Shown here: in pieces, positions 1 through 64,000 of the stretch
How positions within the stretch are numbered: the first letter of the stretch is position 1
Layout of the letters: every line of letters starts with the position of its first letter
Source: Microbacterium saperdae
GTDB taxonomy: Bacteria; Actinomycetota; Actinomycetes; Actinomycetales; Microbacteriaceae
Assembly: GCF_006716345.1 (NCBI RefSeq)
Contig: NZ_VFOX01000002.1
Span: 62,001-126,000, forward strand
Direction: 5' to 3'
DNA length: 64,000 nucleotides
Position numbers and translations under genes: made by a program
The notes under the pieces: model-generated
What the model was told of the DNA's origin: nothing
Database searches by the model: none
What the model saw: the letters and a program-made list of their open reading frames with translations, nothing else

Positions 1-240
1 CGACGAGGACAGCGGCGCGCCGCCGTAGTGGGCGCCGGTGGTGAGCGACGACTCGATCCGGCCGGAATCCCACACCCGTGCGCTCCCTCCCCCGGGAAGG
101 CGGACGGAGACGACGACACGGTATGCGACCTGGCGCGCCCCACGACGTGCGGAGCGAAGACGCCAGGAGAACGACGGCGCGGCGACGATCCCCTGCGGGT
201 CGGCCTGACCGTCCGTGCGCAGCGCGTACGGCTCGAGCAT
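1..240 (-). CDS. Alpha-L-rhamnosidase (GH78-like), N-terminal fragment
   Basis: The first 80 codons of a gene that runs off the left edge; no stop is reached inside the window. The ATG lies 2 bases after the TGA of the upstream sugar permease, so it is the last visible gene of that operon. Visible features are an early PQGI followed by PSFSWRL, then ARQVAYRVVV, VWDSGRI and YGGAPL. These follow the order seen in the N-terminal domain of bacterial alpha-L-rhamnosidases, which remove terminal rhamnose from glycosides. Context (two MalF/MalG-type permeases and a GntR regulator) suggests uptake and cleavage of rhamnose-containing oligosaccharides. The catalytic domain lies outside the window, so activity cannot be judged. 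Confidence 0.75.
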   Translation of the reverse strand, partial: MLEPYALRTDGQADPQGIVAAPSFSWRLRSARRGARQVAYRVVVSVRLPGGGSARVWDSGRIESSLTTGAHYGGAPLSSS

Positions 241-242
241 GC

Positions 243-1064
243 TCACCCCTTCAGCCCCCCCGCGAAGCCCTGGATGATCTGCTTCTGCATCAGGAAGTAC
301 ACGAGGAGCACGGGGAGCACGCTGATGACCAGCCCGGCGAACACGACAGGCCAGTTCGACACGAACTGCCCGACGAACGCGTAGAGCGCGACGGTGACGG
401 TCTGCTGCGGCGTTCCGCTCAGGTAGAGCAGCGGCACCAGGAAGTCGTTCCACACCGTGATGGCGTTCAGGATGACGACCGTGCCCGTGATCGGTCGCAG
501 CAGCGGGAACACGATGCTGAGGAACGTGCGGAAGGTCCCCGCTCCGTCGATCGCCGCCGCCTCTTCGTAGTCACGATCGAGGGTGCGGAGGAATCCCGTG
601 TAGAGGAAGACCGAGAACGGCACCTGGCTCCCCGTGTAGAAGAGGATGAGCGAGGCGAGCGAACCGAGCAGACCGAGGTCGCGCATCGTCTGGTACAGCG
701 GGATGAGCGCGACCTGGAACGGGATCATCATGCCGGCCAGCACGATCCAGAACACCGTGGAGGAGAGCCGCGACATCACCCTCGCGAGCGGGTAGGCCGC
801 CATCGACGAGATCGCGACGATGAGCACCACGCTCACCACTGTCACGATCGCACTGTTGAGCAGCGCGGTGCCGAGCCCGGCTTGATTCCACGCCTGGATG
901 AAGTTGTCGAAGGTCGGCTGGGCCGCAGGGACGAGCGGCGAGGAGATGTCGTTCGCCGGTCGCAACGACATGTTCACGAGGATGTAGACAGGGAAGACGA
1001 AGATGAGGGCGACGCCGATCATCACAAGCTCGCGCGCGAACACGCCCTTCGTGTACCGGAACAT
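243..1064 (-). CDS. Carbohydrate ABC transporter permease (MalG-like)
   Basis: Inner-membrane permease of a CUT1-type sugar importer, 273 residues, the usual size for MalG-type subunits. It starts MFRYTKG, has a first membrane segment from about residue 12, and carries the EAA loop YEEAAAIDGAG near the C-terminal third, which docks the ATPase. Its ATG overlaps the TGA of the upstream permease by one base (TGATG), implying translational coupling. The longer upstream open frame is only a continuation through the neighbour. Neither binding protein nor ATPase is visible here; CUT1 systems often borrow a shared MsmK-type ATPase, and the binding protein may lie left of the window. Substrate is inferred from the adjoining rhamnosidase. 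Confidence 0.88.
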   Translation of the reverse strand: MFRYTKGVFARELVMIGVALIFVFPVYILVNMSLRPANDISSPLVPAAQPTFDNFIQAWNQAGLGTALLNSAIVTVVSVVLIVAISSMAAYPLARVMSRLSSTVFWIVLAGMMIPFQVALIPLYQTMRDLGLLGSLASLILFYTGSQVPFSVFLYTGFLRTLDRDYEEAAAIDGAGTFRTFLSIVFPLLRPITGTVVILNAITVWNDFLVPLLYLSGTPQQTVTVALYAFVGQFVSNWPVVFAGLVISVLPVLLVYFLMQKQIIQGFAGGLKG

Positions 1065-2017
1065 CAGTCGTTCCCCTTCCGGGACAGGCGCTGCTGGCCG
1101 ACGGAGAAGATCGCGACCACGGCGGCGAGCACGAGCGCGAGTGCGATGCCGTAGCCGAACTCGTTGAACTGGAACGCCGACTTGTACAGCAGCGTGGACA
1201 GCGTCTCGGTCGCACCCCCGGGACCGCCGGCGGTGAGCACGAACACCTCCGTGAACATCTTCAGTCCGCCGATGATCGTGAGCATGATGTTGATCGCGGT
1301 CGCCGGCGCGAGAAGCGGCCAGGTCACCGACCAGAATCGGCGCCAGGCGCCGGCGCCGTCGACGGCAGCAGCCTCGTTCAGCTCCTGCGGGATGGACTGC
1401 AGACCGGCCAGATAGATGACCATCGAGTAGCCCGCATGCTGCCAGACCACCATCATCACGATCGAGAACGCCGCCCAGAACGGGTCTCCGAGCCAGCTCG
1501 GTGCGATGTCCCCGAGACCGAGCGCGGAGAGCACGCTGTTCATGGCGCCGTTCGGCGTCAGCATGAACTTCCACAGGTACGAGACGACGACAGGAGTGAT
1601 CACGACCGGCGCGAAGAAGAGCACGCGCAGGAAGTTGCGGGACTTCAGTCCCGAGTTGACGCCGAGAGCGAGCAGCAGTCCGATGCCGTTCTGCAGCACC
1701 GTGACGGCGAAGGCGAAGATCAGCGTCATCCGCAGCGCGTCGAGCGAGCTCTCGGTCGTGAAGATGCGCACGAAGTTCGAGATGCCGACGAAGTCGTAGG
1801 TCTGCGAGAGTCCGTCCCAGTTGGTGAACGCGAGCACCGCTCCGCGGATGGACGGAACGATGACGGCGAAACCGTAGAAGAGCAGGGCGGGGATCGCGAG
1901 GAGCAGCAGCGCCTTGGACTGCGCGACTCCGACGAAACGACGTCGCGCGCGCGGACTCTCCTGCACGGGCGGTTCCGGTGGGGCGGCGTTCGCTTCCGTG
2001 GCCTCGAGGACGCTCAT
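1064..2017 (-). CDS. Carbohydrate ABC transporter permease (MalF-like)
   Basis: Partner permease of the same importer, 317 residues. A cytoplasmic N-terminal tail of about 30 residues precedes the first hydrophobic segment (LLLLAIPALLFYGF), and the EAA motif LNEAAAVDGAGAWRRF lies in the C-terminal half. The start ATG overlaps the stop of the GntR gene by 4 bases (ATGA), and the stop overlaps the next permease start. So regulator and two permeases form one tightly coupled transcription unit. Function is membrane translocation of an oligosaccharide; specificity cannot be read from sequence. Confidence 0.88.
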   Translation of the reverse strand: MSVLEATEANAAPPEPPVQESPRARRRFVGVAQSKALLLLAIPALLFYGFAVIVPSIRGAVLAFTNWDGLSQTYDFVGISNFVRIFTTESSLDALRMTLIFAFAVTVLQNGIGLLLALGVNSGLKSRNFLRVLFFAPVVITPVVVSYLWKFMLTPNGAMNSVLSALGLGDIAPSWLGDPFWAAFSIVMMVVWQHAGYSMVIYLAGLQSIPQELNEAAAVDGAGAWRRFWSVTWPLLAPATAINIMLTIIGGLKMFTEVFVLTAGGPGGATETLSTLLYKSAFQFNEFGYGIALALVLAAVVAIFSVGQQRLSRKGND

Positions 2018-2703
2018 GAAGCGATCTCCCCGGATGGCACGTCGATGAGCGCCTGAACGGCGTGGGTCATGCGCCCGCGCGCACCGTCGAGGTGCTCACG
2101 CAGCTCGGCCCGCACCTTCTCGGCGTCACCCTCTTCGATCAGGTCGAGCAGCCGTCCGTGGTCATGCGCGGAGGGGTGGAGGTCCACGTCCTCCTCGACC
2201 GTGAGCTGCATCAGGCTCGCGAAGACGGGCTCATACGCCTCCCACACGTCGACGAGGCGACGGTTCCCGCCGACACGGTAGAGGAGCGCATGGAAACGCA
2301 TGTCCGCATCAGCGAAATCCGCAGCGGCCGAGCGGTCGGCACACGCGACCATCTCACGGACGATCTCACGGCCGAGGCGGATCTGGTCCGCTGAGGCCTG
2401 CGCGATCGCACGCGTGACGGCGACGAGTTCGATGGACTCGCGCAGCTCATACAGGTCGTTGATGTCGCTCTCGCTGAGACCCACGACGAAGAACCCGCGG
2501 CGTCGAGCCTCCACGAGCCCCTGGGACTCGAGCTGGCGGAGCGCATCGCGGACAGGGCCACGACTGACGTCGTACTCCGCGGCGACGGCATCCTCGACGA
2601 GATGCGTGCCGGGCTGCAACTGCCGGCGCACGATCCGGTCGCGCAGCACCGCTGCGAGCTGGTCTCCGAGCGCCGGCGCTCGGGTAGGTCTCATCGTGAC
2701 CAC
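2014..2703 (-). CDS. GntR-family regulator, FCD domain
   Basis: DNA-binding regulator of 229 residues. The winged helix spans about residues 10-75 (YDVSRGPVRDALRQLESQGLV), followed by an all-alpha FCD ligand/metal domain. The GTG start is chosen because AGGGG lies 7 bases upstream; the in-frame ATG three codons later would be too far from it. It is the first gene of the rhamnosidase/permease operon and probably controls it and itself through the palindrome about 30 bases upstream. FCD regulators typically respond to carboxylate or sugar-derived ligands; the ligand here is unknown. Confidence 0.88.
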   Translation of the reverse strand: MVTMRPTRAPALGDQLAAVLRDRIVRRQLQPGTHLVEDAVAAEYDVSRGPVRDALRQLESQGLVEARRRGFFVVGLSESDINDLYELRESIELVAVTRAIAQASADQIRLGREIVREMVACADRSAAADFADADMRFHALLYRVGGNRRLVDVWEAYEPVFASLMQLTVEEDVDLHPSAHDHGRLLDLIEEGDAEKVRAELREHLDGARGRMTHAVQALIDVPSGEIAS

Positions 2704-2731
2704 TGCGTCACCCCTTCGTGTACCGTTAACG

Positions 2732-2750
2732 ATTGACAGTTAACTGCAAT
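2732..2750. promoter_or_regulatory. Candidate GntR operator
   Basis: A 10-bp perfect palindrome (CAGTTAACTG, 2737-2746) flanked by ATTG and CAAT, upstream of the GntR start. A second GTTAAC lies at 2725-2730. Autoregulation by the adjacent regulator is inferred from position only. Confidence 0.5.
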
Positions 2751-2781
2751 CGATTTCAGAAGTCAACTCCTCGCGCAGGGC

Positions 2782-2895
2782 GTCGGACGCACGCGTCACA
2801 CAGGGTGGTGGACGCACGCGTCGCGCGGGGTGGCGGACGCACGATTCGGCTGGTCAGGCACAGAGCGACAACTGCTCAGGCACAGTGCGACAACG
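2782..2895. repeat. Two short tandem repeats in an intergenic region
   Basis: Between the hspR stop and the gntR start. One repeat has period 25 bp (GGACGCACG core starting near 2785, 2810 and 2835; two full copies and part of a third). The other has period 22 bp (TCAGGCACAG followed by GCGACAAC, near 2854 and 2876). No coding potential is evident. The rest of 2751-2946 holds nothing else I recognise. Confidence 0.6.
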
Positions 2896-2946
2896 GGGCG
2901 CACCAGCACAGCGCTCCGTTGGAGCGCACGAGCGACAGAATCGGTC

Positions 2947-3375
2947 TCAGCGACCGTCGCGGGGGTTCCAGAGCACGACTTCGGTCGAGCGGCGCAGACG
3001 GCGCCCGCTCGGCATCGGCACGACGCCGGCGGAACCGGCGGCGAACACGCGCACACCGGGCCGGCTCTCGCGCTCAGCGCGCACGGCGGCTTCGAGTTCG
3101 GCGATGCGGCGTCGCAGCATCCGATTCTCGTCTTCGAGGTCGAGCAGCCGCGCAATCGCGGGAAGGCTCACACCCTCGGCGGAGAGCTGCGCGACCTGGC
3201 GCAGCTGGTCGATGTTACGGGTCGAGTAGCGCCGCGAGCCACCCGAGGTGCGGCCGGGCACGACCAGCCCGATGCGGTCGTACTGGCGCAGCGTCTGCGG
3301 ATGCATGCCCGCGAGCTCGGCCGCGGCGGCGATCGCGAACACCGGGGTGTCGGCGTCCATACGGCGTTCAGCCAT
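2947..3375 (-). CDS. hspR: Heat-shock repressor HspR (MerR family)
   Basis: Autoregulatory repressor of the dnaK operon in actinobacteria, 142 residues. The MerR-type helix-turn-helix runs from about residue 12 to 80 (AAELAGMHPQTLRQYDRIGL, then SGGSRRYS). A coiled coil follows (LLDLEDENRMLRRRIAELEA). It is the last gene of the operon, 33 bases after dnaJ, with AGGAGG upstream of its ATG. In Streptomyces and Mycobacterium, HspR binds HAIR inverted repeats with DnaK as co-repressor; such an element is present upstream of dnaK here. Confidence 0.95.
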   Translation of the reverse strand: MAERRMDADTPVFAIAAAAELAGMHPQTLRQYDRIGLVVPGRTSGGSRRYSTRNIDQLRQVAQLSAEGVSLPAIARLLDLEDENRMLRRRIAELEAAVRAERESRPGVRVFAAGSAGVVPMPSGRRLRRSTEVVLWNPRDGR

Positions 3376-3408
3376 GGTCCTCCACCTCCTGCCCCGGTGT
3401 CGCGGTCA

Positions 3409-4392
3409 TCATCGGCGGGCCTTCGCCATCAGCTCGGCCCGCGGGTTCTCGGTGGGCTCGAGCGCCTGGAACTTCTCCAGCGCTTCGCGCGCGGCGTCGT
3501 CGAGGTGCGAGGGCACCGCGACCTGGAGCTCGGCGAGCAGGTCGCCCGTGCCCTTGGAGGTCGCGACACCGCGCCCCTTGACGCGCAGCACGCGCCCGGA
3601 GGGAGTGCCCGGTGCGACCCGGAGCTTCACCGGGTCGCCGCCGAGCGTCGGCACCTCGATCGTCGCGCCGAGGGTGGCCTCCGTGAAGGTCACCGGCACC
3701 GTCACGCGGAGGTTCAACCCGTCACGGGTGAACACCGGATGCGGACGCACCGAGATCTGCACGACGATGTCGCCGCTGTCCCCGCCGTCCGGCGAGGGGC
3801 GACCGCGTCCGCGGAGACGGATCTTCTGCCCGTCGGCGACTCCGGCCGGGATCTTCACCTTGAACGGCTTGCCGTCCTCGCCCTGCAGGGAGATGGTCTC
3901 CCCCTGCACGGCGGTGACGAAGTCGAGCGTGGTGCGCGCCGTGACGTCGGCACCGCGCTGCGGACCGCCGTACCCGCGGAATCCACCGGACGTCTGCCCG
4001 AATCGGCCGGAACCGAAGGAGCCGCCCTGACCCTGGTTGAACATCGCGAAGATGTCCTCGAAGTCAGCGGTCTGGCCTCCGCGGCTCTGGCCGTAGCGGC
4101 TGAAGACGTCTTCGAACCCGCCGGCGCCCGAGCCGCCCGCCGTGAAGCGAGCGCCAGAGCCCATGGCGCGGATCTCGTCGTACTCCTTGCGCTGGTCGGC
4201 GTCGGAGAGCACCGAGTAGGCCTCGCTGATCTCCTTGAACGTCGCCTCGGCCTTGGCATCACCCTGATTGGAGTCGGGGTGGTACTTGCGCGCGAGCTTG
4301 CGATACGCCTTCTTCAGCTCGGCCTCGCTGACGTCCTTCGAGACCCCGAGGGTCTTGTAGAAGTCCTTGTCGAACCAATCCTGGCTAGCCAT
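3409..4392 (-). CDS. dnaJ: Co-chaperone DnaJ (no zinc finger)
   Basis: J-domain co-chaperone that stimulates DnaK ATPase, 327 residues. The J domain is at about 10-75 with the essential HPD motif at 38-40. A Gly/Phe-rich linker (about 85-155) follows, then two C-terminal beta-barrel substrate-binding domains. The four CXXCXGXG zinc repeats are absent, as in the DnaJ1/CbpA-like type usually encoded with dnaK in actinobacteria. It starts 7 bases after the grpE stop. Confidence 0.95.
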   Translation of the reverse strand: MASQDWFDKDFYKTLGVSKDVSEAELKKAYRKLARKYHPDSNQGDAKAEATFKEISEAYSVLSDADQRKEYDEIRAMGSGARFTAGGSGAGGFEDVFSRYGQSRGGQTADFEDIFAMFNQGQGGSFGSGRFGQTSGGFRGYGGPQRGADVTARTTLDFVTAVQGETISLQGEDGKPFKVKIPAGVADGQKIRLRGRGRPSPDGGDSGDIVVQISVRPHPVFTRDGLNLRVTVPVTFTEATLGATIEVPTLGGDPVKLRVAPGTPSGRVLRVKGRGVATSKGTGDLLAELQVAVPSHLDDAAREALEKFQALEPTENPRAELMAKARR

Positions 4393-4399
4393 TGATCAC

Positions 4400-5038
4400 C
4401 TACTCTGCAGGGACAGCGACGACGACCTTCGCAGGACGCAGCTCGACGTCTCCGAGGCGGTAGCCCACCTCGACGACCTCGAGGATCGTGGTCTTCTCGA
4501 CGCCCGGCGTGGGTTGCTGGAAGATCGCCTCGTGGCGCTGGGGGTCGAATTCCTCGCCCTTCTCGCCGTACGAGACGACACCGAGACGCTCCACGACCGC
4601 GCGCACCTTCTCGGCGATCGCCGCGAAGGGGGTGCCCTCCACGAGGTCGCCGTGCTGAGCGGCACGGTCGAGATCGTCGAGCACCGGCACCAGCCCCTTG
4701 GCCGCCTCGCCCTTCGCGCGCTCGATCTCCAGCTGACGCTGGTCCTCGGTGCGGCGACGGTAGTTGGCGTACTCGGCCTGGAGGCGCTTGAGGTCGTTCA
4801 GCAGCGTCGACTCGAGGTCGGCGAGCACGGCGTCCTCCGCTGCGGCTTCACCGGTCTGCGTCGCGCCGAGGATGTCGTCGACCGTGAGGTCGTCGTCAGA
4901 GCCCTCGGCCGCGGCGGCCTCGGTGGAGTCGGGGTTCTGCGGCGCGGGGCCGGATGCCTGAGCATCCGACCCCTCACCGTGAACCCCGGCAGCGTCCTGA
5001 TTCTTGTCAGGCACTTCGTCGAAGTTCTTGTCCGTCAT
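4400..5038 (-). CDS. grpE: Nucleotide exchange factor GrpE
   Basis: Releases ADP from DnaK, 212 residues. A long acidic, low-complexity N-terminal tail (about 1-70) precedes the coiled coil (LLNDLKRLQAEYANYRRRTE) and the beta domain (GVEKTTILEVVEVGYRLGD). Its ATG is 2 bases after the dnaK stop and its stop is 7 bases before dnaJ, so it is translated from the dnaK-grpE-dnaJ-hspR transcript. Confidence 0.95.
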   Translation of the reverse strand: MTDKNFDEVPDKNQDAAGVHGEGSDAQASGPAPQNPDSTEAAAAEGSDDDLTVDDILGATQTGEAAAEDAVLADLESTLLNDLKRLQAEYANYRRRTEDQRQLEIERAKGEAAKGLVPVLDDLDRAAQHGDLVEGTPFAAIAEKVRAVVERLGVVSYGEKGEEFDPQRHEAIFQQPTPGVEKTTILEVVEVGYRLGDVELRPAKVVVAVPAE

Positions 5039-5040
5039 GA

Positions 5041-6939
<1,899 letters not shown>

Positions 6940-6965
6940 TCAGAAACCTGCGGCGATCAGGAAAA

Positions 6966-7013
6966 CCTGAGTCGCGATGACTCAACTGTACCTCGGCGCA
7001 CGAGAGGTGTCAA
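6966..7013 (-). promoter_or_regulatory. dnaK promoter with HspR (HAIR) operator
   Basis: On the minus strand a -35 TTGACA (7008-7013), 17-bp spacer and -10 TACAGT (6985-6990) form a good vegetative promoter. Just downstream, TTGAGT-N7-ACTCAG (6967-6985) matches the HAIR consensus CTTGAGT-N7-ACTCAAG at 12 of 14 positions and abuts the -10, so HspR would block transcription initiation. Confidence 0.88.
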
Positions 7014-7015
7014 AC

Positions 7016-7042
7016 AAAGTTGATATGAATTGGCTCAACTTT
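7016..7042. repeat. Inverted repeat at the dnaK/HNH boundary
   Basis: Perfect 8-bp arms AAAGTTGA (7016-7023) and TCAACTTT (7035-7042), 11-nt loop, upstream of the dnaK -35 and touching the stop codon of the HNH gene. It may be a weak AT-rich terminator for the upstream gene or a second regulatory site; its arms resemble degenerate HAIR halves but the spacing is not N7. Confidence 0.45.
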
Positions 7043-8351
7043 AGAACGGTGGCGCGATCGAGTCGCGGAACATCACGGTGTTCGGCGGCTGAGGTCGGTC
7101 GACATAGGTCCTCCCCACGGGACTGGTCCAGGAGAGCAGGCCGCCGTCGAGTCGTTCCACCCGCCACGGGGTGTGATGCTTCAGCATGTGATGCCGCCGG
7201 CACAGGTGCGCGAGGTTGTCTTCTCGCGTGGCTCCGCCGAGAGCAGCATCGTGCGTATGGTCGACGTCGCTCTCGCTCGGCGACCGTCCGCACCCGGGGA
7301 ATCGACATCGCTGATCCCTGGCCCGGAGATGCCGACGCAGCTGCGCGCTCGGTCGAAAGCGATCCACCGCGAGCACAGACCCGTCGACCGGGTCGGTGAG
7401 CACCCGATCCCATCCGGATGCCGCACCCGCCAGCCTCCGCGCCGTCTCGATGTCGATCGGCCCACTGCCGTCGAGTTCGGCAGCGACGTCGCCACGCCCC
7501 GACAGCGTCAGCACGGGAATCGTCACCGAGACGTGGGCGGCGATGGCACCGAGCACCCCGGCCGACCCGTCGTGTCCGGCAGGAGCGCCGGTGAGCAACA
7601 GGTCGAGTGCGAGGTCGGCGCGGAGCTGATCCACGGTACGGCCGTCGCCTACTGCAGCGGGTGCATCGAGTTCAGCCGAGCGAGGCGCATCATGATCTGC
7701 GGCACACGCGGTCTGCACCATCTCGGCCATGCCGGTCAACCGGTCGAACACCCCGTGCACCAGGGCGGCCGGGCCCCGCAGACCCAGCTGCGCCATGCCG
7801 TCGGCCACATCTCTCACCCACACGCCGCGCTGCTCGCGCGCATCGCGATGACGCTCGTCGAGCGACCGCGGCTGGAAGCGCTCGGCGACGCGTCGCGCCA
7901 TCCGCGCCACCCGATTCGGCGACTCGGCTTCGGCGAGCTCCAGAATCTGCACCGAGTAGGCGTCGCGATCCTCGGCCGCATCGAGGTGTTCCGCGGCGTC
8001 GACGATCACCCGCGCGTGCGCCGCACTGATGCGCCCGGCACCTTGCGCCGCCCAGACCAGCGGGAATCGAGTCACCAGCCAGTCCGCCTCCGCCATGCGC
8101 CGCTGGATCGTGCGGTCACTCATACGCAGAGCAGTCGCCATCTCGGCCGCCACGGACCGCGCCGCCATATCGGCTCCGTCCGGATGCTGCGCCTGATCGG
8201 CGACCTCGACCGCCCAGCGCGACCCCAAAGCGAGAATCCCGTCTCGAGCCGCCTGCAGGCTGCTGATCGTGCGCTCGACGGACTGCAGCAGGTCCACCAG
8301 CTCGTCGAGCGTGGCCATCTGCTCCCCCGTCACATCCATCAGCGCCGCCAT
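7041..8351 (-). CDS. DUF222 / HNH endonuclease domain protein
   Basis: A 436-residue member of the multi-copy DUF222-HNH family common in actinobacteria. The N-terminal two thirds is DUF222 (helical, with SDRTIQRRMAEADWL and a long MAQLGLRGPAALVHG region). The C-terminal HNH nuclease motif reads CRFPGCGRS...VDHTHDAALGGAT...LCRRHHMLKHH, with both zinc-type CxxC-like and HH elements intact. The ATG at 8351 is preceded by GAAGGT only one base away, so a start a few codons later (8339 or 8318) is possible. Physiological role unknown; some relatives are tied to mobile elements but none is visible here. Confidence 0.85.
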   Translation of the reverse strand: MAALMDVTGEQMATLDELVDLLQSVERTISSLQAARDGILALGSRWAVEVADQAQHPDGADMAARSVAAEMATALRMSDRTIQRRMAEADWLVTRFPLVWAAQGAGRISAAHARVIVDAAEHLDAAEDRDAYSVQILELAEAESPNRVARMARRVAERFQPRSLDERHRDAREQRGVWVRDVADGMAQLGLRGPAALVHGVFDRLTGMAEMVQTACAADHDAPRSAELDAPAAVGDGRTVDQLRADLALDLLLTGAPAGHDGSAGVLGAIAAHVSVTIPVLTLSGRGDVAAELDGSGPIDIETARRLAGAASGWDRVLTDPVDGSVLAVDRFRPSAQLRRHLRARDQRCRFPGCGRSPSESDVDHTHDAALGGATREDNLAHLCRRHHMLKHHTPWRVERLDGGLLSWTSPVGRTYVDRPQPPNTVMFRDSIAPPF

Positions 8352-8463
8352 ACCTTCAGTAGACCAGGGGCCACCGACATTGGAACACCTGATCAGAGCG
8401 CAAATCCGAAATACCGGAATACTCGGGTACGGTCCGCTCGTCGCCCCGCGGAAGAATGGCTCC

Positions 8464-9024
8464 ATGATCCGCGCTGTGCTGTTCGACCTCGAGGCTCGCC
8501 ATGGCCTCGAGGTCGGCGCGATCGCCCGCGCCGCGTTCCGCTCGCCCGTGATCGAGGACGTGACCACAGGGCGCATCACCCGCGCGGAATGGCTTCGCCG
8601 CATCGGCGAGCACACTGGGGCGGCGGAGGCCGTCGACGAGTGGGGTCGCACGGCGTTCCGCGTCGATCGCGACCTGACGGCACTGGCCGATGAGCTGCGC
8701 GCGCACGGTCTGATCGCCGCGATCCTCACCAACGGCACCGACACGATCGCCGCCGAAATCGCGAGCTGCGGCCTCGATCACCACTTCTCCCCGATCTTCA
8801 ACTCGGCGGAGATCGGCTTCGCCAAGCCCGACCCCCGAGCGTTCCGCTACGTCCTCGACACACTCGCGCTCCCCGCCGATCAGGTCTTCTTCACCGACGA
8901 TTCACCGTCGAAACTGGTCGGCGCAGCAGGACTCGGGCTGCACACCCACCCTTTCACCGGCGTCGAGGCACTCCGTTCCGCCCTCCGGGACTGCGGAGTG
9001 GACGTGCGCGCCGCGGCCGCGTGA
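8464..9024 (+). CDS. HAD-superfamily hydrolase with altered nucleophile motif
   Basis: A 186-residue haloacid-dehalogenase-like protein. Motif II (AAILTNGTD), motif III lysine (FAKPDPRAF) and motif IV (VFFTDDSP) are all present. Motif I is abnormal: after MIRAVLFDL the sequence reads EARHGLEVGAIARAAF, so the expected second Asp (DxD) is Glu and the usual loop after it is missing. Homologous HADs normally have about a dozen more residues here. It looks like an in-frame deletion that removed part of the active site, so the phosphatase may be inactive. Divergent from the HNH gene. Confidence 0.75.
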   Translation: MIRAVLFDLEARHGLEVGAIARAAFRSPVIEDVTTGRITRAEWLRRIGEHTGAAEAVDEWGRTAFRVDRDLTALADELRAHGLIAAILTNGTDTIAAEIASCGLDHHFSPIFNSAEIGFAKPDPRAFRYVLDTLALPADQVFFTDDSPSKLVGAAGLGLHTHPFTGVEALRSALRDCGVDVRAAAA

Positions 9025-9103
9025 CCGAGTTCTGAGGAGTTGTGAACCGATACCTCACACGCCCGAAACATCCCGGTCACAGACGCCCCCTACAGTCGCC
9101 TTC

Positions 9104-9817
9104 ATGGTCCGCCCCACGCTGCTCGCCGTGTCGCACGGCACCGACGATGCCGACGGCGCCCGCGCGATCGCCGACCTCGTCGCCCAGGTCGCCGCACACC
9201 TGCCTGATGTGGAGGTGCGCAGCGCCTTCGTCGACGTGCAGCAGCCCGAAGCGCGCGACGCCCTCGCGGCGATCGAGGGACCGGTCGTGGTCGTCCCGCT
9301 CCTGCTGTCGTCGGGATTCCCCGTGTTGCACGACCTGCACGGCATGGTGGCCGACCGGATGGATGCGATCGTCGCCGACCCGCTCGGCCCCGACCCCCGT
9401 CTCGCGCAGGTGCTGGCGCAGCGCCTGTCCGGGGCTTCCGATCATCCGGTGATCCTGGCGATCGCAGGGTCGCACGGCCCCCGTTCGGTCACCGACGCCG
9501 AGGACATGGCCGCTCTGCTCCACACGCATCTGGGCCGCCCCGTGCACCTCGCCTACCTTGCCGCGCTCGAGCCGGACCTGCCGACCGCCCTGGCCGCGCA
9601 CCCCGGCGCTGTCGTGTCGACCTATCTGCTCGCCCGGGGCGCCCTCTTCGACCTCGCCGTGCGGCATTCCTCCGGCCGCAGCCTGACCATGCCGCTCCTG
9701 AACGGCATCAGCGTGCCCGAGCCCCTCATCGCGCTCGTGATCGCACGCTACGAAGACGCCGCGGCCCGGCTCGCGAACGATGACGCGCCCGCCTGCACCG
9801 CCGAACTGGCAGGATAG
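9104..9817 (+). CDS. Sirohydrochlorin chelatase-like protein (CbiX/SirB family)
   Basis: A 237-residue two-half chelatase-like protein that would insert Fe or Co into a tetrapyrrole (siroheme or cobalamin branch). The first half opens TLLAVSHGTDDADG (SHG motif) and has VVVPLLLSSGFPVLHDL, the CbiX metal-site region. The second half repeats it (ILAIAGSHGP, VVSTYLLARGALFDL). There is no Shine-Dalgarno; a -10 TACAGT lies at 9091-9096, 7 bases before the ATG, so the mRNA is probably leaderless. Metal specificity cannot be told. Confidence 0.8.
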   Translation: MVRPTLLAVSHGTDDADGARAIADLVAQVAAHLPDVEVRSAFVDVQQPEARDALAAIEGPVVVVPLLLSSGFPVLHDLHGMVADRMDAIVADPLGPDPRLAQVLAQRLSGASDHPVILAIAGSHGPRSVTDAEDMAALLHTHLGRPVHLAYLAALEPDLPTALAAHPGAVVSTYLLARGALFDLAVRHSSGRSLTMPLLNGISVPEPLIALVIARYEDAAARLANDDAPACTAELAG

Positions 9818-9819
9818 GA

Positions 9820-9835
9820 GTAAGGCGAGCCTTAC
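9820..9835. promoter_or_regulatory. Candidate DtxR/IdeR-type iron box
   Basis: GTAAGGC-GA-GCCTTAC, 7-bp perfect arms, between the chelatase stop and the flavoprotein gene. It resembles the actinobacterial DtxR/IdeR consensus (TTAGGTTAGGCTAACCTAA) in half-site composition. No promoter could be placed with confidence around it, so iron control of the downstream oxidoreductase is a hypothesis. Confidence 0.45.
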
Positions 9836-9925
9836 CCCGCATTCGGCCCGCCCGGCGGCGCCGCCACGATCGCCGCTCCCGCGCGCGCTCTCCTTCGTCG
9901 CCGCCCTTCCCGCAGGAGGATGCGC

Positions 9926-10855
9926 ATGACGGATCAGACCCCGTACGACGTGCTGATCATCGGCGGAGGCCCCGCGGGCCTCTCCGCCGCGCTCAACCTC
10001 GGACGCTCTCTGATGCGCGTGCTGGTGGTCGACGCCGACCGGCCCCGCAATGCCGCGACCCTGCAGTCGCACGGCTTCCTGACGCGCGACGGCGTGCCGC
10101 CGCACGAGCTGCGCCGACTGGCCAGGGCGGAGCTCGCCGCCTACCCGAACATCGAGATCCTCTCGCGCAACAGGGTGTTCGCGCTCCGCACGACGGATGC
10201 CGGATTCACCGCCGACGTCGGGCGACGCGAACCCACCGCTTCCGTGACCGCCCGCGCTGTCCTGGTGGCCACCGGCCTGCGAGAGACTCTGCCCGATGTG
10301 CCGAACCTGCGCGGCTTCTACGGCATCAGTCTGTTCAGCTGCGCCGCGTGCGATGCCTGGGAGCTGCGCGACCGCCGTCTCGCGCTGATCGGAGAGTCCA
10401 CCGATCTCGCTGATCGCGCGCGGCTCATCGCCCGGTGGACCGACAGTCTCACGGCGTTCACGCACGGGTCGGATGCCGTGACCTCCGCGCAGCAGAGCGA
10501 GCTCGAAGCCGCGGGGGTGGCGGTGCAGCGGCATCCGATCACCGAGCTCGTGGGCGAGCGCGGCAGACTCGAAGCCGTCCGGCTCTCGGACGGCACCGAG
10601 ATCGCCCTCGACGGCGGGTTCGTGCGACCCGAGTGGCAGACGGAGCTGTCGTTCCTCGACGATATCTTCCCGGCGATCGATCGCGACGGCAACCTGGTCA
10701 CCGACCGTTCCGGTCGCACCGATGTGCCCGGGCTTTACGCCGCAGGCGATGCCGCCATCCCCGGTCCGCAGCAGCTGATCGTCGCCGCGGGGGCGGGCGC
10801 CAGGGTCGCCGCCGTCATGGTGCATGACGCGGTGGGCGTCGCGACCGCGCATTGA
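9926..10855 (+). CDS. FAD-dependent oxidoreductase, thioredoxin-reductase-like
   Basis: A 309-residue flavoprotein. The FAD fold is at the N-terminus (VLIIGGGPAGLSAALNLGRS) and the second FAD motif at the C-terminus (GLYAAGDAAIPGPQQLIVAAG). A CxxC pair (FSCAACDAWE) sits where thioredoxin reductases carry their redox cysteines. The NADPH half (LALIGESTDLADRARL) lacks the canonical GGGxSA, so the electron donor is uncertain. The start is the second ATG: GGAGG ends 6 bases before it, whereas the first ATG (9920) abuts it. A possible iron box lies upstream. Confidence 0.88.
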   Translation: MTDQTPYDVLIIGGGPAGLSAALNLGRSLMRVLVVDADRPRNAATLQSHGFLTRDGVPPHELRRLARAELAAYPNIEILSRNRVFALRTTDAGFTADVGRREPTASVTARAVLVATGLRETLPDVPNLRGFYGISLFSCAACDAWELRDRRLALIGESTDLADRARLIARWTDSLTAFTHGSDAVTSAQQSELEAAGVAVQRHPITELVGERGRLEAVRLSDGTEIALDGGFVRPEWQTELSFLDDIFPAIDRDGNLVTDRSGRTDVPGLYAAGDAAIPGPQQLIVAAGAGARVAAVMVHDAVGVATAH

Positions 10856-10912
10856 CCGGCAGGGCAGAAGTACCCATCGAGCAGGAGGAAGCCGAGGACT
10901 AGGCTGACCGGC

Positions 10913-11587
10913 ATGACCCGCTCCCGCTCGGCCCGACCGCTGTTCCGCCTCGCTGCGACCGCGATCGTGGCCGTGTCGGTGATCCCGCTCAGCGGATGCC
11001 TGTACGCCCAGATCCCCGCGGATCCGCCGGCGGTCCAGGAGCCGACGCCGACCGCATCCGATGCGCCGGTCGACGAGCCCACCGGCGATCTCCCCGCCGA
11101 GCTGACCTTCGCCGCAGGGCAGGAGCTCCCGGCCACCGCCTACATCGAATGGGGCGACGGGTTCATGACCGCCGACGGGTGGGAGTCCGTGTCGCCCGAC
11201 GACGGCAACGGCGGCTGGACCTACGGCACGACCGACGGCACATGCACGGCGCAGTTCTGGCAGGGTGTCACCCCCGACGTCCCCGTGGTCCCCGGCGATG
11301 ACAGCGCGTCGTCCGACGCGATCCTCGGCGCGCTGCTGCAGTCGACGACCGAGGAGATCACCGGCTTGGCCACGACGGGCGAGTTCAGTTACCAGGTCGG
11401 CGGCGAGGGCGGGGTCGAGAACCGGCAGGTCACCGGTGAGGACGGAGACCGCACCTGGATCATCGCGACGCGCGCCTTCACCGCCACCGGGGTGGGGCTG
11501 TACGTCATCGTCGACTGCACCGGCGGAGATGCGAACGGCATCCTGGCCGAGGTCGTCGAACGCAACGCGGTCGTCGTCACGCCGTAG
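10913..11587 (+). CDS. Secreted lipoprotein of unknown function
   Basis: A 224-residue predicted lipoprotein: basic N-terminus, hydrophobic stretch (LAATAIVAVSVIPLSGC) and lipobox LSGC with Cys29. A Pro/Thr/Asp-rich linker (about 33-60) follows, then a globular domain with two cysteines (TDGTCTAQFW, IVDCTGGDANG) that may pair outside the cell. I do not recognise the domain. A -10 TAGGCT (10900-10905) lies 7 bases before the ATG, suggesting a leaderless transcript. Confidence 0.8.
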   Translation: MTRSRSARPLFRLAATAIVAVSVIPLSGCLYAQIPADPPAVQEPTPTASDAPVDEPTGDLPAELTFAAGQELPATAYIEWGDGFMTADGWESVSPDDGNGGWTYGTTDGTCTAQFWQGVTPDVPVVPGDDSASSDAILGALLQSTTEEITGLATTGEFSYQVGGEGGVENRQVTGEDGDRTWIIATRAFTATGVGLYVIVDCTGGDANGILAEVVERNAVVVTP

Positions 11588-11611
11588 CGGACCGGATGCC
11601 GCGCGCGCGGG

Positions 11612-12073
11612 TCACTTGCCGCCGGGCGGACCCACGAGCAGCAGGATGACGTAGAGCGCGATGATGCCGCCGGCGAGCAGCACCGCGAGCACCCACGGAC
11701 GACGCAGGAACCAGCGCATCAGCCGGTCGTACCAGCGACCGTCGCGCGGGTCGTCGGTGGCGTCGAGACGCCAGGCTCCGTCGAGCCGCCCCGTGCGGTG
11801 CAGCCAGATCTCGGTGGGGATCGTGGCGTAGGGGACGACGGCGCTGACCACGGCGAGGGCGGCGACTCCGACGTGCCACCGCTGGTTCACCGCGACCAGC
11901 ACGGCGGTCGCGGCATACGCCAGGAACACGAACCCGTGGATGCCTCCACCGATCGTCACGACGACCCCCGGCGCCCCCACCGCCCTGGCGATGATCGCGG
12001 AGATCAGGATCGTCCAGGTGATCGCCTCCGCGATCGCGAGAACTCGGAACAGGCGGTCGGGTGAGCGGAACAC
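11612..12073 (-). CDS. DUF3817 membrane protein
   Basis: A 153-residue integral membrane protein with at least four hydrophobic segments. It has the family-typical opening FRSPDRLFRVLAIAEAITWT, the GGGIHGFVFLAYAA loop and PTEIWLHRTGRL. A GTG start is chosen: GAGGAG lies 4 bases upstream and the protein then begins at the usual family position; the upstream open frame is antisense to the AraC gene. Function unknown. Convergent with the lipoprotein gene. Confidence 0.8.
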   Translation of the reverse strand: MFRSPDRLFRVLAIAEAITWTILISAIIARAVGAPGVVVTIGGGIHGFVFLAYAATAVLVAVNQRWHVGVAALAVVSAVVPYATIPTEIWLHRTGRLDGAWRLDATDDPRDGRWYDRLMRWFLRRPWVLAVLLAGGIIALYVILLLVGPPGGK

Positions 12074-12194
12074 GGGACTCCTCGGGTGGCGTCCTGCCAG
12101 CGTATCCGGGATGTCGATGCCGTTCCTGAGCGGGAGGATGCCGCTCCGAGCCGCGAAGAGGAATACGGAGCTCCGCGAAGACGTTGCCGAAGGC

Positions 12195-13106
12195 ATGACG
12201 ATCGTGGATGCGGACGCACTCTCGCAGGTGCTCAGCGCCGTCGACCTCCAGGTCGGCGTCGCGCGCCGCGTCGCCCTCCCTGCGGGCGGACTGCTGCCCC
12301 TGGCCGCCGGAGCGGTGACCCTCGTCTACGTCGCGGGCGGCAGCGTGCAGGGGCATCCGCCGCTCACCTCCGCGTGCAGCCTCAGCGTCGACCGCGCCTC
12401 CCAGAGCGTCGCGGTCACGGCGGGATCCGACCGCCTGCGGGCCGGTGACGCCTTCCTGACCCTCGGCGACACGGCCTTCCTCCTCCAGGCGGATGCCGAG
12501 GCGAGCGTCATGGTCGTCGATCTCGTGCTCTCGGACATGACCTCCCGGCTCAGCGCCGTGCTGCCCGACGTGATCACCGTGACAGGGTTCGACGCGCTCG
12601 AACCGGCCGCCGCCGCACTGGCCGAGAACATGGGCCTCGTCGACCCGGCCGCCTGCCCCGTGCGCCAGGGCGACCCGCTGATCTGCCGGATGATGGCCAC
12701 GACCGTGCTGCTCTCCGTGATCCGCGCCTGGGCCGCGAACGGCTGCGCGCCCGCCGGGTGGCCGTCGATGTCGAACGACCCCTTCCTCGACCGGGTGGTC
12801 GATGCGATCCATGAGGAACCGGGACGGGAGTGGACCGTCGAGCGGCTCGCGAGCGTCGGCGCCATGTCGCGCTCCGCGTTCTCCGAGCGGTTCCGCACGG
12901 CCCTCGGCCGCTCCCCCGCCGACTACGTCACCGAGGTGCGCGTCGATGCGGCCAAGCGGATGCTCGAGGAAGGCCGTTCGGTCTCGGAGACCTCCCGCGA
13001 GCTGGGCTACGCCTCGGACGAGGGCTTCAGCCGCGCCTTCCGACGCCGCACGGGCATGACCCCGTCGTCATGGCGCCAGGCGCAGCGCGCCCCCGTCTCC
13101 GCGTAG
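12195..13106 (+). CDS. AraC-family regulator with cupin-like N-terminus
   Basis: A 303-residue regulator. Residues about 1-170 form a cupin-type sensing domain (LVYVAGGSVQG, LRAGDAFLTLG). The C-terminal AraC domain has both helix-turn-helices (WTVERLASVGAMSRSAFSERF and SVSETSRELGYASDEGFSRAF) ending in the family signature GMTPSSWR. The ATG is tentative because AAGG is only one base upstream; an in-frame ATG at 12117 is an alternative. It may control the facing MFS pump gene 13215-14405, but the two are convergent, so there is no shared promoter. Confidence 0.82.
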   Translation: MTIVDADALSQVLSAVDLQVGVARRVALPAGGLLPLAAGAVTLVYVAGGSVQGHPPLTSACSLSVDRASQSVAVTAGSDRLRAGDAFLTLGDTAFLLQADAEASVMVVDLVLSDMTSRLSAVLPDVITVTGFDALEPAAAALAENMGLVDPAACPVRQGDPLICRMMATTVLLSVIRAWAANGCAPAGWPSMSNDPFLDRVVDAIHEEPGREWTVERLASVGAMSRSAFSERFRTALGRSPADYVTEVRVDAAKRMLEEGRSVSETSRELGYASDEGFSRAFRRRTGMTPSSWRQAQRAPVSA

Positions 13107-13125
13107 CCTTCGCCCCCTCCCGCGC

Positions 13126-13204
13126 GAAAACGGAGACGATCCGTGTCGGCATCCGCGTGTCGTGTGTCGACACGCTGTATCCGACGCGCATGCTCTCCGT
13201 TTTC
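13126..13204. terminator. Bidirectional terminator, nested stem-loops
   Basis: Perfect 11-bp outer stem GAAAACGGAGA (13126-13136) with TCTCCGTTTTC (13194-13204), and an inner perfect hairpin GCGTGTCG / CGACACGC (13155-13162, 13168-13175). It sits between the convergent AraC and MFS genes, and the AAAA/TTTT at the stem ends gives a T-tract on both strands. Confidence 0.75.
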
Positions 13205-13214
13205 ACCTATGGGC

Positions 13215-14405
13215 TCAGGCCCGCACGCGGTTCGAGGCGCCGAAGAACGCCGCCCCCGCGATCAACGACACCGCGCCGATCACGTAGACGAGCTCGACGC
13301 TGAGGGTGTCGACGAGCAGACCGCCCACGCCCGCGGCGATCATGATCGCGGCCTGGAAGCCCACCACGACCAGGCTGCCGCCGGCTTCGAGGCGGTCCGG
13401 CATCCGATGCCCGACCCACGTGTTGGCCACGATCAGCCACGACGAGAAGAAGAAGCCCCACACGAGCACCACGATCGCGACGCCGACCACGGTCCCGGAC
13501 AGCAGGATCATCGAGATCACGGCGGCCGCGATCACGAGCGGCGCGAAGACCGCGAAGAAAGCGAAGGAGCGGTCGATGACCAGGCCGATCGTGATGTTGC
13601 CTGCCAGCCCGCCGAGCCCGAACAGGGCGAGCAGCACGACGATCGTCGACGCGTCGACATCCGGGATGCGCTCGAGTGCGAGTCGCACATAGGTGTAGGC
13701 GGAGAAGTGTCCGAGCACCACGAGGATGTGGCCGATCATGCCGAGCCCGATGCCCGGGCGACGCAGCGTGTCGACCAGCAGCCGGAGGCTCGAGGCCTGC
13801 GCGGCGGGAACAGAGGGCAGCGACAGCCGCAGCGCGACGGCGAGCAGCACCATCAGCACGCCCGCGATCGCGAAGACCATCCGCCAGTCGACGAGCTCGC
13901 TCAGCATCACGCCCAGCGGCACGCCGGCCACGGTCGCGAGCGAGACGCCGGCCGAGGTGAACATGACGCCTCTGCCCAGGCGCTCCGGGCCGGTGAGTCG
14001 GGCAGCGACCGTGATCGACATCGCCCAGAAGGCGCTGATCGCGGCCCCCAGCAGGAAGCGTGCGAGCAGGATGATGATGAGGTTCGGCGAGATCGCGACG
14101 ATCAGGTTCGACACGGCGGCGGCGAGCGCCATCCACACCAGCAGGGAGCGGCGGTCGAGCCGCGGGAACATCAGCCCGACGGTGGGAGCCACGATCAGCC
14201 CGACCAGAGCCGTCACGGTGACCGTCTGCCCCGCCTGGCCGGGAGTGACACCGAGCTCGTCGGCCATCTCGGTGAGCACGCCGTTGGGCAGGAACTCGGC
14301 CGTGACGAGCAGGAAGCCCATGAGCATGAGCACGATGAGGGCGCCGTAGCGGATGCGCTCCGCACGCGGGGGAAGGGCCGTCGGAATGGGCGCGGTTGTT
14401 GTCAT
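13215..14405 (-). CDS. MFS transporter (DHA1 efflux type)
   Basis: A 396-residue 12-helix major-facilitator protein. The opening helix LMLMGFLLVTAEFLPNGVL followed by MADELGVTPGQAG is typical of the AraJ/sugar-efflux and drug:H+ antiporter group. The start MTTTAPIP at 14405 is chosen; the longer upstream frame lacks family similarity. Substrate unknown. Monocistronic, between a bidirectional terminator and the end of the agmatinase operon. Confidence 0.85.
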   Translation of the reverse strand: MTTTAPIPTALPPRAERIRYGALIVLMLMGFLLVTAEFLPNGVLTEMADELGVTPGQAGQTVTVTALVGLIVAPTVGLMFPRLDRRSLLVWMALAAAVSNLIVAISPNLIIILLARFLLGAAISAFWAMSITVAARLTGPERLGRGVMFTSAGVSLATVAGVPLGVMLSELVDWRMVFAIAGVLMVLLAVALRLSLPSVPAAQASSLRLLVDTLRRPGIGLGMIGHILVVLGHFSAYTYVRLALERIPDVDASTIVVLLALFGLGGLAGNITIGLVIDRSFAFFAVFAPLVIAAAVISMILLSGTVVGVAIVVLVWGFFFSSWLIVANTWVGHRMPDRLEAGGSLVVVGFQAAIMIAAGVGGLLVDTLSVELVYVIGAVSLIAGAAFFGASNRVRA

Positions 14406-14513
14406 GTTCCCAGCCTCGCGGCATCCGCACCCCGCCGCCCGACCAGGCGTCCGCGGCATCCGACCATTCGTCCGGCGTGATCTCGGGCCCTCAGGGAGCT
14501 GACCGCACCGCTG

Positions 14514-14536
14514 GACCCGCCACGATGGCGCGGGTC
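14514..14536 (-). terminator. Possible terminator of the guanidino operon
   Basis: GACCCGC (14514-14520) and GCGGGTC (14530-14536) form a 7-bp hairpin overlapping the agmatinase stop codon. There is no T-tract, so activity is uncertain. The remaining 14406-14513 holds only the presumed MFS promoter region; no clear -35/-10 was seen. Confidence 0.4.
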
Positions 14537-15488
14537 AGGCCTCCCCGATGCGGGCGGCCAGCAGCGTCACCAGCTCGTACACCACGTGGCTCGCGGCGAT
14601 GCCGGTCATCTGCGCGTGGTCGTAGGCGGGCGACACCTCGACCACGTCGGCGCCCACGATGTCCTGTGCGCGCAGGGCCCGCAGGATGCGCAGCAGTTCA
14701 CGGCTGGTGAGCCCTCCGGCCTCGGGAGTTCCCGTGCCCGGCGCATGCGCGGGGTCGAGCACGTCGATGTCGATCGACACGTACAGCGGCTTGTCGCCGA
14801 TGCGCTGCAGGATCCGCGCGATCGCGGCCTCGACGCCGTGCTCCTCGATGTACTCGCTCGAGACGATCGAGAAGCCGAGGCGCTCATCATCCTCGAGGTC
14901 CTGCTTCGAGTACAGCGGCCCTCGCGTGCCGACGTGGCAGCTGGCGGTGAGGTCGATCAGCCCCTCCTCGCTGGCGCGACGGAACGGCGTGCCGTGCGTG
15001 ATGGGGGCGCCGAAGTAGGTGTCCCAGGTGTCGAGGTGCGCGTCGAAGTGCAGCACCGCGACCGGACCGTGCTTCGCGGCGACGGCCCGCAGCAGCGGAA
15101 GCGCGACCGTGTGGTCTCCGCCGATCGTGACGATGCGCGAGACCTGCTCGCCGAGGGCGAGCGCCGCGCGCTCCACCTCGTTCACCGCCGCGGTCAGGTC
15201 GAACGGGTTCACCGGGATGTCTCCGGCATCCACCACCTGCGCGAGCTCGAACGGCGAGACATCCTGCGCGGGGTTGTACGGGCGCAGCAGGCGCGAGGAC
15301 TCGCGCACGTGCGACGGTCCGAACCGGGTGCCCGGCCGGTAGCTCACCCCGGAGTCGAAGGGGATGCCGACGACGGCGATGTCGGCGCGCGGCACGTCTT
15401 CGATGCGCGGCAGCCGCGCGAAGGTCGCGATCCCGGAATAGCGGGGGTTCGCGGAGGCGTCGATCGGGCCCACGTTCTCAGTCATCAT
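14535..15488 (-). CDS. Agmatinase-family ureohydrolase
   Basis: A 317-residue binuclear-manganese ureohydrolase that releases urea from a guanidino substrate. All metal motifs are intact: [19 protein letters not shown], and [22 protein letters not shown]. The family includes agmatinase, guanidinobutyrase and guanidinopropionase, which cannot be separated by eye. Its operon partner is a ThDP enzyme of the type that decarboxylates 2-ketoarginine, so 4-guanidinobutyrate is a plausible substrate. Last gene of a four-gene operon, 30 bases after the ThDP enzyme. Confidence 0.88.
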
Positions 15489-15518
15489 CAGTCCTGTTCT
15501 GCTGTCGGGGCGGGAAGG

Positions 15519-17132
15519 TCAGAGGGCTGCCTGGGGGATGTGCACGAGCTGCACGCCTCCCTCGGCGATCGCGGCACGGATGCTCGACGCGATGTCGTCG
15601 CGTCGGTCCACCCGACGGCCGACGCCGCCGAAGGCCTGCGCCAGCGCGGCCCAGTCGGGCTGCACGAGGTCGACACCGATCGGCGCCATGCCGCGGTCGA
15701 CCTCGTTCTGCCGGATCTCGGCGTAGCCGCCGTTGTCGACGCACACGATCGTGACGTCGAGACGCTGCTCGATCGCTGTCACGAGCTCGTTCACGCAGAA
15801 CATCAGGGCGCCGTCGCCGATCACCGTCACGACCGGGCGCTCGGTCTGCGCCACGCGCGCGCCGATCGCGGCCGGCAGCCCGTAGCCGAGTGTGGCGTAG
15901 GTGGGCGTGTAGAGCAGGGAGTGCGGATGCTGCGGGCGAAGCACGCTGCCCAGCGCCATGTACACGATCTGCGAGGAGTCACCCGCGACGATCGCGTCAT
16001 CCGGCAGACCGGCCGCGATGATCTCGGCGAGGGCGACGGTGTCGGGCGCGGTCTCGCGCATCTCGGCGACGATCGCGCTGCGGACGGCATCGAGCGCGGG
16101 CACACGGGCGGCGCCCTGCGGAAGCGCCGCGAGCAGAGCCCCCGCGGTGGCCGCGGCATCCCCGACGATCCCGACGGTGGCCGAGAGGTTCTTGTCGATC
16201 TGCGCCGGAGAGACGTCGATGCGCACGACGGCGCCGCGCGCCTCGAGCCGGGGAGTCCACAGCTCGGCCTCCCCCAGCTTCGACCCGATCACGAGCAGCA
16301 CATCGGCCGCCTCGGCGACCTCGCGTGCGGCGGCCAGACGCAGATTCGAACCGAGCGCGAGCGGATGCTGCTCGTCGACGACGCCCTTGCCGTTGAGCGT
16401 CGTGAGCACGGGGGCGCCGAGCTGCTCGGCGAGGGCGGTGACCTCGGCGGCGGCAGCGGTCGCGCCACCACCGACGACGATCACCGGGGTGACGGCGGCG
16501 GACAGCAGCCGTGCGGCCTCGGCGACCGCACCGGCATCGCCGGATGCACGGGGCGGCCGAGCACGCGCGCGACGATCCTCGGCAGGCACGTCGGCCGCCG
16601 CCTCCAGCACATCGAGCGGGATCTCGATGTGCACGGGGCGCGGGCGTCCGGTGCGGAACAGCGCGAAGGCATCGTGCACGGCGTCGACGGCCTCCGCTGC
16701 GGAGCGCACGCGGCGCGACCACTCCGCGATCGCGCCGACCATGGCCGTGGCATCCTTCGTCTCGTGCAGCGTGCCGACGTCGGCGAACTCCGCACCGAGC
16801 GGCACGCCGGGCGACAGCACGAGCAGCGGACGCGACTCGCAGAAGGCCGTGCCGATCGCGCTCATCGCGTTCTGCAGTCCGGGCCCGGAGGTCGTGATGA
16901 CCACACCCGGCAGCCCGGTCTGCTGCGCCCACCCGTCGGCGCCGTAGCCGGAACCCTGCTCGTGCCGATTCGTCACGGCGCGGATGCCGAGATCGGCGAG
17001 CGGTCGGTAGAGCTCGAGATTGTGCGTGCCGGGGATGCCGAAGACCGCTGTCACGCCATAGGCGCGGATCGTCTCCAGCACCGCCCGACCGGCGGTGTCC
17101 GCGTACTGCTCGGCGGTGTCGATGTCAGACAT
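15519..17132 (-). CDS. Thiamine-diphosphate-dependent decarboxylase/synthase-like enzyme
   Basis: A 537-residue acetolactate-synthase-superfamily protein with the three usual domains. The catalytic Glu region is TNRHEQGSGYGADGW; the ThDP-binding motif is GDGALMFCVNELVTA...VDNGGYAEIR. The central nucleotide-fold domain (VIVVGGGATAAAAEV) is present. In this context it resembles 5-guanidino-2-oxopentanoate decarboxylase (AruI type), but it could be another 2-oxoacid enzyme. The start MSDIDTAEQ overlaps the amidohydrolase stop by 8 bases; the longer upstream frame is antisense-like noise. Confidence 0.85.
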   Translation of the reverse strand: MSDIDTAEQYADTAGRAVLETIRAYGVTAVFGIPGTHNLELYRPLADLGIRAVTNRHEQGSGYGADGWAQQTGLPGVVITTSGPGLQNAMSAIGTAFCESRPLLVLSPGVPLGAEFADVGTLHETKDATAMVGAIAEWSRRVRSAAEAVDAVHDAFALFRTGRPRPVHIEIPLDVLEAAADVPAEDRRARARPPRASGDAGAVAEAARLLSAAVTPVIVVGGGATAAAAEVTALAEQLGAPVLTTLNGKGVVDEQHPLALGSNLRLAAAREVAEAADVLLVIGSKLGEAELWTPRLEARGAVVRIDVSPAQIDKNLSATVGIVGDAAATAGALLAALPQGAARVPALDAVRSAIVAEMRETAPDTVALAEIIAAGLPDDAIVAGDSSQIVYMALGSVLRPQHPHSLLYTPTYATLGYGLPAAIGARVAQTERPVVTVIGDGALMFCVNELVTAIEQRLDVTIVCVDNGGYAEIRQNEVDRGMAPIGVDLVQPDWAALAQAFGGVGRRVDRRDDIASSIRAAIAEGGVQLVHIPQAAL

Positions 17133-18792
17133 GGTGGCGGCGCTCCCCGTCGACCCAGGTCTCGCGCACGGTGATCGCGGCGATGTCCTCGCCGGCCACC
17201 GCGAGCGGATCGTCCGAGAGCACCGCGAAGTCGGCGTACTTCCCGACCTCGAGTGAGCCGAGGTCGTCTTCGCGTCCGATCGAGATCGCTCCCTCGATCG
17301 TGTGCGCGCGCAGGGCGGCGAGTGCCGAGACCCGCAGATCATCGGGGCCGAGCTTGTGCCCTCGGCGCGTGACGCGGGTGACCGCGGTCTGGATGGCCTC
17401 GAGCGGAACGGGCTCGGCCACAGGAGCATCCGAGGAGATCGTGAACGGCACACCGGCCCGCTCGAACTCCCCGAGCGGGTTGAAGCGCTCTCCGGGAGTG
17501 CCGATCGCCTCCTCCACGCCCTCGCCCCAGTTGAAGTAATGCTGGGTCTGGTTGACAGGACGGATGCCGGAGACGGCCATCCGCTCGATCTGCGCGGGAG
17601 TGGGCAGACCGCAGTGCTCGATGCGGTGGCGGGCATCCGCGTCCGGACGCTCGGCGAGCGCGGCCTCGATCGCCGACACGACCATCTCGATCGCCGTGGG
17701 CGACTGCGCGTGCGTCGCGGTCTGCAGGCCTGCCGCGTGCGCCTTGCGGATCAGCTCCGCGTACTCGGCGGGCTCGTGGTAGAGCTGCCCGGTGCGACAG
17801 GGATCGCCGACGTAGCCGTCGGGGAAGTAGGCCGTCCAGCCGCCGAGCGTGCCGTCGGCGTAGAGCTTGATGCCCGCGAAGCTCAGGTGCGCGTTGCCGA
17901 ACTGGCCCACCAGCCCCATCTCCAGCGCCTCGTCGAGCAGGTGCGACAGCAGGTACATCGAGACCCGCAGTTCGAGGCGACCGGCCTCCGCGAGGCGCAG
18001 GTACATGTCGAACTCGCGACGAGTGACCTGGGCATCGCCGATCGAGGTCACCCCGCCGGCGAGGAAGCGCCGGGTCGCGGCGTCCAGCTGACGCAGGTGC
18101 TCCTCCGGCTCGTCCGCGAGGTGGAAGTTCGGACCGTGGTGGCCGATCTTCACGCCGTGCACGCCCGTGAGCATGTTGCAGGCGGCATCAGAGATCTCGC
18201 CCGTCAGCTCGCCGTCCGCATCGCGGAAGTACTCGCCGCCGTCGGGGTTCGGGGTCTCGCGATCGACGCCGTTCCGCGTCAGCGTGTACGAGTTCACGAC
18301 ACCGCCGTGGCCGGAGGCGTTCATCAGGTAGACCTCGCGGTCGGAGGCGACCTCGTCGAGTTCGAACCGGGTGGGATGCCGCTTCTCGGCGAGGTTGCGC
18401 TGCTCGTATCCGTAGCCGCGCACCGGCCGCCCCTCGGGAAGACCGGCCGCCGCCGCGCGCAGCAGCTCCACGATCTCCGGGATGCTGCCCGCCTTCTCCG
18501 GACCGCAGTCGACCCAGGTCATCAGCTGCCCGTACATCAGAGGGTGGGCGTGGGCGTCGATGAAGCCGGGGACGATGACGGCATCGCCGAGGTCGATCCG
18601 CTCCGCGGCGAGACCGGCGCGCTCGGCAGCCCGCTCGCACTCGGCGACGGTGCCGATCGCCACGATCCGTCCGCGATCGGTCAGCAGCGCGGTCGCGGTC
18701 GAAGACGCGGCATCCGCGGTGTGGATCGCCCTGGCGGTCAGGAGCCGCGGCTCCGTCTGGGAGGAGCGGTCGAAGGGGGTGAGCTTTCTCAT
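17125..18792 (-). CDS. Amidohydrolase (YtcJ-like, Amidohydro_3)
   Basis: A 555-residue metal-dependent hydrolase. The early metal motif is GFIDAHAHPL, with later histidines in TATHAQS and HRIEHCG and the Asp in ISSDAPVAEP. It ends with the beta-sandwich return LGSLEVGKYADFAVLSDDPL typical of the family. Located between the transporter (4-base ATGA overlap) and the ThDP enzyme, it probably opens or deacylates the imported compound. Exact substrate unknown. Confidence 0.85.
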   Translation of the reverse strand: MRKLTPFDRSSQTEPRLLTARAIHTADAASSTATALLTDRGRIVAIGTVAECERAAERAGLAAERIDLGDAVIVPGFIDAHAHPLMYGQLMTWVDCGPEKAGSIPEIVELLRAAAAGLPEGRPVRGYGYEQRNLAEKRHPTRFELDEVASDREVYLMNASGHGGVVNSYTLTRNGVDRETPNPDGGEYFRDADGELTGEISDAACNMLTGVHGVKIGHHGPNFHLADEPEEHLRQLDAATRRFLAGGVTSIGDAQVTRREFDMYLRLAEAGRLELRVSMYLLSHLLDEALEMGLVGQFGNAHLSFAGIKLYADGTLGGWTAYFPDGYVGDPCRTGQLYHEPAEYAELIRKAHAAGLQTATHAQSPTAIEMVVSAIEAALAERPDADARHRIEHCGLPTPAQIERMAVSGIRPVNQTQHYFNWGEGVEEAIGTPGERFNPLGEFERAGVPFTISSDAPVAEPVPLEAIQTAVTRVTRRGHKLGPDDLRVSALAALRAHTIEGAISIGREDDLGSLEVGKYADFAVLSDDPLAVAGEDIAAITVRETWVDGERRHHV

Positions 18793-20111
18793 GGCAGCCT
18801 GTTCGCGGTCGTGTCGGTGCGGGCCGTGAAGGACCCGGTGACGGGAGCCTCATCCGAATGCTGCGGTGCGAGCTTCGTGCAGATGCCGGCGATGATCGCC
18901 ATGCCGGCGAACATCGCGAGGACCGACCAGATGCTGCCGGTCCAGGCGATGAGCTGCGTCGCGAACCACGGCGAGAAACCGGCCCAGATCGCCGCTCCGA
19001 CACCGTAGGACAGCGCGATCGAGGTGTAGCGCGACTGCGGCCGGAACATCTGCGCGAGCAGAGCCGCGATCGGGGCGTAGGTCGCACTCATCGCGATGCG
19101 CACCAGGGAGGCGAACAGGAAGATGAGCGGCTCGACGCGGCCCGGCATCACGAGCATGAACGGCACGAACGTGAGCACCGAGGTGATCAGACCGATGTAC
19201 ATCACGTTCTTGCGCCCCCACTTGTCGCCCAGCCAGGCGATGGGGAGGGTCACGACGAACTCCACGAACGAGGCGATCGTCATGGCGTCGAGGATGACCT
19301 GCTCGCTGATCGCGATCGTGTCGCCGGTCGCGTAGGCCGTGGCGAACGTGGTCGCGAGGTAGTAGCCGCCGGTCGAGATCGGCAGGATGCCGATGCCGAG
19401 CAGGATCGGACGCCAGTTGGTGCGCAGCGCATAGGCGAGCGGCATGGACTGCTTGCGGCCCTCGACCTTCGCCTCGAAGACCGGCGTCTCCTCGACGCGG
19501 TAGCGGACCCAGAACCCGACGCCGACCAGCACGATCGACAGCAGGAACGGGATGCGCCATCCGCCGTTCATGATGAAGTCGTCGCCGACGCGCGACATGA
19601 TCGCGAAGATGCCGGAGGCGAGCAGCGCACCGGCCGGGTTGCCGAGCTGCGTGAAGCCGCCGTAGAAGGTCTTGGACTTCTCGGGGGCGTGCTCGACGCT
19701 CATCAGCACCGCACCACCCCACTCGCCGCCGACCGCGAGACCCTGCACGGCGCGCAGGAGGATCAGGAGGATCGGCGCCAGGATGCCGATGTTCTCGTAG
19801 GTGGGGAGGCAACCGACCAGCACGGTCGCCGCGCCCATCAGCAGCAGGGTGATGACGAGCGAGGTGCGCCGGCCGAGCTTGTCGCCGATGTGACCGAAGA
19901 TGATGCCGCCGAGGGGGCGGACGAGGAACGCGACGGCGAAGGTCGCGAACGCGGCAGCCGTCTCGGCGAGACGGTCACCGCTGGGGAAGAACAGCGGTCC
20001 GAACACGAGGGCGGCGGCCGTCGCGTAGACGTAGAAGTCGTACCACTCGATGGTGGTGCCGACGAAGGCGGCGAAGCCTGCGCGTCGCGCCTTGGTGTGG
20101 GTGGAAGTCAT
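18789..20111 (-). CDS. MFS metabolite:H+ symporter (MHS family)
   Basis: A 440-residue importer of the proline/betaine/shikimate type. It has the hallmark GTTIEWYDFYVYATAAALVFG at the first helix, GHIGDKLGRRTSL in the 2-3 loop and RAVQGLAVGGEWGGAVLM in helix 5. First gene of the operon; its promoter lies in the intergenic region shared with the Lrp regulator and containing the large inverted repeat. It likely imports the guanidino or N-acylated substrate handled by the downstream enzymes. Confidence 0.88.
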   Translation of the reverse strand: MTSTHTKARRAGFAAFVGTTIEWYDFYVYATAAALVFGPLFFPSGDRLAETAAAFATFAVAFLVRPLGGIIFGHIGDKLGRRTSLVITLLLMGAATVLVGCLPTYENIGILAPILLILLRAVQGLAVGGEWGGAVLMSVEHAPEKSKTFYGGFTQLGNPAGALLASGIFAIMSRVGDDFIMNGGWRIPFLLSIVLVGVGFWVRYRVEETPVFEAKVEGRKQSMPLAYALRTNWRPILLGIGILPISTGGYYLATTFATAYATGDTIAISEQVILDAMTIASFVEFVVTLPIAWLGDKWGRKNVMYIGLITSVLTFVPFMLVMPGRVEPLIFLFASLVRIAMSATYAPIAALLAQMFRPQSRYTSIALSYGVGAAIWAGFSPWFATQLIAWTGSIWSVLAMFAGMAIIAGICTKLAPQHSDEAPVTGSFTARTDTTANRLP

Positions 20112-20184
20112 GTGAGACCCGCTCCTTTGCGGAAGATGTCGGATAGCGATGGATGCTACGGCCGCACAGCGGGGTCAGGCAAGG

Positions 20185-20224
20185 GCAGAACTCCAGTGAG
20201 AATGCTCATTCACTGGAGTTCTGC
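20185..20224. promoter_or_regulatory. Perfect 15-bp inverted repeat (probable Lrp operator)
   Basis: Left arm GCAGAACTCCAGTGA (20185-20199), 10-nt spacer, right arm TCACTGGAGTTCTGC (20210-20224). It lies between the divergent MFS operon and the Lrp gene. Perfect arms this long are unusual and suggest a high-affinity operator for the adjacent tandem-domain Lrp protein. A -10 TAGGCT for the Lrp gene lies at 20272-20277. Confidence 0.7.
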
Positions 20225-20334
20225 ACACACCTACGCGCAATGCTCACCTTCCCCTCAGCGCTCGCGACTCCTAGGCTGAAGATGTGTCCCCGCAAGCGTG
20301 CGTTCCGGGGAAACTGACGAAACGGACGGAAGCC

Positions 20335-21231
20335 ATGGATTTCGACGCCGAACTGATCCGCGCTCTTCAGGAGGACGGACGCGCCAGCATCCGCTCCCTC
20401 GCGCTGCACCTCGGCCAGTCGCGCGCCGCCGTGGCCGCCCGACTGCGCACCATGCTCGACGATCGCACCGTACGCGTGGTCGCCGCCGTCGATCCGGTGT
20501 TCCTCGGTCAGCACGTGCTCGCGCACGTGTCGATCCGCACCGACGGCACGGTCGAGGCCGTCGCTGAGCATCTGCGCGACATGCACGAGACCGTGCTGGT
20601 GTCGGCGGTCGGGGGTTCGCACGACCTGGTCACCGAGGTGCGGCTCGGGTCGATGGAGGAGCTGCACGATCTGCTCGCCCAGATCCGGGCGATCACCGGC
20701 GTGCTCGACATCAACACCATCATCTACTCCACCGTCGTGAAGGGCTTCTTCGTCTCGGAGTACCACGGCGACGTGACGCTCGACGGCATCGACGAGGCCC
20801 TGATCGAGCAGCTGCAGACCGACGGCCGCACCAGCTTCCGCGCCCTGGGCGAGGCCGTGCGCCTCTCCCCCTCGGCGGTCGCCACCCGTGTACAGCGGCT
20901 GATCGACGGCGGCGTCATCAAGATCAGCGCGGTCGAAGCGCGCGGCCTCGCGCACCGGCAGCTGTCGATGGGCGTCGGGCTGAACCTCGACCACGATGAC
21001 GAGAGCGTGATCGAGGCGCTGCGCACGGGCAGGGGTGTCGACTTCGCCGCCCGCACACTCGGCCGCTTCGATGCGGTCGCGACACTCGTCGAGCCCTCGG
21101 CCGGCGCCCTGTACGCAAGCCTCGAGCGGCTGCGGGCGCTGCCCGGCGTGACCCGCATCGAGGCCTGGCTGCACCTCGCCGTGCTGAAAGAGGACTACGC
21201 CCGCACGCTCCGCCCGCTGCGCACGGAGTGA
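20335..21231 (+). CDS. Lrp/AsnC-family regulator with two tandem modules
   Basis: A 298-residue protein with two complete Lrp units: helix-turn-helix about 3-50 (LIRALQEDGRASIRSLALHL), effector-binding domain about 60-140, a second helix-turn-helix about 147-190 (LIEQLQTDGRTSFRALGEAV), and a second effector domain. Ordinary Lrp proteins are about 150 residues, so this is a fused duplicate. Divergent from the guanidino operon and probably its regulator. The ATG at 20335 gives a normal N-terminus, but GTG at 20284, 6 bases after a TAGGCT -10, would allow a leaderless start with 17 extra residues. Confidence 0.87.
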   Translation: MDFDAELIRALQEDGRASIRSLALHLGQSRAAVAARLRTMLDDRTVRVVAAVDPVFLGQHVLAHVSIRTDGTVEAVAEHLRDMHETVLVSAVGGSHDLVTEVRLGSMEELHDLLAQIRAITGVLDINTIIYSTVVKGFFVSEYHGDVTLDGIDEALIEQLQTDGRTSFRALGEAVRLSPSAVATRVQRLIDGGVIKISAVEARGLAHRQLSMGVGLNLDHDDESVIEALRTGRGVDFAARTLGRFDAVATLVEPSAGALYASLERLRALPGVTRIEAWLHLAVLKEDYARTLRPLRTE

Positions 21232-21291
21232 GTGCGGGCGGGCGGCGTCAACCCCCTGCGGGTGGGCCTCCCGCGCAGCCATACTGTCCGG

Positions 21292-21783
21292 ATGACAGAG
21301 GCAGCCGAGCCGGAGCGGACCGACGACGGCCACCACATCATCGTCGGAGGGCGCCGCTGGCGAGCGACCGACCCCGCCATCCCTGAATCTTTCCGGCAGG
21401 AGCTCGTCGACGAGCTGATGTCCGCACGGCGTGCCGTCAGGTCCGCGGAGCCTGACGCGAGACGGCGCGTGCACGACGCCAAGACCGCACTCGGCGAGCG
21501 CGGAGCACCCTGGTGGGAGGAGGCGTCCGATTCGGATGCGGATGACCGGATCGCGGCCACGATCCGCGCACTCGCCCGCAAGCGCACCGAGTCTTCGCTC
21601 TGCCCGAGCGACGTCGCCCGGACGGTCGGCGGCGAATCTTGGCGGTCGGCGATGGATGACGTCCGACGCGTCGCGGAGCGCCTGTCCGACAGCGGCGAGA
21701 TCGTCGTGACGCAGAAGGGCGAGGAGGTGCGGATCGCCGAGGCCCGCGGCCCCGTGCGCATCAAGAGGGGCCCCGCGCTCTGA
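21292..21783 (+). CDS. DUF3253 family protein
   Basis: A 163-residue cytoplasmic protein. The N-terminal part has HHIIVGGRRWRATDPAIP and LGERGAPWWEE; the C-terminal half is DUF3253 (SLCPSDVARTVGG, WRSAMDDVRRVAERL, GPVRIKRG), which looks like a winged-helix fold. Some databases label relatives as biopolymer transporter Tol, without support in the sequence. No Shine-Dalgarno; TACTGT at 21282-21287 is close to the ATG. Role unknown. Confidence 0.78.
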   Translation: MTEAAEPERTDDGHHIIVGGRRWRATDPAIPESFRQELVDELMSARRAVRSAEPDARRRVHDAKTALGERGAPWWEEASDSDADDRIAATIRALARKRTESSLCPSDVARTVGGESWRSAMDDVRRVAERLSDSGEIVVTQKGEEVRIAEARGPVRIKRGPAL

Positions 21784-21946
21784 GAATCAGGCGAGCGCGG
21801 CGTCAAGCAGAGCCGACAGCGGGCGCGACATCCGCTCGGGCCATGCGTCCGACCCTACGCATCCGCCGGCGTCGCGTCGATGGCACCGGCACGCGAGCGC
21901 GGCGCGCCGTCACCGCGCGTTCACCCGGCACCGCCAGACTGCGAGC

Positions 21947-23353
21947 ATGAGCGAACCCGATTCTCGCCCCGCCGTTCCGGAACCCCCGGCGATCGCGAAC
22001 AGCGGCGCCGTCGGCGTGATCGGTCTCGACCTGCGCGGCGAGACTCCCGCGCCGAAGAAGCAGGTCTACTCGTGGGCACTGTGGGACTGGGCGACGCAGC
22101 CCTTCAACACCGTCATCCTCACCTTCGTCTTCACGGCGCTGTACCTGGTGGGCACCGGGTTCCTCCCGCCGGAGATCGCCTCCCTCGGAGAGGACGACCC
22201 GATCCGGCTCGCCGCCGAGGCCGACCTGGCGTCGGGGCTCGGACTCGGATCGACCATCGCCGCCTTCGGCATCCTGCTGCTCGCCCCGGTACTCGGACAA
22301 CGAGCGGATGCCGCGGGACGCCAGAAGCTCTGGCTCGGCATCGGCACCGGCGCGCTGGTGCTGTGCATGCTCGGCCTCTGGTTCGTGGAGCCGACCCCGA
22401 GCCTGTTCTGGCTGGGCGTCGCCCTGATCTCGGCGGCCACGGTGTTCCAGGAGATCGCCGCGGTCAACTCCAACGCCATGCTGATCGGCATCGCCAACCC
22501 CAAGAACGTCGGCCGCATCTCGGGCCTCGGATGGGGCTTCGGCTACCTCGGCGGCATCATCGCGCTCGTGATCGTGGTGGTGCTCGACACCTTCGACTGG
22601 TTCGGGATGTCGACCGACAACGGGCTCGCGTACCGCCTCATCGCCGTCGGCTGCGCGGTCTGGGCCATCATCTTCAGCATCCCGATCTTCCTGAACGTGC
22701 CGGAGCCGTCCCTCGGCCGCCCCGAGCGCAAGGTCGGATTCTTCCGCTCGTACGTGCTGCTCGTCACCGACATCCGAGGTCTCTACCGCGACCCCGAGAC
22801 CCGCCCCACCTTCTGGTACCTGCTCTCGAGCGCCGTCTTCCGCGACGGACTCGGCGGCGTCTTCGCGTTCGGTGCGATCATCGGCACGGCCGTCTTCAAG
22901 TTCGACACGCAGGACATCATCATCTTCGGCATCGCCGCGAACCTGATCGCCGGCGTCTCGACCATCCTCGCCGGTCGTCTCGACGACCGCGTCGGTCCGA
23001 AGCGCATCATCCTGGCCTCGATCGGATCGATGATCGTCGCCGGCCTCGCGGTGTTCCTGCTGCGCGACGGCGGTTCGCTCGTGTTCTGGGTCGGCGGTCT
23101 CATCCTGTGCGCCTTCGTGGGTCCGGCGCAGGCCGCGGCACGCTCGTTCCTCGCCCGGGTCACCCCGGCCGGACGTGAGGGCGAGATCTTCGGCCTCTAC
23201 GCCACCACCGGACGCGCGGCGAGCTGGATGGCCTCGGGCGCGTGGACGCTGCTGATCGTTCTGACCAGCCAGACCGCGTACGGCATCCTCGGCATCATGG
23301 TCGTGCTGATCGCCGGATTCCTGCTGCTGCTCCCGGTCAAGGCACCGCGCTGA
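21947..23353 (+). CDS. UMF1/Atg22-like MFS transporter
   Basis: A 468-residue membrane protein of the UMF1 (vacuole effluxer Atg22-like) family. A 35-residue soluble N-terminus precedes YSWALWDWATQPFNTVILTFVF, and the family loop RISGLGWGFGYLGGIIAL is present. About 12 hydrophobic segments are visible, and the late EGEIFGLYATTGRAASWM motif is typical. Substrate unknown; relatives are suspected amino-acid or metabolite exporters. The 163 bases before it hold no gene I can support. Confidence 0.85.
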   Translation: MSEPDSRPAVPEPPAIANSGAVGVIGLDLRGETPAPKKQVYSWALWDWATQPFNTVILTFVFTALYLVGTGFLPPEIASLGEDDPIRLAAEADLASGLGLGSTIAAFGILLLAPVLGQRADAAGRQKLWLGIGTGALVLCMLGLWFVEPTPSLFWLGVALISAATVFQEIAAVNSNAMLIGIANPKNVGRISGLGWGFGYLGGIIALVIVVVLDTFDWFGMSTDNGLAYRLIAVGCAVWAIIFSIPIFLNVPEPSLGRPERKVGFFRSYVLLVTDIRGLYRDPETRPTFWYLLSSAVFRDGLGGVFAFGAIIGTAVFKFDTQDIIIFGIAANLIAGVSTILAGRLDDRVGPKRIILASIGSMIVAGLAVFLLRDGGSLVFWVGGLILCAFVGPAQAAARSFLARVTPAGREGEIFGLYATTGRAASWMASGAWTLLIVLTSQTAYGILGIMVVLIAGFLLLLPVKAPR

Positions 23354-23383
23354 GTCGGAGCGCGGGCCGCGGAAGACGGAGAG

Positions 23384-23938
23384 TCAGCGCTGCCAGTTGT
23401 CGGCGAGCTTGTTGAGCAGGCGCGCGAGCTCGGCACTCTCCTCGGGCGTGAAGGCCGCCAGCGCACGTCCGAGCATCTCGCGGCGCTCCCCCCGCATCCC
23501 CCTGGCGACCTTGCGGCCCTCGTCGGTCAGCGCGATGCGCGTGCGCCGGGCGTCATCGGGGTCGGCCTCGCGACGCACGTAGCCGCGATCGACGCCCTGC
23601 TGCACGAGTCGTGATGCGCGGGGCTGGTCCACACCGATCGCCTCGCCCAGTGCGCTCACGCTGAGCGGAGCGGATGCGGCGGCCAGGGCTTCGAGCATCC
23701 GCATGCGCGCGGGGCCGCCGAGGCGTCCGGAGGGGTCGGTCATCCACGGCGGAGTGCCCGGGTGGCCGTGCCCGAACGGGTCGCCGTGTCCGTGCTCATG
23801 TCCGTGCGGACCCCCGTGCCAGCCGTGCGGGCCGCCGTGACCGCGACCGCCGGGTCCTCGTTCGCCGGGGCGTCGGCCACGCAGACGGGACAGCGCCTGG
23901 GCGATGGCTTCGGACGGGTCGATCTCTTCGGAGGTCAC
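23384..23938 (-). CDS. MarR-family regulator with His/Gly-rich N-terminus
   Basis: A 184-residue regulator. Residues about 20-60 are a low-complexity His/Gly stretch (HGGPHGWHGGPHGHEHGHGD), followed by a MarR winged helix (LSVSALGEAIGVDQPRASRLV, wing RREADPDDARRTRIALTDEG). The tail suggests metal binding. GTG start: there is no Shine-Dalgarno, but a -10 TAAAAT lies 6 bases upstream, as for a leaderless mRNA. Divergent from a second His-rich DNA-binding-like protein; the shared control region has a perfect inverted repeat. Confidence 0.85.
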   Translation of the reverse strand: MTSEEIDPSEAIAQALSRLRGRRPGERGPGGRGHGGPHGWHGGPHGHEHGHGDPFGHGHPGTPPWMTDPSGRLGGPARMRMLEALAAASAPLSVSALGEAIGVDQPRASRLVQQGVDRGYVRREADPDDARRTRIALTDEGRKVARGMRGERREMLGRALAAFTPEESAELARLLNKLADNWQR

Positions 23939-23944
23939 ACGCTG

Positions 23945-24020
23945 ATTTTACATGCGACTTGACATGCATTCAGATCGCATGTCACACTACATGTACATGC
24001 ACTGTGACATACACATGCAC
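23945..24020. promoter_or_regulatory. Divergent promoter region with CATG-rich operator
   Basis: Inverted repeat GACATGC (23961-23967) / GCATGTC (23977-23983) lies between the -35 TTGACA (23959-23964) and the probable -10 (about 23983-23988) of the rightward gene, and covers the -35 zone of the leftward gene, whose -10 TAAAAT is at 23945-23950. Further ACATG words follow at 23988-24016. Well placed for repression of both genes. Confidence 0.65.
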
Positions 24021-24041
24021 ACTGACAACTAAGGACTTCCC

Positions 24042-24863
24042 ATGAACACCTCTGAATCTCAGACCCCTGACAGCACCTCCCGCCCCTTCGGCTACTGGCT
24101 GAAGGCCGCCGACCGCCTGATGGCGGCCGAGTTCGCCACCGCCTTCGAGGGCGAGCACGCGAGTCGCCGCGACTGGCGGCTGCTCAACATCATCGACGGC
24201 ACCGTCCCGGCTCGCCGCCCCCTGAACGACCACAAGCTGCGTCCCCTCGTCGAGCGCGGCTGGGTCGCCCCCGAGGGTGAAGGCTGGACGCTCACCGACG
24301 ACGGGCGCGCCGCCAAGGATCGCCTCGGCGCGATCGTCGACGGCATCCGCTCCAAGGTCACCGACGCCGTCTCCGCCGAGGAGATGGCCACCACCCTCGC
24401 CTCGCTCGAGAAGATCGCGCGCGCGTTCGGATGGGATGAGGAGACTCCTCTCCCCCGCGGGCGCCGCCACGGCTTCGGCGGACACGGACACGGACGTGGA
24501 CACGGCTTCCCGCGCGGCTTCGGCCGTCCGTTCGGTCGGGGCTTCGGACCGGGCCGCGGCTTCGGTCCGGATCACGGTCTCGGTCCCGATGCGCGCGACG
24601 GCGACTGCCGCGGCGCGCACAGCGACCACGACCACGGCCACGGCCACGGCCACGGCCACGGTCACGGGCACGGATTCGACTCCCGTCACGGCTTCGGTCC
24701 GCGGGACGACGCCGGACACGAGCACGCCGGACACGAGCACGCCGGACACGAGCCTCGCGACCACAGCCGCGGCCACCACGGTCCGCAGCGGATCGTCCGC
24801 CTCACGCAGCACGCGTACGAGCGCGGCTTCGACGCCGGCTACTCACGAGGCCGCGACGCCTGA
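24042..24863 (+). CDS. Winged-helix-like protein with long His/Gly-rich C-terminus
   Basis: A 273-residue protein. Residues about 10-125 look like a MarR/PadR-type winged helix (WRLLNIID, LRPLVERGWV, GWTLTDDGRAAKDRL). Residues about 140-255 are extremely rich in His and Gly, including a run of HG dipeptides and three copies of AGHEH, encoded by 6-bp and 15-bp DNA repeats (24625-24672 and 24711-24752). It ends RLTQHAYERGFDAGYSRGRDA. The tail could chelate Ni, Zn or Cu. Divergent from the similar MarR gene; the pair may form a metal-responsive switch. Function unproven. Confidence 0.75.
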   Translation: MNTSESQTPDSTSRPFGYWLKAADRLMAAEFATAFEGEHASRRDWRLLNIIDGTVPARRPLNDHKLRPLVERGWVAPEGEGWTLTDDGRAAKDRLGAIVDGIRSKVTDAVSAEEMATTLASLEKIARAFGWDEETPLPRGRRHGFGGHGHGRGHGFPRGFGRPFGRGFGPGRGFGPDHGLGPDARDGDCRGAHSDHDHGHGHGHGHGHGHGFDSRHGFGPRDDAGHEHAGHEHAGHEPRDHSRGHHGPQRIVRLTQHAYERGFDAGYSRGRDA

Positions 24864-24885
24864 TCAGTCCGTGCCAGCACGTGAG

Positions 24886-24915
24886 AAGGGACGGATGCTT
24901 CGGCATCCGTCCCTT
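24886..24915. terminator. Strong bidirectional terminator
   Basis: Perfect 13-bp stem AAGGGACGGATGC (24886-24898) / GCATCCGTCCCTT (24903-24915) with a TTCG tetraloop, between two convergent genes; the AA/TT ends and a following T supply short T-tracts on both sides. Confidence 0.85.
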
Positions 24916-24922
24916 TCTGCGT

Positions 24923-25891
24923 CTACCCCGCTGCCCGCACCTCGTCAGCAGGCAGGACTCCCCCGGACGCGGGTTCGGCATACGCGTGCAGGGCGCGATA
25001 CATCGCCGAGAGCGATGCGAAGCCGGCGAGTCGGGCGCGCTCAGCCTGCGACATGCGGGAATGGCGCGCCTGCAGGTCCCGCGCCGTACGGACCCGCGCC
25101 CCGCGCAACGCTTCGCGGACCGTGCTCCCCTCGGCGGCGAAGGCCGTCTGGAGCGTGCGCGACGACACCCCGAACCGCACCGCGATCGATGTGGCGGTCA
25201 CGTTCGCATCGCGATGGTGTGCCGCGATGAACGCCGTGACGGCGTCCACGATCCCCTCGTACGGCGTGACGTTCTCGAGAACCGTCCGCGCGCACGCCTC
25301 CACGATCGCATCCGCACTGAGGGCGATCAGGTCGGGTTCGTCGGCGGGTCCCGGAGGCGTCGCGCACACCCCGTGGACGAAGGCGTAGAACGGGGCGATC
25401 CGCCGCCAGGGAAGCGAGGGACCACCCGCGTCGACATGTAGCTCGCCGAGTGCGGGCGCCACGAGATGCGCGGCCACTCGCAGCGCGATGACCTCGTTGT
25501 GCGCGGCGGTGAGTCGCACTTCGATCCGTGTGTCGCCGGGCGCGACCAACACGACCGAAGAACCCCGGCGGACGATCGGTCCGCCCGCCGTGACGGTCAG
25601 CGCACCTGTGCGCGCGACCAGCAGCAAGGCGTGTCGTGCCGGCTCCGCGCGACGGTCCCACACCACCGTCGCCGCGGCACCGTCCAGCAGCGCGAAGCTC
25701 GTCCGCTCGTCATGCGCGTGACGGATCTGGAGCCTGCCATCGTCCGCGACGCGCAGTACCGTCAGATTCGCATCGGCGAGCCGCCGAACAGCGTTCCGAG
25801 CTCCGCTTCCCTGATCGGCGGTGCCGGTCCCGCCCACGCGCAACGTCTGCTTCGCGAAGGCCGCCCGTGGGCGCGCGACAGATCCGTGCAC
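24923..25891 (-). CDS. AraC-family regulator
   Basis: A 322-residue protein. The C-terminal AraC domain (about 220-315) reads IVDAVTAFIAAHHRDANVTA, VSSRTLQTAFAAEGSTVREAL and LAGFASLSAMYRALHAY. The N-terminal 200 residues are an AraC-binding-type domain (VWDRRAEPARHALLLV, APGDTRIEVRL). The GTG at 25891 has GAGAGGA 6 bases upstream and is preferred over the longer open frame. Target unknown; it is not obviously linked to the pilus locus upstream. 25892-26033 shows nothing recognisable. Confidence 0.78.
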   Translation of the reverse strand: MHGSVARPRAAFAKQTLRVGGTGTADQGSGARNAVRRLADANLTVLRVADDGRLQIRHAHDERTSFALLDGAAATVVWDRRAEPARHALLLVARTGALTVTAGGPIVRRGSSVVLVAPGDTRIEVRLTAAHNEVIALRVAAHLVAPALGELHVDAGGPSLPWRRIAPFYAFVHGVCATPPGPADEPDLIALSADAIVEACARTVLENVTPYEGIVDAVTAFIAAHHRDANVTATSIAVRFGVSSRTLQTAFAAEGSTVREALRGARVRTARDLQARHSRMSQAERARLAGFASLSAMYRALHAYAEPASGGVLPADEVRAAG

Positions 25892-26033
25892 GGGGCGTCC
25901 TCTCGTGATCCGCGTGGCTGCGATGACCGCATCGGGACTGCGGTCGAACCCCCGCCGGCCCGGCGGGTGGAACTGGCACGATGCTAACGACGAGACCGGT
26001 CCCCCGGACACCCTGAGAGCGGTATATCCCCAC

Positions 26034-26981
26034 TTATGAGGGAGCGGCACCAGGGTGGGCCCGCACGACGGCCGACGGCGTCGCTCGCACGACCGCCTGC
26101 GGCCGTGCACGACGCCGCGCATCGCCGAATCCCTGCTGAGCCACATAGGCGGCGATCACGATCAGCCCGAGCCCGAACCACACCGCCCACCAGGGAAATC
26201 CCGGCACTCCGGACGGGCCCGCCATCGCATCGATGTCGGCGACGGGAGTCGGAGTGATCCGCTCTCCCGTGACCACGATCCGATGCGTGTTGATGCCGAG
26301 CGGGGTGCATGTGATCAAGGTGACCAGATCCTCGCCCACGACGGGCCGGATCGTGTCGGCGGCGTCGGGCTCGATCACGACCGTCTCGGTCACACGGTAG
26401 GTGAGCACCCTCTCGAACACCTCCACCGTGAAGGTGTCACCGATCTCGACCCGGTCGAGGTCGGTGAACATCGTCGCATCGGCGAGCCCCCGATGAGCCG
26501 TGATCACGGAGCGCGTGCCGACGCCGCCGATCGGGAAGTGGGACCCTTCGAGGTGCCCGGCACCGCGGGCGAGCACGGCGTCGCTCGTACCGTGATAGAT
26601 CGGCAGGTCCACGTCGATGCGGGGGATGCGCACCCGACCCATCAGTCCATCTCCAGATGCCGAGAGGATACTGTCGTAGTCGAATCCGGTACCGGCCGCC
26701 GCGCCGTCGCTGACGGGACGACTGCCGTTGCGTTCGATGCGCACCGCGCCGGAGCTGAGTGCATCGTTGTAGGCGCGCGCCTGCGCGATCTGCTCTTCCG
26801 CGGAAGGATCAGCGGTCCGCACCGCCTGGTGGTACCCGTCCACCACCAAGGACTGGTTGTAGGAGCTCACCCATTGCGCTGTCATCGGATAGAGGCCCGC
26901 GAGCAGTCCCCCGAGCGCGAGCGCGGCGATCGCGCTCGTGAACAGCCCGGGCCTCCACCGTCGCGCGCGAGCACGGTTCAC
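26034..26981 (-). CDS. Class C sortase (pilus assembly)
   Basis: Membrane transpeptidase that links pilin subunits, 315 residues. N-terminal membrane helix about 12-32, ending in the LYPMTAQW segment common in class C enzymes. The sortase domain has catalytic His163 (TAHRG), Cys225 (TLITCTPLGINTHR) and Arg234. A second C-terminal membrane helix (WWAVWFGLGLIVIAAYVA) is also typical of pilus sortases. The GTG start overlaps the tip-pilin stop by 4 bases (GTGA). Last gene of the pilus operon. Confidence 0.9.
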   Translation of the reverse strand: MNRARARRWRPGLFTSAIAALALGGLLAGLYPMTAQWVSSYNQSLVVDGYHQAVRTADPSAEEQIAQARAYNDALSSGAVRIERNGSRPVSDGAAAGTGFDYDSILSASGDGLMGRVRIPRIDVDLPIYHGTSDAVLARGAGHLEGSHFPIGGVGTRSVITAHRGLADATMFTDLDRVEIGDTFTVEVFERVLTYRVTETVVIEPDAADTIRPVVGEDLVTLITCTPLGINTHRIVVTGERITPTPVADIDAMAGPSGVPGFPWWAVWFGLGLIVIAAYVAQQGFGDARRRARPQAVVRATPSAVVRAHPGAAPS

Positions 26982-29668
26982 GTCTCGTTCGCTCTCCGGG
27001 TCCGGCGACGCTGCCACCATGCGCCCGCGACCGCGAGCACACCGAAGCCGCCCGCGGCGAGCGCGAACTCCCACGTGCCGGTGCCGCCGGTGAGCGGGAT
27101 GCCGGGGATCGTGATCTGCTCGTTCTCGATGTCTCCGTAGGCGACGTTCGTCAGCACCACGATGTCGATCGCGTCTTCGAGCAGCAGATATCCGGCCGGC
27201 GCACGGGTCTCGACGAGTCGGTATGTGCCCGGAGTCAGGGAAGCGACACGGAATGCCCCGGCGGCGGGGTCGATGTCCGGACCCGCGCACGCGCCGGGGT
27301 CGGCCGCGACGCAGTCCACCACGGCGAGGGTCCCGGTCGGATCGAGCACGCCGGGCGTGCTGAACGGCGTGAGCATCCATTCGGATCCGGCGAGCAGGTC
27401 GCCGACGAAGTTCACCTTGTTCCATGTGAGGTCGACCACCACCGGATGCACCGTGCAGGGCGCCGGGGGCGTGCAGGTCGCGGGCGGCTCCTGTCCAGTC
27501 GGCACGACGGCATTGCGCAGCACATGGTCCCCCGCGGCCGTCTGCGGGTTCTTCACGACGACCGTGTAGGTCACTGTCGCACTCGCGAGGGGGAGCAGGA
27601 CCCCGGTGATCCTGATACGGTCCCCGGTCGGGTTCAGCACCGCCGACAGCGGAGGCTGCGCCGTGATGGCACCGGACAGATCGGCGTCGTCCCGCACTCC
27701 GGCGAGGACATCGTCATGATCGACGACCACGGGCAACCCGCCCGTGTTGCGGAAGGTCAGCGTGTACGTCACCGACTGCCCGGGCACCACCGTGGCCCCC
27801 GACGGCGGAGTGGACGACTTCTCGATCACGAGGTTGCCGGGCGCGGGGGCCCGGTTGTAGATGCGGCACTCGATGCGCTGGTTGCTGCCGGCATCCACCT
27901 GGAAGCCGGGCTGTGCAGCGATTCCGGCGTTCGTGACAGCGACCGGGGCGCCGGTCTCGACGTTCACGCACGACGCGTTGCGTGCTGCCACTCCCGCACC
28001 CACCGGTACGAGCGTGTATCCGGGCTGCTGCGTCTCGAGCACCTGCACCGCCCCGGACGACGGGGTCGCCGAGAACGTCAGGCCGAAGTTCACCTTGCCG
28101 TCGCCGCCCGCAGCCGTGACCGCGGAGTTCGGGTCGTTGACGGCGACCGCGGGCGAGAGGCTGGTCGCGTCGAACTGCCATCCCGCCGGCGCAGGAACCG
28201 CGTCGGCGATGCTTCCTGCGGCGGGCACGATCATCTTCTGCACACCGATCGAGCCCTGGCAGGTGTCACCCACGAGTGCACGGAGAGCGGCCGTGGCCTC
28301 GGCGAAGCTGCTCGCGCGGTAGTAGTCGGAGTTCAGCGTGGTGCCGGAGACGGCACGGAGGTTGTTCTCGCTCGCACCGGTGAGAGCGGGGCCGACACCG
28401 AGCGCGATGACACGAGTGCCGTCGGCCTTCAGCAGGTTGGCCGAGAAGACGCCGGCGTCGACATCCTGCAGCGAGTTGAATGCGCTGGAGCCTGTTCCGT
28501 TGTTCCCCCGGCTCACCGTCGGGTTGCCGTCCGTGAGCAGGATCGCCACGTCGTAATGCGGCGCCGCGCCGGCAGCCGTCGCGAATCCGGCATCCCAGCT
28601 CGTGCCGCCGCCGTACGTCCATCCCGTGTACTGCGCTTTGAAGACGGCCGCCTGCGCGGAAGTGGTCACGGGGAGCAGCGCGGGGTGATTGGTCGCCCCG
28701 ACGCCAGGGCTGTCTGTGGAGAAGGAGAAGACCGCCATGCGCGTCTGTGTGCCACGGAGCGCATCGACGAAGGCCGACATCGTCGACTTCAGCTCAGTGA
28801 TGCCGGTCTCCCCCAGCGAGCCGGACGTGTCGCTGATCAGTGCGATGTCGAGATCGCACGATGCCGGGATGACCGGGTTCACCCGGGACTGATTCCAGAT
28901 ACCGTTCGTCCGAGTGGCATTCGCCGACTGTCCGCCCTCGACGTTGCTGTCCGCCCGGGTGCGCATGAAGTAGCGGTCGGGGTCCCCCGACCCCGTGCCC
29001 GTGCCGGTCGGGTCGTTCCACGGCATCGGATCCGTGGATCGATAGACCACGCCCGCGCGCAGTTCGATATCGCTGCGGAAGCGGTAGGTCCAGGTCGTCT
29101 CGGGAGTGGCGCCGAAACCACCGACACGAATCGAGGGGTTGGTGTACCAGCCGCTGGGCGCCGCCTCTTCGACGATCCAGAAACGGGTGTCCTGCGGCAC
29201 GCCCGTCGCCGACGGAGCTCCCGTGCGAATCGGGATGATGAAGTTGCAGTCACCGTCCGCGTCGGAGACGCAGGTCGTCCACGGCCACGTGGTGTCGTAG
29301 CGTGTACCGGCCGCTCCCTGGATCGGGAGTCCCACGGCGCCGCCGCCAGACACCGTCGCCGTGCCGCCGCCGTAGAGAGCGAGACGGACTCCCGGGAGTC
29401 CTTGAACGGCTCCGGCCGAGGTGCGATCCCCACCGACCTTGACCGAGATCACAGCCGATCCGGCAGGCGGTACGGGAACGGCAAGCGGAGCGATCGCAAG
29501 GCCAGCAGACGCTTGTGCGGTCGTGGATGCCACCGCGTCCGCCGCCCACGGACCGGCGATACCGAGTCCGGTGACCATCATGAGCGCCAGGAGGAGCGAC
29601 GTCGCGCACCGGACGCCCCTTCGCATCGTTCCCCTCGCACCGACTGTGGGGCGCAGACCCGTGAACAT
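26978..29668 (-). CDS. Pilus tip/adhesin protein with VWA domain
   Basis: An 896-residue exported surface protein. Long signal peptide (membrane segment about 23-40). A SpaA/prealbumin-like region (about 75-200) precedes a von Willebrand A domain from about 273 with MIDAS residues D280-T-S-G-S. DUF11-like and Cna-B-like repeats follow (YTLTFRNTGGLPVVVDHDD; YRLVETRAPAGYLLLED). The C-terminal sorting signal is IPLTGG (about 857), a hydrophobic stretch and RRRTRR; the first residue is Ile rather than the Leu of LPXTG. GGAGGAG lies 6 bases before the ATG. VWA tip proteins mediate adhesion in Gram-positive pili. Confidence 0.88.
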   Translation of the reverse strand: MFTGLRPTVGARGTMRRGVRCATSLLLALMMVTGLGIAGPWAADAVASTTAQASAGLAIAPLAVPVPPAGSAVISVKVGGDRTSAGAVQGLPGVRLALYGGGTATVSGGGAVGLPIQGAAGTRYDTTWPWTTCVSDADGDCNFIIPIRTGAPSATGVPQDTRFWIVEEAAPSGWYTNPSIRVGGFGATPETTWTYRFRSDIELRAGVVYRSTDPMPWNDPTGTGTGSGDPDRYFMRTRADSNVEGGQSANATRTNGIWNQSRVNPVIPASCDLDIALISDTSGSLGETGITELKSTMSAFVDALRGTQTRMAVFSFSTDSPGVGATNHPALLPVTTSAQAAVFKAQYTGWTYGGGTSWDAGFATAAGAAPHYDVAILLTDGNPTVSRGNNGTGSSAFNSLQDVDAGVFSANLLKADGTRVIALGVGPALTGASENNLRAVSGTTLNSDYYRASSFAEATAALRALVGDTCQGSIGVQKMIVPAAGSIADAVPAPAGWQFDATSLSPAVAVNDPNSAVTAAGGDGKVNFGLTFSATPSSGAVQVLETQQPGYTLVPVGAGVAARNASCVNVETGAPVAVTNAGIAAQPGFQVDAGSNQRIECRIYNRAPAPGNLVIEKSSTPPSGATVVPGQSVTYTLTFRNTGGLPVVVDHDDVLAGVRDDADLSGAITAQPPLSAVLNPTGDRIRITGVLLPLASATVTYTVVVKNPQTAAGDHVLRNAVVPTGQEPPATCTPPAPCTVHPVVVDLTWNKVNFVGDLLAGSEWMLTPFSTPGVLDPTGTLAVVDCVAADPGACAGPDIDPAAGAFRVASLTPGTYRLVETRAPAGYLLLEDAIDIVVLTNVAYGDIENEQITIPGIPLTGGTGTWEFALAAGGFGVLAVAGAWWQRRRTRRANET

Positions 29669-29719
29669 CAGTGACTCCTCCCCGGATCGTCGGTCGTTCT
29701 GCAGAGCACGGCAGCGGTA

Positions 29720-29771
29720 TCCCCACCTGAGCCGTGGGGACGGGGCGGCGCATGCAGCGCGCCGCCCCGTC
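29720..29771 (-). terminator. Hairpins between major pilin and tip genes
   Basis: GC-rich 13-bp stem (29739-29751 with 29759-29771) just after the major pilin stop, with an alternative small hairpin TCCCCAC/GTGGGGA (29720-29740) downstream in the transcript sharing two bases. No T-tract. Likely an attenuator or mRNA-stabilising structure that keeps major pilin more abundant than tip protein and sortase. Confidence 0.6.
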
Positions 29772-29788
29772 GATGAGCGCGAGGTGCG

Positions 29789-31303
29789 CTACTCGGTCAG
29801 CGTCCGCTCGCGACGACGCTTCATCAGCACGAGGCCGATGGCGACGATCGCGATGCCGACTCCCGCGGTGATCAGGATGATCTGGCCGTTCGCACCTGTG
29901 AGCGGCAGGCCGGGAACCCCCTGCTGCGTGTTCACGATGTCGGCGTTGTCGGCGGTGGTCGTCTCGCCGATCCTGACCGCGACTCCGGTGAAGGGGTCGG
30001 CGGGGAGGACGTACCCCGCGGGCGCCGCCGTCTCCTTCAGCACGTAGCAGCGCTGCAGCGCGTCGACGGCGGGGTTCTCACTGTCGCTCACGAACAGCCC
30101 GGCGATCGAGATGACACCACCGGCCACCGAGGTGAAGGTGGTCTCGCCGTCGACCGCGATCGGGTCGCCATCGGCGACGGCGGCCGTGCAGTCGGCGCCG
30201 TAGGGGGCCACGGCGTTGTAGACCTCGAAGGTCGCTCCGGCCAGGAGTCCCTGCGAGCCGGACGTGTTGCTCGCGCGCTTGATGATCTCGAGCGAGCCCC
30301 AGTGGGTCTCGACCTCGTTGGAGGGCAGCGGCGGACGCACGGCGGGGTCGAAGCCGGGGTTGTTCGTCCAGAGCTCGGCCTGGTTCGTGATCGAGCCGTC
30401 CCCGACCTCCACCACGGTTCCGGCGAACACCACCGTGATCTCCGAGCCGGCCTGGGCATTCGGGCCCTGATTCAGCCACGCGAGCCCTGCCGCGGTGAAG
30501 TTCACCGTGACCTGCTGGCCCGCGACATCGACCGTGTAGTAGCTCGCATCCAGGGCTGCGCCGTCCGCGGTGACGGCGACATCCGCCGACGCGACGGGAA
30601 CCAGACGCGCGTCGAGCGCGTCGCGGATCGCGAAGCCGGTCCAGGTGTCGTTGCTCACCGGCACGGGGACGGTGACCGGGAAGCGCACCACCGAGCCGAG
30701 GCCGGTGTCCTGCTGCTCCTGGATCGTCTTCACGACCTCGCCGGCACCGTTCTTCGGGTACGCGTGGACGTCGTAGACCCAGCCGTTCTCGAACGGCATC
30801 GGAATCGTGACGATGAACGGCGCGGAACGGTCGATGATCTGCGCCGGCGCCTCGGTCTCGCACACCTGGTAGGCCCCGACGGTCAGCGCGAGCGTCGCCG
30901 CGCCCTGCGCATCCGTCGGGTCGAAGGCGACCCCGGTGCCGAGCGTGAAGCCGGTCGGAGCGGTGCAGGCCGCGCCGGCCTGCACATCCTCGAGGCCGTC
31001 CCAGCTCTCGGCGATCGAGAGGTCGAGCGGCACCCCGCCCTGCAACAGCGGATAGGCAGTGAAGACGACATCAGCCACCGGATCGGTGAAATCACCGGCG
31101 GCGGGCGGCGCACTGATGTCACCTTCGACATCGCCGGTCTGATGCAGGTACTTGTGCACCGTGAGCGACCCCGTGCGATCGGCATCGATGTTGCCGAAGT
31201 CCTGCGCATCGGCATGTGCGGCAGACGCGGCGACCATGCTCGCCAATCCGACTGCGGCCACTCCCAGCACCGCGCCGACGCGGTGCACTCTTGTTCCTCG
31301 CAC
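29789..31303 (-). CDS. Major pilin subunit (SpaH/EbpB-like, LPXTG)
   Basis: A 504-residue pilin backbone. Signal peptide ends near ASAAHADAQ. The pilin motif WVYDVHAYPKNG supplies Lys184 for the inter-subunit isopeptide bond. Two Cna-B/fimbrial domains follow, the last with the E-box YVLKETAAPAGY. The sorting signal is LPLTGANG, hydrophobic helix, KRRRER. Start: GTG at 31303 is 7 bases after GGAG, while the ATG two codons earlier is only one base from it. First gene of the three-gene pilus operon. No clear -10/-35 was found in 31310-31480. Confidence 0.9.
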   Translation of the reverse strand: MRGTRVHRVGAVLGVAAVGLASMVAASAAHADAQDFGNIDADRTGSLTVHKYLHQTGDVEGDISAPPAAGDFTDPVADVVFTAYPLLQGGVPLDLSIAESWDGLEDVQAGAACTAPTGFTLGTGVAFDPTDAQGAATLALTVGAYQVCETEAPAQIIDRSAPFIVTIPMPFENGWVYDVHAYPKNGAGEVVKTIQEQQDTGLGSVVRFPVTVPVPVSNDTWTGFAIRDALDARLVPVASADVAVTADGAALDASYYTVDVAGQQVTVNFTAAGLAWLNQGPNAQAGSEITVVFAGTVVEVGDGSITNQAELWTNNPGFDPAVRPPLPSNEVETHWGSLEIIKRASNTSGSQGLLAGATFEVYNAVAPYGADCTAAVADGDPIAVDGETTFTSVAGGVISIAGLFVSDSENPAVDALQRCYVLKETAAPAGYVLPADPFTGVAVRIGETTTADNADIVNTQQGVPGLPLTGANGQIILITAGVGIAIVAIGLVLMKRRRERTLTE

Positions 31304-31482
31304 TGGCATGCTCCTTCGGTAGTCCTCGCCGACCGCCGGATGCAGTCGTCACCGACCCCGGGGTACGCAGAAGCATCCCCGTGGATCCTTCACAGGAAAG
31401 CCGCCGGGAGCGGGGTGCCGTCGCGGGTCTGCGCGAAGTGACAGGGATTCAGCGGGAAACGGGAGGAATCACCGGGGAGTGG

Positions 31483-31914
31483 TCAGCCGGCGGGCCGCGT
31501 CAGGAAGATGTCGACCTCGTCCTCGCTGTCGACCACGAACCCGGCACGACGGTAGAGCCGGAGCGCGGGACTGCCCTGCAGGACGTTGAGTCGGAACGTC
31601 TGCTGTCCGGCGTCCGACAGCACCCGAGCCAGCACGGCGCCTCCGACACCTCTCCCCTGCGTCGCGGGGTCGAGGTAGAAGTGCTCGATCCATCGCACAC
31701 CCTCGTCGGGACGCACCGCTATCGACCCGGCATCCCTTCCGTCGACGACGATGATCTGGGTCGTCGCCGTGCGGAAGGAGCCGAGGAATCGCTGCCGCAC
31801 CCGCACCTCGTCATAGCGGCCGAGGCGCGTCAGATCGTCCCGCAGCACGACCGCGCGCAGCTCGGCGATCCACGCGGCGTCTTCCGGCGTGCTCGGACGG
31901 AGCATCCACTCCAT
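31483..31914 (-). CDS. GNAT N-acetyltransferase
   Basis: A 143-residue GCN5-related acetyltransferase. Acetyl-CoA-binding motif A is clear (YLDPATQGRGVGGAVLARVL), followed by LNVLQGSPALRLYRRAGFV. The opening MLRPSTPEDAAWIAELRA is typical. ATG 8 bases after the upstream membrane-protein gene, so co-transcribed with it and dcd. Substrate unknown. Confidence 0.85.
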   Translation of the reverse strand: MEWMLRPSTPEDAAWIAELRAVVLRDDLTRLGRYDEVRVRQRFLGSFRTATTQIIVVDGRDAGSIAVRPDEGVRWIEHFYLDPATQGRGVGGAVLARVLSDAGQQTFRLNVLQGSPALRLYRRAGFVVDSEDEVDIFLTRPAG

Positions 31915-31922
31915 GGGGTCGC

Positions 31923-32912
31923 TCAGATCGGCAACGACAGGTAGAACTGCCGCACCGCGTCGTCGTCGCCCTGCACCTGAAGGACCCACGGCTGCGATCC
32001 GTCGCCCGTCACGATCCACAGCACCGTGGTGGAGGAGTCGTCCTGATAGGTGTTCTGGGTGCCGCGGCCGTCCTCGTACACGGAGTTCGTGTCGGAGGGG
32101 TCGCCGAGGCCCTCATCGGCGACGGCGTACGCGGCCTCGGCCGTGGCGTCGTCCGTGAACTTCCACACCGTGAACGTGAGGGAGCCGACCTCCGACTCGT
32201 AGGAGGCCGCCGTCGCCTCCTCGGCAGGCAGCGCGGCCGGGTCGGCGACGGTCCACGGCTGCACGAGCTGCCACTCGGTGGCGCCGTCTGCGCCGATCAC
32301 CGAAGGCCCGACCTGACCAGCGATCTCGGCGCAGAAGTCGCTGCAGGGGTCGGTGCTGAGAGAACCCACCGAGACCGTCGACGCCTCATCCTCGGTCGCG
32401 GATGCACCGGACGGAGCGCTGACGGGCGCCTCCTGGCCGAACGACGGCAGCTCGAGGCGTGTGCTCGTGGCGAGGTAGATCACCAGCGCGATGGCACCGG
32501 CGAAGAGGATGAGCAGGAACACGAAGATCGCTGCCGTCAGTCCGCGATAACCGCCCGACGGCACCTCGGGGGTCATGGTCGGCTGCGACCACTCCTCGGA
32601 GACCGCGGCGGGTGCCGGCGCATCCGAAGTGCCGGCGGGACGCGCACTGCGCCGGGACGGGACCATCGCCTCGAGTGGCGGGGGCGGGATGACGGAATCG
32701 GCCGGCGCGATGTCGAGCGGAGGCGGCGGGATCACCGCATCCGGCACGTCGGAGGATGCCGGCGGGATCAGCCCGTCCGGGATGGGGATCTCGGGCGGAG
32801 GCGGCGGGATCACCGGCTCCGGGATCGAGAGCGGAGAGTCGGCGGGCGACGGCGCGACCGCCGGGTCCGGCGGAGTCTCCGGGTCGTGCGGGGTGGCGCT
32901 GTCGTCGCTCAT
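31923..32912 (-). CDS. Membrane-anchored protein with Pro-rich cytoplasmic tail
   Basis: A 329-residue protein. The first 120 residues are acidic and proline-rich with repeated VIPPPP units, then one membrane helix (AAIFVFLLILFAGAIALVIYL) and an extracellular domain of about 180 residues with a Cys pair (DPCSDFCAEI). Proline-rich tails before a single helix are frequent in actinobacterial envelope proteins. I do not recognise the outer domain. Starts one base after the dcd stop. Confidence 0.75.
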   Translation of the reverse strand: MSDDSATPHDPETPPDPAVAPSPADSPLSIPEPVIPPPPPEIPIPDGLIPPASSDVPDAVIPPPPLDIAPADSVIPPPPLEAMVPSRRSARPAGTSDAPAPAAVSEEWSQPTMTPEVPSGGYRGLTAAIFVFLLILFAGAIALVIYLATSTRLELPSFGQEAPVSAPSGASATEDEASTVSVGSLSTDPCSDFCAEIAGQVGPSVIGADGATEWQLVQPWTVADPAALPAEEATAASYESEVGSLTFTVWKFTDDATAEAAYAVADEGLGDPSDTNSVYEDGRGTQNTYQDDSSTTVLWIVTGDGSQPWVLQVQGDDDAVRQFYLSLPI

Positions 32913-32913
32913 G

Positions 32914-33519
32914 TCAGCCTCCGACGGCTCCGACGTCTGTCGTGCCGACATCCGTCCGGTGGAAGTTCTGGAAGGAGCGGGATGCCGTCGGGCCCCGCTG
33001 CCCCTGATAGCGGTTGCCATAGGGACCGGAGCCGTAGGGGTTCTCGGTCGGCGAGGTCAGGCGGAAGAAACAGAGCTGACCGATCTTCATTCCCGGCCAC
33101 AGCTTGATCGGCAGGGTCGCCACGTTCGCGAGCTCGAGCGTCACGTGCCCCGTGAAGCCCGGGTCGATGAAACCCGCCGTCGAGTGCGTGATGAGTCCGA
33201 GGCGCCCGAGGGAGGACTTGCCCTCCAGCCGCGCGGCGACATCATCGGGCAGGGTGACCTGTTCGAACGTCGCCCCGAGCGCGAACTCCCCCGGGTGCAG
33301 GATGAACGGCTCGTCGGGGTCGACCTCGATCAGGCGCGTGAGCTCGGGCTGGTCGACCGAGGGATCGATGAACGGGTACTTGTGGTTGTCGAACAACCGG
33401 AAGTAGCGGTCGAGGCGCACGTCGATGCTCGAAGGTTGGATCATCTCCGGTGCGTGCGGATCCAGGCCGATACGGCCTGATGCGAGTTCTGCCCTGATGT
33501 CGCGGTCGCTGAGAAGCAC
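32914..33519 (-). CDS. dcd: dCTP deaminase
   Basis: A 201-residue trimeric deaminase that supplies dUMP/dUTP for thymidylate synthesis. Conserved segments: [56 protein letters not shown], and the C-terminal [11 protein letters not shown]. In actinobacteria the family is often bifunctional (deaminase plus dUTPase, as in M. tuberculosis); that cannot be decided here. First gene of a three-gene minus operon. Confidence 0.95.
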
Positions 33520-33554
33520 GGGTTCAGCCTAGTTGCCACACGGAGTCGGCGCTT

Positions 33555-33582
33555 TTGCCATACGGCGGTCGGCGGGTAGGCT
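33555..33582 (+). promoter_or_regulatory. tRNA-Gly promoter
   Basis: -35 TTGCCA (33555-33560), 16-bp spacer, -10 TAGGCT (33577-33582), about 31 bases before the tRNA 5' end. Confidence 0.6.
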
Positions 33583-33613
33583 GGCGATCACCTGTTCCTC
33601 CGGGCACAGGTTC

Positions 33614-33687
33614 GGGACTGTAGTTCAATGGCAGAACTTCTGCTTCCCAAGCAGATAGCGCGGGTTCGATTCCCGTCAGTCCCTCCA
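33614..33687 (+). tRNA. tRNA-Gly (anticodon CCC)
   Basis: 74 bases including the encoded CCA. Acceptor stem GGGACTG/CAGTCCC, D-stem GTTC/GAAC, anticodon stem TCTGC/GCAGA with loop TTCCCAA (anticodon CCC, reads GGG), T-arm with TTCGATT. All stems pair. Confidence 0.97.
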
Positions 33688-33703
33688 CGAGTGAGTTGAG
33701 TTC

Positions 33704-33737
33704 CGCACCCGCGAGCAGACGTTTCGATGCGGGTGCG
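33704..33737. terminator. Terminator after tRNA-Gly
   Basis: Perfect 9-bp stem CGCACCCGC (33704-33712) / GCGGGTGCG (33729-33737), between the tRNA and the convergent LysM-like gene. Confidence 0.65.
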
Positions 33738-33751
33738 TGACAGAAGCGGCG

Positions 33752-34246
33752 TCAGGAGAAGAGCTGGCGAAGCGCGTCGAGGTCGCCGGAGTCGACCACC
33801 TTCTGGACGGCGTCGATGGTCTCCTGGGTCGCGAACATGCCCTTGAGCGTGCCGTTCCACATCGCCCTCACGGTGTCCACGTCACCGGCGTCAACCGCCG
33901 CGCCCGCAGCCTCGATGGCCTGCTGGTACGGAATCTGCGCGAACCCGCCCGGCGCGTCCCACGGGCTGTCGTACGGGATCCAGGGGGTCTCCGGGTCGGG
34001 CGTGAGCCAGAGCACCTGGCCGGGGTGGATGTCTCGCCTGTGGTTCATCGAGCCGAGGTTCGGGTACGCGCAGAGCCGTTCAGCGACCACGGCTTCGACG
34101 TCGCCCGGCTCGACGGTATACGTCACGGGGGCGCCGTCCTCATCGACTGTCACCTCGCCACGCGCGAACTCACGTGCACCCAGATCTCGGAGCGTGCCGT
34201 GGCGCTCCCAATACAGACCTCCGTCGTCACCGATGACCTGAGACAT
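33752..34246 (-). CDS. LysM-like domain protein, apparently lacking its signal peptide
   Basis: A 164-residue protein from MSQVIGDDGG. A LysM-like stretch (VTYTVEPGDVEAVVAERLCAYPNLGSM, then RDIHPGQVLWL) would bind peptidoglycan, which implies export. But the frame upstream (to about 34340) reads GLGCATLHRPGPCTKPVTEAAS without any Met/Val-started hydrophobic signal sequence, and the next gene begins there. The region looks like the remnant of a lipoprotein whose 5' end was lost or frameshifted. The ATG at 34246 is only the first plausible start. Treat as a possible pseudogene. Confidence 0.6.
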   Translation of the reverse strand: MSQVIGDDGGLYWERHGTLRDLGAREFARGEVTVDEDGAPVTYTVEPGDVEAVVAERLCAYPNLGSMNHRRDIHPGQVLWLTPDPETPWIPYDSPWDAPGGFAQIPYQQAIEAAGAAVDAGDVDTVRAMWNGTLKGMFATQETIDAVQKVVDSGDLDALRQLFS

Positions 34247-34359
34247 GCCGGAGCAGGATTCCGACTCGGTCGAATCCGGCGTCGAAGCAGCCTCGGTCAC
34301 CGGCTTGGTGCAGGGGCCAGGCCGGTGCAGGGTTGCGCACCCCAAGCCTGCCTGGTCTT

Positions 34360-34590
34360 CTAGAGGTTCTCCGGTGGCAGCGATGTGGGCCTCGCAGCGA
34401 TTCGTCGATTGTTGCGCCCGATGGTGAGGATGCTCAGCACCTGCGAGATCGCGAGCAGGATCATCGCCGCGGCGGTCCACCACACCGTCGATCCGAGGAC
34501 CCCGGCGAGAAGCAGCACCACAAGTGTGAGGGCGAACGTCCCGACGATTCCGAGCGCCCACCAGTACGGGGTGGCGCTGCGCGTCTGCAT
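34360..34590 (-). CDS. Small two-helix membrane protein
   Basis: A 76-residue protein with two hydrophobic helices (about 8-30 and 36-58) and a basic tail (GRNNRRIAARP). GGAGGAG lies exactly 6 bases before the ATG at 34590, which decides that start over the ATG two codons earlier. No family recognised. Divergent from the acyl-CoA synthetase gene; 34591-34754 shows no clear promoter. Confidence 0.7.
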   Translation of the reverse strand: MQTRSATPYWWALGIVGTFALTLVVLLLAGVLGSTVWWTAAAMILLAISQVLSILTIGRNNRRIAARPTSLPPENL

Positions 34591-34754
34591 GTACATCTCC
34601 TCCACGATTCCATCTGCCGTCCGACGGGACAACACCTTCCGCTCTCGGCCGATCTGCGATCCATCCCATCCGAATCCGCGTCGGCTCCGAACAAGGACGA
34701 CAGGGCGGTACTCGCGCGCCCGCGTCCCGGCCCCATGGCCCGAGAGGAGCCCCG

Positions 34755-36581
34755 ATGATCGAGTCATCGACCCCGCCGCTTGCCGCCCTCGACGGCTACC
34801 GCAACGTCACCGATCTGCTGGTCGCGCGCGCCGCCGCCGCTCCGGACCACGTGGCGTTCGAAGTCCACGACCCGGATGCCGGCTCGTGGCGGCCGATCAC
34901 GACGCGGGAGTTCTCGAACGAGGTGCGCGCGCTGGCGAAGGGCTTCATGGCTCGGGGCATCCGGGCCGGTGACCCGATCGCGATCATGGCTCCCACGCGC
35001 TACGAATGGGCCGTCGCCGACCTCGCGTCCTGGTTCGCCGGGGCCGTCGTGGTGCCGATCTACGAGACCTCGTCCGCGTCGCAGGTGAACGCGATCGTCG
35101 CGGATGCCGGCGTGCGCCTGGCCATCGGCGGCACCGCGGAGCACGCGGCGCTTCTTCAGAAAGCACTCGCGCAGACGACCGGCGACACGCTCGGGGCGTG
35201 GACGATGGATATCGCGACGCCCAGCGCTCTCATCGACCTGGTCTCCGCCGGCGTCGACGTCACCGACGAAGCTCTCGAGGCACGCCGGACATCCGCCTCC
35301 CAGGACGACCCCGCGACCATCGTCTACACCTCGGGCACCACAGGTGCACCCAAGGGTGTCGTGCTGACCCATCGGAACTTCCTCGGTCAGGTGCTCAACA
35401 TCGCCGCCGCGTACCGCGAGATCGTGAACGAAGACGGCAACACCGTGATCTTCCTGCCGCTCGCGCATGTGCTGGCACGCGGGCTTCAGTTGATCTGCCT
35501 GGCCAGCGGCATGCGCATCGCGCACCTGTCCGATCCGTCGACGGTCGTCGCCACTCTCGACACGCTGCGTCCGACTTTCCTGGTCGTCGTGCCGCGGGTG
35601 CTGCAGAAGATCCAGGCGGCCGCAGCAGCCAAAGCGGCCGACAAGGGCCTCTCCGGCGTCTGGGCGCAGGCCCGGTCGACGGCCATCGCGTGGGGTCGTC
35701 GCGCCGAGCGGATGGATGCCGGGCGCAGGGTCAGCAAGAAACTCGGGCTCAACCTGCGCCACCGCCTGTTCGACGCGCTGTTCTTCGGGCGCCTGCGCAC
35801 CGTGATGGGCGGACGCGTCGGATACATCCTGTCGGGCGGCGCCGCGCTCGATGCCGAGCTGTCGCTGTTCTTCCGCGGTATCGGCGTCCCCGTGATCGAG
35901 GGATACGGGCTGACCGAGACCACGGCACCCCTCACCGGCAACCTGCCGGGGAACATCTCCTCGGGCAGCGTCGGCACGCCCCTGCCCGGACTCACGGTGC
36001 GCATCAGCGACGAGGGCGAAGTGCTGGCCCGCGGTGTCGGGGTCTTCGCCGGCTACCGCAACGCGGCCCACGACGAGGACGCCTTCGTCGACGGATTCTT
36101 CCGCACCGGAGATCTCGGGCGACTCGACGAGCAGGGTCGGCTGATCCTCGAAGGTCGGCTGAAAGACGTGATCGTCACCTCGAACGGCAAGACGATCGTG
36201 CCGACCCGTTGGGAGAGCGCGGTCGAGGCGAGCCCGCTCGTGTCGCACGCCGTGATGGTAGGCGAGGGAAAGCCGTACCTGTCCGCGCTGCTCGTCCTCG
36301 ACCCGGAAGAGACACGGGCATGGGCGACCGCAGAGGGCATCATCATCGCTCAGAGTGCGCCGTCCGACATCCGCGCGGTCACCGATCCGACGTTGCGCGC
36401 ACACCTGCAGAAGACCATCGATGCCGCCAACGCCCTCGTGGCCCGTAGCGAGCAGGTGCGCCGTTTCAGCGTGGTCTTCGCCGACCTCGAAGACCGCGCG
36501 CTGGTCACACCGACCATGAAGCTCAAACGGAGCGTCGTGCTGGATCGCGCAGCCGTCACCGTCGAAGACCTGTACCTCTGA
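34755..36581 (+). CDS. Long-chain acyl-CoA synthetase (AMP-forming)
   Basis: A 608-residue ANL-superfamily ligase that activates fatty acids via an acyl-adenylate. P-loop IVYTSGTTGAPKGVVLTH, adenylate motif IEGYGLTETTAPL, hinge FRTGDLGRLDEQGRLILEGRLKD, and the distal lysine region TPTMKLKRSVVL. Length and order match FadD15/FAA1-type synthetases. The DUF1295 gene follows 17 bases later, possibly co-transcribed. Confidence 0.9.
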   Translation: MIESSTPPLAALDGYRNVTDLLVARAAAAPDHVAFEVHDPDAGSWRPITTREFSNEVRALAKGFMARGIRAGDPIAIMAPTRYEWAVADLASWFAGAVVVPIYETSSASQVNAIVADAGVRLAIGGTAEHAALLQKALAQTTGDTLGAWTMDIATPSALIDLVSAGVDVTDEALEARRTSASQDDPATIVYTSGTTGAPKGVVLTHRNFLGQVLNIAAAYREIVNEDGNTVIFLPLAHVLARGLQLICLASGMRIAHLSDPSTVVATLDTLRPTFLVVVPRVLQKIQAAAAAKAADKGLSGVWAQARSTAIAWGRRAERMDAGRRVSKKLGLNLRHRLFDALFFGRLRTVMGGRVGYILSGGAALDAELSLFFRGIGVPVIEGYGLTETTAPLTGNLPGNISSGSVGTPLPGLTVRISDEGEVLARGVGVFAGYRNAAHDEDAFVDGFFRTGDLGRLDEQGRLILEGRLKDVIVTSNGKTIVPTRWESAVEASPLVSHAVMVGEGKPYLSALLVLDPEETRAWATAEGIIIAQSAPSDIRAVTDPTLRAHLQKTIDAANALVARSEQVRRFSVVFADLEDRALVTPTMKLKRSVVLDRAAVTVEDLYL

Positions 36582-36598
36582 GAAACAGAAAGAACACC

Positions 36599-37525
36599 AT
36601 GTCCTCCCCGACGCCCACCAGTCCCAAGTCCTCCCGCTCCTCGCTGATCGCGATCATCGCCGCCCACGTCATCGGAGCGCTCGTCGCGCTCGCCGGCAGC
36701 CAGAACAGTGCGACGCTCGGCGGCATCCCGCTGTTCGCCCTCGCTGTCGCCGCGGCGTTCGCGATCCAGGTCCTCGCGTTCATCCCGGCGATGATCCTGC
36801 GCACCGAGCGATTCTTCGACCTGACCGGCAGCCTCACCTTCTTCGCGATCTCGGCGACCCTCGTGCTGCTGACGCCCGAGCCCGACGCGCGCAGCGGGAT
36901 CCTCGCGGCGATGGTGATGCTGTGGGCCGTGCGCCTCGGTTCATTCCTGGCCCTGCGCGTGCACAAGGCCGGATCCGATGGCCGATTCGACGAGATCAAG
37001 GGCTCCCCCCTGCGGTTCCTGCAGGTGTGGGTGATTCAGGGGGCGTGGGTGTCGCTGACGGCCGCGGCGGCCTGGATCGCCATCAGCACGGAGGCCTCGT
37101 CCCGTGCACCCATCGGATGGCTGACCGTCGTCGGCATCATCGTGTGGGTCATCGGCATGGTCGTCGAGATCGTCGCCGACGCGCAGAAGTCCGCGTTCCG
37201 CGCAGACCCGCGCAACAAGGACGAGTTCATCCGCACCGGGCTGTGGTCGCGCTCGCGCCACCCCAACTACTTCGGCGAGATCGTGATCTGGGTGGGCGTG
37301 TTCCTCACCGCCGCCCCGGTGCTCGCCGGATGGCAGTGGGTCGCCCTGCTCTCGCCGCTGTTCGTCATCCTGCTGCTGACGCGCGTGAGCGGCATCCCAC
37401 TGCTGGAGGCACGCGCCGAGAAGAAGTGGGGCGATCGCGCCGACTACCTCGCGTACCGGGACTCGACCCCCTCGCTGATCCCGCGGCTCACCCGGCCGAA
37501 GGTGCAGGAGAGCGCGGCGTCCTGA
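36599..37525 (+). CDS. DUF1295 (steroid 5-alpha-reductase-like) membrane protein
   Basis: A 308-residue membrane protein with about seven hydrophobic segments. The C-terminal family signature is GLWSRSRHPNYFGEIVIWVGVF followed by LLEARAEKKWG and YLAYRDSTPSLIPRL. Relatives include NADPH-dependent steroid reductases and isoprenylcysteine methyltransferases; activity here is unknown. Sits 17 bases downstream of the acyl-CoA synthetase. Confidence 0.88.
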   Translation: MSSPTPTSPKSSRSSLIAIIAAHVIGALVALAGSQNSATLGGIPLFALAVAAAFAIQVLAFIPAMILRTERFFDLTGSLTFFAISATLVLLTPEPDARSGILAAMVMLWAVRLGSFLALRVHKAGSDGRFDEIKGSPLRFLQVWVIQGAWVSLTAAAAWIAISTEASSRAPIGWLTVVGIIVWVIGMVVEIVADAQKSAFRADPRNKDEFIRTGLWSRSRHPNYFGEIVIWVGVFLTAAPVLAGWQWVALLSPLFVILLLTRVSGIPLLEARAEKKWGDRADYLAYRDSTPSLIPRLTRPKVQESAAS

Positions 37526-37600
37526 CCGGCAAGCCCCTCGGGTTAGCGGGGCCCTGGCTGGCTCTGCCCTCCTCGCCCTCCTCGCCCTCCTCGCCACGGG

Positions 37601-37628
37601 TTGAGGGAATACCCCACGGGGGTATACA
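37601..37628 (+). promoter_or_regulatory. Copper operon promoter with CsoR-type box
   Basis: ATACCCC-ACG-GGGGTAT (37609-37625), a near-canonical CsoR operator, fills the spacer between a -35 TTGAGG (37601-37606) and -10 TATACA (37623-37628). Copper binding by CsoR would release repression of copZ-copA. A 9-bp tandem repeat (about 37567-37594) precedes it. Confidence 0.82.
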
Positions 37629-37678
37629 GTTGCCTCTAATACCCGGTACAGGTACCACCGAGAGGAAGAGGATCTGCG

Positions 37679-37891
37679 ATGACCACGAACGAGTTCCAGG
37701 TGACCGGCATGACCTGCGGGCACTGCGAGATGTCGATCCGCGAAGAGGTCGCCGAGATCCCGGGTGTCGCAGACATCCAGGTGAGCGCGCAGACGGGCAC
37801 GCTCGTCGTCACCGGCCCTGACTCCCTCGACGACGCGAAGATCCTGGCTGCCGTCGCGGAGGCGGGGTACTCGGCGGTGCGGACGGTATGA
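37679..37891 (+). CDS. copZ: Copper chaperone CopZ
   Basis: A 70-residue HMA-domain protein with GMTCGHC (Cys13, Cys16) that binds Cu(I) and hands it to CopA. First gene of the copper operon, behind a CsoR-type box; AGGAAGAGGA lies upstream of the ATG. Its stop overlaps the next start by 4 bases (ATGA). Confidence 0.95.
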   Translation: MTTNEFQVTGMTCGHCEMSIREEVAEIPGVADIQVSAQTGTLVVTGPDSLDDAKILAAVAEAGYSAVRTV

Positions 37892-38853
37892 ACGCCGGGG
37901 CACGCCTCACGATCTACGGGATCGGCGTGGTGGTGGCGTTCGGTGGGGCCTTCGGCCTCGCCGGTGCCATCGTTCCCCCGAGCGTTGTCAGCGATTGGAC
38001 GGAAGGTGCGGAGATGAACGGTCACGACGGCGGGCACGATTCCCCCACGGCAGCAGGGGAAGAGTCCTCGGATGCCGCTGCGGACAGCCTGAAGGGCCTC
38101 TCTCTCGGCCTGGACGGGTATGTCCTGTCGCCGGTCACGGCGCCGGGAGCCGTCGGAACCTCCGGCGAGCTGCGGTTCCAGATCCTCGACGTCGCGGGCA
38201 CCCCGGTCACGGAGTACACGACCGCACACGACAAGGACCTGCACCTGATCGTGGTGCGCTCCGACGGGAGTCGGTTCCGTCACGTCCACCCGACGCTGGA
38301 TGAAGGCACGGGAACGTGGTCGCTGCCGTGGGAATGGACGGAGGCCGGGAGCTACCGCGTCTTCGCAGACTTCACTCCCGCCGGCGAGGATGCATCCTCG
38401 CTCACGCTCACGCGCACGGTCCAGGTGGCGGGTGAGTTCGCCCCGGTCACGCGACAGACGACGCAGACGGCACAGGTCGACGGCTTCACGGTCACGCTCG
38501 ACGGCGACCTCACGGCGGGATCGGCGACGGATCTCACCCTCACCGTGTCGAAGGACGGGACGCCTGTCACCGCCCTCGAGCCGTACCTGGGGGCGTTCGG
38601 CCATCTCGTCGCACTGCGCGACGGCGACCTCGCCTACCTGCACGTGCACGCCGAGGGGGACGAGCCCGAGGCCGGCGAGACGTCCGGCCCGGAGATCGAA
38701 TTCGCCGCCGAGGCGCCGACCGCCGGCCGGTACTTCCTCTATCTGGACTTCCAGGTCGACGGGCAGGTGCACACCGCCGAGTTCGTGGTCGATGCCGCTC
38801 AGGGGGACGACGCGGCAGAGTCCGACGGCGACGCGCACGAAGACGGGCACTGA
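37888..38853 (+). CDS. Exported His-rich protein of the copper operon
   Basis: A 321-residue protein with one N-terminal membrane helix (about 7-30) and an extracellular part. A His/Asp linker ([10 protein letters not shown]) is followed by two Ig-like halves, each with clustered histidines ([19 protein letters not shown] and [19 protein letters not shown]), and the tail ends DGDAHEDGH. Its place between copZ and copA suggests extracytoplasmic copper binding. The repeated H-x-H geometry supports this but no metal site is proven. Translationally coupled to copZ. Confidence 0.8.
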
Positions 38854-38920
38854 GCGGCGATCGCCGCTCAGGCAGCTCCACGCTGCCGTCCGCACACACA
38901 GCCGACAGAAGGAAAAGCAC

Positions 38921-41188
38921 ATGAGCACATCAGCACCCCCGAGCCGGGGTTCAGGCGTCGAGTTGGAGATCGGCGGGATGACCTGCGCGTCCTGCGCGAT
39001 GCGGATCGAGAAGAAGCTGAACAAGCTCGAGGGTGTCGTGGCGACCGTGAACTACGCGACCGAGAAGGCGAAGATCACGGTCCCTGACGGCTACGACCCG
39101 GCGGTGCTGATCGCCGAGGTGGAGAAGACGGGATACTCCGCGGTGCTGCCCGCCCCGAAGGGCAGGAAGAACGACACCGGCTCCTCCGATGGTGCCGACG
39201 ACGAGGACCCGGAACTCCGATCCCTGCGCCATCGGCTGATCGGCGCGATCGTGCTGACCGTGCCCGTGATCGCGATGGCGATGATCCCCGCGCTGCAGTT
39301 CACATACTGGCAGTGGGCTTCGCTCGCGCTGGCTGCGCCCGTGATCATCTGGGCGGCGTGGCCGTTCCACAAGGCCGCGTGGACGAACCTCACGCACGGC
39401 GCCGCGACGATGGACACGCTCATCTCGATGGGCACCTCCGCGGCATTCCTGTGGTCGCTGTACGCCCTGTTCTTCGGCACGGCGGGTACACCGGGAATGA
39501 CGCACCCGTTCGAGTTCGCACTGGCCCCCTCGGACGGTGCGGCGAACATCTACCTCGAGGTGGGCGCCGGGGTGACGATGTTCATCCTCGCCGGGCGGTA
39601 CTTCGAGAAGCGGTCGAAGAAGCAGGCCGGCGCAGCCCTGCGCGCGCTTCTCGAACTCGGCGCGAAAGAGGTCGCCGTACTCCGCGGCGGCGTGGAGACG
39701 AAGATCCCCGTCGAGGATCTCCAGGTCGGTGACGAGTTCATCGTGCGCCCGGGAGAGAAGATCGCCACCGACGGCGTCGTCGTCTCCGGGACCTCGGCCG
39801 TGGACGCGTCCATGCTCACCGGCGAGGCCGTACCCGTCGAGGTCGCAGAGGGAGACGCCGTCACCGGTGCCACGACCAACGTCGGCGGCCGGCTCGTGAT
39901 CCGCGCGACCCGGGTCGGCTCCGACACGCAACTGGCGCAGATGGCCCAGCTCGTCGAAGACGCCCAGACCGGGAAGGCCGAGGTGCAGCGCCTCGCCGAC
40001 CGGATCTCCGGGGTGTTCGTGCCGATCGTCATCGTGATCGCCTTCGTGACTCTCGGCGGCTGGCTCGGGGCAGGATTCCCCGTGACCGCGGCATTCACGG
40101 CGGCGGTCGCCGTGCTCGTGATCGCCTGCCCGTGCGCGCTGGGTCTGGCCACGCCGACAGCGCTGCTGGTGGGTACAGGACGCGGTGCCCAGATGGGCGT
40201 GCTCATCAAGGGCCCGGAAGTTCTGGAGTCCACCCGCAAGGTCGACACCGTGGTGCTGGACAAGACCGGCACCGTCACCACCGGGAAGATGACATTAGTC
40301 GAGGTGTTCGTCGAGGACGGTACCGAGCGCGCGGAGCTGCTGCGGCTGGCCGGCGCGCTGGAGGATGCCTCGGAGCATCCCATCGCGCAGGCGATCGCCA
40401 AGGGCGCGACCCAGGAAGTCGGACCGCTCCCCACGCCCGAGGACTTCGCGAACATCGAGGGCAAGGGCGTGCAGGGGATCGTCGACGGCCACGCCGTGCT
40501 GGTCGGCCGTGATTCGCTGCTCGCCGAGTGGTCACAGCAGCTCAGCCCCGAACTCGCATCGACGAAGGCGCGCGCCGAGGGAGAGGGGAAGACCGTGGTC
40601 GCCGTGGGGTGGGACGGTCAGGCCCGCGGCATCCTCGTCGTGGCCGACACTGTGAAGCCGAGCAGCGCGGAAGCGATCGCGCAGTTCCGGGCGATCGGGT
40701 TGACCCCGATCCTGCTCACCGGAGACAACGAGGCCGTGGCCCGGCAGATCGCGGCCGAAGTGGGCATCACCGAGGTCATCGCCGAAGTCCTCCCGAAGGA
40801 CAAGGTCGACGTCGTCACCCGGTTGCAGCGCGAAGGCAAGGTGGTCGCGATGATCGGCGACGGCGTCAACGACGCCCCCGCACTCGCACAGGCCGACCTC
40901 GGACTCGCGATGGGCACCGGCGCGGATGTCGCGATCGAAGCATCCGACATCACGCTGGTGCGCGGCGACCTGCGCAGTGCGGTCGATGCCATCCGCCTGT
41001 CTCGCAAGACACTCGGAACCATCAAGACGAACCTGTTCTGGGCCTTCGCCTACAACGTCGCGGCGATCCCCGTCGCCGCTCTCGGGATGCTCAATCCCAT
41101 GCTCGCCGGCGCGGCGATGGCACTGTCCAGTGTCTTCGTCGTCGGCAACAGCCTGCGCCTGCGCGGGTTCAGGAGCATCGCCAAGTGA
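38921..41188 (+). CDS. copA: Copper-exporting P1B-type ATPase
   Basis: A 755-residue Cu(I) efflux ATPase. One HMA domain with MTCASC (Cys22, Cys25), then eight membrane helices with the CPC ion site (403-405), phosphorylation motif DKTGT (Asp447), SEHPIAQAI and [15 protein letters not shown] lies 7 bases before the ATG at 38921; a longer frame upstream is antisense-style read-through of the neighbour. The [26 protein letters not shown] end is typical of copper-specific pumps. Confidence 0.96.
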
Positions 41189-41241
41189 TGGCATCCGCGC
41201 CATCTCCCGCCACCGGAAGCAATCGAAAGGAACCATCCCGC

Positions 41242-41517
41242 ATGACGAACCACACCGAGGCCGCCCCCAGCTGCTGCAGCACCAGCGCCGTCGACCCTGC
41301 CACCCTGGGCAACGGCCGCGAGAACCTGTTGACCCGCGGATCAGATGACGACCTCACCACCTGCCCGGTCATGGTCGGCACTCCGGTCAGCAAGAAGGCA
41401 GCGGAAGCGGTCGGGCTCTTCCGTGACCACGAAGGCGAGCGGTACTACTTCTGCTGCGCCGGGTGCGGTCCGGCGTTCGACTCCGACCCCGCCACGTACG
41501 CCGCCGCCATGGCCTGA
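41242..41517 (+). CDS. YHS-domain metal-binding protein
   Basis: A 91-residue cytoplasmic protein. An N-terminal CC pair (APSCCSTSA) is followed by a YHS-like domain (TCPVMVGTPVSKKAAEAVGLF, YYFCCAGCGPAFDSDPATY) with four further cysteines. Such proteins accompany copper and other metal ATPases and may sequester or deliver the ion. GAAAGGA upstream; last gene of the copper operon, 53 bases after copA. Confidence 0.85.
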   Translation: MTNHTEAAPSCCSTSAVDPATLGNGRENLLTRGSDDDLTTCPVMVGTPVSKKAAEAVGLFRDHEGERYYFCCAGCGPAFDSDPATYAAAMA

Positions 41518-41567
41518 GCCCGATGCGGGTTCACGGTGCTGAGGCCGAGGTGCAGAGACGCCGCCCG

Positions 41568-42029
41568 TCACTCTGACGGAGCAGAGCGGATCGCTCGTCT
41601 CGTGAGGAGTGCGACCGGGATGTGGCCGAGGGCGAGGACGGCGGCGGCGATCGCGATCCACGGATTGCTCAGCCACGCCGCGGCGCAGAGGAACACCACC
41701 ACCGGCATGACCGCCATCGGCACCGGAACACGCCAGAGCGAGGCGTAGAGCAGAGCCTGCGCACGACCGGCGACGAGGTACCGGCCCCACAGCCCGTAGT
41801 AGATCGCCAGCGCCAGGACTGCGGGCAGCGCCCACCACCAGACGATCGCACCGGGGAGCGTGATCGCCGGCACGACGAGGCACAGCGCCTGCCCCATCCG
41901 TTCGACTCCTTCGAGCAGACGCGGCACGCGTGCGACCGTGTTCTGCCCGTGCGGGGGAAACCACAGCAGCAGGAGGTTCGGCGCGAGCACCGCGATGCTG
42001 ACGATCAGTCCGAGTAGCGAGAATCCCAC
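41568..42029 (-). CDS. Integral membrane protein, unknown
   Basis: A 153-residue protein with four to five hydrophobic segments (GFSLLGLIVSIAVLAPNLLL; AIVWWWALPAVLALAIYYGL; VFLCAAAWLSNPWIAIAAAV). GTG start with no Shine-Dalgarno but a -10 TAGCCT 6 bases upstream (42036-42041), so probably leaderless. I do not recognise the family. Convergent with the copper operon. Confidence 0.75.
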   Translation of the reverse strand: MGFSLLGLIVSIAVLAPNLLLLWFPPHGQNTVARVPRLLEGVERMGQALCLVVPAITLPGAIVWWWALPAVLALAIYYGLWGRYLVAGRAQALLYASLWRVPVPMAVMPVVVFLCAAAWLSNPWIAIAAAVLALGHIPVALLTRRAIRSAPSE

Positions 42030-42084
42030 GTGCGAAGGCTACCGATGCGCACCGCACGGCCGAAAGCCGCCGGCAGCGGGATGC

Positions 42085-42762
42085 TCAGAGCGAACCGATG
42101 CCCTTGCCGAGCATGAGCACCGCGATCACGACGAGCAGCACGGTCGTGATCACCACGTTCTCGCGGGCGAGCCAGCGGTGGAACCTCTCCATGGGCTCGC
42201 GGAGGCGACCGGCCGCGAACAGGAACCCCACGACGGGGATCACCACCGTCGAGACCGCGCATCCGATGAAGACCGCGGCGGCGATGGCCTGCGAGGACGC
42301 GGAGAGACCGGACCCTCCGATCAGCATGCCGGCGCTCGCGGCGACCAGCAGGTTCTTCGGGCGAGGGACGGAGAGCAGGAGCCCCAGCCCGAGAGCGCGC
42401 CCGAACGTGAAGGAGTCGATCGCAGCCATCCACTTCGGGAGGGCAGGGTCCTCCCCCGGAGCCGGGCGCCCGCGCCACTGCTTCACGGCGAGCAGGAGCA
42501 GCAGCGCCGCGAGCACGAACTGCACGATCGCACGCACGATGTCAGGACCACCGGACTCCCCCGCGGCCGGAAGAGCCCCGGCCAGGAGCACGAACACGAT
42601 GACCGGCACGCTGATCCCGACGACCCATCCGATCAGGAAGCCCGGACCCGTGCGGCGCGCATTCGGAGACAGCAGCATGAGGATGATCGCGACGATCGTC
42701 AGCGGACTGATGGCGATGGCGAGCGTGAGGGGAAGCGTCTCCCCGATGACCGAACCCAGGAT
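42085..42762 (-). CDS. GAP-family (Sap-like) membrane protein, unusual start codon
   Basis: About 225 residues, six membrane helices. LPLTLAIAISPLTIVAIILMLLSP and SVPRPKNLLVAASAGMLIGGSG are typical of the GAP/sulfolipid-addressing family. No ATG, GTG or TTG occurs at the family's usual start. AAGGGA is followed 8 bases later by ATC (42762) and then CTG, so a non-standard start is likely; the nearest in-frame GTG is about 30 codons upstream and would add a non-family leader. Function unknown. 42763-42881 shows nothing else. Confidence 0.75.
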   Translation of the reverse strand: MLGSVIGETLPLTLAIAISPLTIVAIILMLLSPNARRTGPGFLIGWVVGISVPVIVFVLLAGALPAAGESGGPDIVRAIVQFVLAALLLLLAVKQWRGRPAPGEDPALPKWMAAIDSFTFGRALGLGLLLSVPRPKNLLVAASAGMLIGGSGLSASSQAIAAAVFIGCAVSTVVIPVVGFLFAAGRLREPMERFHRWLARENVVITTVLLVVIAVLMLGKGIGSL

Positions 42763-42881
42763 GGTCTCGTTCCCTTCTGACGCACCGCAGCGACTGACCG
42801 CGAGCTCTCGGCGACGAAGGGCCGAGGTTCGGCATCCTTCACCGCCATGCTCACCGATCGCGGGCACGGGGAAGGCGGCTC

Positions 42882-44087
42882 TCATCCTCCGCGGATGATG
42901 CCCTGTGCCACCTGCCCCCGCCCGCGACGAGCCAGCGCATCCGCCATCCGATCGACGGCCTGTTCGATGACCGGACGCGGGGTCGCGAACACGAAGCGCA
43001 GGAATCCGACGCCCGCGAGACCGGTCGCAGATCCGTCGGTCATCGCGACTCCGGCCTGCTCGCGGAAGAAGTCGGCGGGTTGTGCGCCGAGATCCAGGGC
43101 GCGCGCGTCGAGCCAGCCGATGTAGGTGCCCTCGGGAGCGCGATACGCGATCTCCGGGATGCGGGCGGCGAGGGCCTCGCCGAGGAACCGGCGGTTGCCG
43201 TCGAGATACCGCACGACCTCGGCGAGCCACCCACGATCGTCGCGATAGGCGGCGGTGTTCGCGATCACGCCCAGGTTGCTCGCTCCGTGGGAGGCCATCA
43301 TGCCGATGCGCTCCCAGACCTCGCGGTCCGCGTCGTTCGTGATGATGATCTGCGCGGTCTTCAAGCCCGGGAGGTTCCACGCCTTCGAGGCCGAGGTCGC
43401 CGTGACGGCATGGGAGGCGGCGACATCCGAGATCGAGGCGTACGGGATGTGTGCGGCCGGCGCGTAGACCAGCGGCGCATGGATCTCGTCGGAGAACACG
43501 CGTCCGCCGTGCCGCTCCACGACCTCGCTGACGGCCAGCAGCTCATCGCGATCGAACACCCGACCGACCGGGTTGTACGGATTGCAGAGCACGAGCAGGT
43601 TCGCGCCCGCCCGGAAGGCGGCGTCGATGCCGTCGAGATCGAGAGTGTAGCGACCGTCGACCACGGTCATCGGCACCTGGATGACCTCCCGCCCGGCGGA
43701 CGGCGGCACCGAGAGGAACGGCATGTACGCGGGCGTCGGCACGATGACGGGGCTCCCGGCGCGGGAGAAGTGGGTCATCGCCAGTTCGAGCGCGTGGATG
43801 ACGTCGGCGATCGGATGCACATCGGATGCCGGCACGTGCCAGCTGTACGCGTCCCGCAGCCATTCGGCCGCCGCCTCGGACATCTCGTCGCTCATCGACG
43901 CGGGGAGATAGCCGAAGACTCCACGATCCACCGCGTCATGCAGAGCGCGGGAGATGCCCGGAGCCACCCCGAAGTCCATCTCGGCGACGAAGGCCCCCAC
44001 CGTGTCGGGGAAGGCCGACCACTTGAGGCCGCCGAGGCGGCGCAGATGGTCGACCTCGATCGCGTCGAAGGTGGCAGCGAGAGACAT
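42882..44087 (-). CDS. MalY/PatB-type PLP aminotransferase / C-S lyase
   Basis: A 401-residue fold-type-I PLP enzyme. LLVLCNPYNPVGRVF, FSDEIHAPLVYA and the PLP lysine in SASKAWNLPGLK are typical of MalY/PatB cystathionine beta-lyases. Predicted to cleave cystathionine or cysteine conjugates. ATG at 44087 with AGGAG 5 bases upstream; the longer frame adds nothing recognisable. Confidence 0.9.
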   Translation of the reverse strand: MSLAATFDAIEVDHLRRLGGLKWSAFPDTVGAFVAEMDFGVAPGISRALHDAVDRGVFGYLPASMSDEMSEAAAEWLRDAYSWHVPASDVHPIADVIHALELAMTHFSRAGSPVIVPTPAYMPFLSVPPSAGREVIQVPMTVVDGRYTLDLDGIDAAFRAGANLLVLCNPYNPVGRVFDRDELLAVSEVVERHGGRVFSDEIHAPLVYAPAAHIPYASISDVAASHAVTATSASKAWNLPGLKTAQIIITNDADREVWERIGMMASHGASNLGVIANTAAYRDDRGWLAEVVRYLDGNRRFLGEALAARIPEIAYRAPEGTYIGWLDARALDLGAQPADFFREQAGVAMTDGSATGLAGVGFLRFVFATPRPVIEQAVDRMADALARRGRGQVAQGIIRGG

Positions 44088-44194
44088 TCGGGCTCCTGTC
44101 GTCGGGGACTGCGAGGGCATCCCTCCATCATCACCCGGGATCACCCGCCCCGGGGCGGTCCCATCCATCGTGGGGTCCGCGTCGAACAAGAAGC

Positions 44195-44878
44195 ATGCGC
44201 CGTCTCCGATCCCTTGCGTCCGTGGTCGCCCTCGCCCTGGGCCTCACCGCCTGCGCCGCTTCGCCGGCACCCGACACCGCGGCGACGCCGGGGGACGGCC
44301 CCCTGGTCGCCTTCTACGGAGACTCGTACACGCTCGGCACGGGAGCGAGCGACCCCTCGATGCGCTGGTCGACGATCATCAGCGAGGCGCGGGGGTGGAA
44401 CGAGTTCAACCCGAGTGTGAACGGACTCGGTTTCGTGAATCACCGCTCGGACTTCGAGGAGGACGACCTCCCCGCGCTCGTCATCGCAGAGCGCCCCGAC
44501 ATCGTCTTCATCACCATGGGCCTGAACGACAACTTCAGCTTCGCAGGACGCGCCGACCTCATCCATGAGACCATCACCGCCGATCTCACCCGCATCCGCG
44601 ACGCCCTGCCCGCGGCGCGGATCATCGTGGTCGAGCCGTTCTGGTACACCGAGGAGCGCCCCGAATCCGTCGAGACGATCATCGGCTGGGTGGAGGATGC
44701 CGCCGTATCGATCGATGCGGACTGGATCCCGGGCGCCAGCCGCTGGCTCGACCGGCACTACGCCGGCGCAGAGGAGAGCTGGATGGCGGCCGACGGCATC
44801 CATCCTTCCGACACCGGGTACCGGCACATGGCCGCGCAGATGGATGCCGCGCTCGCGCGACTCGATCCGGCGCTGTGA
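44195..44878 (+). CDS. SGNH/GDSL-type esterase lipoprotein
   Basis: A 227-residue exported lipoprotein: signal peptide with lipobox LTAC (Cys20), then an SGNH hydrolase with block I FYGDSYTLGTG, block III GLNDNFSF and block V ADGIHPSDTGYRHM, giving the Ser, Asn, Asp and His residues. Likely an esterase acting on cell-envelope or external acyl groups. Divergent from the PatB gene. Confidence 0.88.
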   Translation: MRRLRSLASVVALALGLTACAASPAPDTAATPGDGPLVAFYGDSYTLGTGASDPSMRWSTIISEARGWNEFNPSVNGLGFVNHRSDFEEDDLPALVIAERPDIVFITMGLNDNFSFAGRADLIHETITADLTRIRDALPAARIIVVEPFWYTEERPESVETIIGWVEDAAVSIDADWIPGASRWLDRHYAGAEESWMAADGIHPSDTGYRHMAAQMDAALARLDPAL

Positions 44879-44911
44879 GAGGCGCACGCCGACCGTGCCC
44901 CGTCGGACGGA

Positions 44912-45409
44912 TCAGGAACCGGAGACCGGGGGGCTCCACGCGGATTCGGGCCCGATCGCCGTCGAGATCCGACGACTGATCACGCCGAGTTGGGCGACTT
45001 GACCGCGGGTCAGGGCATCGAAGACGACCCGCTGCACCAGAGCGTGATGACCCGGCGTGGACTCGACGACCTTCTCATGCCCGGAATCGGTGAGCACGCC
45101 CAACGTGAAGCGTCCGTCGCCGGGATCGATCGCACGGCGCACCCAGCCCTTCTTCTCCAGGCGCGAGATCGCACGCGAAAGCCGCGACAGCGTGCAACTG
45201 GCGTAGCCGGCGAGGATGCTCAACCGCAGCGAACGCTGCGGGGCAGTGTCGAGCGCATAGAGGATGCCGTGCTCGAAGTGGGTGAGCCCGCTGTCACGCT
45301 GCAGCTGCGCGTCCAGTGCCGCGGGAAGCCGCTCGAGCATGGTCGCCAGCGAGGCCCAGACAGCGAGATCCTCGGCGGACAACTCAGTGGAACCGATCGG
45401 CGCTGGCAT
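44912..45409 (-). CDS. MarR-family regulator
   Basis: A 165-residue winged-helix regulator (LTHFEHGILYALDTAP, YASCTLSRLSRAISRLEKKGWV, wing DPGDGRFTLGVLTDSG). The ATG at 45409 follows a -10 TACACT (45416-45421) by 6 bases, so it is probably leaderless. Divergent from an SDR gene with palindromic operators between them, the usual MarR arrangement. Confidence 0.9.
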   Translation of the reverse strand: MPAPIGSTELSAEDLAVWASLATMLERLPAALDAQLQRDSGLTHFEHGILYALDTAPQRSLRLSILAGYASCTLSRLSRAISRLEKKGWVRRAIDPGDGRFTLGVLTDSGHEKVVESTPGHHALVQRVVFDALTRGQVAQLGVISRRISTAIGPESAWSPPVSGS

Positions 45410-45451
45410 GCCTCGAGTGTACGGCACCGACGTGCCAGAAGCGGCGTGGAT

Positions 45452-45506
45452 AACTTGCTCAGGAAAGTTATGACAAGATCATATGACTTGCTCAAGCAAG
45501 TAAAAT
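45452..45506. promoter_or_regulatory. MarR operators and SDR promoter
   Basis: Perfect palindrome ACTTGCT-CA-AGCAAGT (45486-45501) directly before a -10 TAAAAT (45501-45506) for the SDR gene. A second, weaker copy with the same CTTGCTCA core lies at 45452-45469. Confidence 0.75.
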
Positions 45507-45538
45507 TCCGGCATGGAAAGTGAAAGACAGGAGCAATC

Positions 45539-46330
45539 GTGGATCTGAAGCTGCAGGGAAAGACGGCGTTCGTGAGCGGCTCGAGTCAAGGGATCGGGTA
45601 CGCGATCGCCGCAGCGCTCGCATCCGAAGGCGTGCAGGTCATACTGAACGGCCGGGATCCGGAACGCCTCGCTGCGGCGGTCGGCCGACTGCGCGCCGAG
45701 CATCCGGCATCGAATCCGACGGCCCTCGTCGCCGACTTCGCCAGCCCCGAAGAGGTGACTCGGCTCATCGACGCACTCGGCGAGATCGACATCCTCGTCA
45801 ACAACGTCGGGCTGTTCGGTCTCTCCGATTTCACCGCGGTCTCCGACGAGGAATGGGGCCGCTACTTCGACGTGAACGTGATGAGCGGGGTGCGCCTCTC
45901 GCGCCATGTGCTCACGGGGATGCTTCAGCGCGGCAGTGGCCGCATCCTCTTCATTAGCAGCGAATCCGGGGTGAACGTTCCCGCCGACATGGTGCATTAC
46001 GGCGTGACGAAGGCGGCGATGATCGCGCTCAGCAACGGCTTGGCCAAGCTGACTCGCGGCACCGCGGTGACCGTCAACACGATCCTCGGCGGTCCGACCT
46101 ACTCCGACGGCGTCGCGGCGACCGTCGGAGTCGTCGCTGAGGCGCAGTCGGTCTCGCCCGACCAGATGAAGCAGGCGATCATCGGCCAGAACCGCACCTC
46201 GCTGCTCGAGCGCTTCATCGAGCCGGAGGAGATCGCTCAGCTCGCCGCCTACCTCGTGAGCCCCCGAGCCTCCGCGACCAACGGCGCTGCGGTGCGAGCC
46301 GACGGAGGCGTGCTCACGACGATCCTGTAG
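45539..46330 (+). CDS. Short-chain dehydrogenase/reductase (SDR)
   Basis: A 263-residue classical SDR. NAD(P) motif SGSSQGIG, NNVG, catalytic Ser (FISSESG) and YxxxK (HYGVTKAAM). GTG start with AGGAG 5 bases upstream. Controlled by the divergent MarR protein through the palindromes at 45452-45501. Substrate unknown; adjacency to the B6 locus may be coincidental. Confidence 0.9.
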   Translation: MDLKLQGKTAFVSGSSQGIGYAIAAALASEGVQVILNGRDPERLAAAVGRLRAEHPASNPTALVADFASPEEVTRLIDALGEIDILVNNVGLFGLSDFTAVSDEEWGRYFDVNVMSGVRLSRHVLTGMLQRGSGRILFISSESGVNVPADMVHYGVTKAAMIALSNGLAKLTRGTAVTVNTILGGPTYSDGVAATVGVVAEAQSVSPDQMKQAIIGQNRTSLLERFIEPEEIAQLAAYLVSPRASATNGAAVRADGGVLTTIL

Positions 46331-46350
46331 ACACCACCAACCCGCATGCA

Positions 46351-46420
46351 GCATCGCCGTGACGGCCGCGACGACCGATCGGCGATGCGCGGCGATGCGG
46401 TGGGGGTCGGTGAACCGACC
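46351..46420. terminator. Convergent terminators
   Basis: GCATCGCCG (46351-46359) / CGGCGATGC (46380-46388), and GGTCGG-TGAA-CCGACC (46405-46420), between the SDR and the leftward IclR operon end. Confidence 0.6.
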
Positions 46421-46437
46421 GGGATCCGGACGGCGGC

Positions 46438-47259
46438 TCAGCCGAATCGCGCCGCCAGGGAGCTCTCGAGCTCGGACGCCGCGGCGCGCACGGCTTCGGT
46501 GATCTCGGCCCGGTGCTCTTCCGAGAGACGATAGGCGGGCGCGACCACGGTGATCGCTCCGATCACCGTGCCGTCGGAGCGTATGCCGGCCGCACTGGCC
46601 CACACACCCTGATCGACCTCGCCGGCGCTCTCGGCGTACCCCGACGCACGGATCTCATCGAGGTCGTGCTCCAGACGCTGGCGCACCGGCTTGGTCAGCG
46701 TGGAGCCGACGCGCTGCAGGTACTGGTTCAGCTTCGCGGGTGGCAGCGAGCTGAGCAGCAGCTTTGCCGCGGCGCCGCTGTGCAGCGGCATGAGGTGACC
46801 GGGCTGGAACGAGATGGAGATCGGATGGTCCGACTCGGCGATCGCGAGACACACCGCCGAATCGTTCACGCGGCGAAGGTACAGCGCCGTCTCACCCGTG
46901 GTCGCGGCCAGCCGATTAAGGATCGGCTGCGCCTGGGCGCGGTAGTCGAAGGTGGCCTCGGCGGCGCGGGCGAGACGCAGCACCTGCGGCGACAGCACGA
47001 ACCTGCCCTTCTCCCGCTCCTCGATCAGGTCCATCTCGCGCAGCAGCGAGATGTAGCGGTAGGCGCTCGGCACGGAGATGTCGTGATCCTCGAGAAGGTT
47101 CTCGAGCGTCAGCTCGGGAGCGGACTCCGTGAACTGCAGCAGGATCTGCAGGGCTCTGCGGGCGCTGTCCACGCCTTTGGTGCGTTGCGGGTGCGCATCT
47201 GCCGCAGCGGCCTTCTCGCCGCCCTCCTGCTCCGCGGGTACCTGCGCTTCATTCACCAT
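46438..47259 (-). CDS. IclR-family regulator of the B6 locus (predicted)
   Basis: A 273-residue IclR protein. Winged helix about 30-95 (LENLLEDHDISVPSAYRYISLL), effector domain with AVCLAIAESDHPI, MPLHSGAAAKLLLSSL and SAGEVDQGVWASAAGI. The ATG at 47259 has GAAGGG 6 bases upstream. It lies 52 bases after the pyridoxamine-pyruvate transaminase and is the last gene of that importer operon, so it is the best candidate for binding the shared TTCTCA/TGAGAA motif. Ligand might be a B6 vitamer or pathway intermediate (inference). Confidence 0.88.
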   Translation of the reverse strand: MVNEAQVPAEQEGGEKAAAADAHPQRTKGVDSARRALQILLQFTESAPELTLENLLEDHDISVPSAYRYISLLREMDLIEEREKGRFVLSPQVLRLARAAEATFDYRAQAQPILNRLAATTGETALYLRRVNDSAVCLAIAESDHPISISFQPGHLMPLHSGAAAKLLLSSLPPAKLNQYLQRVGSTLTKPVRQRLEHDLDEIRASGYAESAGEVDQGVWASAAGIRSDGTVIGAITVVAPAYRLSEEHRAEITEAVRAAASELESSLAARFG

Positions 47260-47311
47260 CGGAAGCCCTTCCGTCGATCTCGTCACGGCTGATGAACATC
47301 ATCGCCGCATG

Positions 47312-48472
47312 TCAGACCCGGCGTGCGCTCAACACGGCGAGTGCGGCATCCATGCCATCTCCGATGTCCACCGGAACCCCGAGATCCGCGAGCGTGCGGC
47401 CCAGTGCGGCCAGTCCGATGAGGGAGTGGAGACCTCCCGCCGTGGGGCCCATATGGGAGAGACGTACGAGATTGCCCGCCCCCTGGCCGTGCGACAACAT
47501 CACACCATACACGTCTCGTGCGTGGTCGCGGACGACCGCGTTGTCGATCGAATCCGGCAGCCGGATCGAGGTGACGCACGCCGACATGATCTCTTCGCGG
47601 ACGGCCCAGAACTCGAGGCCCATCGCCCGCGCACCGGCGCGGGTGACGTCGGCCGCAGCCTCATGGCGGGCGATCACCGCATCGATCCCCTCCTCCAGCG
47701 CCTGGTCGAGCGCGGACTCGAGTCCGTACATGTCGCTCACCGAGGGCGTATAGGGGAAGCGCCCCTCCCCGAGCCACTTCTCCTTCCAGTCGATCAGCGA
47801 CAGGTAGGAGTCCCGGGGCGCCGCGGGATTCGCGTAGATGGCCTCCCATGCCCGCGCACTGACCGAGACGAGCGCCACTCCCGCAGGACCGCCCAGGCAC
47901 TTCTGCCCTCCGGCCACGCAGATGTCCAGCCCCCAGGCGTCGGTCTCCCACTCCATGCCGAGCACCCCGGAGACGGTGTCGATGTAGGTGAGGATTCCCC
48001 GATCACGGCACATCGGTCCGATCGCCGCGACATCGGTCACCGTTCCGGACGGCGTCTCGGAGGCGACCAGACAGACCATCCGGATCTCGGGGTGCGCGTC
48101 CAGATACTCCTCCACGCGAGCCGGGTCCACGGCATCGTCGTAGCCCACCTCGATCTCGTGGAGCACCGCACCGAAGCCGGCGATCCAGTACCCGGTCCCC
48201 TTGCCGAACACCCCCTGCACCAGGTTCAGCACATGCATCCCCGGCGTGATGAGGGAGCGGAGAGCGCCCTCCAGCGCGACGATCGCCTCCCCCTGCATCA
48301 GGATGATGTCGTTCCCCGTGCGGAAGACCTCGGCGACCTTCTGCTCGGTACGCCGGAAGCCCGCTTGGAACTCCGGGTCGTAGTGATAGAGGATCGGGCG
48401 GCCGAGCGCGGCCTGCGTGCGCGGGGTGACCGTGACGGGGCCCGCGGAGAGCGTGAAGTCGGGAAGTGCCAT
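47312..48472 (-). CDS. Pyridoxamine-pyruvate transaminase (PPAT-like)
   Basis: A 386-residue class-V aminotransferase that would convert pyridoxamine plus pyruvate to pyridoxal plus alanine. From memory of the M. loti enzyme, many blocks align: LSAGPVTVTP, ILYHYDPEFQ, VLNLVQGVFGKGTGYW, FPYTPSVSDMYGLESALD, LSHMGPT. Glu62 and the PLP lysine Lys191 (GGQKCLGGPAG) sit 6 residues before M. loti Glu68 and Lys197, a constant offset. An alanine-glyoxylate or ureidoglycine transaminase is the alternative, but the neighbours favour B6. 33 bases after an importer permease in the same operon. Confidence 0.85.
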   Translation of the reverse strand: MALPDFTLSAGPVTVTPRTQAALGRPILYHYDPEFQAGFRRTEQKVAEVFRTGNDIILMQGEAIVALEGALRSLITPGMHVLNLVQGVFGKGTGYWIAGFGAVLHEIEVGYDDAVDPARVEEYLDAHPEIRMVCLVASETPSGTVTDVAAIGPMCRDRGILTYIDTVSGVLGMEWETDAWGLDICVAGGQKCLGGPAGVALVSVSARAWEAIYANPAAPRDSYLSLIDWKEKWLGEGRFPYTPSVSDMYGLESALDQALEEGIDAVIARHEAAADVTRAGARAMGLEFWAVREEIMSACVTSIRLPDSIDNAVVRDHARDVYGVMLSHGQGAGNLVRLSHMGPTAGGLHSLIGLAALGRTLADLGVPVDIGDGMDAALAVLSARRV

Positions 48473-48505
48473 GGAAGGGTTCCTCTCAGAGTGGAGCGAC
48501 GCGCG

Positions 48506-49441
48506 TCAGCGCGCGCCGCGCATGTAGGCAGCGCCCAGCGCGGGCGGGACGACCGAGCTGCGGGCGAAGACGATGAGCGTGATCATGACGACGACGAACG
48601 GCAGCATCTTGATGAAGTCCGCGGGCACGTTGAACCCGATCACCTGCAGAGCAGGGCCGATCGCGACCGCGAGCCCGTAGATCATCGAGGTGAGGATCAC
48701 GAGCGACATGCGGCCACGCGAGAGCATCGTGATCACGATCGCGATGAAGCCGAGGCCGTTCGTGATCATCGGGGTGAAGGTCGACGTGGTGAGTATCGCC
48801 AGGTACGCACCGCCGAGTCCGACGAACACGCCGTTGAGGATCACCGCCTGCGAGCGGGTCTTCATGACGCTGCCTCCCGCCGCATCCAGCGAGGAAGGCT
48901 TCTGACCCGCCGCTCGCGTCGACAGACCCCAGTTCGTCCGAGTGAGCAGGAAGCCCACCGCGATCACCAGGAGCAGCATGATCCAGAAGATCGCAGACTG
49001 CTGGAACACCGCGGGGCCGATGACCGGGATCTCCGAGAGACCGGGGATCGCGAAGGCCGGCGGCTTGCCCAGCCCCGTGGTGGTCTTGGCGTAGTTCTGC
49101 AGGTAGAGCACGGAGGTCAGTCCCTCACCCACGAGCGTCACCGCCAGTCCGATCACGATCTGATTGAGCCCGAGCCACACGTTCAGGATCAGCATCGCGA
49201 GGTTCGCGACGACGCCTCCCACCGCCCCGGCGAGCATGCCGAGCCAGAAGCTCCCGGTGACGAGAGTGGCGACGAACCCGGAGTAGGCCCCGATGAGCAT
49301 GACTCCCTCGATGCCGAGGTTGAGCACGCCGGCCTGCTCGCCCACGGTCTCTCCCGCGGAGGCGAGGATCAGGGGCATCGCCTGGGCGAGGACGGTGACG
49401 ATGAACACCGTCACGAAGGTCGCGGAGACCAGGTCGCTCAT
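48506..49441 (-). CDS. ABC transporter permease (BMP/nucleoside-type)
   Basis: A 311-residue inner-membrane permease of the NupC/YufQ type. PLILASAGETVGEQAGVLNLGIEGVMLIGA is the family opening, then LGLNQIVIGLAVTLVGEGL and GLGFIAIVITMLSRGRM. The ATG overlaps the previous permease stop by 4 bases. Part of the importer predicted to bring B6 vitamers into the cell. Confidence 0.9.
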   Translation of the reverse strand: MSDLVSATFVTVFIVTVLAQAMPLILASAGETVGEQAGVLNLGIEGVMLIGAYSGFVATLVTGSFWLGMLAGAVGGVVANLAMLILNVWLGLNQIVIGLAVTLVGEGLTSVLYLQNYAKTTTGLGKPPAFAIPGLSEIPVIGPAVFQQSAIFWIMLLLVIAVGFLLTRTNWGLSTRAAGQKPSSLDAAGGSVMKTRSQAVILNGVFVGLGGAYLAILTTSTFTPMITNGLGFIAIVITMLSRGRMSLVILTSMIYGLAVAIGPALQVIGFNVPADFIKMLPFVVVMITLIVFARSSVVPPALGAAYMRGAR

Positions 49442-50592
49442 GAGGTGGTCCTTCCGTCGCGGGCGAACGGGCGCGTCAGAGTGCGACGCAATCCCGGCGG
49501 CAGATAGCTCTGTCCGAGGCGGCGTCGATCGCCGATGTACTCGGTGATGGTCATGAAGATGAGGATGAGTCCGACGATCACGAGCAGGAAGTCGACATTG
49601 AGTCCGGCCTGCTGCGTCGCGAGCGTGCCCCCCGTTGCGAGCACCGCGTAGAACGCGACCAGCGGGATCGACCCCACGGGACTCAGCCGCGCGAGGAACA
49701 CGAACGGGAGGATCGCGGCACCGTAGGCCGGGTTCCAGTTCGCGCGCTGGTAGCTGTACTGCCCCAGGATGTCGATAGCACCGGCGAAGGCGATGATGCC
49801 ACTCGAGAGCGCGAAGATCAGGATGACCATCCATGTCGAGTTGATGCCCACATGGCGGGCCGCCTTCGGGCTCGCGCCGAACACGTCGAGCCGCAGCCCG
49901 AACGATGTGCGGCTCAGCACGAACTGGGCGAGAACCGCGAGCAGCAGCGCGATGATGAAGCCGATGTGGATCTCGGTCCCGGGGATGTACGGCAGCAGCT
50001 GATCGTCGGGGATCACACGGGTCTGCGGCATCGGGGTGTTCGGATCCTTGAGCGGTCCCTTGATCGCCAGATTGACGACGCCGATCGCGATGAACGACAT
50101 CACGAGAGAGGTGATGATCTCGTTGGTGCCGTACCGCGCCTTCAGGATCGCGGGAACGAGCGACCAGACGGCGCCCAGCGCGACGGCGGCGATGAAGATG
50201 ATCAGCGTCGCGAGCCAGGCGGGCATGACCGCGAACAGCACGGGACCCCCTCCCGAGGCGACCAGCGCCCCGAGCAGATACTGCCCGTTGTAACCGAGGT
50301 TCCAGAGCTGTCCACGGAACGCGACGATCAGCCCCAGGGCGACGATGAGGAGCGGCGCCATCAGCACGAGGCTGCGCTGCCAGTTGTCACCCGTGATCCC
50401 GTATGTCCAGACGCCGGCGAAGAAGTCCAGGGGGTTGGTGCCCATCGCCAGCATGATCAGGCCCGACGTGATGAGGGCGAGCAGGACCGGGAGCACGGAA
50501 CGGGCGAGGTCCGCGCCGATGCGCTGTACGCGGCTGGGAGGCACGATGGCCATCGACGCCGTGGTGGTGGGGCCGGGAGCGGTCGTCGTCAT
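49438..50592 (-). CDS. ABC transporter permease (BMP/nucleoside-type)
   Basis: A 384-residue partner permease (NupB/YufP type). Starts MTTTAPGPTTT, with a hydrophobic helix about 30-50, LWNLGYNGQYLLGAL, LKARYGTNEIITSLVMSF and FGASPKAARHVGIN in the cytoplasmic loop. The start overlaps the ATPase stop by 4 bases. Same importer operon. Confidence 0.9.
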   Translation of the reverse strand: MTTTAPGPTTTASMAIVPPSRVQRIGADLARSVLPVLLALITSGLIMLAMGTNPLDFFAGVWTYGITGDNWQRSLVLMAPLLIVALGLIVAFRGQLWNLGYNGQYLLGALVASGGGPVLFAVMPAWLATLIIFIAAVALGAVWSLVPAILKARYGTNEIITSLVMSFIAIGVVNLAIKGPLKDPNTPMPQTRVIPDDQLLPYIPGTEIHIGFIIALLLAVLAQFVLSRTSFGLRLDVFGASPKAARHVGINSTWMVILIFALSSGIIAFAGAIDILGQYSYQRANWNPAYGAAILPFVFLARLSPVGSIPLVAFYAVLATGGTLATQQAGLNVDFLLVIVGLILIFMTITEYIGDRRRLGQSYLPPGLRRTLTRPFARDGRTTS

Positions 50593-52184
50593 GCGCTCAC
50601 TCCTTCGATCGCACCGGTCATGTGCTGACCCACCTTCTCGGCCGTACCCGGCCCGTCGTTGATGACGCTGCCGACGAGGCGGCCGCGGGAGATCACCTCG
50701 ATGCGGTGGGAGAGCTCGACGAGTTCGTCGAGATCCGTCGAGAGCAGCAGCACCGAACCGCCGTTCGCGGCGAAGTCGATGAGGATCTCGCGGACCAGCC
50801 GCACGGTCTTGAGGTCGAGCCCGTAGGTGGGCTTGTTCACGATCACGAGGCGCGCCCCGTGCGTGAGTTCACGCGCGAGCAGGATCTTCTGGATGTTGCC
50901 ACCGGAGAGCGTGCCGGCGCGCGTCGCGGGCGAGGGCGTACGGATGCCGTACTCCTCGATCAGGCGTTCCGCCTCGGCGTCGACGACCTTGTCCTGGATC
51001 TGCCCCCACTTCCAGAAGGGGCGCTGGCCGATCCGTTTGATGACGAGGTTGAGCGAGACCGGCATGGAGCCGACGGTTCCCTCGTGCAGTCGGTCGTCCG
51101 TGACGTAGCGCAGACCGAGCTGCTGACGCCCGCGTACGCCGAGCCGCGTCACATCCTGCCCGTCGAAGAGCACCGTGCCCTGCGAGGCCGGGCGCTGACC
51201 GGCGATCACCTCGGCGAGCGCACCCTGCCCGTGCCCGTCGATCCCCGCGATTCCGAGGATCTCGCCCTCGTGCACCTGGAGCGTGGCTGCTTCGACCTCG
51301 ACATCGCGGCCGAGTCCATGGCTGGACACCCCGGTGAGCGAGAGGCGCACCGGGCTCTCGCTCCGGTCGATGCGCACGGTCTCCCTGGTGGTCTCGGTCG
51401 CGCCGGCGAGCTCGGCGGCATCGTCGACCTTCGCGAGGTCATCGCCGAACATGGCGTGCAGGATCGCGTCCTGCGCCTGGGCCTCGGAGTGGACGGCGAG
51501 CTCCTCGACCGAGATGTGCCCGACGTTGCGCCCCCCGCGCAGAACCGTGACGCAGTCGCCCATCGCGTAGGCCTCGCGCAGCTTGTGGGTGATGAAGACG
51601 ATCGCGAGCCCCCGCGCCTTGACTCTCTCGATGCTCTCACCGAGGTGTTCGATCGCCTGGGGGGTGAGCATCGACGTCGGCTCGTCGAGGATGAGCAGAC
51701 GGCTGCCCTTCCACATGGCCTTCGCGATCTCGACCTGCTGCTGCTGGCCGAGCCCCAGATCCGCGGCGAGCGCGTGCGGTTCGATGCGGACGCCGAGCAG
51801 TTCCGACAGCTCCTCCAGACGCTGGAGAGCCGACTTCCGGTCGAGCAGGAAACCGTTCTCACCCAGCATCAGGTTCTCGAGCACGGTGAACGCCGGTACG
51901 AGCGTGGAGTGCTGATGGACCACGCCGATGCCGTGGTCCACCGCTGCGCGCGGCGAGTTGATCGGCGTGAGCACGCCGTCGATCGAGATGGTTCCCGAGT
52001 CGGGCTGCTGCATCCCGGCGAGGATGCTGATGAGGGTGGACTTGCCGGCGCCGTTCTCGCCGAGAAGGCAGTGGACCTGACCGCTGACGATGTCGAGCGA
52101 GATCCGATCGTTCGCCACGACGCCGGGGAAGGCCTTGGTGATCTCGTGCAGCGAGATCACGCTCGGCTCTGTGGGTGATGACAC
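50589..52184 (-). CDS. ABC transporter ATPase, two nucleotide-binding domains
   Basis: A 531-residue duplicated ATPase of the sugar/nucleoside importer class. First domain has Walker A GENGAGKSTL and LLILDEPTSM. The second has the degenerate P-loop GIAGIDGHGQG, signature LSGGNIQK and an altered Walker B IVNKPTYGLD (Asn-Lys instead of Asp/Glu-Glu/Asn), as usual for second halves. GTG start with AAGGAG 8 bases upstream. Follows the binding-protein gene after an 81-base gap with a strong hairpin. Confidence 0.9.
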   Translation of the reverse strand: MSSPTEPSVISLHEITKAFPGVVANDRISLDIVSGQVHCLLGENGAGKSTLISILAGMQQPDSGTISIDGVLTPINSPRAAVDHGIGVVHQHSTLVPAFTVLENLMLGENGFLLDRKSALQRLEELSELLGVRIEPHALAADLGLGQQQQVEIAKAMWKGSRLLILDEPTSMLTPQAIEHLGESIERVKARGLAIVFITHKLREAYAMGDCVTVLRGGRNVGHISVEELAVHSEAQAQDAILHAMFGDDLAKVDDAAELAGATETTRETVRIDRSESPVRLSLTGVSSHGLGRDVEVEAATLQVHEGEILGIAGIDGHGQGALAEVIAGQRPASQGTVLFDGQDVTRLGVRGRQQLGLRYVTDDRLHEGTVGSMPVSLNLVIKRIGQRPFWKWGQIQDKVVDAEAERLIEEYGIRTPSPATRAGTLSGGNIQKILLARELTHGARLVIVNKPTYGLDLKTVRLVREILIDFAANGGSVLLLSTDLDELVELSHRIEVISRGRLVGSVINDGPGTAEKVGQHMTGAIEGVSA

Positions 52185-52216
52185 GTGTGCTTCTCCTTGC
52201 GATGTGTACGCCTGGG

Positions 52217-52250
52217 CATCGGTGCCGGGAAGGGCGTCCCGGCACCGATG
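52217..52250 (-). terminator. Intra-operon hairpin (attenuator)
   Basis: Perfect 14-bp stem CATCGGTGCCGGGA (52217-52230) / TCCCGGCACCGATG (52237-52250), 6-nt loop, no T-tract. Between the binding-protein gene and the ATPase gene, so it probably keeps binding protein in excess by partial termination or 3'-end protection. Confidence 0.7.
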
Positions 52251-52265
52251 GTGTTCCGCGGGTGG

Positions 52266-53354
52266 TCAGGCGCCCTTGGCGGCGATGACGTCGTTCACCT
52301 GGGCGGCGTTCTCCGCCGCGGTGGGCACGATCGATCCGTCGGCGATACCGGCCTTCGCGGTCTCGATGGCCGCCTGGATCTCCGCCGTCAGGTTGTCGGT
52401 CTCCTGCAACGAGAGCCCGCCGTTGTCGACCGTGAGCGCGTAGCCCTGCTCGCCGAAGGTGCCGGCCTCCACGTCCTTGATGGCCTGCTCGTAGGTGGAC
52501 GCGTAGTTCCACAGCACGGAGGTCAGCAGGACGTCGGTGTTGCTCAGGCCCGCTGTGACGTCGCCGATGTCGGCGATGTACTTGACGCCGTCCGCGGCCT
52601 CGACGGCCTGGAGGTATCCGTGCGTCGCACCGTCGCCCATGCCGAAGATGACGTCGGCACCCGAGGCGATCAGCTGCTCGGCAGCGGTCTTGCCGCCGGC
52701 CGCATCCGCGTACGCCGCCGGACCGACGGACGTGTAGAGCACGGAGATGGTCGGATCGACGCTGTAGACGCCCTCCGCGAAGCCGGACGACATCTTGAAC
52801 CAGTTGAGGTCATCGGCCGACACCACGATGCCGACGGTCTTGCTGGTCGTCGTCATGGCCGCCGCGATGCCGGCGAGGTAGCCGCCCTCCTGCGCCTCCG
52901 TCTTGGTGACGGCGATCTTGCCCGGGATGTTCTCTCCGGCGTCCTGGATGAGGATCGGGACGTTCTTCGCCTGGGCGACGCTCGTCGCGGCGACACCGTA
53001 GCCGGAGGCGTGGGCGATGATGAACTGCGCTCCGCTGTCAGCGACCTGACCGAGGACGGTCTCGGTGTTGTCCCAGCCGGCGTCGGGGACGAGCGTGACC
53101 TCGATGCCGAGCGACTCCGACGCCGCCGTGGCGCCGTCGAGCCCTGCCTGGTTCCATCCGAAGTCCGACTCGTTCTCGGGGGCGACGAGCGCGAACTGCT
53201 CGACGGTCGCGCCCGCCTCGCTGCTCGGCTCCCCCGAGGGGGAGTCGCCTCGACCGCCGGAGCAGGCGGCGAGGCTGAAGGCGATCACGACGATCGCGGC
53301 GGCTGTGGCTGTGCGTGTGCTGCGGCGCGGTGCGCCGCTCAGGGTAATAGGCAT
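52266..53354 (-). CDS. BMP-family substrate-binding lipoprotein
   Basis: A 362-residue exported lipoprotein (lipobox LAAC, Cys31) of the PnrA/BmpA family. FALVAPENESDFGWNQAGLDG, IIAHASGYG, EGGYLAGIAAAMTT and IFGMGDGATHGYLQAV are family features. Members usually bind purine nucleosides; the B6 enzymes around it suggest a pyridine ligand instead (inference). First gene of the importer-PPAT-IclR operon, downstream of the TTCTCA/TGAGAA motif. Confidence 0.9.
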   Translation of the reverse strand: MPITLSGAPRRSTRTATAAAIVVIAFSLAACSGGRGDSPSGEPSSEAGATVEQFALVAPENESDFGWNQAGLDGATAASESLGIEVTLVPDAGWDNTETVLGQVADSGAQFIIAHASGYGVAATSVAQAKNVPILIQDAGENIPGKIAVTKTEAQEGGYLAGIAAAMTTTSKTVGIVVSADDLNWFKMSSGFAEGVYSVDPTISVLYTSVGPAAYADAAGGKTAAEQLIASGADVIFGMGDGATHGYLQAVEAADGVKYIADIGDVTAGLSNTDVLLTSVLWNYASTYEQAIKDVEAGTFGEQGYALTVDNGGLSLQETDNLTAEIQAAIETAKAGIADGSIVPTAAENAAQVNDVIAAKGA

Positions 53355-53411
53355 TGCCGAAGATCCTCTCAGTCGGAAAGTCCCGATCCTCGTCGCCGTG
53401 CCAGGGCAATC

Positions 53412-53451
53412 TTTCTCACAATGTGTCGGGATAGCGATACAGTATGAGAAA
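53412..53451. promoter_or_regulatory. B6-locus operator 1
   Basis: TTTCTCA (53412-53418) and TGAGAAA (53445-53451). The TTCTCA and TGAGAA starts are 32 bp apart. Upstream of the binding-protein operon and of the small lipoprotein gene; a rightward -10 TACAGT lies at 53438-53443. Confidence 0.65.
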
Positions 53452-53532
53452 CGCAGCGACGCGTCAACGGTGAGATTCAGGATTTACACCCCGGAAACAC
53501 GATCCCTCGATGATGTGGGTGGAGGTGCCAAC

Positions 53533-53928
53533 ATGGCTCGACAGAACATGAGCGCGTACGTCGCGCTGGCTTTCATTCTCGCCCTGACCGGTTGCGCTGC
53601 ACAGCCGGCGCTGTCCGACAGGGACGCTGCCGCGCTCGCGCAGCTCGATGCGGTGGCCGGCCCGACGTCGGGTGTCGACGCCGACGCCATCACCGACACG
53701 GAGTGCTGGCTGCCCTCGGAGCACATGCTCGAGGAGGGCGTCGACTCCGACACGATGTGGCGCGTCCTGTGCCGGGTGCACTACAAGACCCCGACGAGCG
53801 AGCGCTATCAGGACACCACCTGCATCGGCGACTTCGCGGCCGAGCCCATGCTCGACCACTGCTACCGCTGGACCCACTACGACTTCGCCCAGGTGTTCGA
53901 GGACCACCCCGGAGTGGGCGCCAGCTGA
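53533..53928 (+). CDS. Small lipoprotein inside the B6 locus
   Basis: A 131-residue predicted lipoprotein (lipobox LTGC, Cys21). The mature part has four cysteines (DTECWLP, RVLCRVH, TTCIGDF, DHCYRWTHYDF), likely two disulfides, and I recognise no family. GGAGG lies 7 bases before the ATG. It shares the operator region with the importer operon and ends about 130 bases before the lactonase gene, so it may be co-regulated. A weak hairpin GCCGG/CCGGC (53944-53958) follows. Confidence 0.78.
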   Translation: MARQNMSAYVALAFILALTGCAAQPALSDRDAAALAQLDAVAGPTSGVDADAITDTECWLPSEHMLEEGVDSDTMWRVLCRVHYKTPTSERYQDTTCIGDFAAEPMLDHCYRWTHYDFAQVFEDHPGVGAS

Positions 53929-53981
53929 CCGCTCGCTCCGGATGCCGGTGTTTCCGGCGGGTAAAACTCCCCAATGACCTC

Positions 53982-54037
53982 TTGACACCTTCCCCGTTGT
54001 TCTCATAGCTTGAACGTCAATTACCGCAATATGAGAA
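53982..54037 (+). promoter_or_regulatory. Lactonase-operon promoter and B6-locus operator 2
   Basis: -35 TTGACA (53982-53987), 18-bp spacer, -10 TAGCTT (54006-54011). TTCTCATA (54000-54007) overlaps the -10 and its perfect inverse TATGAGAA (54030-54037) lies downstream. TTCTCA and TGAGAA starts are again 32 bp apart. Confidence 0.75.
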
Positions 54038-54059
54038 TCTATGAAAGGTAAGGTCAGCG

Positions 54060-54818
54060 ATGACGGACCCGAAGGTCTATCTCCTCGACGGGGGAACCCT
54101 CGTCATCGACGAGTCGGACGTGCACTGGCACATCAACGCCGGCAACCCCGTGCGCTTCCCGGTCTACAGCGTGCTCATCGAGCATCCTGACGCTCTCATC
54201 CTCTACGACACCGGTTTCGATCTCGACCACGTGAACCGCGTCCTGCCGTTCGAGCTGCCGGAGCAGAGCGCCGAGCAGACCATTCCCGCGCAGCTCGCGA
54301 AGGTGGGGTATGCGCCGGAGGACGTCGACATCGTCGTCAACTCCCACTTCCATTTCGATCACGTCGGCGGGAACAAGTTCCTGACGAAGGCCACCACGCT
54401 CGTGCACAAGGAGGAGCTCCGCCACGCGAAGGTGCCGGAACCCTTCGAGCGTCTCGGATACTCCGACCTGTCGTTCGACCACGACTCCGTGACGTACAAG
54501 CCGATCTCGGGAGACTACGAGATCGTGCCGGGCGTGTGGCTCTTCGAGACCCCCGGTCACACGATCGGGCATTACTCCCTCCTGGTCGAGCTCGAGAACG
54601 AGAAGAGCATGCTCTTCTGCGGCGACGCGGCGTACACGCACACCACTCTCGAGAAGGAGTGGATCGCCGGCTTCCATCTCGACCCGACGAAATCCATCGA
54701 GGCGATCCGTCGGCTGAACTACCTCGCCCGCACCAAGAACGCCGATGTCTATCCCTCGCACGAGCTCGAGCCCTACACGACGTGGAAGCTCGCGCCCGAC
54801 TACTACGGCGGCAACTGA
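54060..54818 (+). CDS. 4-Pyridoxolactonase (metallo-beta-lactamase fold)
   Basis: A 252-residue zinc hydrolase that opens 4-pyridoxolactone to 4-pyridoxic acid. Zinc motif NSHFHFDHVGGNK with His96, His98, Asp100, His101; further ligands in TPGHTIGHYS and FCGDAAYT. From memory the M. loti enzyme shares KVYLLDGG, RFPVYSxLIEH, FEHLGYSDLSF and GHYSLLVE blocks with it. N-acyl-homoserine lactonases are related, but the match and the neighbours favour pyridoxolactone. First gene of a three-gene plus-strand operon. Confidence 0.88.
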   Translation: MTDPKVYLLDGGTLVIDESDVHWHINAGNPVRFPVYSVLIEHPDALILYDTGFDLDHVNRVLPFELPEQSAEQTIPAQLAKVGYAPEDVDIVVNSHFHFDHVGGNKFLTKATTLVHKEELRHAKVPEPFERLGYSDLSFDHDSVTYKPISGDYEIVPGVWLFETPGHTIGHYSLLVELENEKSMLFCGDAAYTHTTLEKEWIAGFHLDPTKSIEAIRRLNYLARTKNADVYPSHELEPYTTWKLAPDYYGGN

Positions 54819-54885
54819 GCGCGACCACCCGGCACACCAGCCGACACACCACACCCGACAGCAGGAACAGAAGGAGCATCAGGAC

Positions 54886-55620
54886 ATGGCCGAGAAAGAG
54901 CAGCGCGTCGCGATCGTGACCGGAGCCGCGCAGGGCATCGGTGCGGCAATCGCCGAAGAGCTGGCAGCGGATGGCGTGAAGGTCGTCGTCACCGACATCA
55001 ACGCCACCGGCGCCACGGCGGTGGCCGAGCGGATCGGCGGCGTCGCGAAGGCCCTCGACGTCAGCGACCCCGATGCCGTCGCGGCCGTGGTCTCGGAGGT
55101 GGTCGACGAACTCGGGCGCATCGACATCCTCGTCAACAACGCCGCCCTCGTGCCGCTCACCGCATGGGAGGACATCACGTTCGCGGAGTGGCGACGCGTC
55201 ATGTCGGTCAACCTCGACGGCATCTACCTCATCACGCACGCGGTGACCGAGGTCATGGGCCGCGCCGGATACGGCCGCATCGTCAACATCGCTTCGAACA
55301 CCTTCGTCGCGGGCACCCCGAACTGCGCGCACTACGTCGCGACGAAGGGCGCATCCATCGGCCTCGTGCGCGGCCTGGCCGGCGAACTCGGCAAGAACGG
55401 CATCACGATCAACGCCGTCGCCCCCGGCATCATCGCGAGCGAAGGCGTGCTGAACGGACCCCACGTGAACGGGTTCGACTACGTGGTGCCGATGCAGGCG
55501 TTCGACCGCCGCGGATTGCCGCAGGACGTCGCTCCTGCCGTCGCCTTCCTGGCCTCGGAGAAGGCCGGGTGGATCACGGGCCAGACGCTCGTGGTCGATG
55601 CCGGCCACACGCGCAACTGA
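54886..55620 (+). CDS. Pyridoxal 4-dehydrogenase (SDR, M. loti type)
   Basis: A 244-residue short-chain dehydrogenase that would oxidise pyridoxal to 4-pyridoxolactone with NAD. Motifs: TGAAQGIGAAIAEELAADG, DILVNNAALVP, NIASNTFVAGTPN, YVATKG (Tyr/Lys), WITGQTLVVDAG. The last two blocks and SNTFxAGTPN match what I recall of the tetrameric M. loti enzyme. Note that the enzyme described from Microbacterium luteolum is an aldo-keto reductase instead. AAGGAG 9 bases before ATG; between lactonase and oxidase genes. Confidence 0.87.
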   Translation: MAEKEQRVAIVTGAAQGIGAAIAEELAADGVKVVVTDINATGATAVAERIGGVAKALDVSDPDAVAAVVSEVVDELGRIDILVNNAALVPLTAWEDITFAEWRRVMSVNLDGIYLITHAVTEVMGRAGYGRIVNIASNTFVAGTPNCAHYVATKGASIGLVRGLAGELGKNGITINAVAPGIIASEGVLNGPHVNGFDYVVPMQAFDRRGLPQDVAPAVAFLASEKAGWITGQTLVVDAGHTRN

Positions 55621-55624
55621 CTCC

Positions 55625-57166
55625 ATGCACGCCGACATCCTCATCATCGGTGCCGGCTCGGCGGGCAGCGTCCTGGCGAATCGCCTGAGCGCTGACCCGT
55701 CGCGGCGGGTCGTCGTGCTCGAGGCCGGCGCCCGGGTGGATGACCCCGACATGCGCCGCCCCGAGCTCTGGCCGTTCATCCACGGACGCTCCTACGACTG
55801 GGACTACCGCACGGTGGCACAGCCGGGCCTCGGTGGACGCCGTCTCGACTGGGCACGTGGGAAGGGGCCGGGCGGATCGAGCCTCGTGCACGCCATGGCC
55901 CACATGCGCGGATGCCGTGCGGACTTCGACCGGTGGGTGGAGGCCACCGGCGACGCGCGGTGGTCCTGGGACGCGCTTCTGCCCCACTTCCGCCGCATGG
56001 AGACCTTCTCAGGAGGGGCGGATGAGGTGCACGGCGACACGGGACCGCTCCCCGTCCTGCTGCCGGGGCCGGAGCTGTCGAGCCCGCTCGTGGCGGACTA
56101 CCTCTCGGCATGGAACGCGCTGGGCGTACCGCGCATCGCCGACCACAACGGCGGGGAGATGCTCGGGGCCACACCGAACTCCCTGACCATCCGCGACGGC
56201 GAGCGGGTCACGGTCGCCGACGTCTACCTCGACCCGGTGGTCGATCGCCCGAACCTGACGCTCCTCACGGGCGTCACGGTGCATCGGCTCGTGATCGAGC
56301 GCGGCCGCGTGACGGGCGCGAGAGTGACCAGGGGCGGACAGGACGAGACCATCGAGGCCGACGAGGTGATCCTCGCCGGCGGATCCATCGGAGATCCGCT
56401 GCTGCTCATGCGCTCGGGCGTGGGCGACCCCGAGATACTCGCCGGCGCGGGCGTCGAGACGGTGCTCGAGTCGCGCGGCGTGGGACGGAATCTGCACGAT
56501 CACCTGCTCGGCGCCGGCAATGTCTACCGGGCGCGACGCGCCGTGCCCCCGACGCGCTTGCAGCTGTCGGAATCCATGACGTACCTGTCGCTCGCGGGAC
56601 TCGATCGCACCGAGGGCGCCGCCGACATCGTCGTGGGCTGCGTGATCGGCCCGAGTATGTCGGAGTCCTTCGCGCCTGCGGAGCGCGAGGGCGCCGTTCC
56701 CGGCGAGGCGTACACGCTGCTGTTCGGTGTCACGAACCCCACGAGTCGCGGTTCGCTGCGCATCTCCGGCCCGGAGATCGACGACGAGCCCGTGATCGAT
56801 CCCCGGTATCTCCAGACCGAGCACGACCGTGCGGCGTTCCGCGCCGCACTCGCGCATGCACGTCTCGTGGGCGCATCGGCGGGACTCGACGAGTGGCGCG
56901 ACCGTGAGCTGCTGCCCGCGGCCGACCTGAGCGACGCCGCGGCCGACGCGTTCATCGCCCGCGCCGCGATCACGCATCACCACCCGGTGGGAACCGTGCG
57001 GATGGGGGCCGACGACGACGCTCCGGTGACGCCCGACCTCCGCTTCCGCGGCCTCGACGGACTGCACGTGGTCGATGCCTCCGTGATCCCCTCGATCACC
57101 GCGGGCCCCGTGCATGCCTCCGTGCTCGCGATCGCGGAGTCCTTCGCGGACACCTATCCGGGCTAG
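55625..57166 (+). CDS. Pyridoxine 4-oxidase (GMC flavoprotein)
   Basis: A 513-residue GMC oxidoreductase that would oxidise pyridoxine to pyridoxal with O2. FAD motif LIIGAGSAGSVLA at the N-terminus; GMC signature GKGPGGSSLVHAM. The active-site end has His451-His453 (ITHHHPVGTVRMG) and AGPVHAS with Pro495 where most GMC enzymes carry His or Asn. I recall His460, His462 and Pro504 in the M. loti enzyme; the 44-residue interval is the same. Starts 4 bases after the dehydrogenase stop. A choline-dehydrogenase-type activity is the alternative. Confidence 0.85.
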   Translation: MHADILIIGAGSAGSVLANRLSADPSRRVVVLEAGARVDDPDMRRPELWPFIHGRSYDWDYRTVAQPGLGGRRLDWARGKGPGGSSLVHAMAHMRGCRADFDRWVEATGDARWSWDALLPHFRRMETFSGGADEVHGDTGPLPVLLPGPELSSPLVADYLSAWNALGVPRIADHNGGEMLGATPNSLTIRDGERVTVADVYLDPVVDRPNLTLLTGVTVHRLVIERGRVTGARVTRGGQDETIEADEVILAGGSIGDPLLLMRSGVGDPEILAGAGVETVLESRGVGRNLHDHLLGAGNVYRARRAVPPTRLQLSESMTYLSLAGLDRTEGAADIVVGCVIGPSMSESFAPAEREGAVPGEAYTLLFGVTNPTSRGSLRISGPEIDDEPVIDPRYLQTEHDRAAFRAALAHARLVGASAGLDEWRDRELLPAADLSDAAADAFIARAAITHHHPVGTVRMGADDDAPVTPDLRFRGLDGLHVVDASVIPSITAGPVHASVLAIAESFADTYPG

Positions 57167-57175
57167 CGGCTGCAG

Positions 57176-57218
57176 AGAAGAAGCCCGGCACGACCTCGCG
57201 GTCGACCGGGCTTCTTCT
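57176..57218. terminator. Bidirectional terminator
   Basis: Perfect 13-bp stem AGAAGAAGCCCGG (57176-57188) / CCGGGCTTCTTCT (57206-57218), between the convergent oxidase operon and the large minus-strand B6 operon. Confidence 0.85.
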
Positions 57219-57232
57219 GCGCGCCGTCCGGG

Positions 57233-57952
57233 TCAGACGTCCGCGCCCAGGAACAGTCGCTGCGCCGTGCGATGCATGACGTCCTCGAGGTCCTCGGCGT
57301 CGAGTCCCGCGAGCTGCACCTTGAGCTGCTCGACCTTCGGCTCATGCCACGGACCGTCGGAGCCGTACATGACCCGGTTCGATCCGACCTTGCGCACCGC
57401 TTCGAGGATCTTGATGCTCATCGGCATTCCACTGGTCTCGAGCCAGACGTTCGGGTGTCTCTGTGCGACCCCGATCGACGCATCGATGTAGATGATGTTG
57501 CCGTGTCCCATGTGACCGAGGATGATCTTGGCGTCCTCGTAGCGTGCGATGAGCTCCTCGATGCTCCACGGCAGCGAGAAGATCGGATGCCCGCAGTGGA
57601 TGAGCGCCGGCAGATCGCGTTCGATCAACAGCTCGATGATCGGCCAGACCATCGGATCGTCCGGATGGAACCCATCCATCAGCGGGTGCAGCTTGACCCC
57701 GCGGAACTTCGGATCGTCCAGGAAGTCCTTCAGCTCCGGGATCGGATCGCCGAGCTTGGGATTCGCCCAGTACAGCCCGTAGGCGCCGGGGATGTCCTGG
57801 ATGACCCGCCGCACCATCGCGTTGTCCTGGTGGAAGACGAAGCCGGTGTCGATGTCGTTCTTCGCGAGGTACTCGGCGAGGTGATCCTCGTCGAGCTTCA
57901 CACCGAACGTCGGGAAGTCCCCGACGTGCATGTGGGCATCGGTGATCGACAT
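57233..57952 (-). CDS. Amidohydrolase-2 family TIM-barrel protein
   Basis: A 239-residue metal-dependent hydrolase or decarboxylase. Early metal motif TDAHMHVGDF, then RGVKLHPLMDGF, ALIHCGHP, IILGHMGHGN and MYGSDGPW (final Asp). The family includes amidases, lactonases and non-oxidative decarboxylases (ACMSD type). Last gene of the seven-gene B6 operon, 10 bases after the PEBP gene. No role for it is known to me in the described pathway; it could act on an intermediate or side product. Confidence 0.82.
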   Translation of the reverse strand: MSITDAHMHVGDFPTFGVKLDEDHLAEYLAKNDIDTGFVFHQDNAMVRRVIQDIPGAYGLYWANPKLGDPIPELKDFLDDPKFRGVKLHPLMDGFHPDDPMVWPIIELLIERDLPALIHCGHPIFSLPWSIEELIARYEDAKIILGHMGHGNIIYIDASIGVAQRHPNVWLETSGMPMSIKILEAVRKVGSNRVMYGSDGPWHEPKVEQLKVQLAGLDAEDLEDVMHRTAQRLFLGADV

Positions 57953-57962
57953 GATCGGATGC

Positions 57963-58418
57963 TCAGCGCGAGAACGTACCGACGTAGCGGGCCTGCTCGA
58001 TGATCGAGTCGGCGTGGGACGCGAGGAACTCCTCGCGGGTCGGCGTTCCCTCGACGCGCGCACTCAGCGCGTAGACCCAGAAGTAGTAGTGATGCTGCCC
58101 GTGCCCGACCGGCGGCTGTGGACCGAACCACGCCGTCTGCGTCGTCCCGTTCGGCGCTTCGCGGATGCCCTCGGCTGCCAGGTCGAGCGTGGCGGCATCG
58201 GCCGGGATGCCGTAGACCGCCCAGTGGGTGAACCCCTGCGCCAGCGGTGCGTCAGGATCGTGCACGACGACGGCGAGCTCGACCGTGCCTGCGGGGGCGC
58301 CGGAGAGCGCGATGGCGGGGACCTCGTTGCCGCCGTCCGCCGTGAGGCGGTCGGGGATGCGGGCGAGGCCGTCGAAGTCGGGGCTCGAGATGGCGAGCTT
58401 GTCGATGAAGAGAGGCAT
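57963..58418 (-). CDS. YbhB/YbcL-type PEBP protein
   Basis: A 151-residue phosphatidylethanolamine-binding-protein fold. VVVHDPDAPLAQGFTHWAVYGIP and GHGQHHYYFWVYAL contain the conserved D-P-D-A-P and His pocket residues. Bacterial members are of largely unknown function and may bind small anionic ligands. AAGGA 4 bases before the ATG; embedded in the B6 operon between the hydrolase and amidohydrolase genes. Confidence 0.85.
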   Translation of the reverse strand: MPLFIDKLAISSPDFDGLARIPDRLTADGGNEVPAIALSGAPAGTVELAVVVHDPDAPLAQGFTHWAVYGIPADAATLDLAAEGIREAPNGTTQTAWFGPQPPVGHGQHHYYFWVYALSARVEGTPTREEFLASHADSIIEQARYVGTFSR

Positions 58419-58432
58419 GGCTTCCTTTTCGG

Positions 58433-59272
58433 TCAGATGCCGAGAACGCGGGCGATCTCGGCGGCGACGAGGAGCGGATGCTCCTCGGGGATGTAGTGGT
58501 CTGCGTCGTCGACGACGACCCAGCGGTCGTCCGGGCGATCGGCGCGCGCGCGTCGCCAGGCCTGCTCGCTCACGATCCTGCTGTCGGCACCGCGCAGGTG
58601 GGTCATCGTCGCGGAGACATCGCGGAAGGCGGCGTCCCACGGCGTCCGGAATCCCTCGATCAGCAGGCGCATGGCGCGCTTGTCCGCACGGGCGACCCAG
58701 CGGCCGTCGGCGTCCTGCACATAACCCCATCGCGCGCGACGCGCGATCGCGCCGGGGAGGATCGCGGTGTAGCGGGCGCGCAGGTACTCCTCGATCTCGG
58801 CGACGTCGTCGAACGACCGGAAGCCGTCCGCGACGCGCGTGTCGAGCACGTCGAGGACCGAGTCCTCGACGTAGGGCGTGTAGTCCACGACGACGGCGCC
58901 CGTCACCCGATCCGGATGCCGGGCCGCCGCGACCCAGGCGTTGCGCCCGCCGAGCGAGTGCCCGGCGACCACGGCATCCGCGATGCCGAGTGCGTCGAGA
59001 ACCGTGACGACATCAGCGGCGAAATCCGAGGCCCCATAGCCGGTGGCCGGCTTGTCGCTGCGCCCATGCCCGCGCTGGTCGAGCGCGACCACGGTCGCCC
59101 GATCCGCGAGCGCATCGCCGACGGGTTCCCAGACCGCATGGTGGGCCGAGGTGCCGTGCAGCAGCACGACCGCGGGGCCGGACCCCCGCACGCGGAAAGC
59201 GATGTCGACATCGGCGCCCTGCGTGCGGAGGAGTCCGTCCTCGATGGTCTCGACCGATACCTCGGCGACCAT
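58433..59272 (-). CDS. E-2-(acetamidomethylene)succinate hydrolase (alpha/beta fold)
   Basis: A 279-residue alpha/beta hydrolase that would split E-2-(acetamidomethylene)succinate to succinic semialdehyde, acetate, ammonia and CO2, the final step of the pathway. Nucleophile elbow GHSLGG with Ser106, Asp130, and His259 (DDADHYIPEEHP). I recall the M. loti triad as Ser106, Asp130, His258, a near-exact positional match. VVLLHGTSAHHAVW carries the oxyanion region. The start overlaps the previous stop by one base (TGATG). Confidence 0.88.
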   Translation of the reverse strand: MVAEVSVETIEDGLLRTQGADVDIAFRVRGSGPAVVLLHGTSAHHAVWEPVGDALADRATVVALDQRGHGRSDKPATGYGASDFAADVVTVLDALGIADAVVAGHSLGGRNAWVAAARHPDRVTGAVVVDYTPYVEDSVLDVLDTRVADGFRSFDDVAEIEEYLRARYTAILPGAIARRARWGYVQDADGRWVARADKRAMRLLIEGFRTPWDAAFRDVSATMTHLRGADSRIVSEQAWRRARADRPDDRWVVVDDADHYIPEEHPLLVAAEIARVLGI

Positions 59273-60207
59273 CAGACCTCGGGGATGGAGGAGAGCGTCT
59301 TGCGCGCGGCGATGAGGCCGGTGATGATCTCCTTGCGCTTGGCGTCGACGTCTCCCGGACCGTACTCGTACATCCCGGCGCCGGACTTGAACCCGAGCTT
59401 GCCTTCGGCGATCTTGTCGAGGATCAGCTTCGGGGTCTCGGTGCTCGCATCCAGCTCCTTGTTCAGGTAGCCCGAGACGGCCTGGTAGATGTCGAGACCG
59501 GCCATGTCGAGGAGACGGGTCGGTCCGACCACGGAGAGCTTGTAGCCGATGCCCCACTTGACGCACGCGTCGAGACCCTCGGGGGTGACGATGCCCTCGT
59601 CGAGCAGCGCCATGCACTCGCGCAGGATCGCGTACAGCACGCGGTTCTCGACGAAGCCGGGGATCTCCTTCTCGAGCACCGGCACATAGTCGAACGCCTT
59701 CACGATCCCGATGAGCTTCTCGACCAGCGCGGGATCGGTGTCCTCACCGGGGATGACCTCGATCATCGGGATCAGGTGCGGCGGGTTCGACCAGTGCATG
59801 CCGATCAGACGTCCCGGCAGGGTCATGCTCTTGCCCATGGTCGTGATCGGGATGCCGGACGTGTTCGTGGCGATGATGACCTCGTCGCCGATGCGGGCCT
59901 CGAGGTCGGCGAGCACCTTCTGCTTGAGGTCGAGACGCTCGGGAACCGCCTCGATGATCAGCTCACTGCCTTCGAGGGAGGCATCGAGGTCGGTCCCGAA
60001 GGTGACCGAACCCCCGGGTGCCGAGGGCGAGTCGACGGCGGCGAGGACGCCCTGGACCACGCCGTACGCCGCTTCCGCACGTTCGATGGCCTCGGTGGAG
60101 ATGTCGTACAGGCGTACGGTCACGCCCGCACGGGCGAGGGTGGCGGCGATGCCGGGGCCCATGGTTCCGGAACCCACGACGGTGGCGATGCGGGGAAGGC
60201 TGCTCAT
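59272..60207 (-). CDS. FHMPC 5-dehydrogenase (3-hydroxyacyl-CoA dehydrogenase family)
   Basis: A 311-residue NAD enzyme. Rossmann motif VVGSGTMGPGIAATLARAG, NTSGIPITTMG, and MHWSNPPHLIPMIEVIPG with His138 (I recall catalytic His137 in M. loti). C-terminal dimer domain ENRVLYAILRECMALLDEG. Predicted to oxidise 5-formyl-3-hydroxy-2-methylpyridine-4-carboxylate to the 4,5-dicarboxylate. By sequence alone it might be called 3-hydroxybutyryl-CoA dehydrogenase; the gene order argues against that. Confidence 0.87.
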   Translation of the reverse strand: MSSLPRIATVVGSGTMGPGIAATLARAGVTVRLYDISTEAIERAEAAYGVVQGVLAAVDSPSAPGGSVTFGTDLDASLEGSELIIEAVPERLDLKQKVLADLEARIGDEVIIATNTSGIPITTMGKSMTLPGRLIGMHWSNPPHLIPMIEVIPGEDTDPALVEKLIGIVKAFDYVPVLEKEIPGFVENRVLYAILRECMALLDEGIVTPEGLDACVKWGIGYKLSVVGPTRLLDMAGLDIYQAVSGYLNKELDASTETPKLILDKIAEGKLGFKSGAGMYEYGPGDVDAKRKEIITGLIAARKTLSSIPEV

Positions 60208-60236
60208 GATCGTTGCTCTCTTTCGGTTGGTGTGGG

Positions 60237-61016
60237 TCAGATGGCGGGCGGGAGAGCGATCGGCGAGATGCCGATGCCGTAGGTGGCTTCCACGCGCTCG
60301 AGGCGACGGTTGAAGTACGTCCAGAAGTTGTGCTGCGCCTTGGCCGGGTAGATCCGGTCGAACTTCTCCCTGGTCTCCTCCGGTGTCGGCTCGATCGGCG
60401 TGAATCCGGAAGCACCGAGGTCGACCTGGAAGCGGGCCGCCTTCTCGAGGAAGATGCCCGTGAGCGTCACCTCGGCGACCGTCGAGCCGACGAAGGCGAT
60501 GCCGTGGTTGGCGAGCAGCAGCGCCTGCGCGTCGCCGAGCGCGGCGGCCGCGGCGACGCCGAGCGGCACCGTGGTGATGATGTGGCTCGTCTCGGCGAAG
60601 CGCGGCACTCCCTCATAGGCGAACCAGACCCCGTGGTTGTTGTACGGCTTGAGCTGTTCATGCGAGGCACCCAGCAGCGTCGAGAAGTGCGCGTGGGAAT
60701 GACCGACGAAGTTCACGTCGGGGCGCGCCTTCATGATCTCCGCATGCAACGGCCATTCGAGATGCCGCAGCCCCGTGCCTTCGAGCACGTTGCCGTCGAA
60801 GTCGATCAGGATGAAGTCGTCACCCTCGACCTCGCTCAGCGCGAGATTGCCGCGCTTGAGCCAGAGCCCCCGCCCGAAGGGATCGCGGAACGAGAGGTGC
60901 CCCATCGACATGTCGCCGTGGCCCTCCAGCTCGAGGATGCGATGCGCGCGGGCCACGTCGGCGAGCACGCTGGCGATGGACTGGTCCTCGTAGTACTGCG
61001 AATGCGTGTAGGTCAC
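60237..61016 (-). CDS. HMPDC decarboxylase (class II aldolase family)
   Basis: A 259-residue class-II-aldolase/adducin-fold enzyme with the zinc ligands in FVGHSHAHFSTLLG and LLANHGIAFVG, and the GHGDMSMGHLSFRD opening. Within a B6 locus it corresponds to 3-hydroxy-2-methylpyridine-4,5-dicarboxylate 4-decarboxylase, the only class-II-aldolase-type step of the M. loti route. 29 bases upstream of the dehydrogenase gene in the same transcript. Alternative: a fuculose-phosphate-aldolase-like enzyme. Confidence 0.85.
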   Translation of the reverse strand: MTYTHSQYYEDQSIASVLADVARAHRILELEGHGDMSMGHLSFRDPFGRGLWLKRGNLALSEVEGDDFILIDFDGNVLEGTGLRHLEWPLHAEIMKARPDVNFVGHSHAHFSTLLGASHEQLKPYNNHGVWFAYEGVPRFAETSHIITTVPLGVAAAAALGDAQALLLANHGIAFVGSTVAEVTLTGIFLEKAARFQVDLGASGFTPIEPTPEETREKFDRIYPAKAQHNFWTYFNRRLERVEATYGIGISPIALPPAI

Positions 61017-61057
61017 GCTGTCTCCTCGGGGTGTCGGCGCCCGTGCGGGCGATGCTC

Positions 61058-61639
61058 TCAGGGTCGGGCAAGGACTTCGGCGGCGGTGATGCCACCGACG
61101 CGGGCGTTCAGACGCCCTCCGGTGGCGACCGCGGCGATGATGACGAGCTCATCGGGGCGGGGCGCATCGGGCAGCGTCAGCGTGATCGCGTCGTAGTGCG
61201 ACCGCACGTAGACCTCATCCTTGTACGCGAGGGGGATGTCGATCGAGCTTCCGGCTGCGGCGGATTTGGTGGCGGACGAGATCCACGCCTCTCCTCCGCC
61301 GATGGCGTCGCGGAATGCGTTGCCGAAGACCGTGGTCACGCACGCGACGACGTGCTCCTGCTCGCCGTCGAGTCCGGCGATGCCGCCCTTGCCGTAGCTC
61401 TCGGCAGGACGCCCGCCGAGGAGGGCCAGCGCCCGGGCGCCGAGCTCGGTGCCCAGACTCGCACTGGGGTCGATGAGCGGCGACAGATCCTCGACCCAGC
61501 GTCCGGCGAAGGGATTCTTGATCACGACGGCGACCGCGGCCTTGACGAGAGGGAGGGCGGGCGCGGGGCCGACCTCGTGCAGCGTCTCCTGCACGAAGGA
61601 GTGGAACGCGCGGACCTGGTAGACGGAATCGATGCTCAT
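61058..61639 (-). CDS. DUF1185 (amino acid synthesis family) protein
   Basis: A 193-residue protein of the PF06684-type family, found near catabolic gene clusters but without a defined reaction. LVKAAVAVVIKNPFAGRWVEDL, ELGARALALLGGRPAESYGKGG and the GGEAWISS segment are visible family features. The ATG overlaps the oxygenase stop by 4 bases, so it is translationally coupled. A candidate for an undescribed auxiliary function in B6 breakdown. Confidence 0.8.
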   Translation of the reverse strand: MSIDSVYQVRAFHSFVQETLHEVGPAPALPLVKAAVAVVIKNPFAGRWVEDLSPLIDPSASLGTELGARALALLGGRPAESYGKGGIAGLDGEQEHVVACVTTVFGNAFRDAIGGGEAWISSATKSAAAGSSIDIPLAYKDEVYVRSHYDAITLTLPDAPRPDELVIIAAVATGGRLNARVGGITAAEVLARP

Positions 61640-62769
61640 GCGGGGACCTCGTGTCGGTGCGGATCGGTCGGGTTGTAGAGGGCGGTGGTCACGGTCTCGC
61701 CTTGGAACTGGTTGCCCTTGGCCATCTCGCGGGTGTCGGCGTACCACTGGGAGCGGTCCTGCGCGAGGTCGGTCAGCGGACGCTCGAGGCGCTCCCACTC
61801 CTGCAGCGCCTCGGGGATCGACGCCGCCTCGGTCGCGGCGGCGGCCAGGGTCCAGGCGTTCTGCATCGCGCACCCGGCCCCCTGCGCCAGCGCGGGGCAC
61901 ATGGCGTGGGCGGCATCGCCGATCAGCGCGACCTTGCCTTCGGTCCAGTGGTCGAGGCGCGTCGTCTGGTAGCCGTAGTAGCGTCCGGGGATCTTCGCCG
62001 CATCCGCCAGCACGGGAGCCAGCTGCGGGAACACCGAGGTCCACAGGTCGAGGTCGATCGGCACGCGCGAACCCTGCGCATCGGCGGCGGGCGCCATCAG
62101 TGCGATGTAGAGCTCCTGATCGTTCGCCGGGGTGTAGAGCACGCGCAGCACGCGGGGCTCGAGGTTCCAGAAGTCGATGACGTTGTCCCACTCGGTGTCG
62201 GGCTCGAGCGCCTGCAGTTCGGCCTTGCGGCGGGGAACGAGGAAGCGCGTGATGCCATCGCGCGAACGCTGACGCTCGAGCGGGATGCCGAGCGAGTCGC
62301 GCACGGCCGATCCGACTCCGTCGGCACCGATGATGAGGTCGGCCTCGGCCGTCTCGCCGTTCGCGAACGAGATCGTCCCGTCGGCCGTCGCGCCGGTGAC
62401 CTCGGATCCGCTGATGATCTCGACGCCGGCCTCACGCGCGGCGACCAGCAGGGTCTGGTGCAGGTGCGGACGGGTGAGGGTGCGCCAGCGGATGCCGTCG
62501 AGTGTCTCCTGCGACTGGATGACGTTGTTCATGCGCGTCTCGTACGCCGGGGGTGTCATGGAGTTCGACATGAGATCCGGACCGGCCTTGATCTTGTCGA
62601 GCACCTGGAGGCTGTTGTTCCACAACACGATCCCCGCTCCCTCCGCACGCAGCTCGGGGCTGCGCTCGTGGAGTCGCACGCTCCAGCCCATCTGTGCCAG
62701 GGCGGTGGCTGCGGTGAGACCCGCGAAGCCGCCACCCGAGATCTCGGCGTGGCGTCGGCGTTCTGTCAT
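61636..62769 (-). CDS. 2-Methyl-3-hydroxypyridine-5-carboxylate oxygenase (MHPCO)
   Basis: A 377-residue FAD monooxygenase that cleaves the pyridine ring, giving E-2-(acetamidomethylene)succinate. FAD motif ISGGGFAGLTAATALAQMGW, then LHERSPELRAEGAGIVLWNN, DLIIGADGVGS, LMAPAAD, VPIDLDLW and KVALIGDAAHAMCPALAQG. Each block has a close counterpart in the M. loti MHPCO (379 residues) as I remember it, including WNN/WHN and AHAMCPALAQGAGCAM. Salicylate hydroxylase is excluded by that detail. First gene of the seven-gene B6 operon. Confidence 0.9.
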   Translation of the reverse strand: MTERRRHAEISGGGFAGLTAATALAQMGWSVRLHERSPELRAEGAGIVLWNNSLQVLDKIKAGPDLMSNSMTPPAYETRMNNVIQSQETLDGIRWRTLTRPHLHQTLLVAAREAGVEIISGSEVTGATADGTISFANGETAEADLIIGADGVGSAVRDSLGIPLERQRSRDGITRFLVPRRKAELQALEPDTEWDNVIDFWNLEPRVLRVLYTPANDQELYIALMAPAADAQGSRVPIDLDLWTSVFPQLAPVLADAAKIPGRYYGYQTTRLDHWTEGKVALIGDAAHAMCPALAQGAGCAMQNAWTLAAAATEAASIPEALQEWERLERPLTDLAQDRSQWYADTREMAKGNQFQGETVTTALYNPTDPHRHEVPA

Positions 62770-62832
62770 GTCGCTCTCTCTCTTCCTGTCGGCCGCACTT
62801 CGGCGCCGGGACAGCGGATCACCGAACTCGTA

Positions 62833-62873
62833 ATTCTCATATTCTGAGCGGTGATTCTCGCAATGGTAGAGAT
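62833..62873 (-). promoter_or_regulatory. B6-locus operator 3
   Basis: ATTCTCATATT (62833-62843) and ATTCTCGCAAT (62854-62864), two same-direction half-sites 21 bp apart (20 bp or so centre to centre), with a degenerate TAGAGAT near 62867-62873 at the place of the inverse half-site. Upstream of the oxygenase operon. The rest of 62770-62993 has no gene. Confidence 0.6.
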
Positions 62874-62993
62874 TCTGCCCTGTCTGTCCGCCGTCGCGCA
62901 AGAGATTCGTCGCGACAGGCCCAACGTTTTACGTCGCCGTAACGTGGGCGCCCCTCCCGGACGACATTCGCGGAACCCGCATACTGTGCTCTC

Positions 62994-63824
62994 ATGACTG
63001 TTGTCGCACTGATCACCGGAACCTCCTCGGGCATGGGGCTGCACGCCGCCGTCGAACTGGCGCGGCAGGGGCTTCACGTCGTCGCCACGATGCGGGATGT
63101 CGGGCGAGCCGAGCGCCTGCAGGCCGCCGCCTCCGCCGCGGGGGTGCCGGTCGATGTGCGCGCTCTGGACGTGGTCGACCACACGGCGGCGGCCACCCTC
63201 GTCGCCGAGGTCGAGGCCGAGCTCGGCGGCATCGACGTGCTCCTGAACAACGCCGGGCGCGGGAGCGTCGCCACGGCCGAACAGGCGAGCATGCAGCAGG
63301 TGCGCGACCAGCTCGAGGTCAACTACCTGGCACCTGTGAACCTCACCAAGCTGGTGCTGCCCGGCATGCGCGAGCGCAGGAGCGGGCAGATCCTCACGAT
63401 CACGAGTGTCGGCGGTGCGGTCGGCCAGCCCTTCGCCGACACCTACTGCGGTGCGAAGTTCGCGGTGGAGGGGTTCATGCAATCCCTCGCGCCCGTCGCC
63501 GAGCGCTTCGGCATCCGGGTCAGCGTGATCGAGCCCGCCGCGGTCGCGAGCGACTTCGTCGACAACGCCGAGCGGCCCGACACCGACGGCCCTTACGGCG
63601 CACTGCTCGACGCCTACCTCGCGCGCACCGCCGGAGCCTTCGCGAACGCGCAGACGGCGGAGTCCGCCGGAGCGGCCATCGCCGCGGCCGTGCTGTCGGA
63701 TGAGTACCGATTCCGCTGGCAGACCTCCGAGGGCGCCACCGCGTTCGTCAGCGCCTCACTGGCCGACACCGACGGCAGCCGCGTGCTCGGCTTCACCCGT
63801 GGGTGGATCGCGGCGGGCTCGTGA
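62994..63824 (+). CDS. Short-chain dehydrogenase/reductase (SDR)
   Basis: A 276-residue classical SDR: ITGTSSGMGLHAAVELARQG, LLNNAGRGS, catalytic TSVGG...YCGAKFAVEGF. Substrate unknown. -10 TACTGT (62982-62987) lies 6 bases before the ATG with no Shine-Dalgarno, hence probably leaderless. Divergent from the B6 oxygenase operon but with its own promoter, so a pathway role is not implied. Its 3' end overlaps the convergent gene by 32 bases. Confidence 0.88.
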   Translation: MTVVALITGTSSGMGLHAAVELARQGLHVVATMRDVGRAERLQAAASAAGVPVDVRALDVVDHTAAATLVAEVEAELGGIDVLLNNAGRGSVATAEQASMQQVRDQLEVNYLAPVNLTKLVLPGMRERRSGQILTITSVGGAVGQPFADTYCGAKFAVEGFMQSLAPVAERFGIRVSVIEPAAVASDFVDNAERPDTDGPYGALLDAYLARTAGAFANAQTAESAGAAIAAAVLSDEYRFRWQTSEGATAFVSASLADTDGSRVLGFTRGWIAAGS

Positions 63825-64000
63825 GCATCGCCGCGTAGCCCGCCTCATACGTCGGATACTCCAGTTCGCCCAGCACGGCGCGCAGCAGCGAACCGTCGAG
63901 CACCGTGCCGGTCGGAGCGGCGGAGACGTCATCCGGCGGCACCTCCAGGCCGAGGGTCTGCGCGATGAACGCGACCACGTCGCCCAGCGGTGCCGGCGCT
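63793..64000 (-). CDS. NAD-dependent epimerase-like protein, C-terminal fragment
   Basis: The last 68 codons of a gene that enters from the right edge. It reads LGDVVAFIAQTLGLEVP, then LDGSLLRAVLGELEYPTYEAG, which resembles the C-terminal end of NAD(P)-dependent epimerase/dehydratase-family proteins (substrate-recognition tail). Too little is present for certainty. The frame is open to the window edge, and its stop lies inside the 3' end of the plus-strand SDR gene. Confidence 0.6.
   Translation of the reverse strand, partial: APAPLGDVVAFIAQTLGLEVPPDDVSAAPTGTVLDGSLLRAVLGELEYPTYEAGYAAMLTSPPRSTHG

Follow-up and report, generated by a model that had tools for sequence, protein, structure and literature searches.

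The reaction steps of vitamin B6 degradation by pathway I are established knowledge, and their genetic detail has come so far mainly from Mesorhizobium. The catabolic locus described here consists of three gene units at positions 46438-62769 of a window from Microbacterium saperdae (the window being the whole stretch of DNA analysed, 64,000 nucleotides) and raises a question: how can an actinobacterium complete this pathway when 4-pyridoxate dehydrogenase is missing from its gene set?

The locus and its relatives

A sequence-only reading had proposed an almost complete B6 degradation locus of the pathway-I type, and this is supported by structure matches, NCBIfam models and relatives' loci. 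All the open frames that it named are present, and Pfam matches identify the transporter and the regulator that accompany the three units as a BMP-type ABC system and an IclR-type protein. The evidence consists of homology, gene order, residue conservation, co-occurrence and operator distribution, from which we infer all the substrates, the double oxidation, the transport specificity and the regulation proposed below. The locus very likely serves vitamin B6 catabolism by an actinobacterial version of M. loti (Mesorhizobium loti) pathway I, and would represent a second form of this degradation pathway. Its features are as follows.

46438..47286, minus strand: IclR-family regulator, candidate for the locus (PF01614 95.7 bits, PF09339 26.7 bits)
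47312..48472, minus strand: PPAT-like class V aminotransferase (2z9u 334.5 bits, next 138)
48506..49441, minus strand: ABC permease (PF02653 100.8 bits)
49438..50592, minus strand: ABC permease (PF02653 116.1 bits)
50589..52184, minus strand: ABC ATPase with two nucleotide-binding domains (PF00005, two stretches)
52266..53354, minus strand: PnrA/BMP-type substrate-binding protein, candidate B6 vitamer receptor (PF02608 74.2 bits)
53413..53450, minus strand: operator-like inverted repeat TTCTCAT-N24-GTGAGAA ahead of the importer unit (exact match)
53533..53928, plus strand: small lipoprotein (by eye), conserved in place (family F19, 14 actinobacterial loci)
54000..54037, plus strand: operator-like inverted repeat TTCTCAT-N24-ATGAGAA ahead of the lactonase unit (exact match)
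54060..54818, plus strand: 4-pyridoxolactonase (3aj3 260 bits, next 129)
54886..55620, plus strand: pyridoxal 4-dehydrogenase, SDR type (3ndr 249 bits, next 180)
55625..57166, plus strand: pyridoxine 4-oxidase, PNO, GMC (4ha6 561 bits, next family 274)
57233..57952, minus strand: amidohydrolase-2 protein, optional (PF04909 109.9 bits; 11/36 actinobacterial loci)
57963..58418, minus strand: PEBP/YbhB-like protein, pathway partner (PF01161 107.7 bits)
58433..59272, minus strand: AAMS hydrolase (3kxp 194 bits, next 73)
59272..60207, minus strand: FHMPC dehydrogenase, 3-hydroxyacyl-CoA dehydrogenase family (4om8 299 bits, next 144)
60237..61016, minus strand: class II aldolase-fold protein, candidate HMPDC decarboxylase (position, metal-site residues)
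61058..61639, minus strand: DUF1185 (PF06684) protein, pathway partner (PF06684 209.8 bits; 2qtp 144.6 bits)
61636..62769, minus strand: MHPCO, ring-opening flavin monooxygenase (M. loti MHPCO 3alj 421 bits, next family 103)
62834..62871, plus strand: weaker operator-like site ahead of the MHPCO unit (matrix score 20.4; 20 shuffles, scanned on one strand, reached -0.8 at most)

Eight enzymes had been assigned to the pathway. Six are firm by best match, while the PPAT-like protein and the HMPDC decarboxylase candidate are weaker; the M. loti enzyme is the best match for seven, the exception being the frame at 60237-61016. The DUF1185 protein, the PEBP-like protein, the amidohydrolase and the small lipoprotein are further genes, unnamed in the earlier reading. 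In the M. loti CJ3sym locus (L097), tblastn segments are identical at 54% for MHPCO, 59% for DUF1185, 56% for PEBP, 46% for FHMPC dehydrogenase, 40% for AAMS hydrolase and 53% for PNO (273/506 aligned residues against the PNO homologue), and a BMP importer is linked there as in the window. The window differs from this cluster in gene order, in the absence of 4-pyridoxate dehydrogenase, in holding a divergent aldolase-fold protein where M. loti has HMPDC decarboxylase, and in a PPAT-like protein that lacks one arginine of the M. loti enzyme.

Among 164 relatives found, 80 loci were kept, 36 actinobacterial and 44 proteobacterial. The gene set recurs in relatives, and PNO is present in 18 of the 36 actinobacterial loci, so the B6 locus is not peculiar to the M. 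saperdae strain; MHPCO occurs in 20/299 sampled genomes of the family Microbacteriaceae. Nine genomes (Streptomyces, Arthrobacter and others) carry what we call type-C loci, with FHMPC dehydrogenase and the aldolase-fold protein and without a lactonase or PPAT orthologue, for which reason they likely enter the pathway at 4-pyridoxate. This compound is the form of B6 excreted by animals, and the type-C loci suggest that streptomycetes and their relatives may live on it. In the accessible parts of the open-licence papers searched, no description of an actinobacterial cluster of such layout was recognised. The G+C content of the locus (0.677, against 0.687 for the window) gives no sign for or against a foreign origin, and a plasmid search with MHPCO as query returned no match at 1e-60.

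From pyridoxamine and pyridoxine to HMPDC

The PPAT-like protein scores 405.7 bits against the NCBIfam model for pyridoxamine-pyruvate transaminase (NF046070), below its cut-off of 600, and its alignment shows GQGA at the site of the proteobacterial GR(G/A)ETLGK. The arginine of this motif, which we take to be Arg336 of M. loti PPAT in number and role, is Gln in 9/9 aligned actinobacterial loci (window copy included) and Arg in 3/3 proteobacterial ones. We infer that the PPAT-like enzyme converts pyridoxamine to pyridoxal, which PNO would likewise yield from pyridoxine; pyridoxal dehydrogenase and then the lactonase would lead from pyridoxal to 4-pyridoxate. The lactonase reaches 430 bits with NF047925 and the dehydrogenase 391 bits with NF047923, both over the equivalog cut-off of 325. 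Residues named by the sequence-only reading in three enzymes were also borne out: His96 and His98 of the lactonase are in register with the M. loti enzyme (Asp100 and His101 being present too), and both groups of loci conserve His138 of FHMPC dehydrogenase as well as Ser106 and Asp130 of AAMS hydrolase.

These upper-pathway scores bear on the substrate of the whole locus, which might instead degrade another substituted pyridine, with B6 as a side activity. Three reduced loci (L067, L072 and L076) are compatible with this, for they hold AAMS hydrolase, MHPCO, DUF1185, PEBP and (by eye) importer genes without FHMPC dehydrogenase, so that the ring-opening module may accept other inputs too. We nevertheless find the idea very improbable for the window, whose lactonase and pyridoxal dehydrogenase exceed curated equivalog cut-offs and whose PNO scores 561 bits against pyridoxine 4-oxidase.

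With B6 kept as the substrate, the oxidation of 4-pyridoxate comes next. A GMC-type 4-pyridoxate dehydrogenase (4-PADH) stands beside FHMPC dehydrogenase in 40/40 proteobacterial loci and in 0/34 actinobacterial ones; the gap is therefore not an accident of the M. saperdae strain. Genome-wide, a 4-PADH orthologue with at least 81% identity was found in 4/4 proteobacterial genomes (the query being taken from one of these). The best match in 25 actinobacterial genomes was at most 45% identical, five of the 25 having no match at 1e-40. The M. saperdae genome has three GMC matches to 4-PADH, only 38-41% identical, and the Ruicaihuangia genome (G315, locus L058), which has lactonase, pyridoxal dehydrogenase and PPAT-like genes, gave no PF00732 (GMC) match at 1e-3.

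The lack of one pathway enzyme points to a double role for another one in the cluster. FHMPC dehydrogenase keeps Ser117, His138, Asn141, Glu150 and Asn188; since these residues are conserved and 4om8 is its best structure match, it should work like one, even though it lies outside NF042925 (384 bits, below the curated cut-off of 500). It is the sole recognised dehydrogenase in the type-C gene run, where the genes lie too close together to fit a further one. This NAD-dependent enzyme may itself oxidise 4-pyridoxate, the 5-hydroxymethyl group being oxidised twice to give HMPDC, a proposal whose chances we judge evenly balanced. The M. loti enzyme is reportedly a dismutase that also forms 4-pyridoxate, which would favour a double oxidation; a literature search on this dismutase activity found nothing, and we do not count it as evidence.

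Alternatively, an oxidoreductase encoded away from the locus could take the 4-pyridoxate step and leave FHMPC dehydrogenase its known one, with the rest of the pathway as proposed here. Operons can be incomplete and the genome-wide search covered GMC-family enzymes; this arrangement is unlikely, though to be taken seriously, given that a linked 4-PADH is absent in 34/34 loci from several actinobacterial families, that nearly all the other lower-pathway genes remain linked (aldolase-fold protein in 34 of the 36 loci, DUF1185 in 34, AAMS hydrolase in 33, PEBP in 32), and that in loci of types B and C the spacing from MHPCO to PEBP accommodates no extra gene. The question of actinobacterial 4-pyridoxate oxidation is narrowed to one enzyme assay.

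Other proteins were considered for the missing step. The amidohydrolase (57233-57952) was rejected because it is present in just 11/36 actinobacterial loci, and DUF1185 and PEBP because proteobacterial loci hold both alongside 4-pyridoxate dehydrogenase. An SDR at 62994-63824 was set aside, its matches in relatives being weak (29-38%) and scattered. The idea that PNO acts as a double oxidase was set aside too, since loci of types B and C do without this enzyme.

Decarboxylation and ring opening

HMPDC would next lose its 4-carboxyl group, before MHPCO acts, and the class II aldolase-fold protein probably removes it. Its identity as HMPDC decarboxylase is that of a candidate, resting on where the gene lies and on metal-site residues held in common, not on clear homology. 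Glu31, His106, His108 and His171, presumably the metal site from what is known of class II aldolases, reach at least 90% conservation in each group. In sequence its best match is 8iqa (82 bits) and the M. loti decarboxylase 2z7b comes fifth (55.5 bits), whereas in fold comparison the two are tied; in a class II aldolase tree, support for a placement with 2z7b is 94/88 (unstarred), excluding L174 and seven PF00596 rows that duplicate cluster members (L172, L177, L178, L182, L184-L186). Pyruvic oxime dioxygenase (8iqa, 8il8, 8ix6) being its best match in sequence and fold, with NovR and TqaM (non-haem iron enzymes according to their PDB titles) close behind, the protein could also be a non-haem iron oxygenase that takes part in 4-pyridoxate oxidation or replaces a known step. 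This seems improbable to us. Identity with pyruvic oxime dioxygenase is 24-27%, and the remaining genes of the locus indicate pyridine breakdown.

After decarboxylation, the ring would be opened by MHPCO, and AAMS hydrolase would then free acetate, ammonia, CO2 and succinic semialdehyde. Many MHPCO homologues are already named as such by one source. Besides Ser106 and Asp130, AAMS hydrolase has His259 (M. loti His258), Arg146, Arg167, Tyr168, Arg179, Ser231, Tyr260 and Glu263, all kept in 90% or more of each group; catalytic and substrate roles of the M. loti residues are given in the accessible text of PMC3538738.

The DUF1185 and PEBP-like proteins accompany the pathway across both phyla and are retained in the reduced ring-opening loci. 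DUF1185 is present in 34/36 actinobacterial and 43/44 proteobacterial loci, the PEBP-like gene in 32/36 and 43/44 (contig ends cut some loci). The 11 B6-locus DUF1185 rows from both phyla form a single branch (100/100; tree with L254 left out), and the B6-locus PEBP copies, likewise from both phyla, one group (100/100; tree with L261 left out). Speculatively, the two proteins could aid ring opening or later steps, perhaps by handling the unstable enamine product. Trigonelline degradation in Acinetobacter baylyi differs from the B6 pathway in substrate and ring-opening enzymes; the two have succinic semialdehyde in common, through the TgnE/TgnF route of the former and as product of the latter. 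According to the accessible part of PMC7913881, TgnF stimulates the TgnE-dependent oxidation of succinic semialdehyde and is a homologue of HcdD, which belongs to the DUF1185 family. The accessible parts of the literature searched gave no B6 link and no assigned enzymatic role for DUF1185, and no assigned enzymatic role was found for the PEBP branch; both families gain a pathway context here. The composite picture, in which actinobacteria have no flavin-dependent 4-PADH but a single soluble enzyme, NAD-dependent and from the 3-hydroxyacyl-CoA dehydrogenase family, that takes 4-pyridoxate to HMPDC in a four-electron oxidation, and in which a two-protein helper of ring opening, so far undescribed and shared across phyla, consists of DUF1185 and the PEBP-like protein, is tentative, with rather less than an even chance of holding as a whole.

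Import and regulation

The PnrA/BMP-type importer is common to the loci of both phyla. Six B6-locus BMPs from both phyla form one group (100/100) in a tree against 18 other BMPs from the same genomes, and B6 vitamers are probably imported by this ABC system. The accessible parts of the literature searched gave no B6 link for BMP-type transport, for which the substrate-binding protein of the locus is now a named candidate.

The regulator is an IclR gene in the window and a GntR-like one (by eye; family F8) in proteobacterial loci. The IclR gene closes the importer unit in 8/9 relatives' 20-kb regions, and its product probably governs the units through TTCTCAT-N24-RTGAGAA operators. In 22 genomes this motif occurs 13 times as an exact match, always at the B6 locus, which makes the nearly locus-specific repeat usable for regulation tests. 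The copy at 54000..54037 overlaps the presumed -10 region (by eye), and its spacing is conserved in relatives.

Organization of the locus and its relatives

Pyridoxine-degrading Microbacterium were already known. Pathway I of vitamin B6 degradation is described from Mesorhizobium loti and Pseudomonas (PMC6253932, PMC3538738). The portions seen of the open-licence literature searched contained no description of the present actinobacterial cluster or its missing-enzyme question, and no link of DUF1185 or PEBP to B6, BMP-type B6 importer or operator like the one presented here. The locus lies in a genome of 4.3 Mb (window G000:C2:62001-126000) and is made of three units.

Units of the B6 locus (window positions, strand, genes in order)
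53354 to 46438, minus: importer unit; BMP binding protein, ATPase, two permeases, PPAT-like (pyridoxamine-pyruvate transaminase-like) aminotransferase, IclR regulator
53533 to 57166, plus: lactonase unit; small lipoprotein, lactonase, pyridoxal dehydrogenase, pyridoxine 4-oxidase (PNO)
62769 to 57233, minus: MHPCO unit; MHPCO (ring-opening flavin monooxygenase), DUF1185, class II aldolase-fold protein, FHMPC dehydrogenase, AAMS hydrolase, PEBP-like protein, amidohydrolase

MHPCO was found at 1e-60 or better in 20 of 299 genomes of the family, the window's own counted, and in none of 5 other listed genomes of the genus. Scanning named genomes turned up 164 loci. The best 80 were retained and classed from their titles as actinobacterial (36) or proteobacterial (44); contig ends cut into some of them, so that gene absences are upper bounds. 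Three layouts recur in actinobacteria. The window has the type-A layout; nine 20-kb regions from genomes of this type contained the importer genes (9/9), IclR (8/9), the PPAT-like gene (6/9) and the amidohydrolase (4/9), one region (L197) stopping within the importer unit. Type B (loci L056, L058 and L063) is a single gene run without PNO, in the order lactonase, pyridoxal dehydrogenase, MHPCO, DUF1185, aldolase-fold, FHMPC dehydrogenase, AAMS hydrolase, PEBP, IclR and importer. Type C (loci L042, L044, L055, L060, L061, L062, L064, L065 and L070) has a different ABC importer, followed by MHPCO, DUF1185, aldolase-fold, FHMPC dehydrogenase, AAMS hydrolase, PEBP and IclR.

The amidohydrolase-2 protein closing the MHPCO unit (57233-57952) occurs in 11 of the 36 actinobacterial loci, and the small lipoprotein-like protein between the importer and lactonase units (53533-53928) is conserved in 14 actinobacterial loci. 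A protein family, F26, which by eye resembles M20-type peptidases/amidohydrolases, is present in 9 actinobacterial loci and lies directly upstream of MHPCO (~1.2-1.4 kb before) in L035, L036, L037, L043 and L048.

Enzyme identities and the 4-pyridoxate step

For seven of the eight enzymes named in the sequence-only reading, the best solved relative by sequence is the matching M. loti enzyme. In each case the next family scores lower, by the narrowest margin for pyridoxal dehydrogenase (249 versus 180 bits). The exception is the aldolase-fold protein (60237-61016), whose top match is the pyruvic oxime dioxygenase 8iqa (82 bits), HMPDC decarboxylase coming fifth (55.5 bits). The lactonase and pyridoxal dehydrogenase score above their NCBIfam equivalog cut-offs, the PPAT-like protein and FHMPC dehydrogenase below. 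In the PPAT-like alignment, 9/9 actinobacterial loci, including the window's, carry GQGA-G(N/D), whereas 3/3 proteobacterial ones carry GR(G/A)ETLGK, whose arginine is a ligand of the substrate carboxylate in M. loti PPAT. With this arginine gone, the actinobacterial proteins may use a different amino acceptor from that of M. loti PPAT.

A gene for 4-pyridoxate dehydrogenase (4-PADH, GMC family) is clustered with that of FHMPC dehydrogenase in 40/40 proteobacterial loci versus 0/34 actinobacterial ones, presence being called by set identity thresholds. Searching whole genomes with 4-PADH of M. loti CJ3sym recovered an orthologue of at least 81% identity in 4/4 proteobacterial genomes, the query's own included; among 25 actinobacterial genomes no match exceeded 45%, and five had none at 1e-40. 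Since proteobacterial paralogues of 4-PADH also reach 45%, this level is background. Searching the Ruicaihuangia genome G315 for PF00732 gave no match at 1e-3, and this genome does carry the lactonase (73%), the PPAT-like gene (63%) and the lower gene run. In the nine type-C genomes, the search for a lactonase orthologue gave no match at 1e-15 in 8 and one at 34%, and that for PPAT no match at 1e-40 in 7 and two at 34 and 40%. Because type C keeps FHMPC dehydrogenase and the aldolase-fold protein without either orthologue, its input would most simply be 4-pyridoxate, and FHMPC dehydrogenase is the sole dehydrogenase recognised in its gene run. This enzyme keeps Ser117, His138, Asn141, Glu150 and Asn188 in both the actinobacterial and the proteobacterial groups, with roles presumably as in 3-hydroxyacyl-CoA dehydrogenases; position 115 is Asn in actinobacteria and Asp in proteobacteria. 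We therefore propose, with confidence evenly balanced for and against, that actinobacterial FHMPC dehydrogenase carries out both oxidations.

DUF1185, PEBP and BMP partners

DUF1185 is present in 34/36 actinobacterial and 43/44 proteobacterial loci, and PEBP in 32/36 and 43/44. In trees with same-genome paralogues, the B6-locus copies of DUF1185 (11 versus 18 paralogues), PEBP (9 versus 4) and BMP (6 versus 18) each form one branch with 100/100 support. Three reduced loci (L067, L072 and L076) hold AAMS hydrolase, MHPCO, DUF1185, PEBP and, by eye, ABC importer genes, without FHMPC dehydrogenase or decarboxylase; the retention of DUF1185 and PEBP there ties them to ring opening or later steps. 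As counter-cases beside MHPCO, L066 has PEBP without a DUF1185 of the B6 type and L071 lacks both; going by genome G303, where PEBP was not found, PEBP can be lost. In Acinetobacter baylyi, TgnF, a homologue of the DUF1185-family protein HcdD, is reported to stimulate the oxidation of succinic semialdehyde, and attempts to find a similar effect for HcdD failed (PMC7913881). We infer that DUF1185 and PEBP could help to process the unstable compound that AAMS hydrolase releases.

The reduced loci may import a hydroxypyridine carboxylate directly. Adjacent DUF1185 gene pairs that do not fall on the B6 branch in the family tree were seen in L066 (G327:C1:176602-177708) and in genomes G323, G326, G315 and G316, and other pathways may use the family in pairs.

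An operator-like repeat

Comparison of upstream regions uncovered a repeat (TTCTCAT, 24 bases, (A/G)TGAGAA) ahead of the lactonase and importer units. Among actinobacterial relatives, 25 half sites occur upstream of the lactonase (20 regions) and 26 upstream of the importer (17 regions), where letter shuffling predicts 1.2 in each case, versus little enrichment upstream of MHPCO (5 in 36 regions, 1.6 expected). The window's MHPCO unit has a weaker site with a score of 20.4, whereas 20 shuffles, scanned on one strand, reached at most -0.8; many of the relatives' MHPCO regions score no higher than shuffles. A search of 22 whole genomes found the exact pattern 13 times, in 9 of the genomes and always at the B6 locus, and the reversed control pattern 0 times. 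Because the genomes are related, the occurrences are not independent events. With one mismatch permitted, 21 places lie at the locus, covering 13/13 type-A genomes, and 6 elsewhere; 2 of these 6 belong to the 9 genomes that have no type-A locus. Judged by eye, the site overlaps with the presumed -10 region, which would fit a repressor. Another operator-like site with two mismatches (45072-45109) falls inside an open frame of MarR-like look (44912-45427), perhaps by chance.
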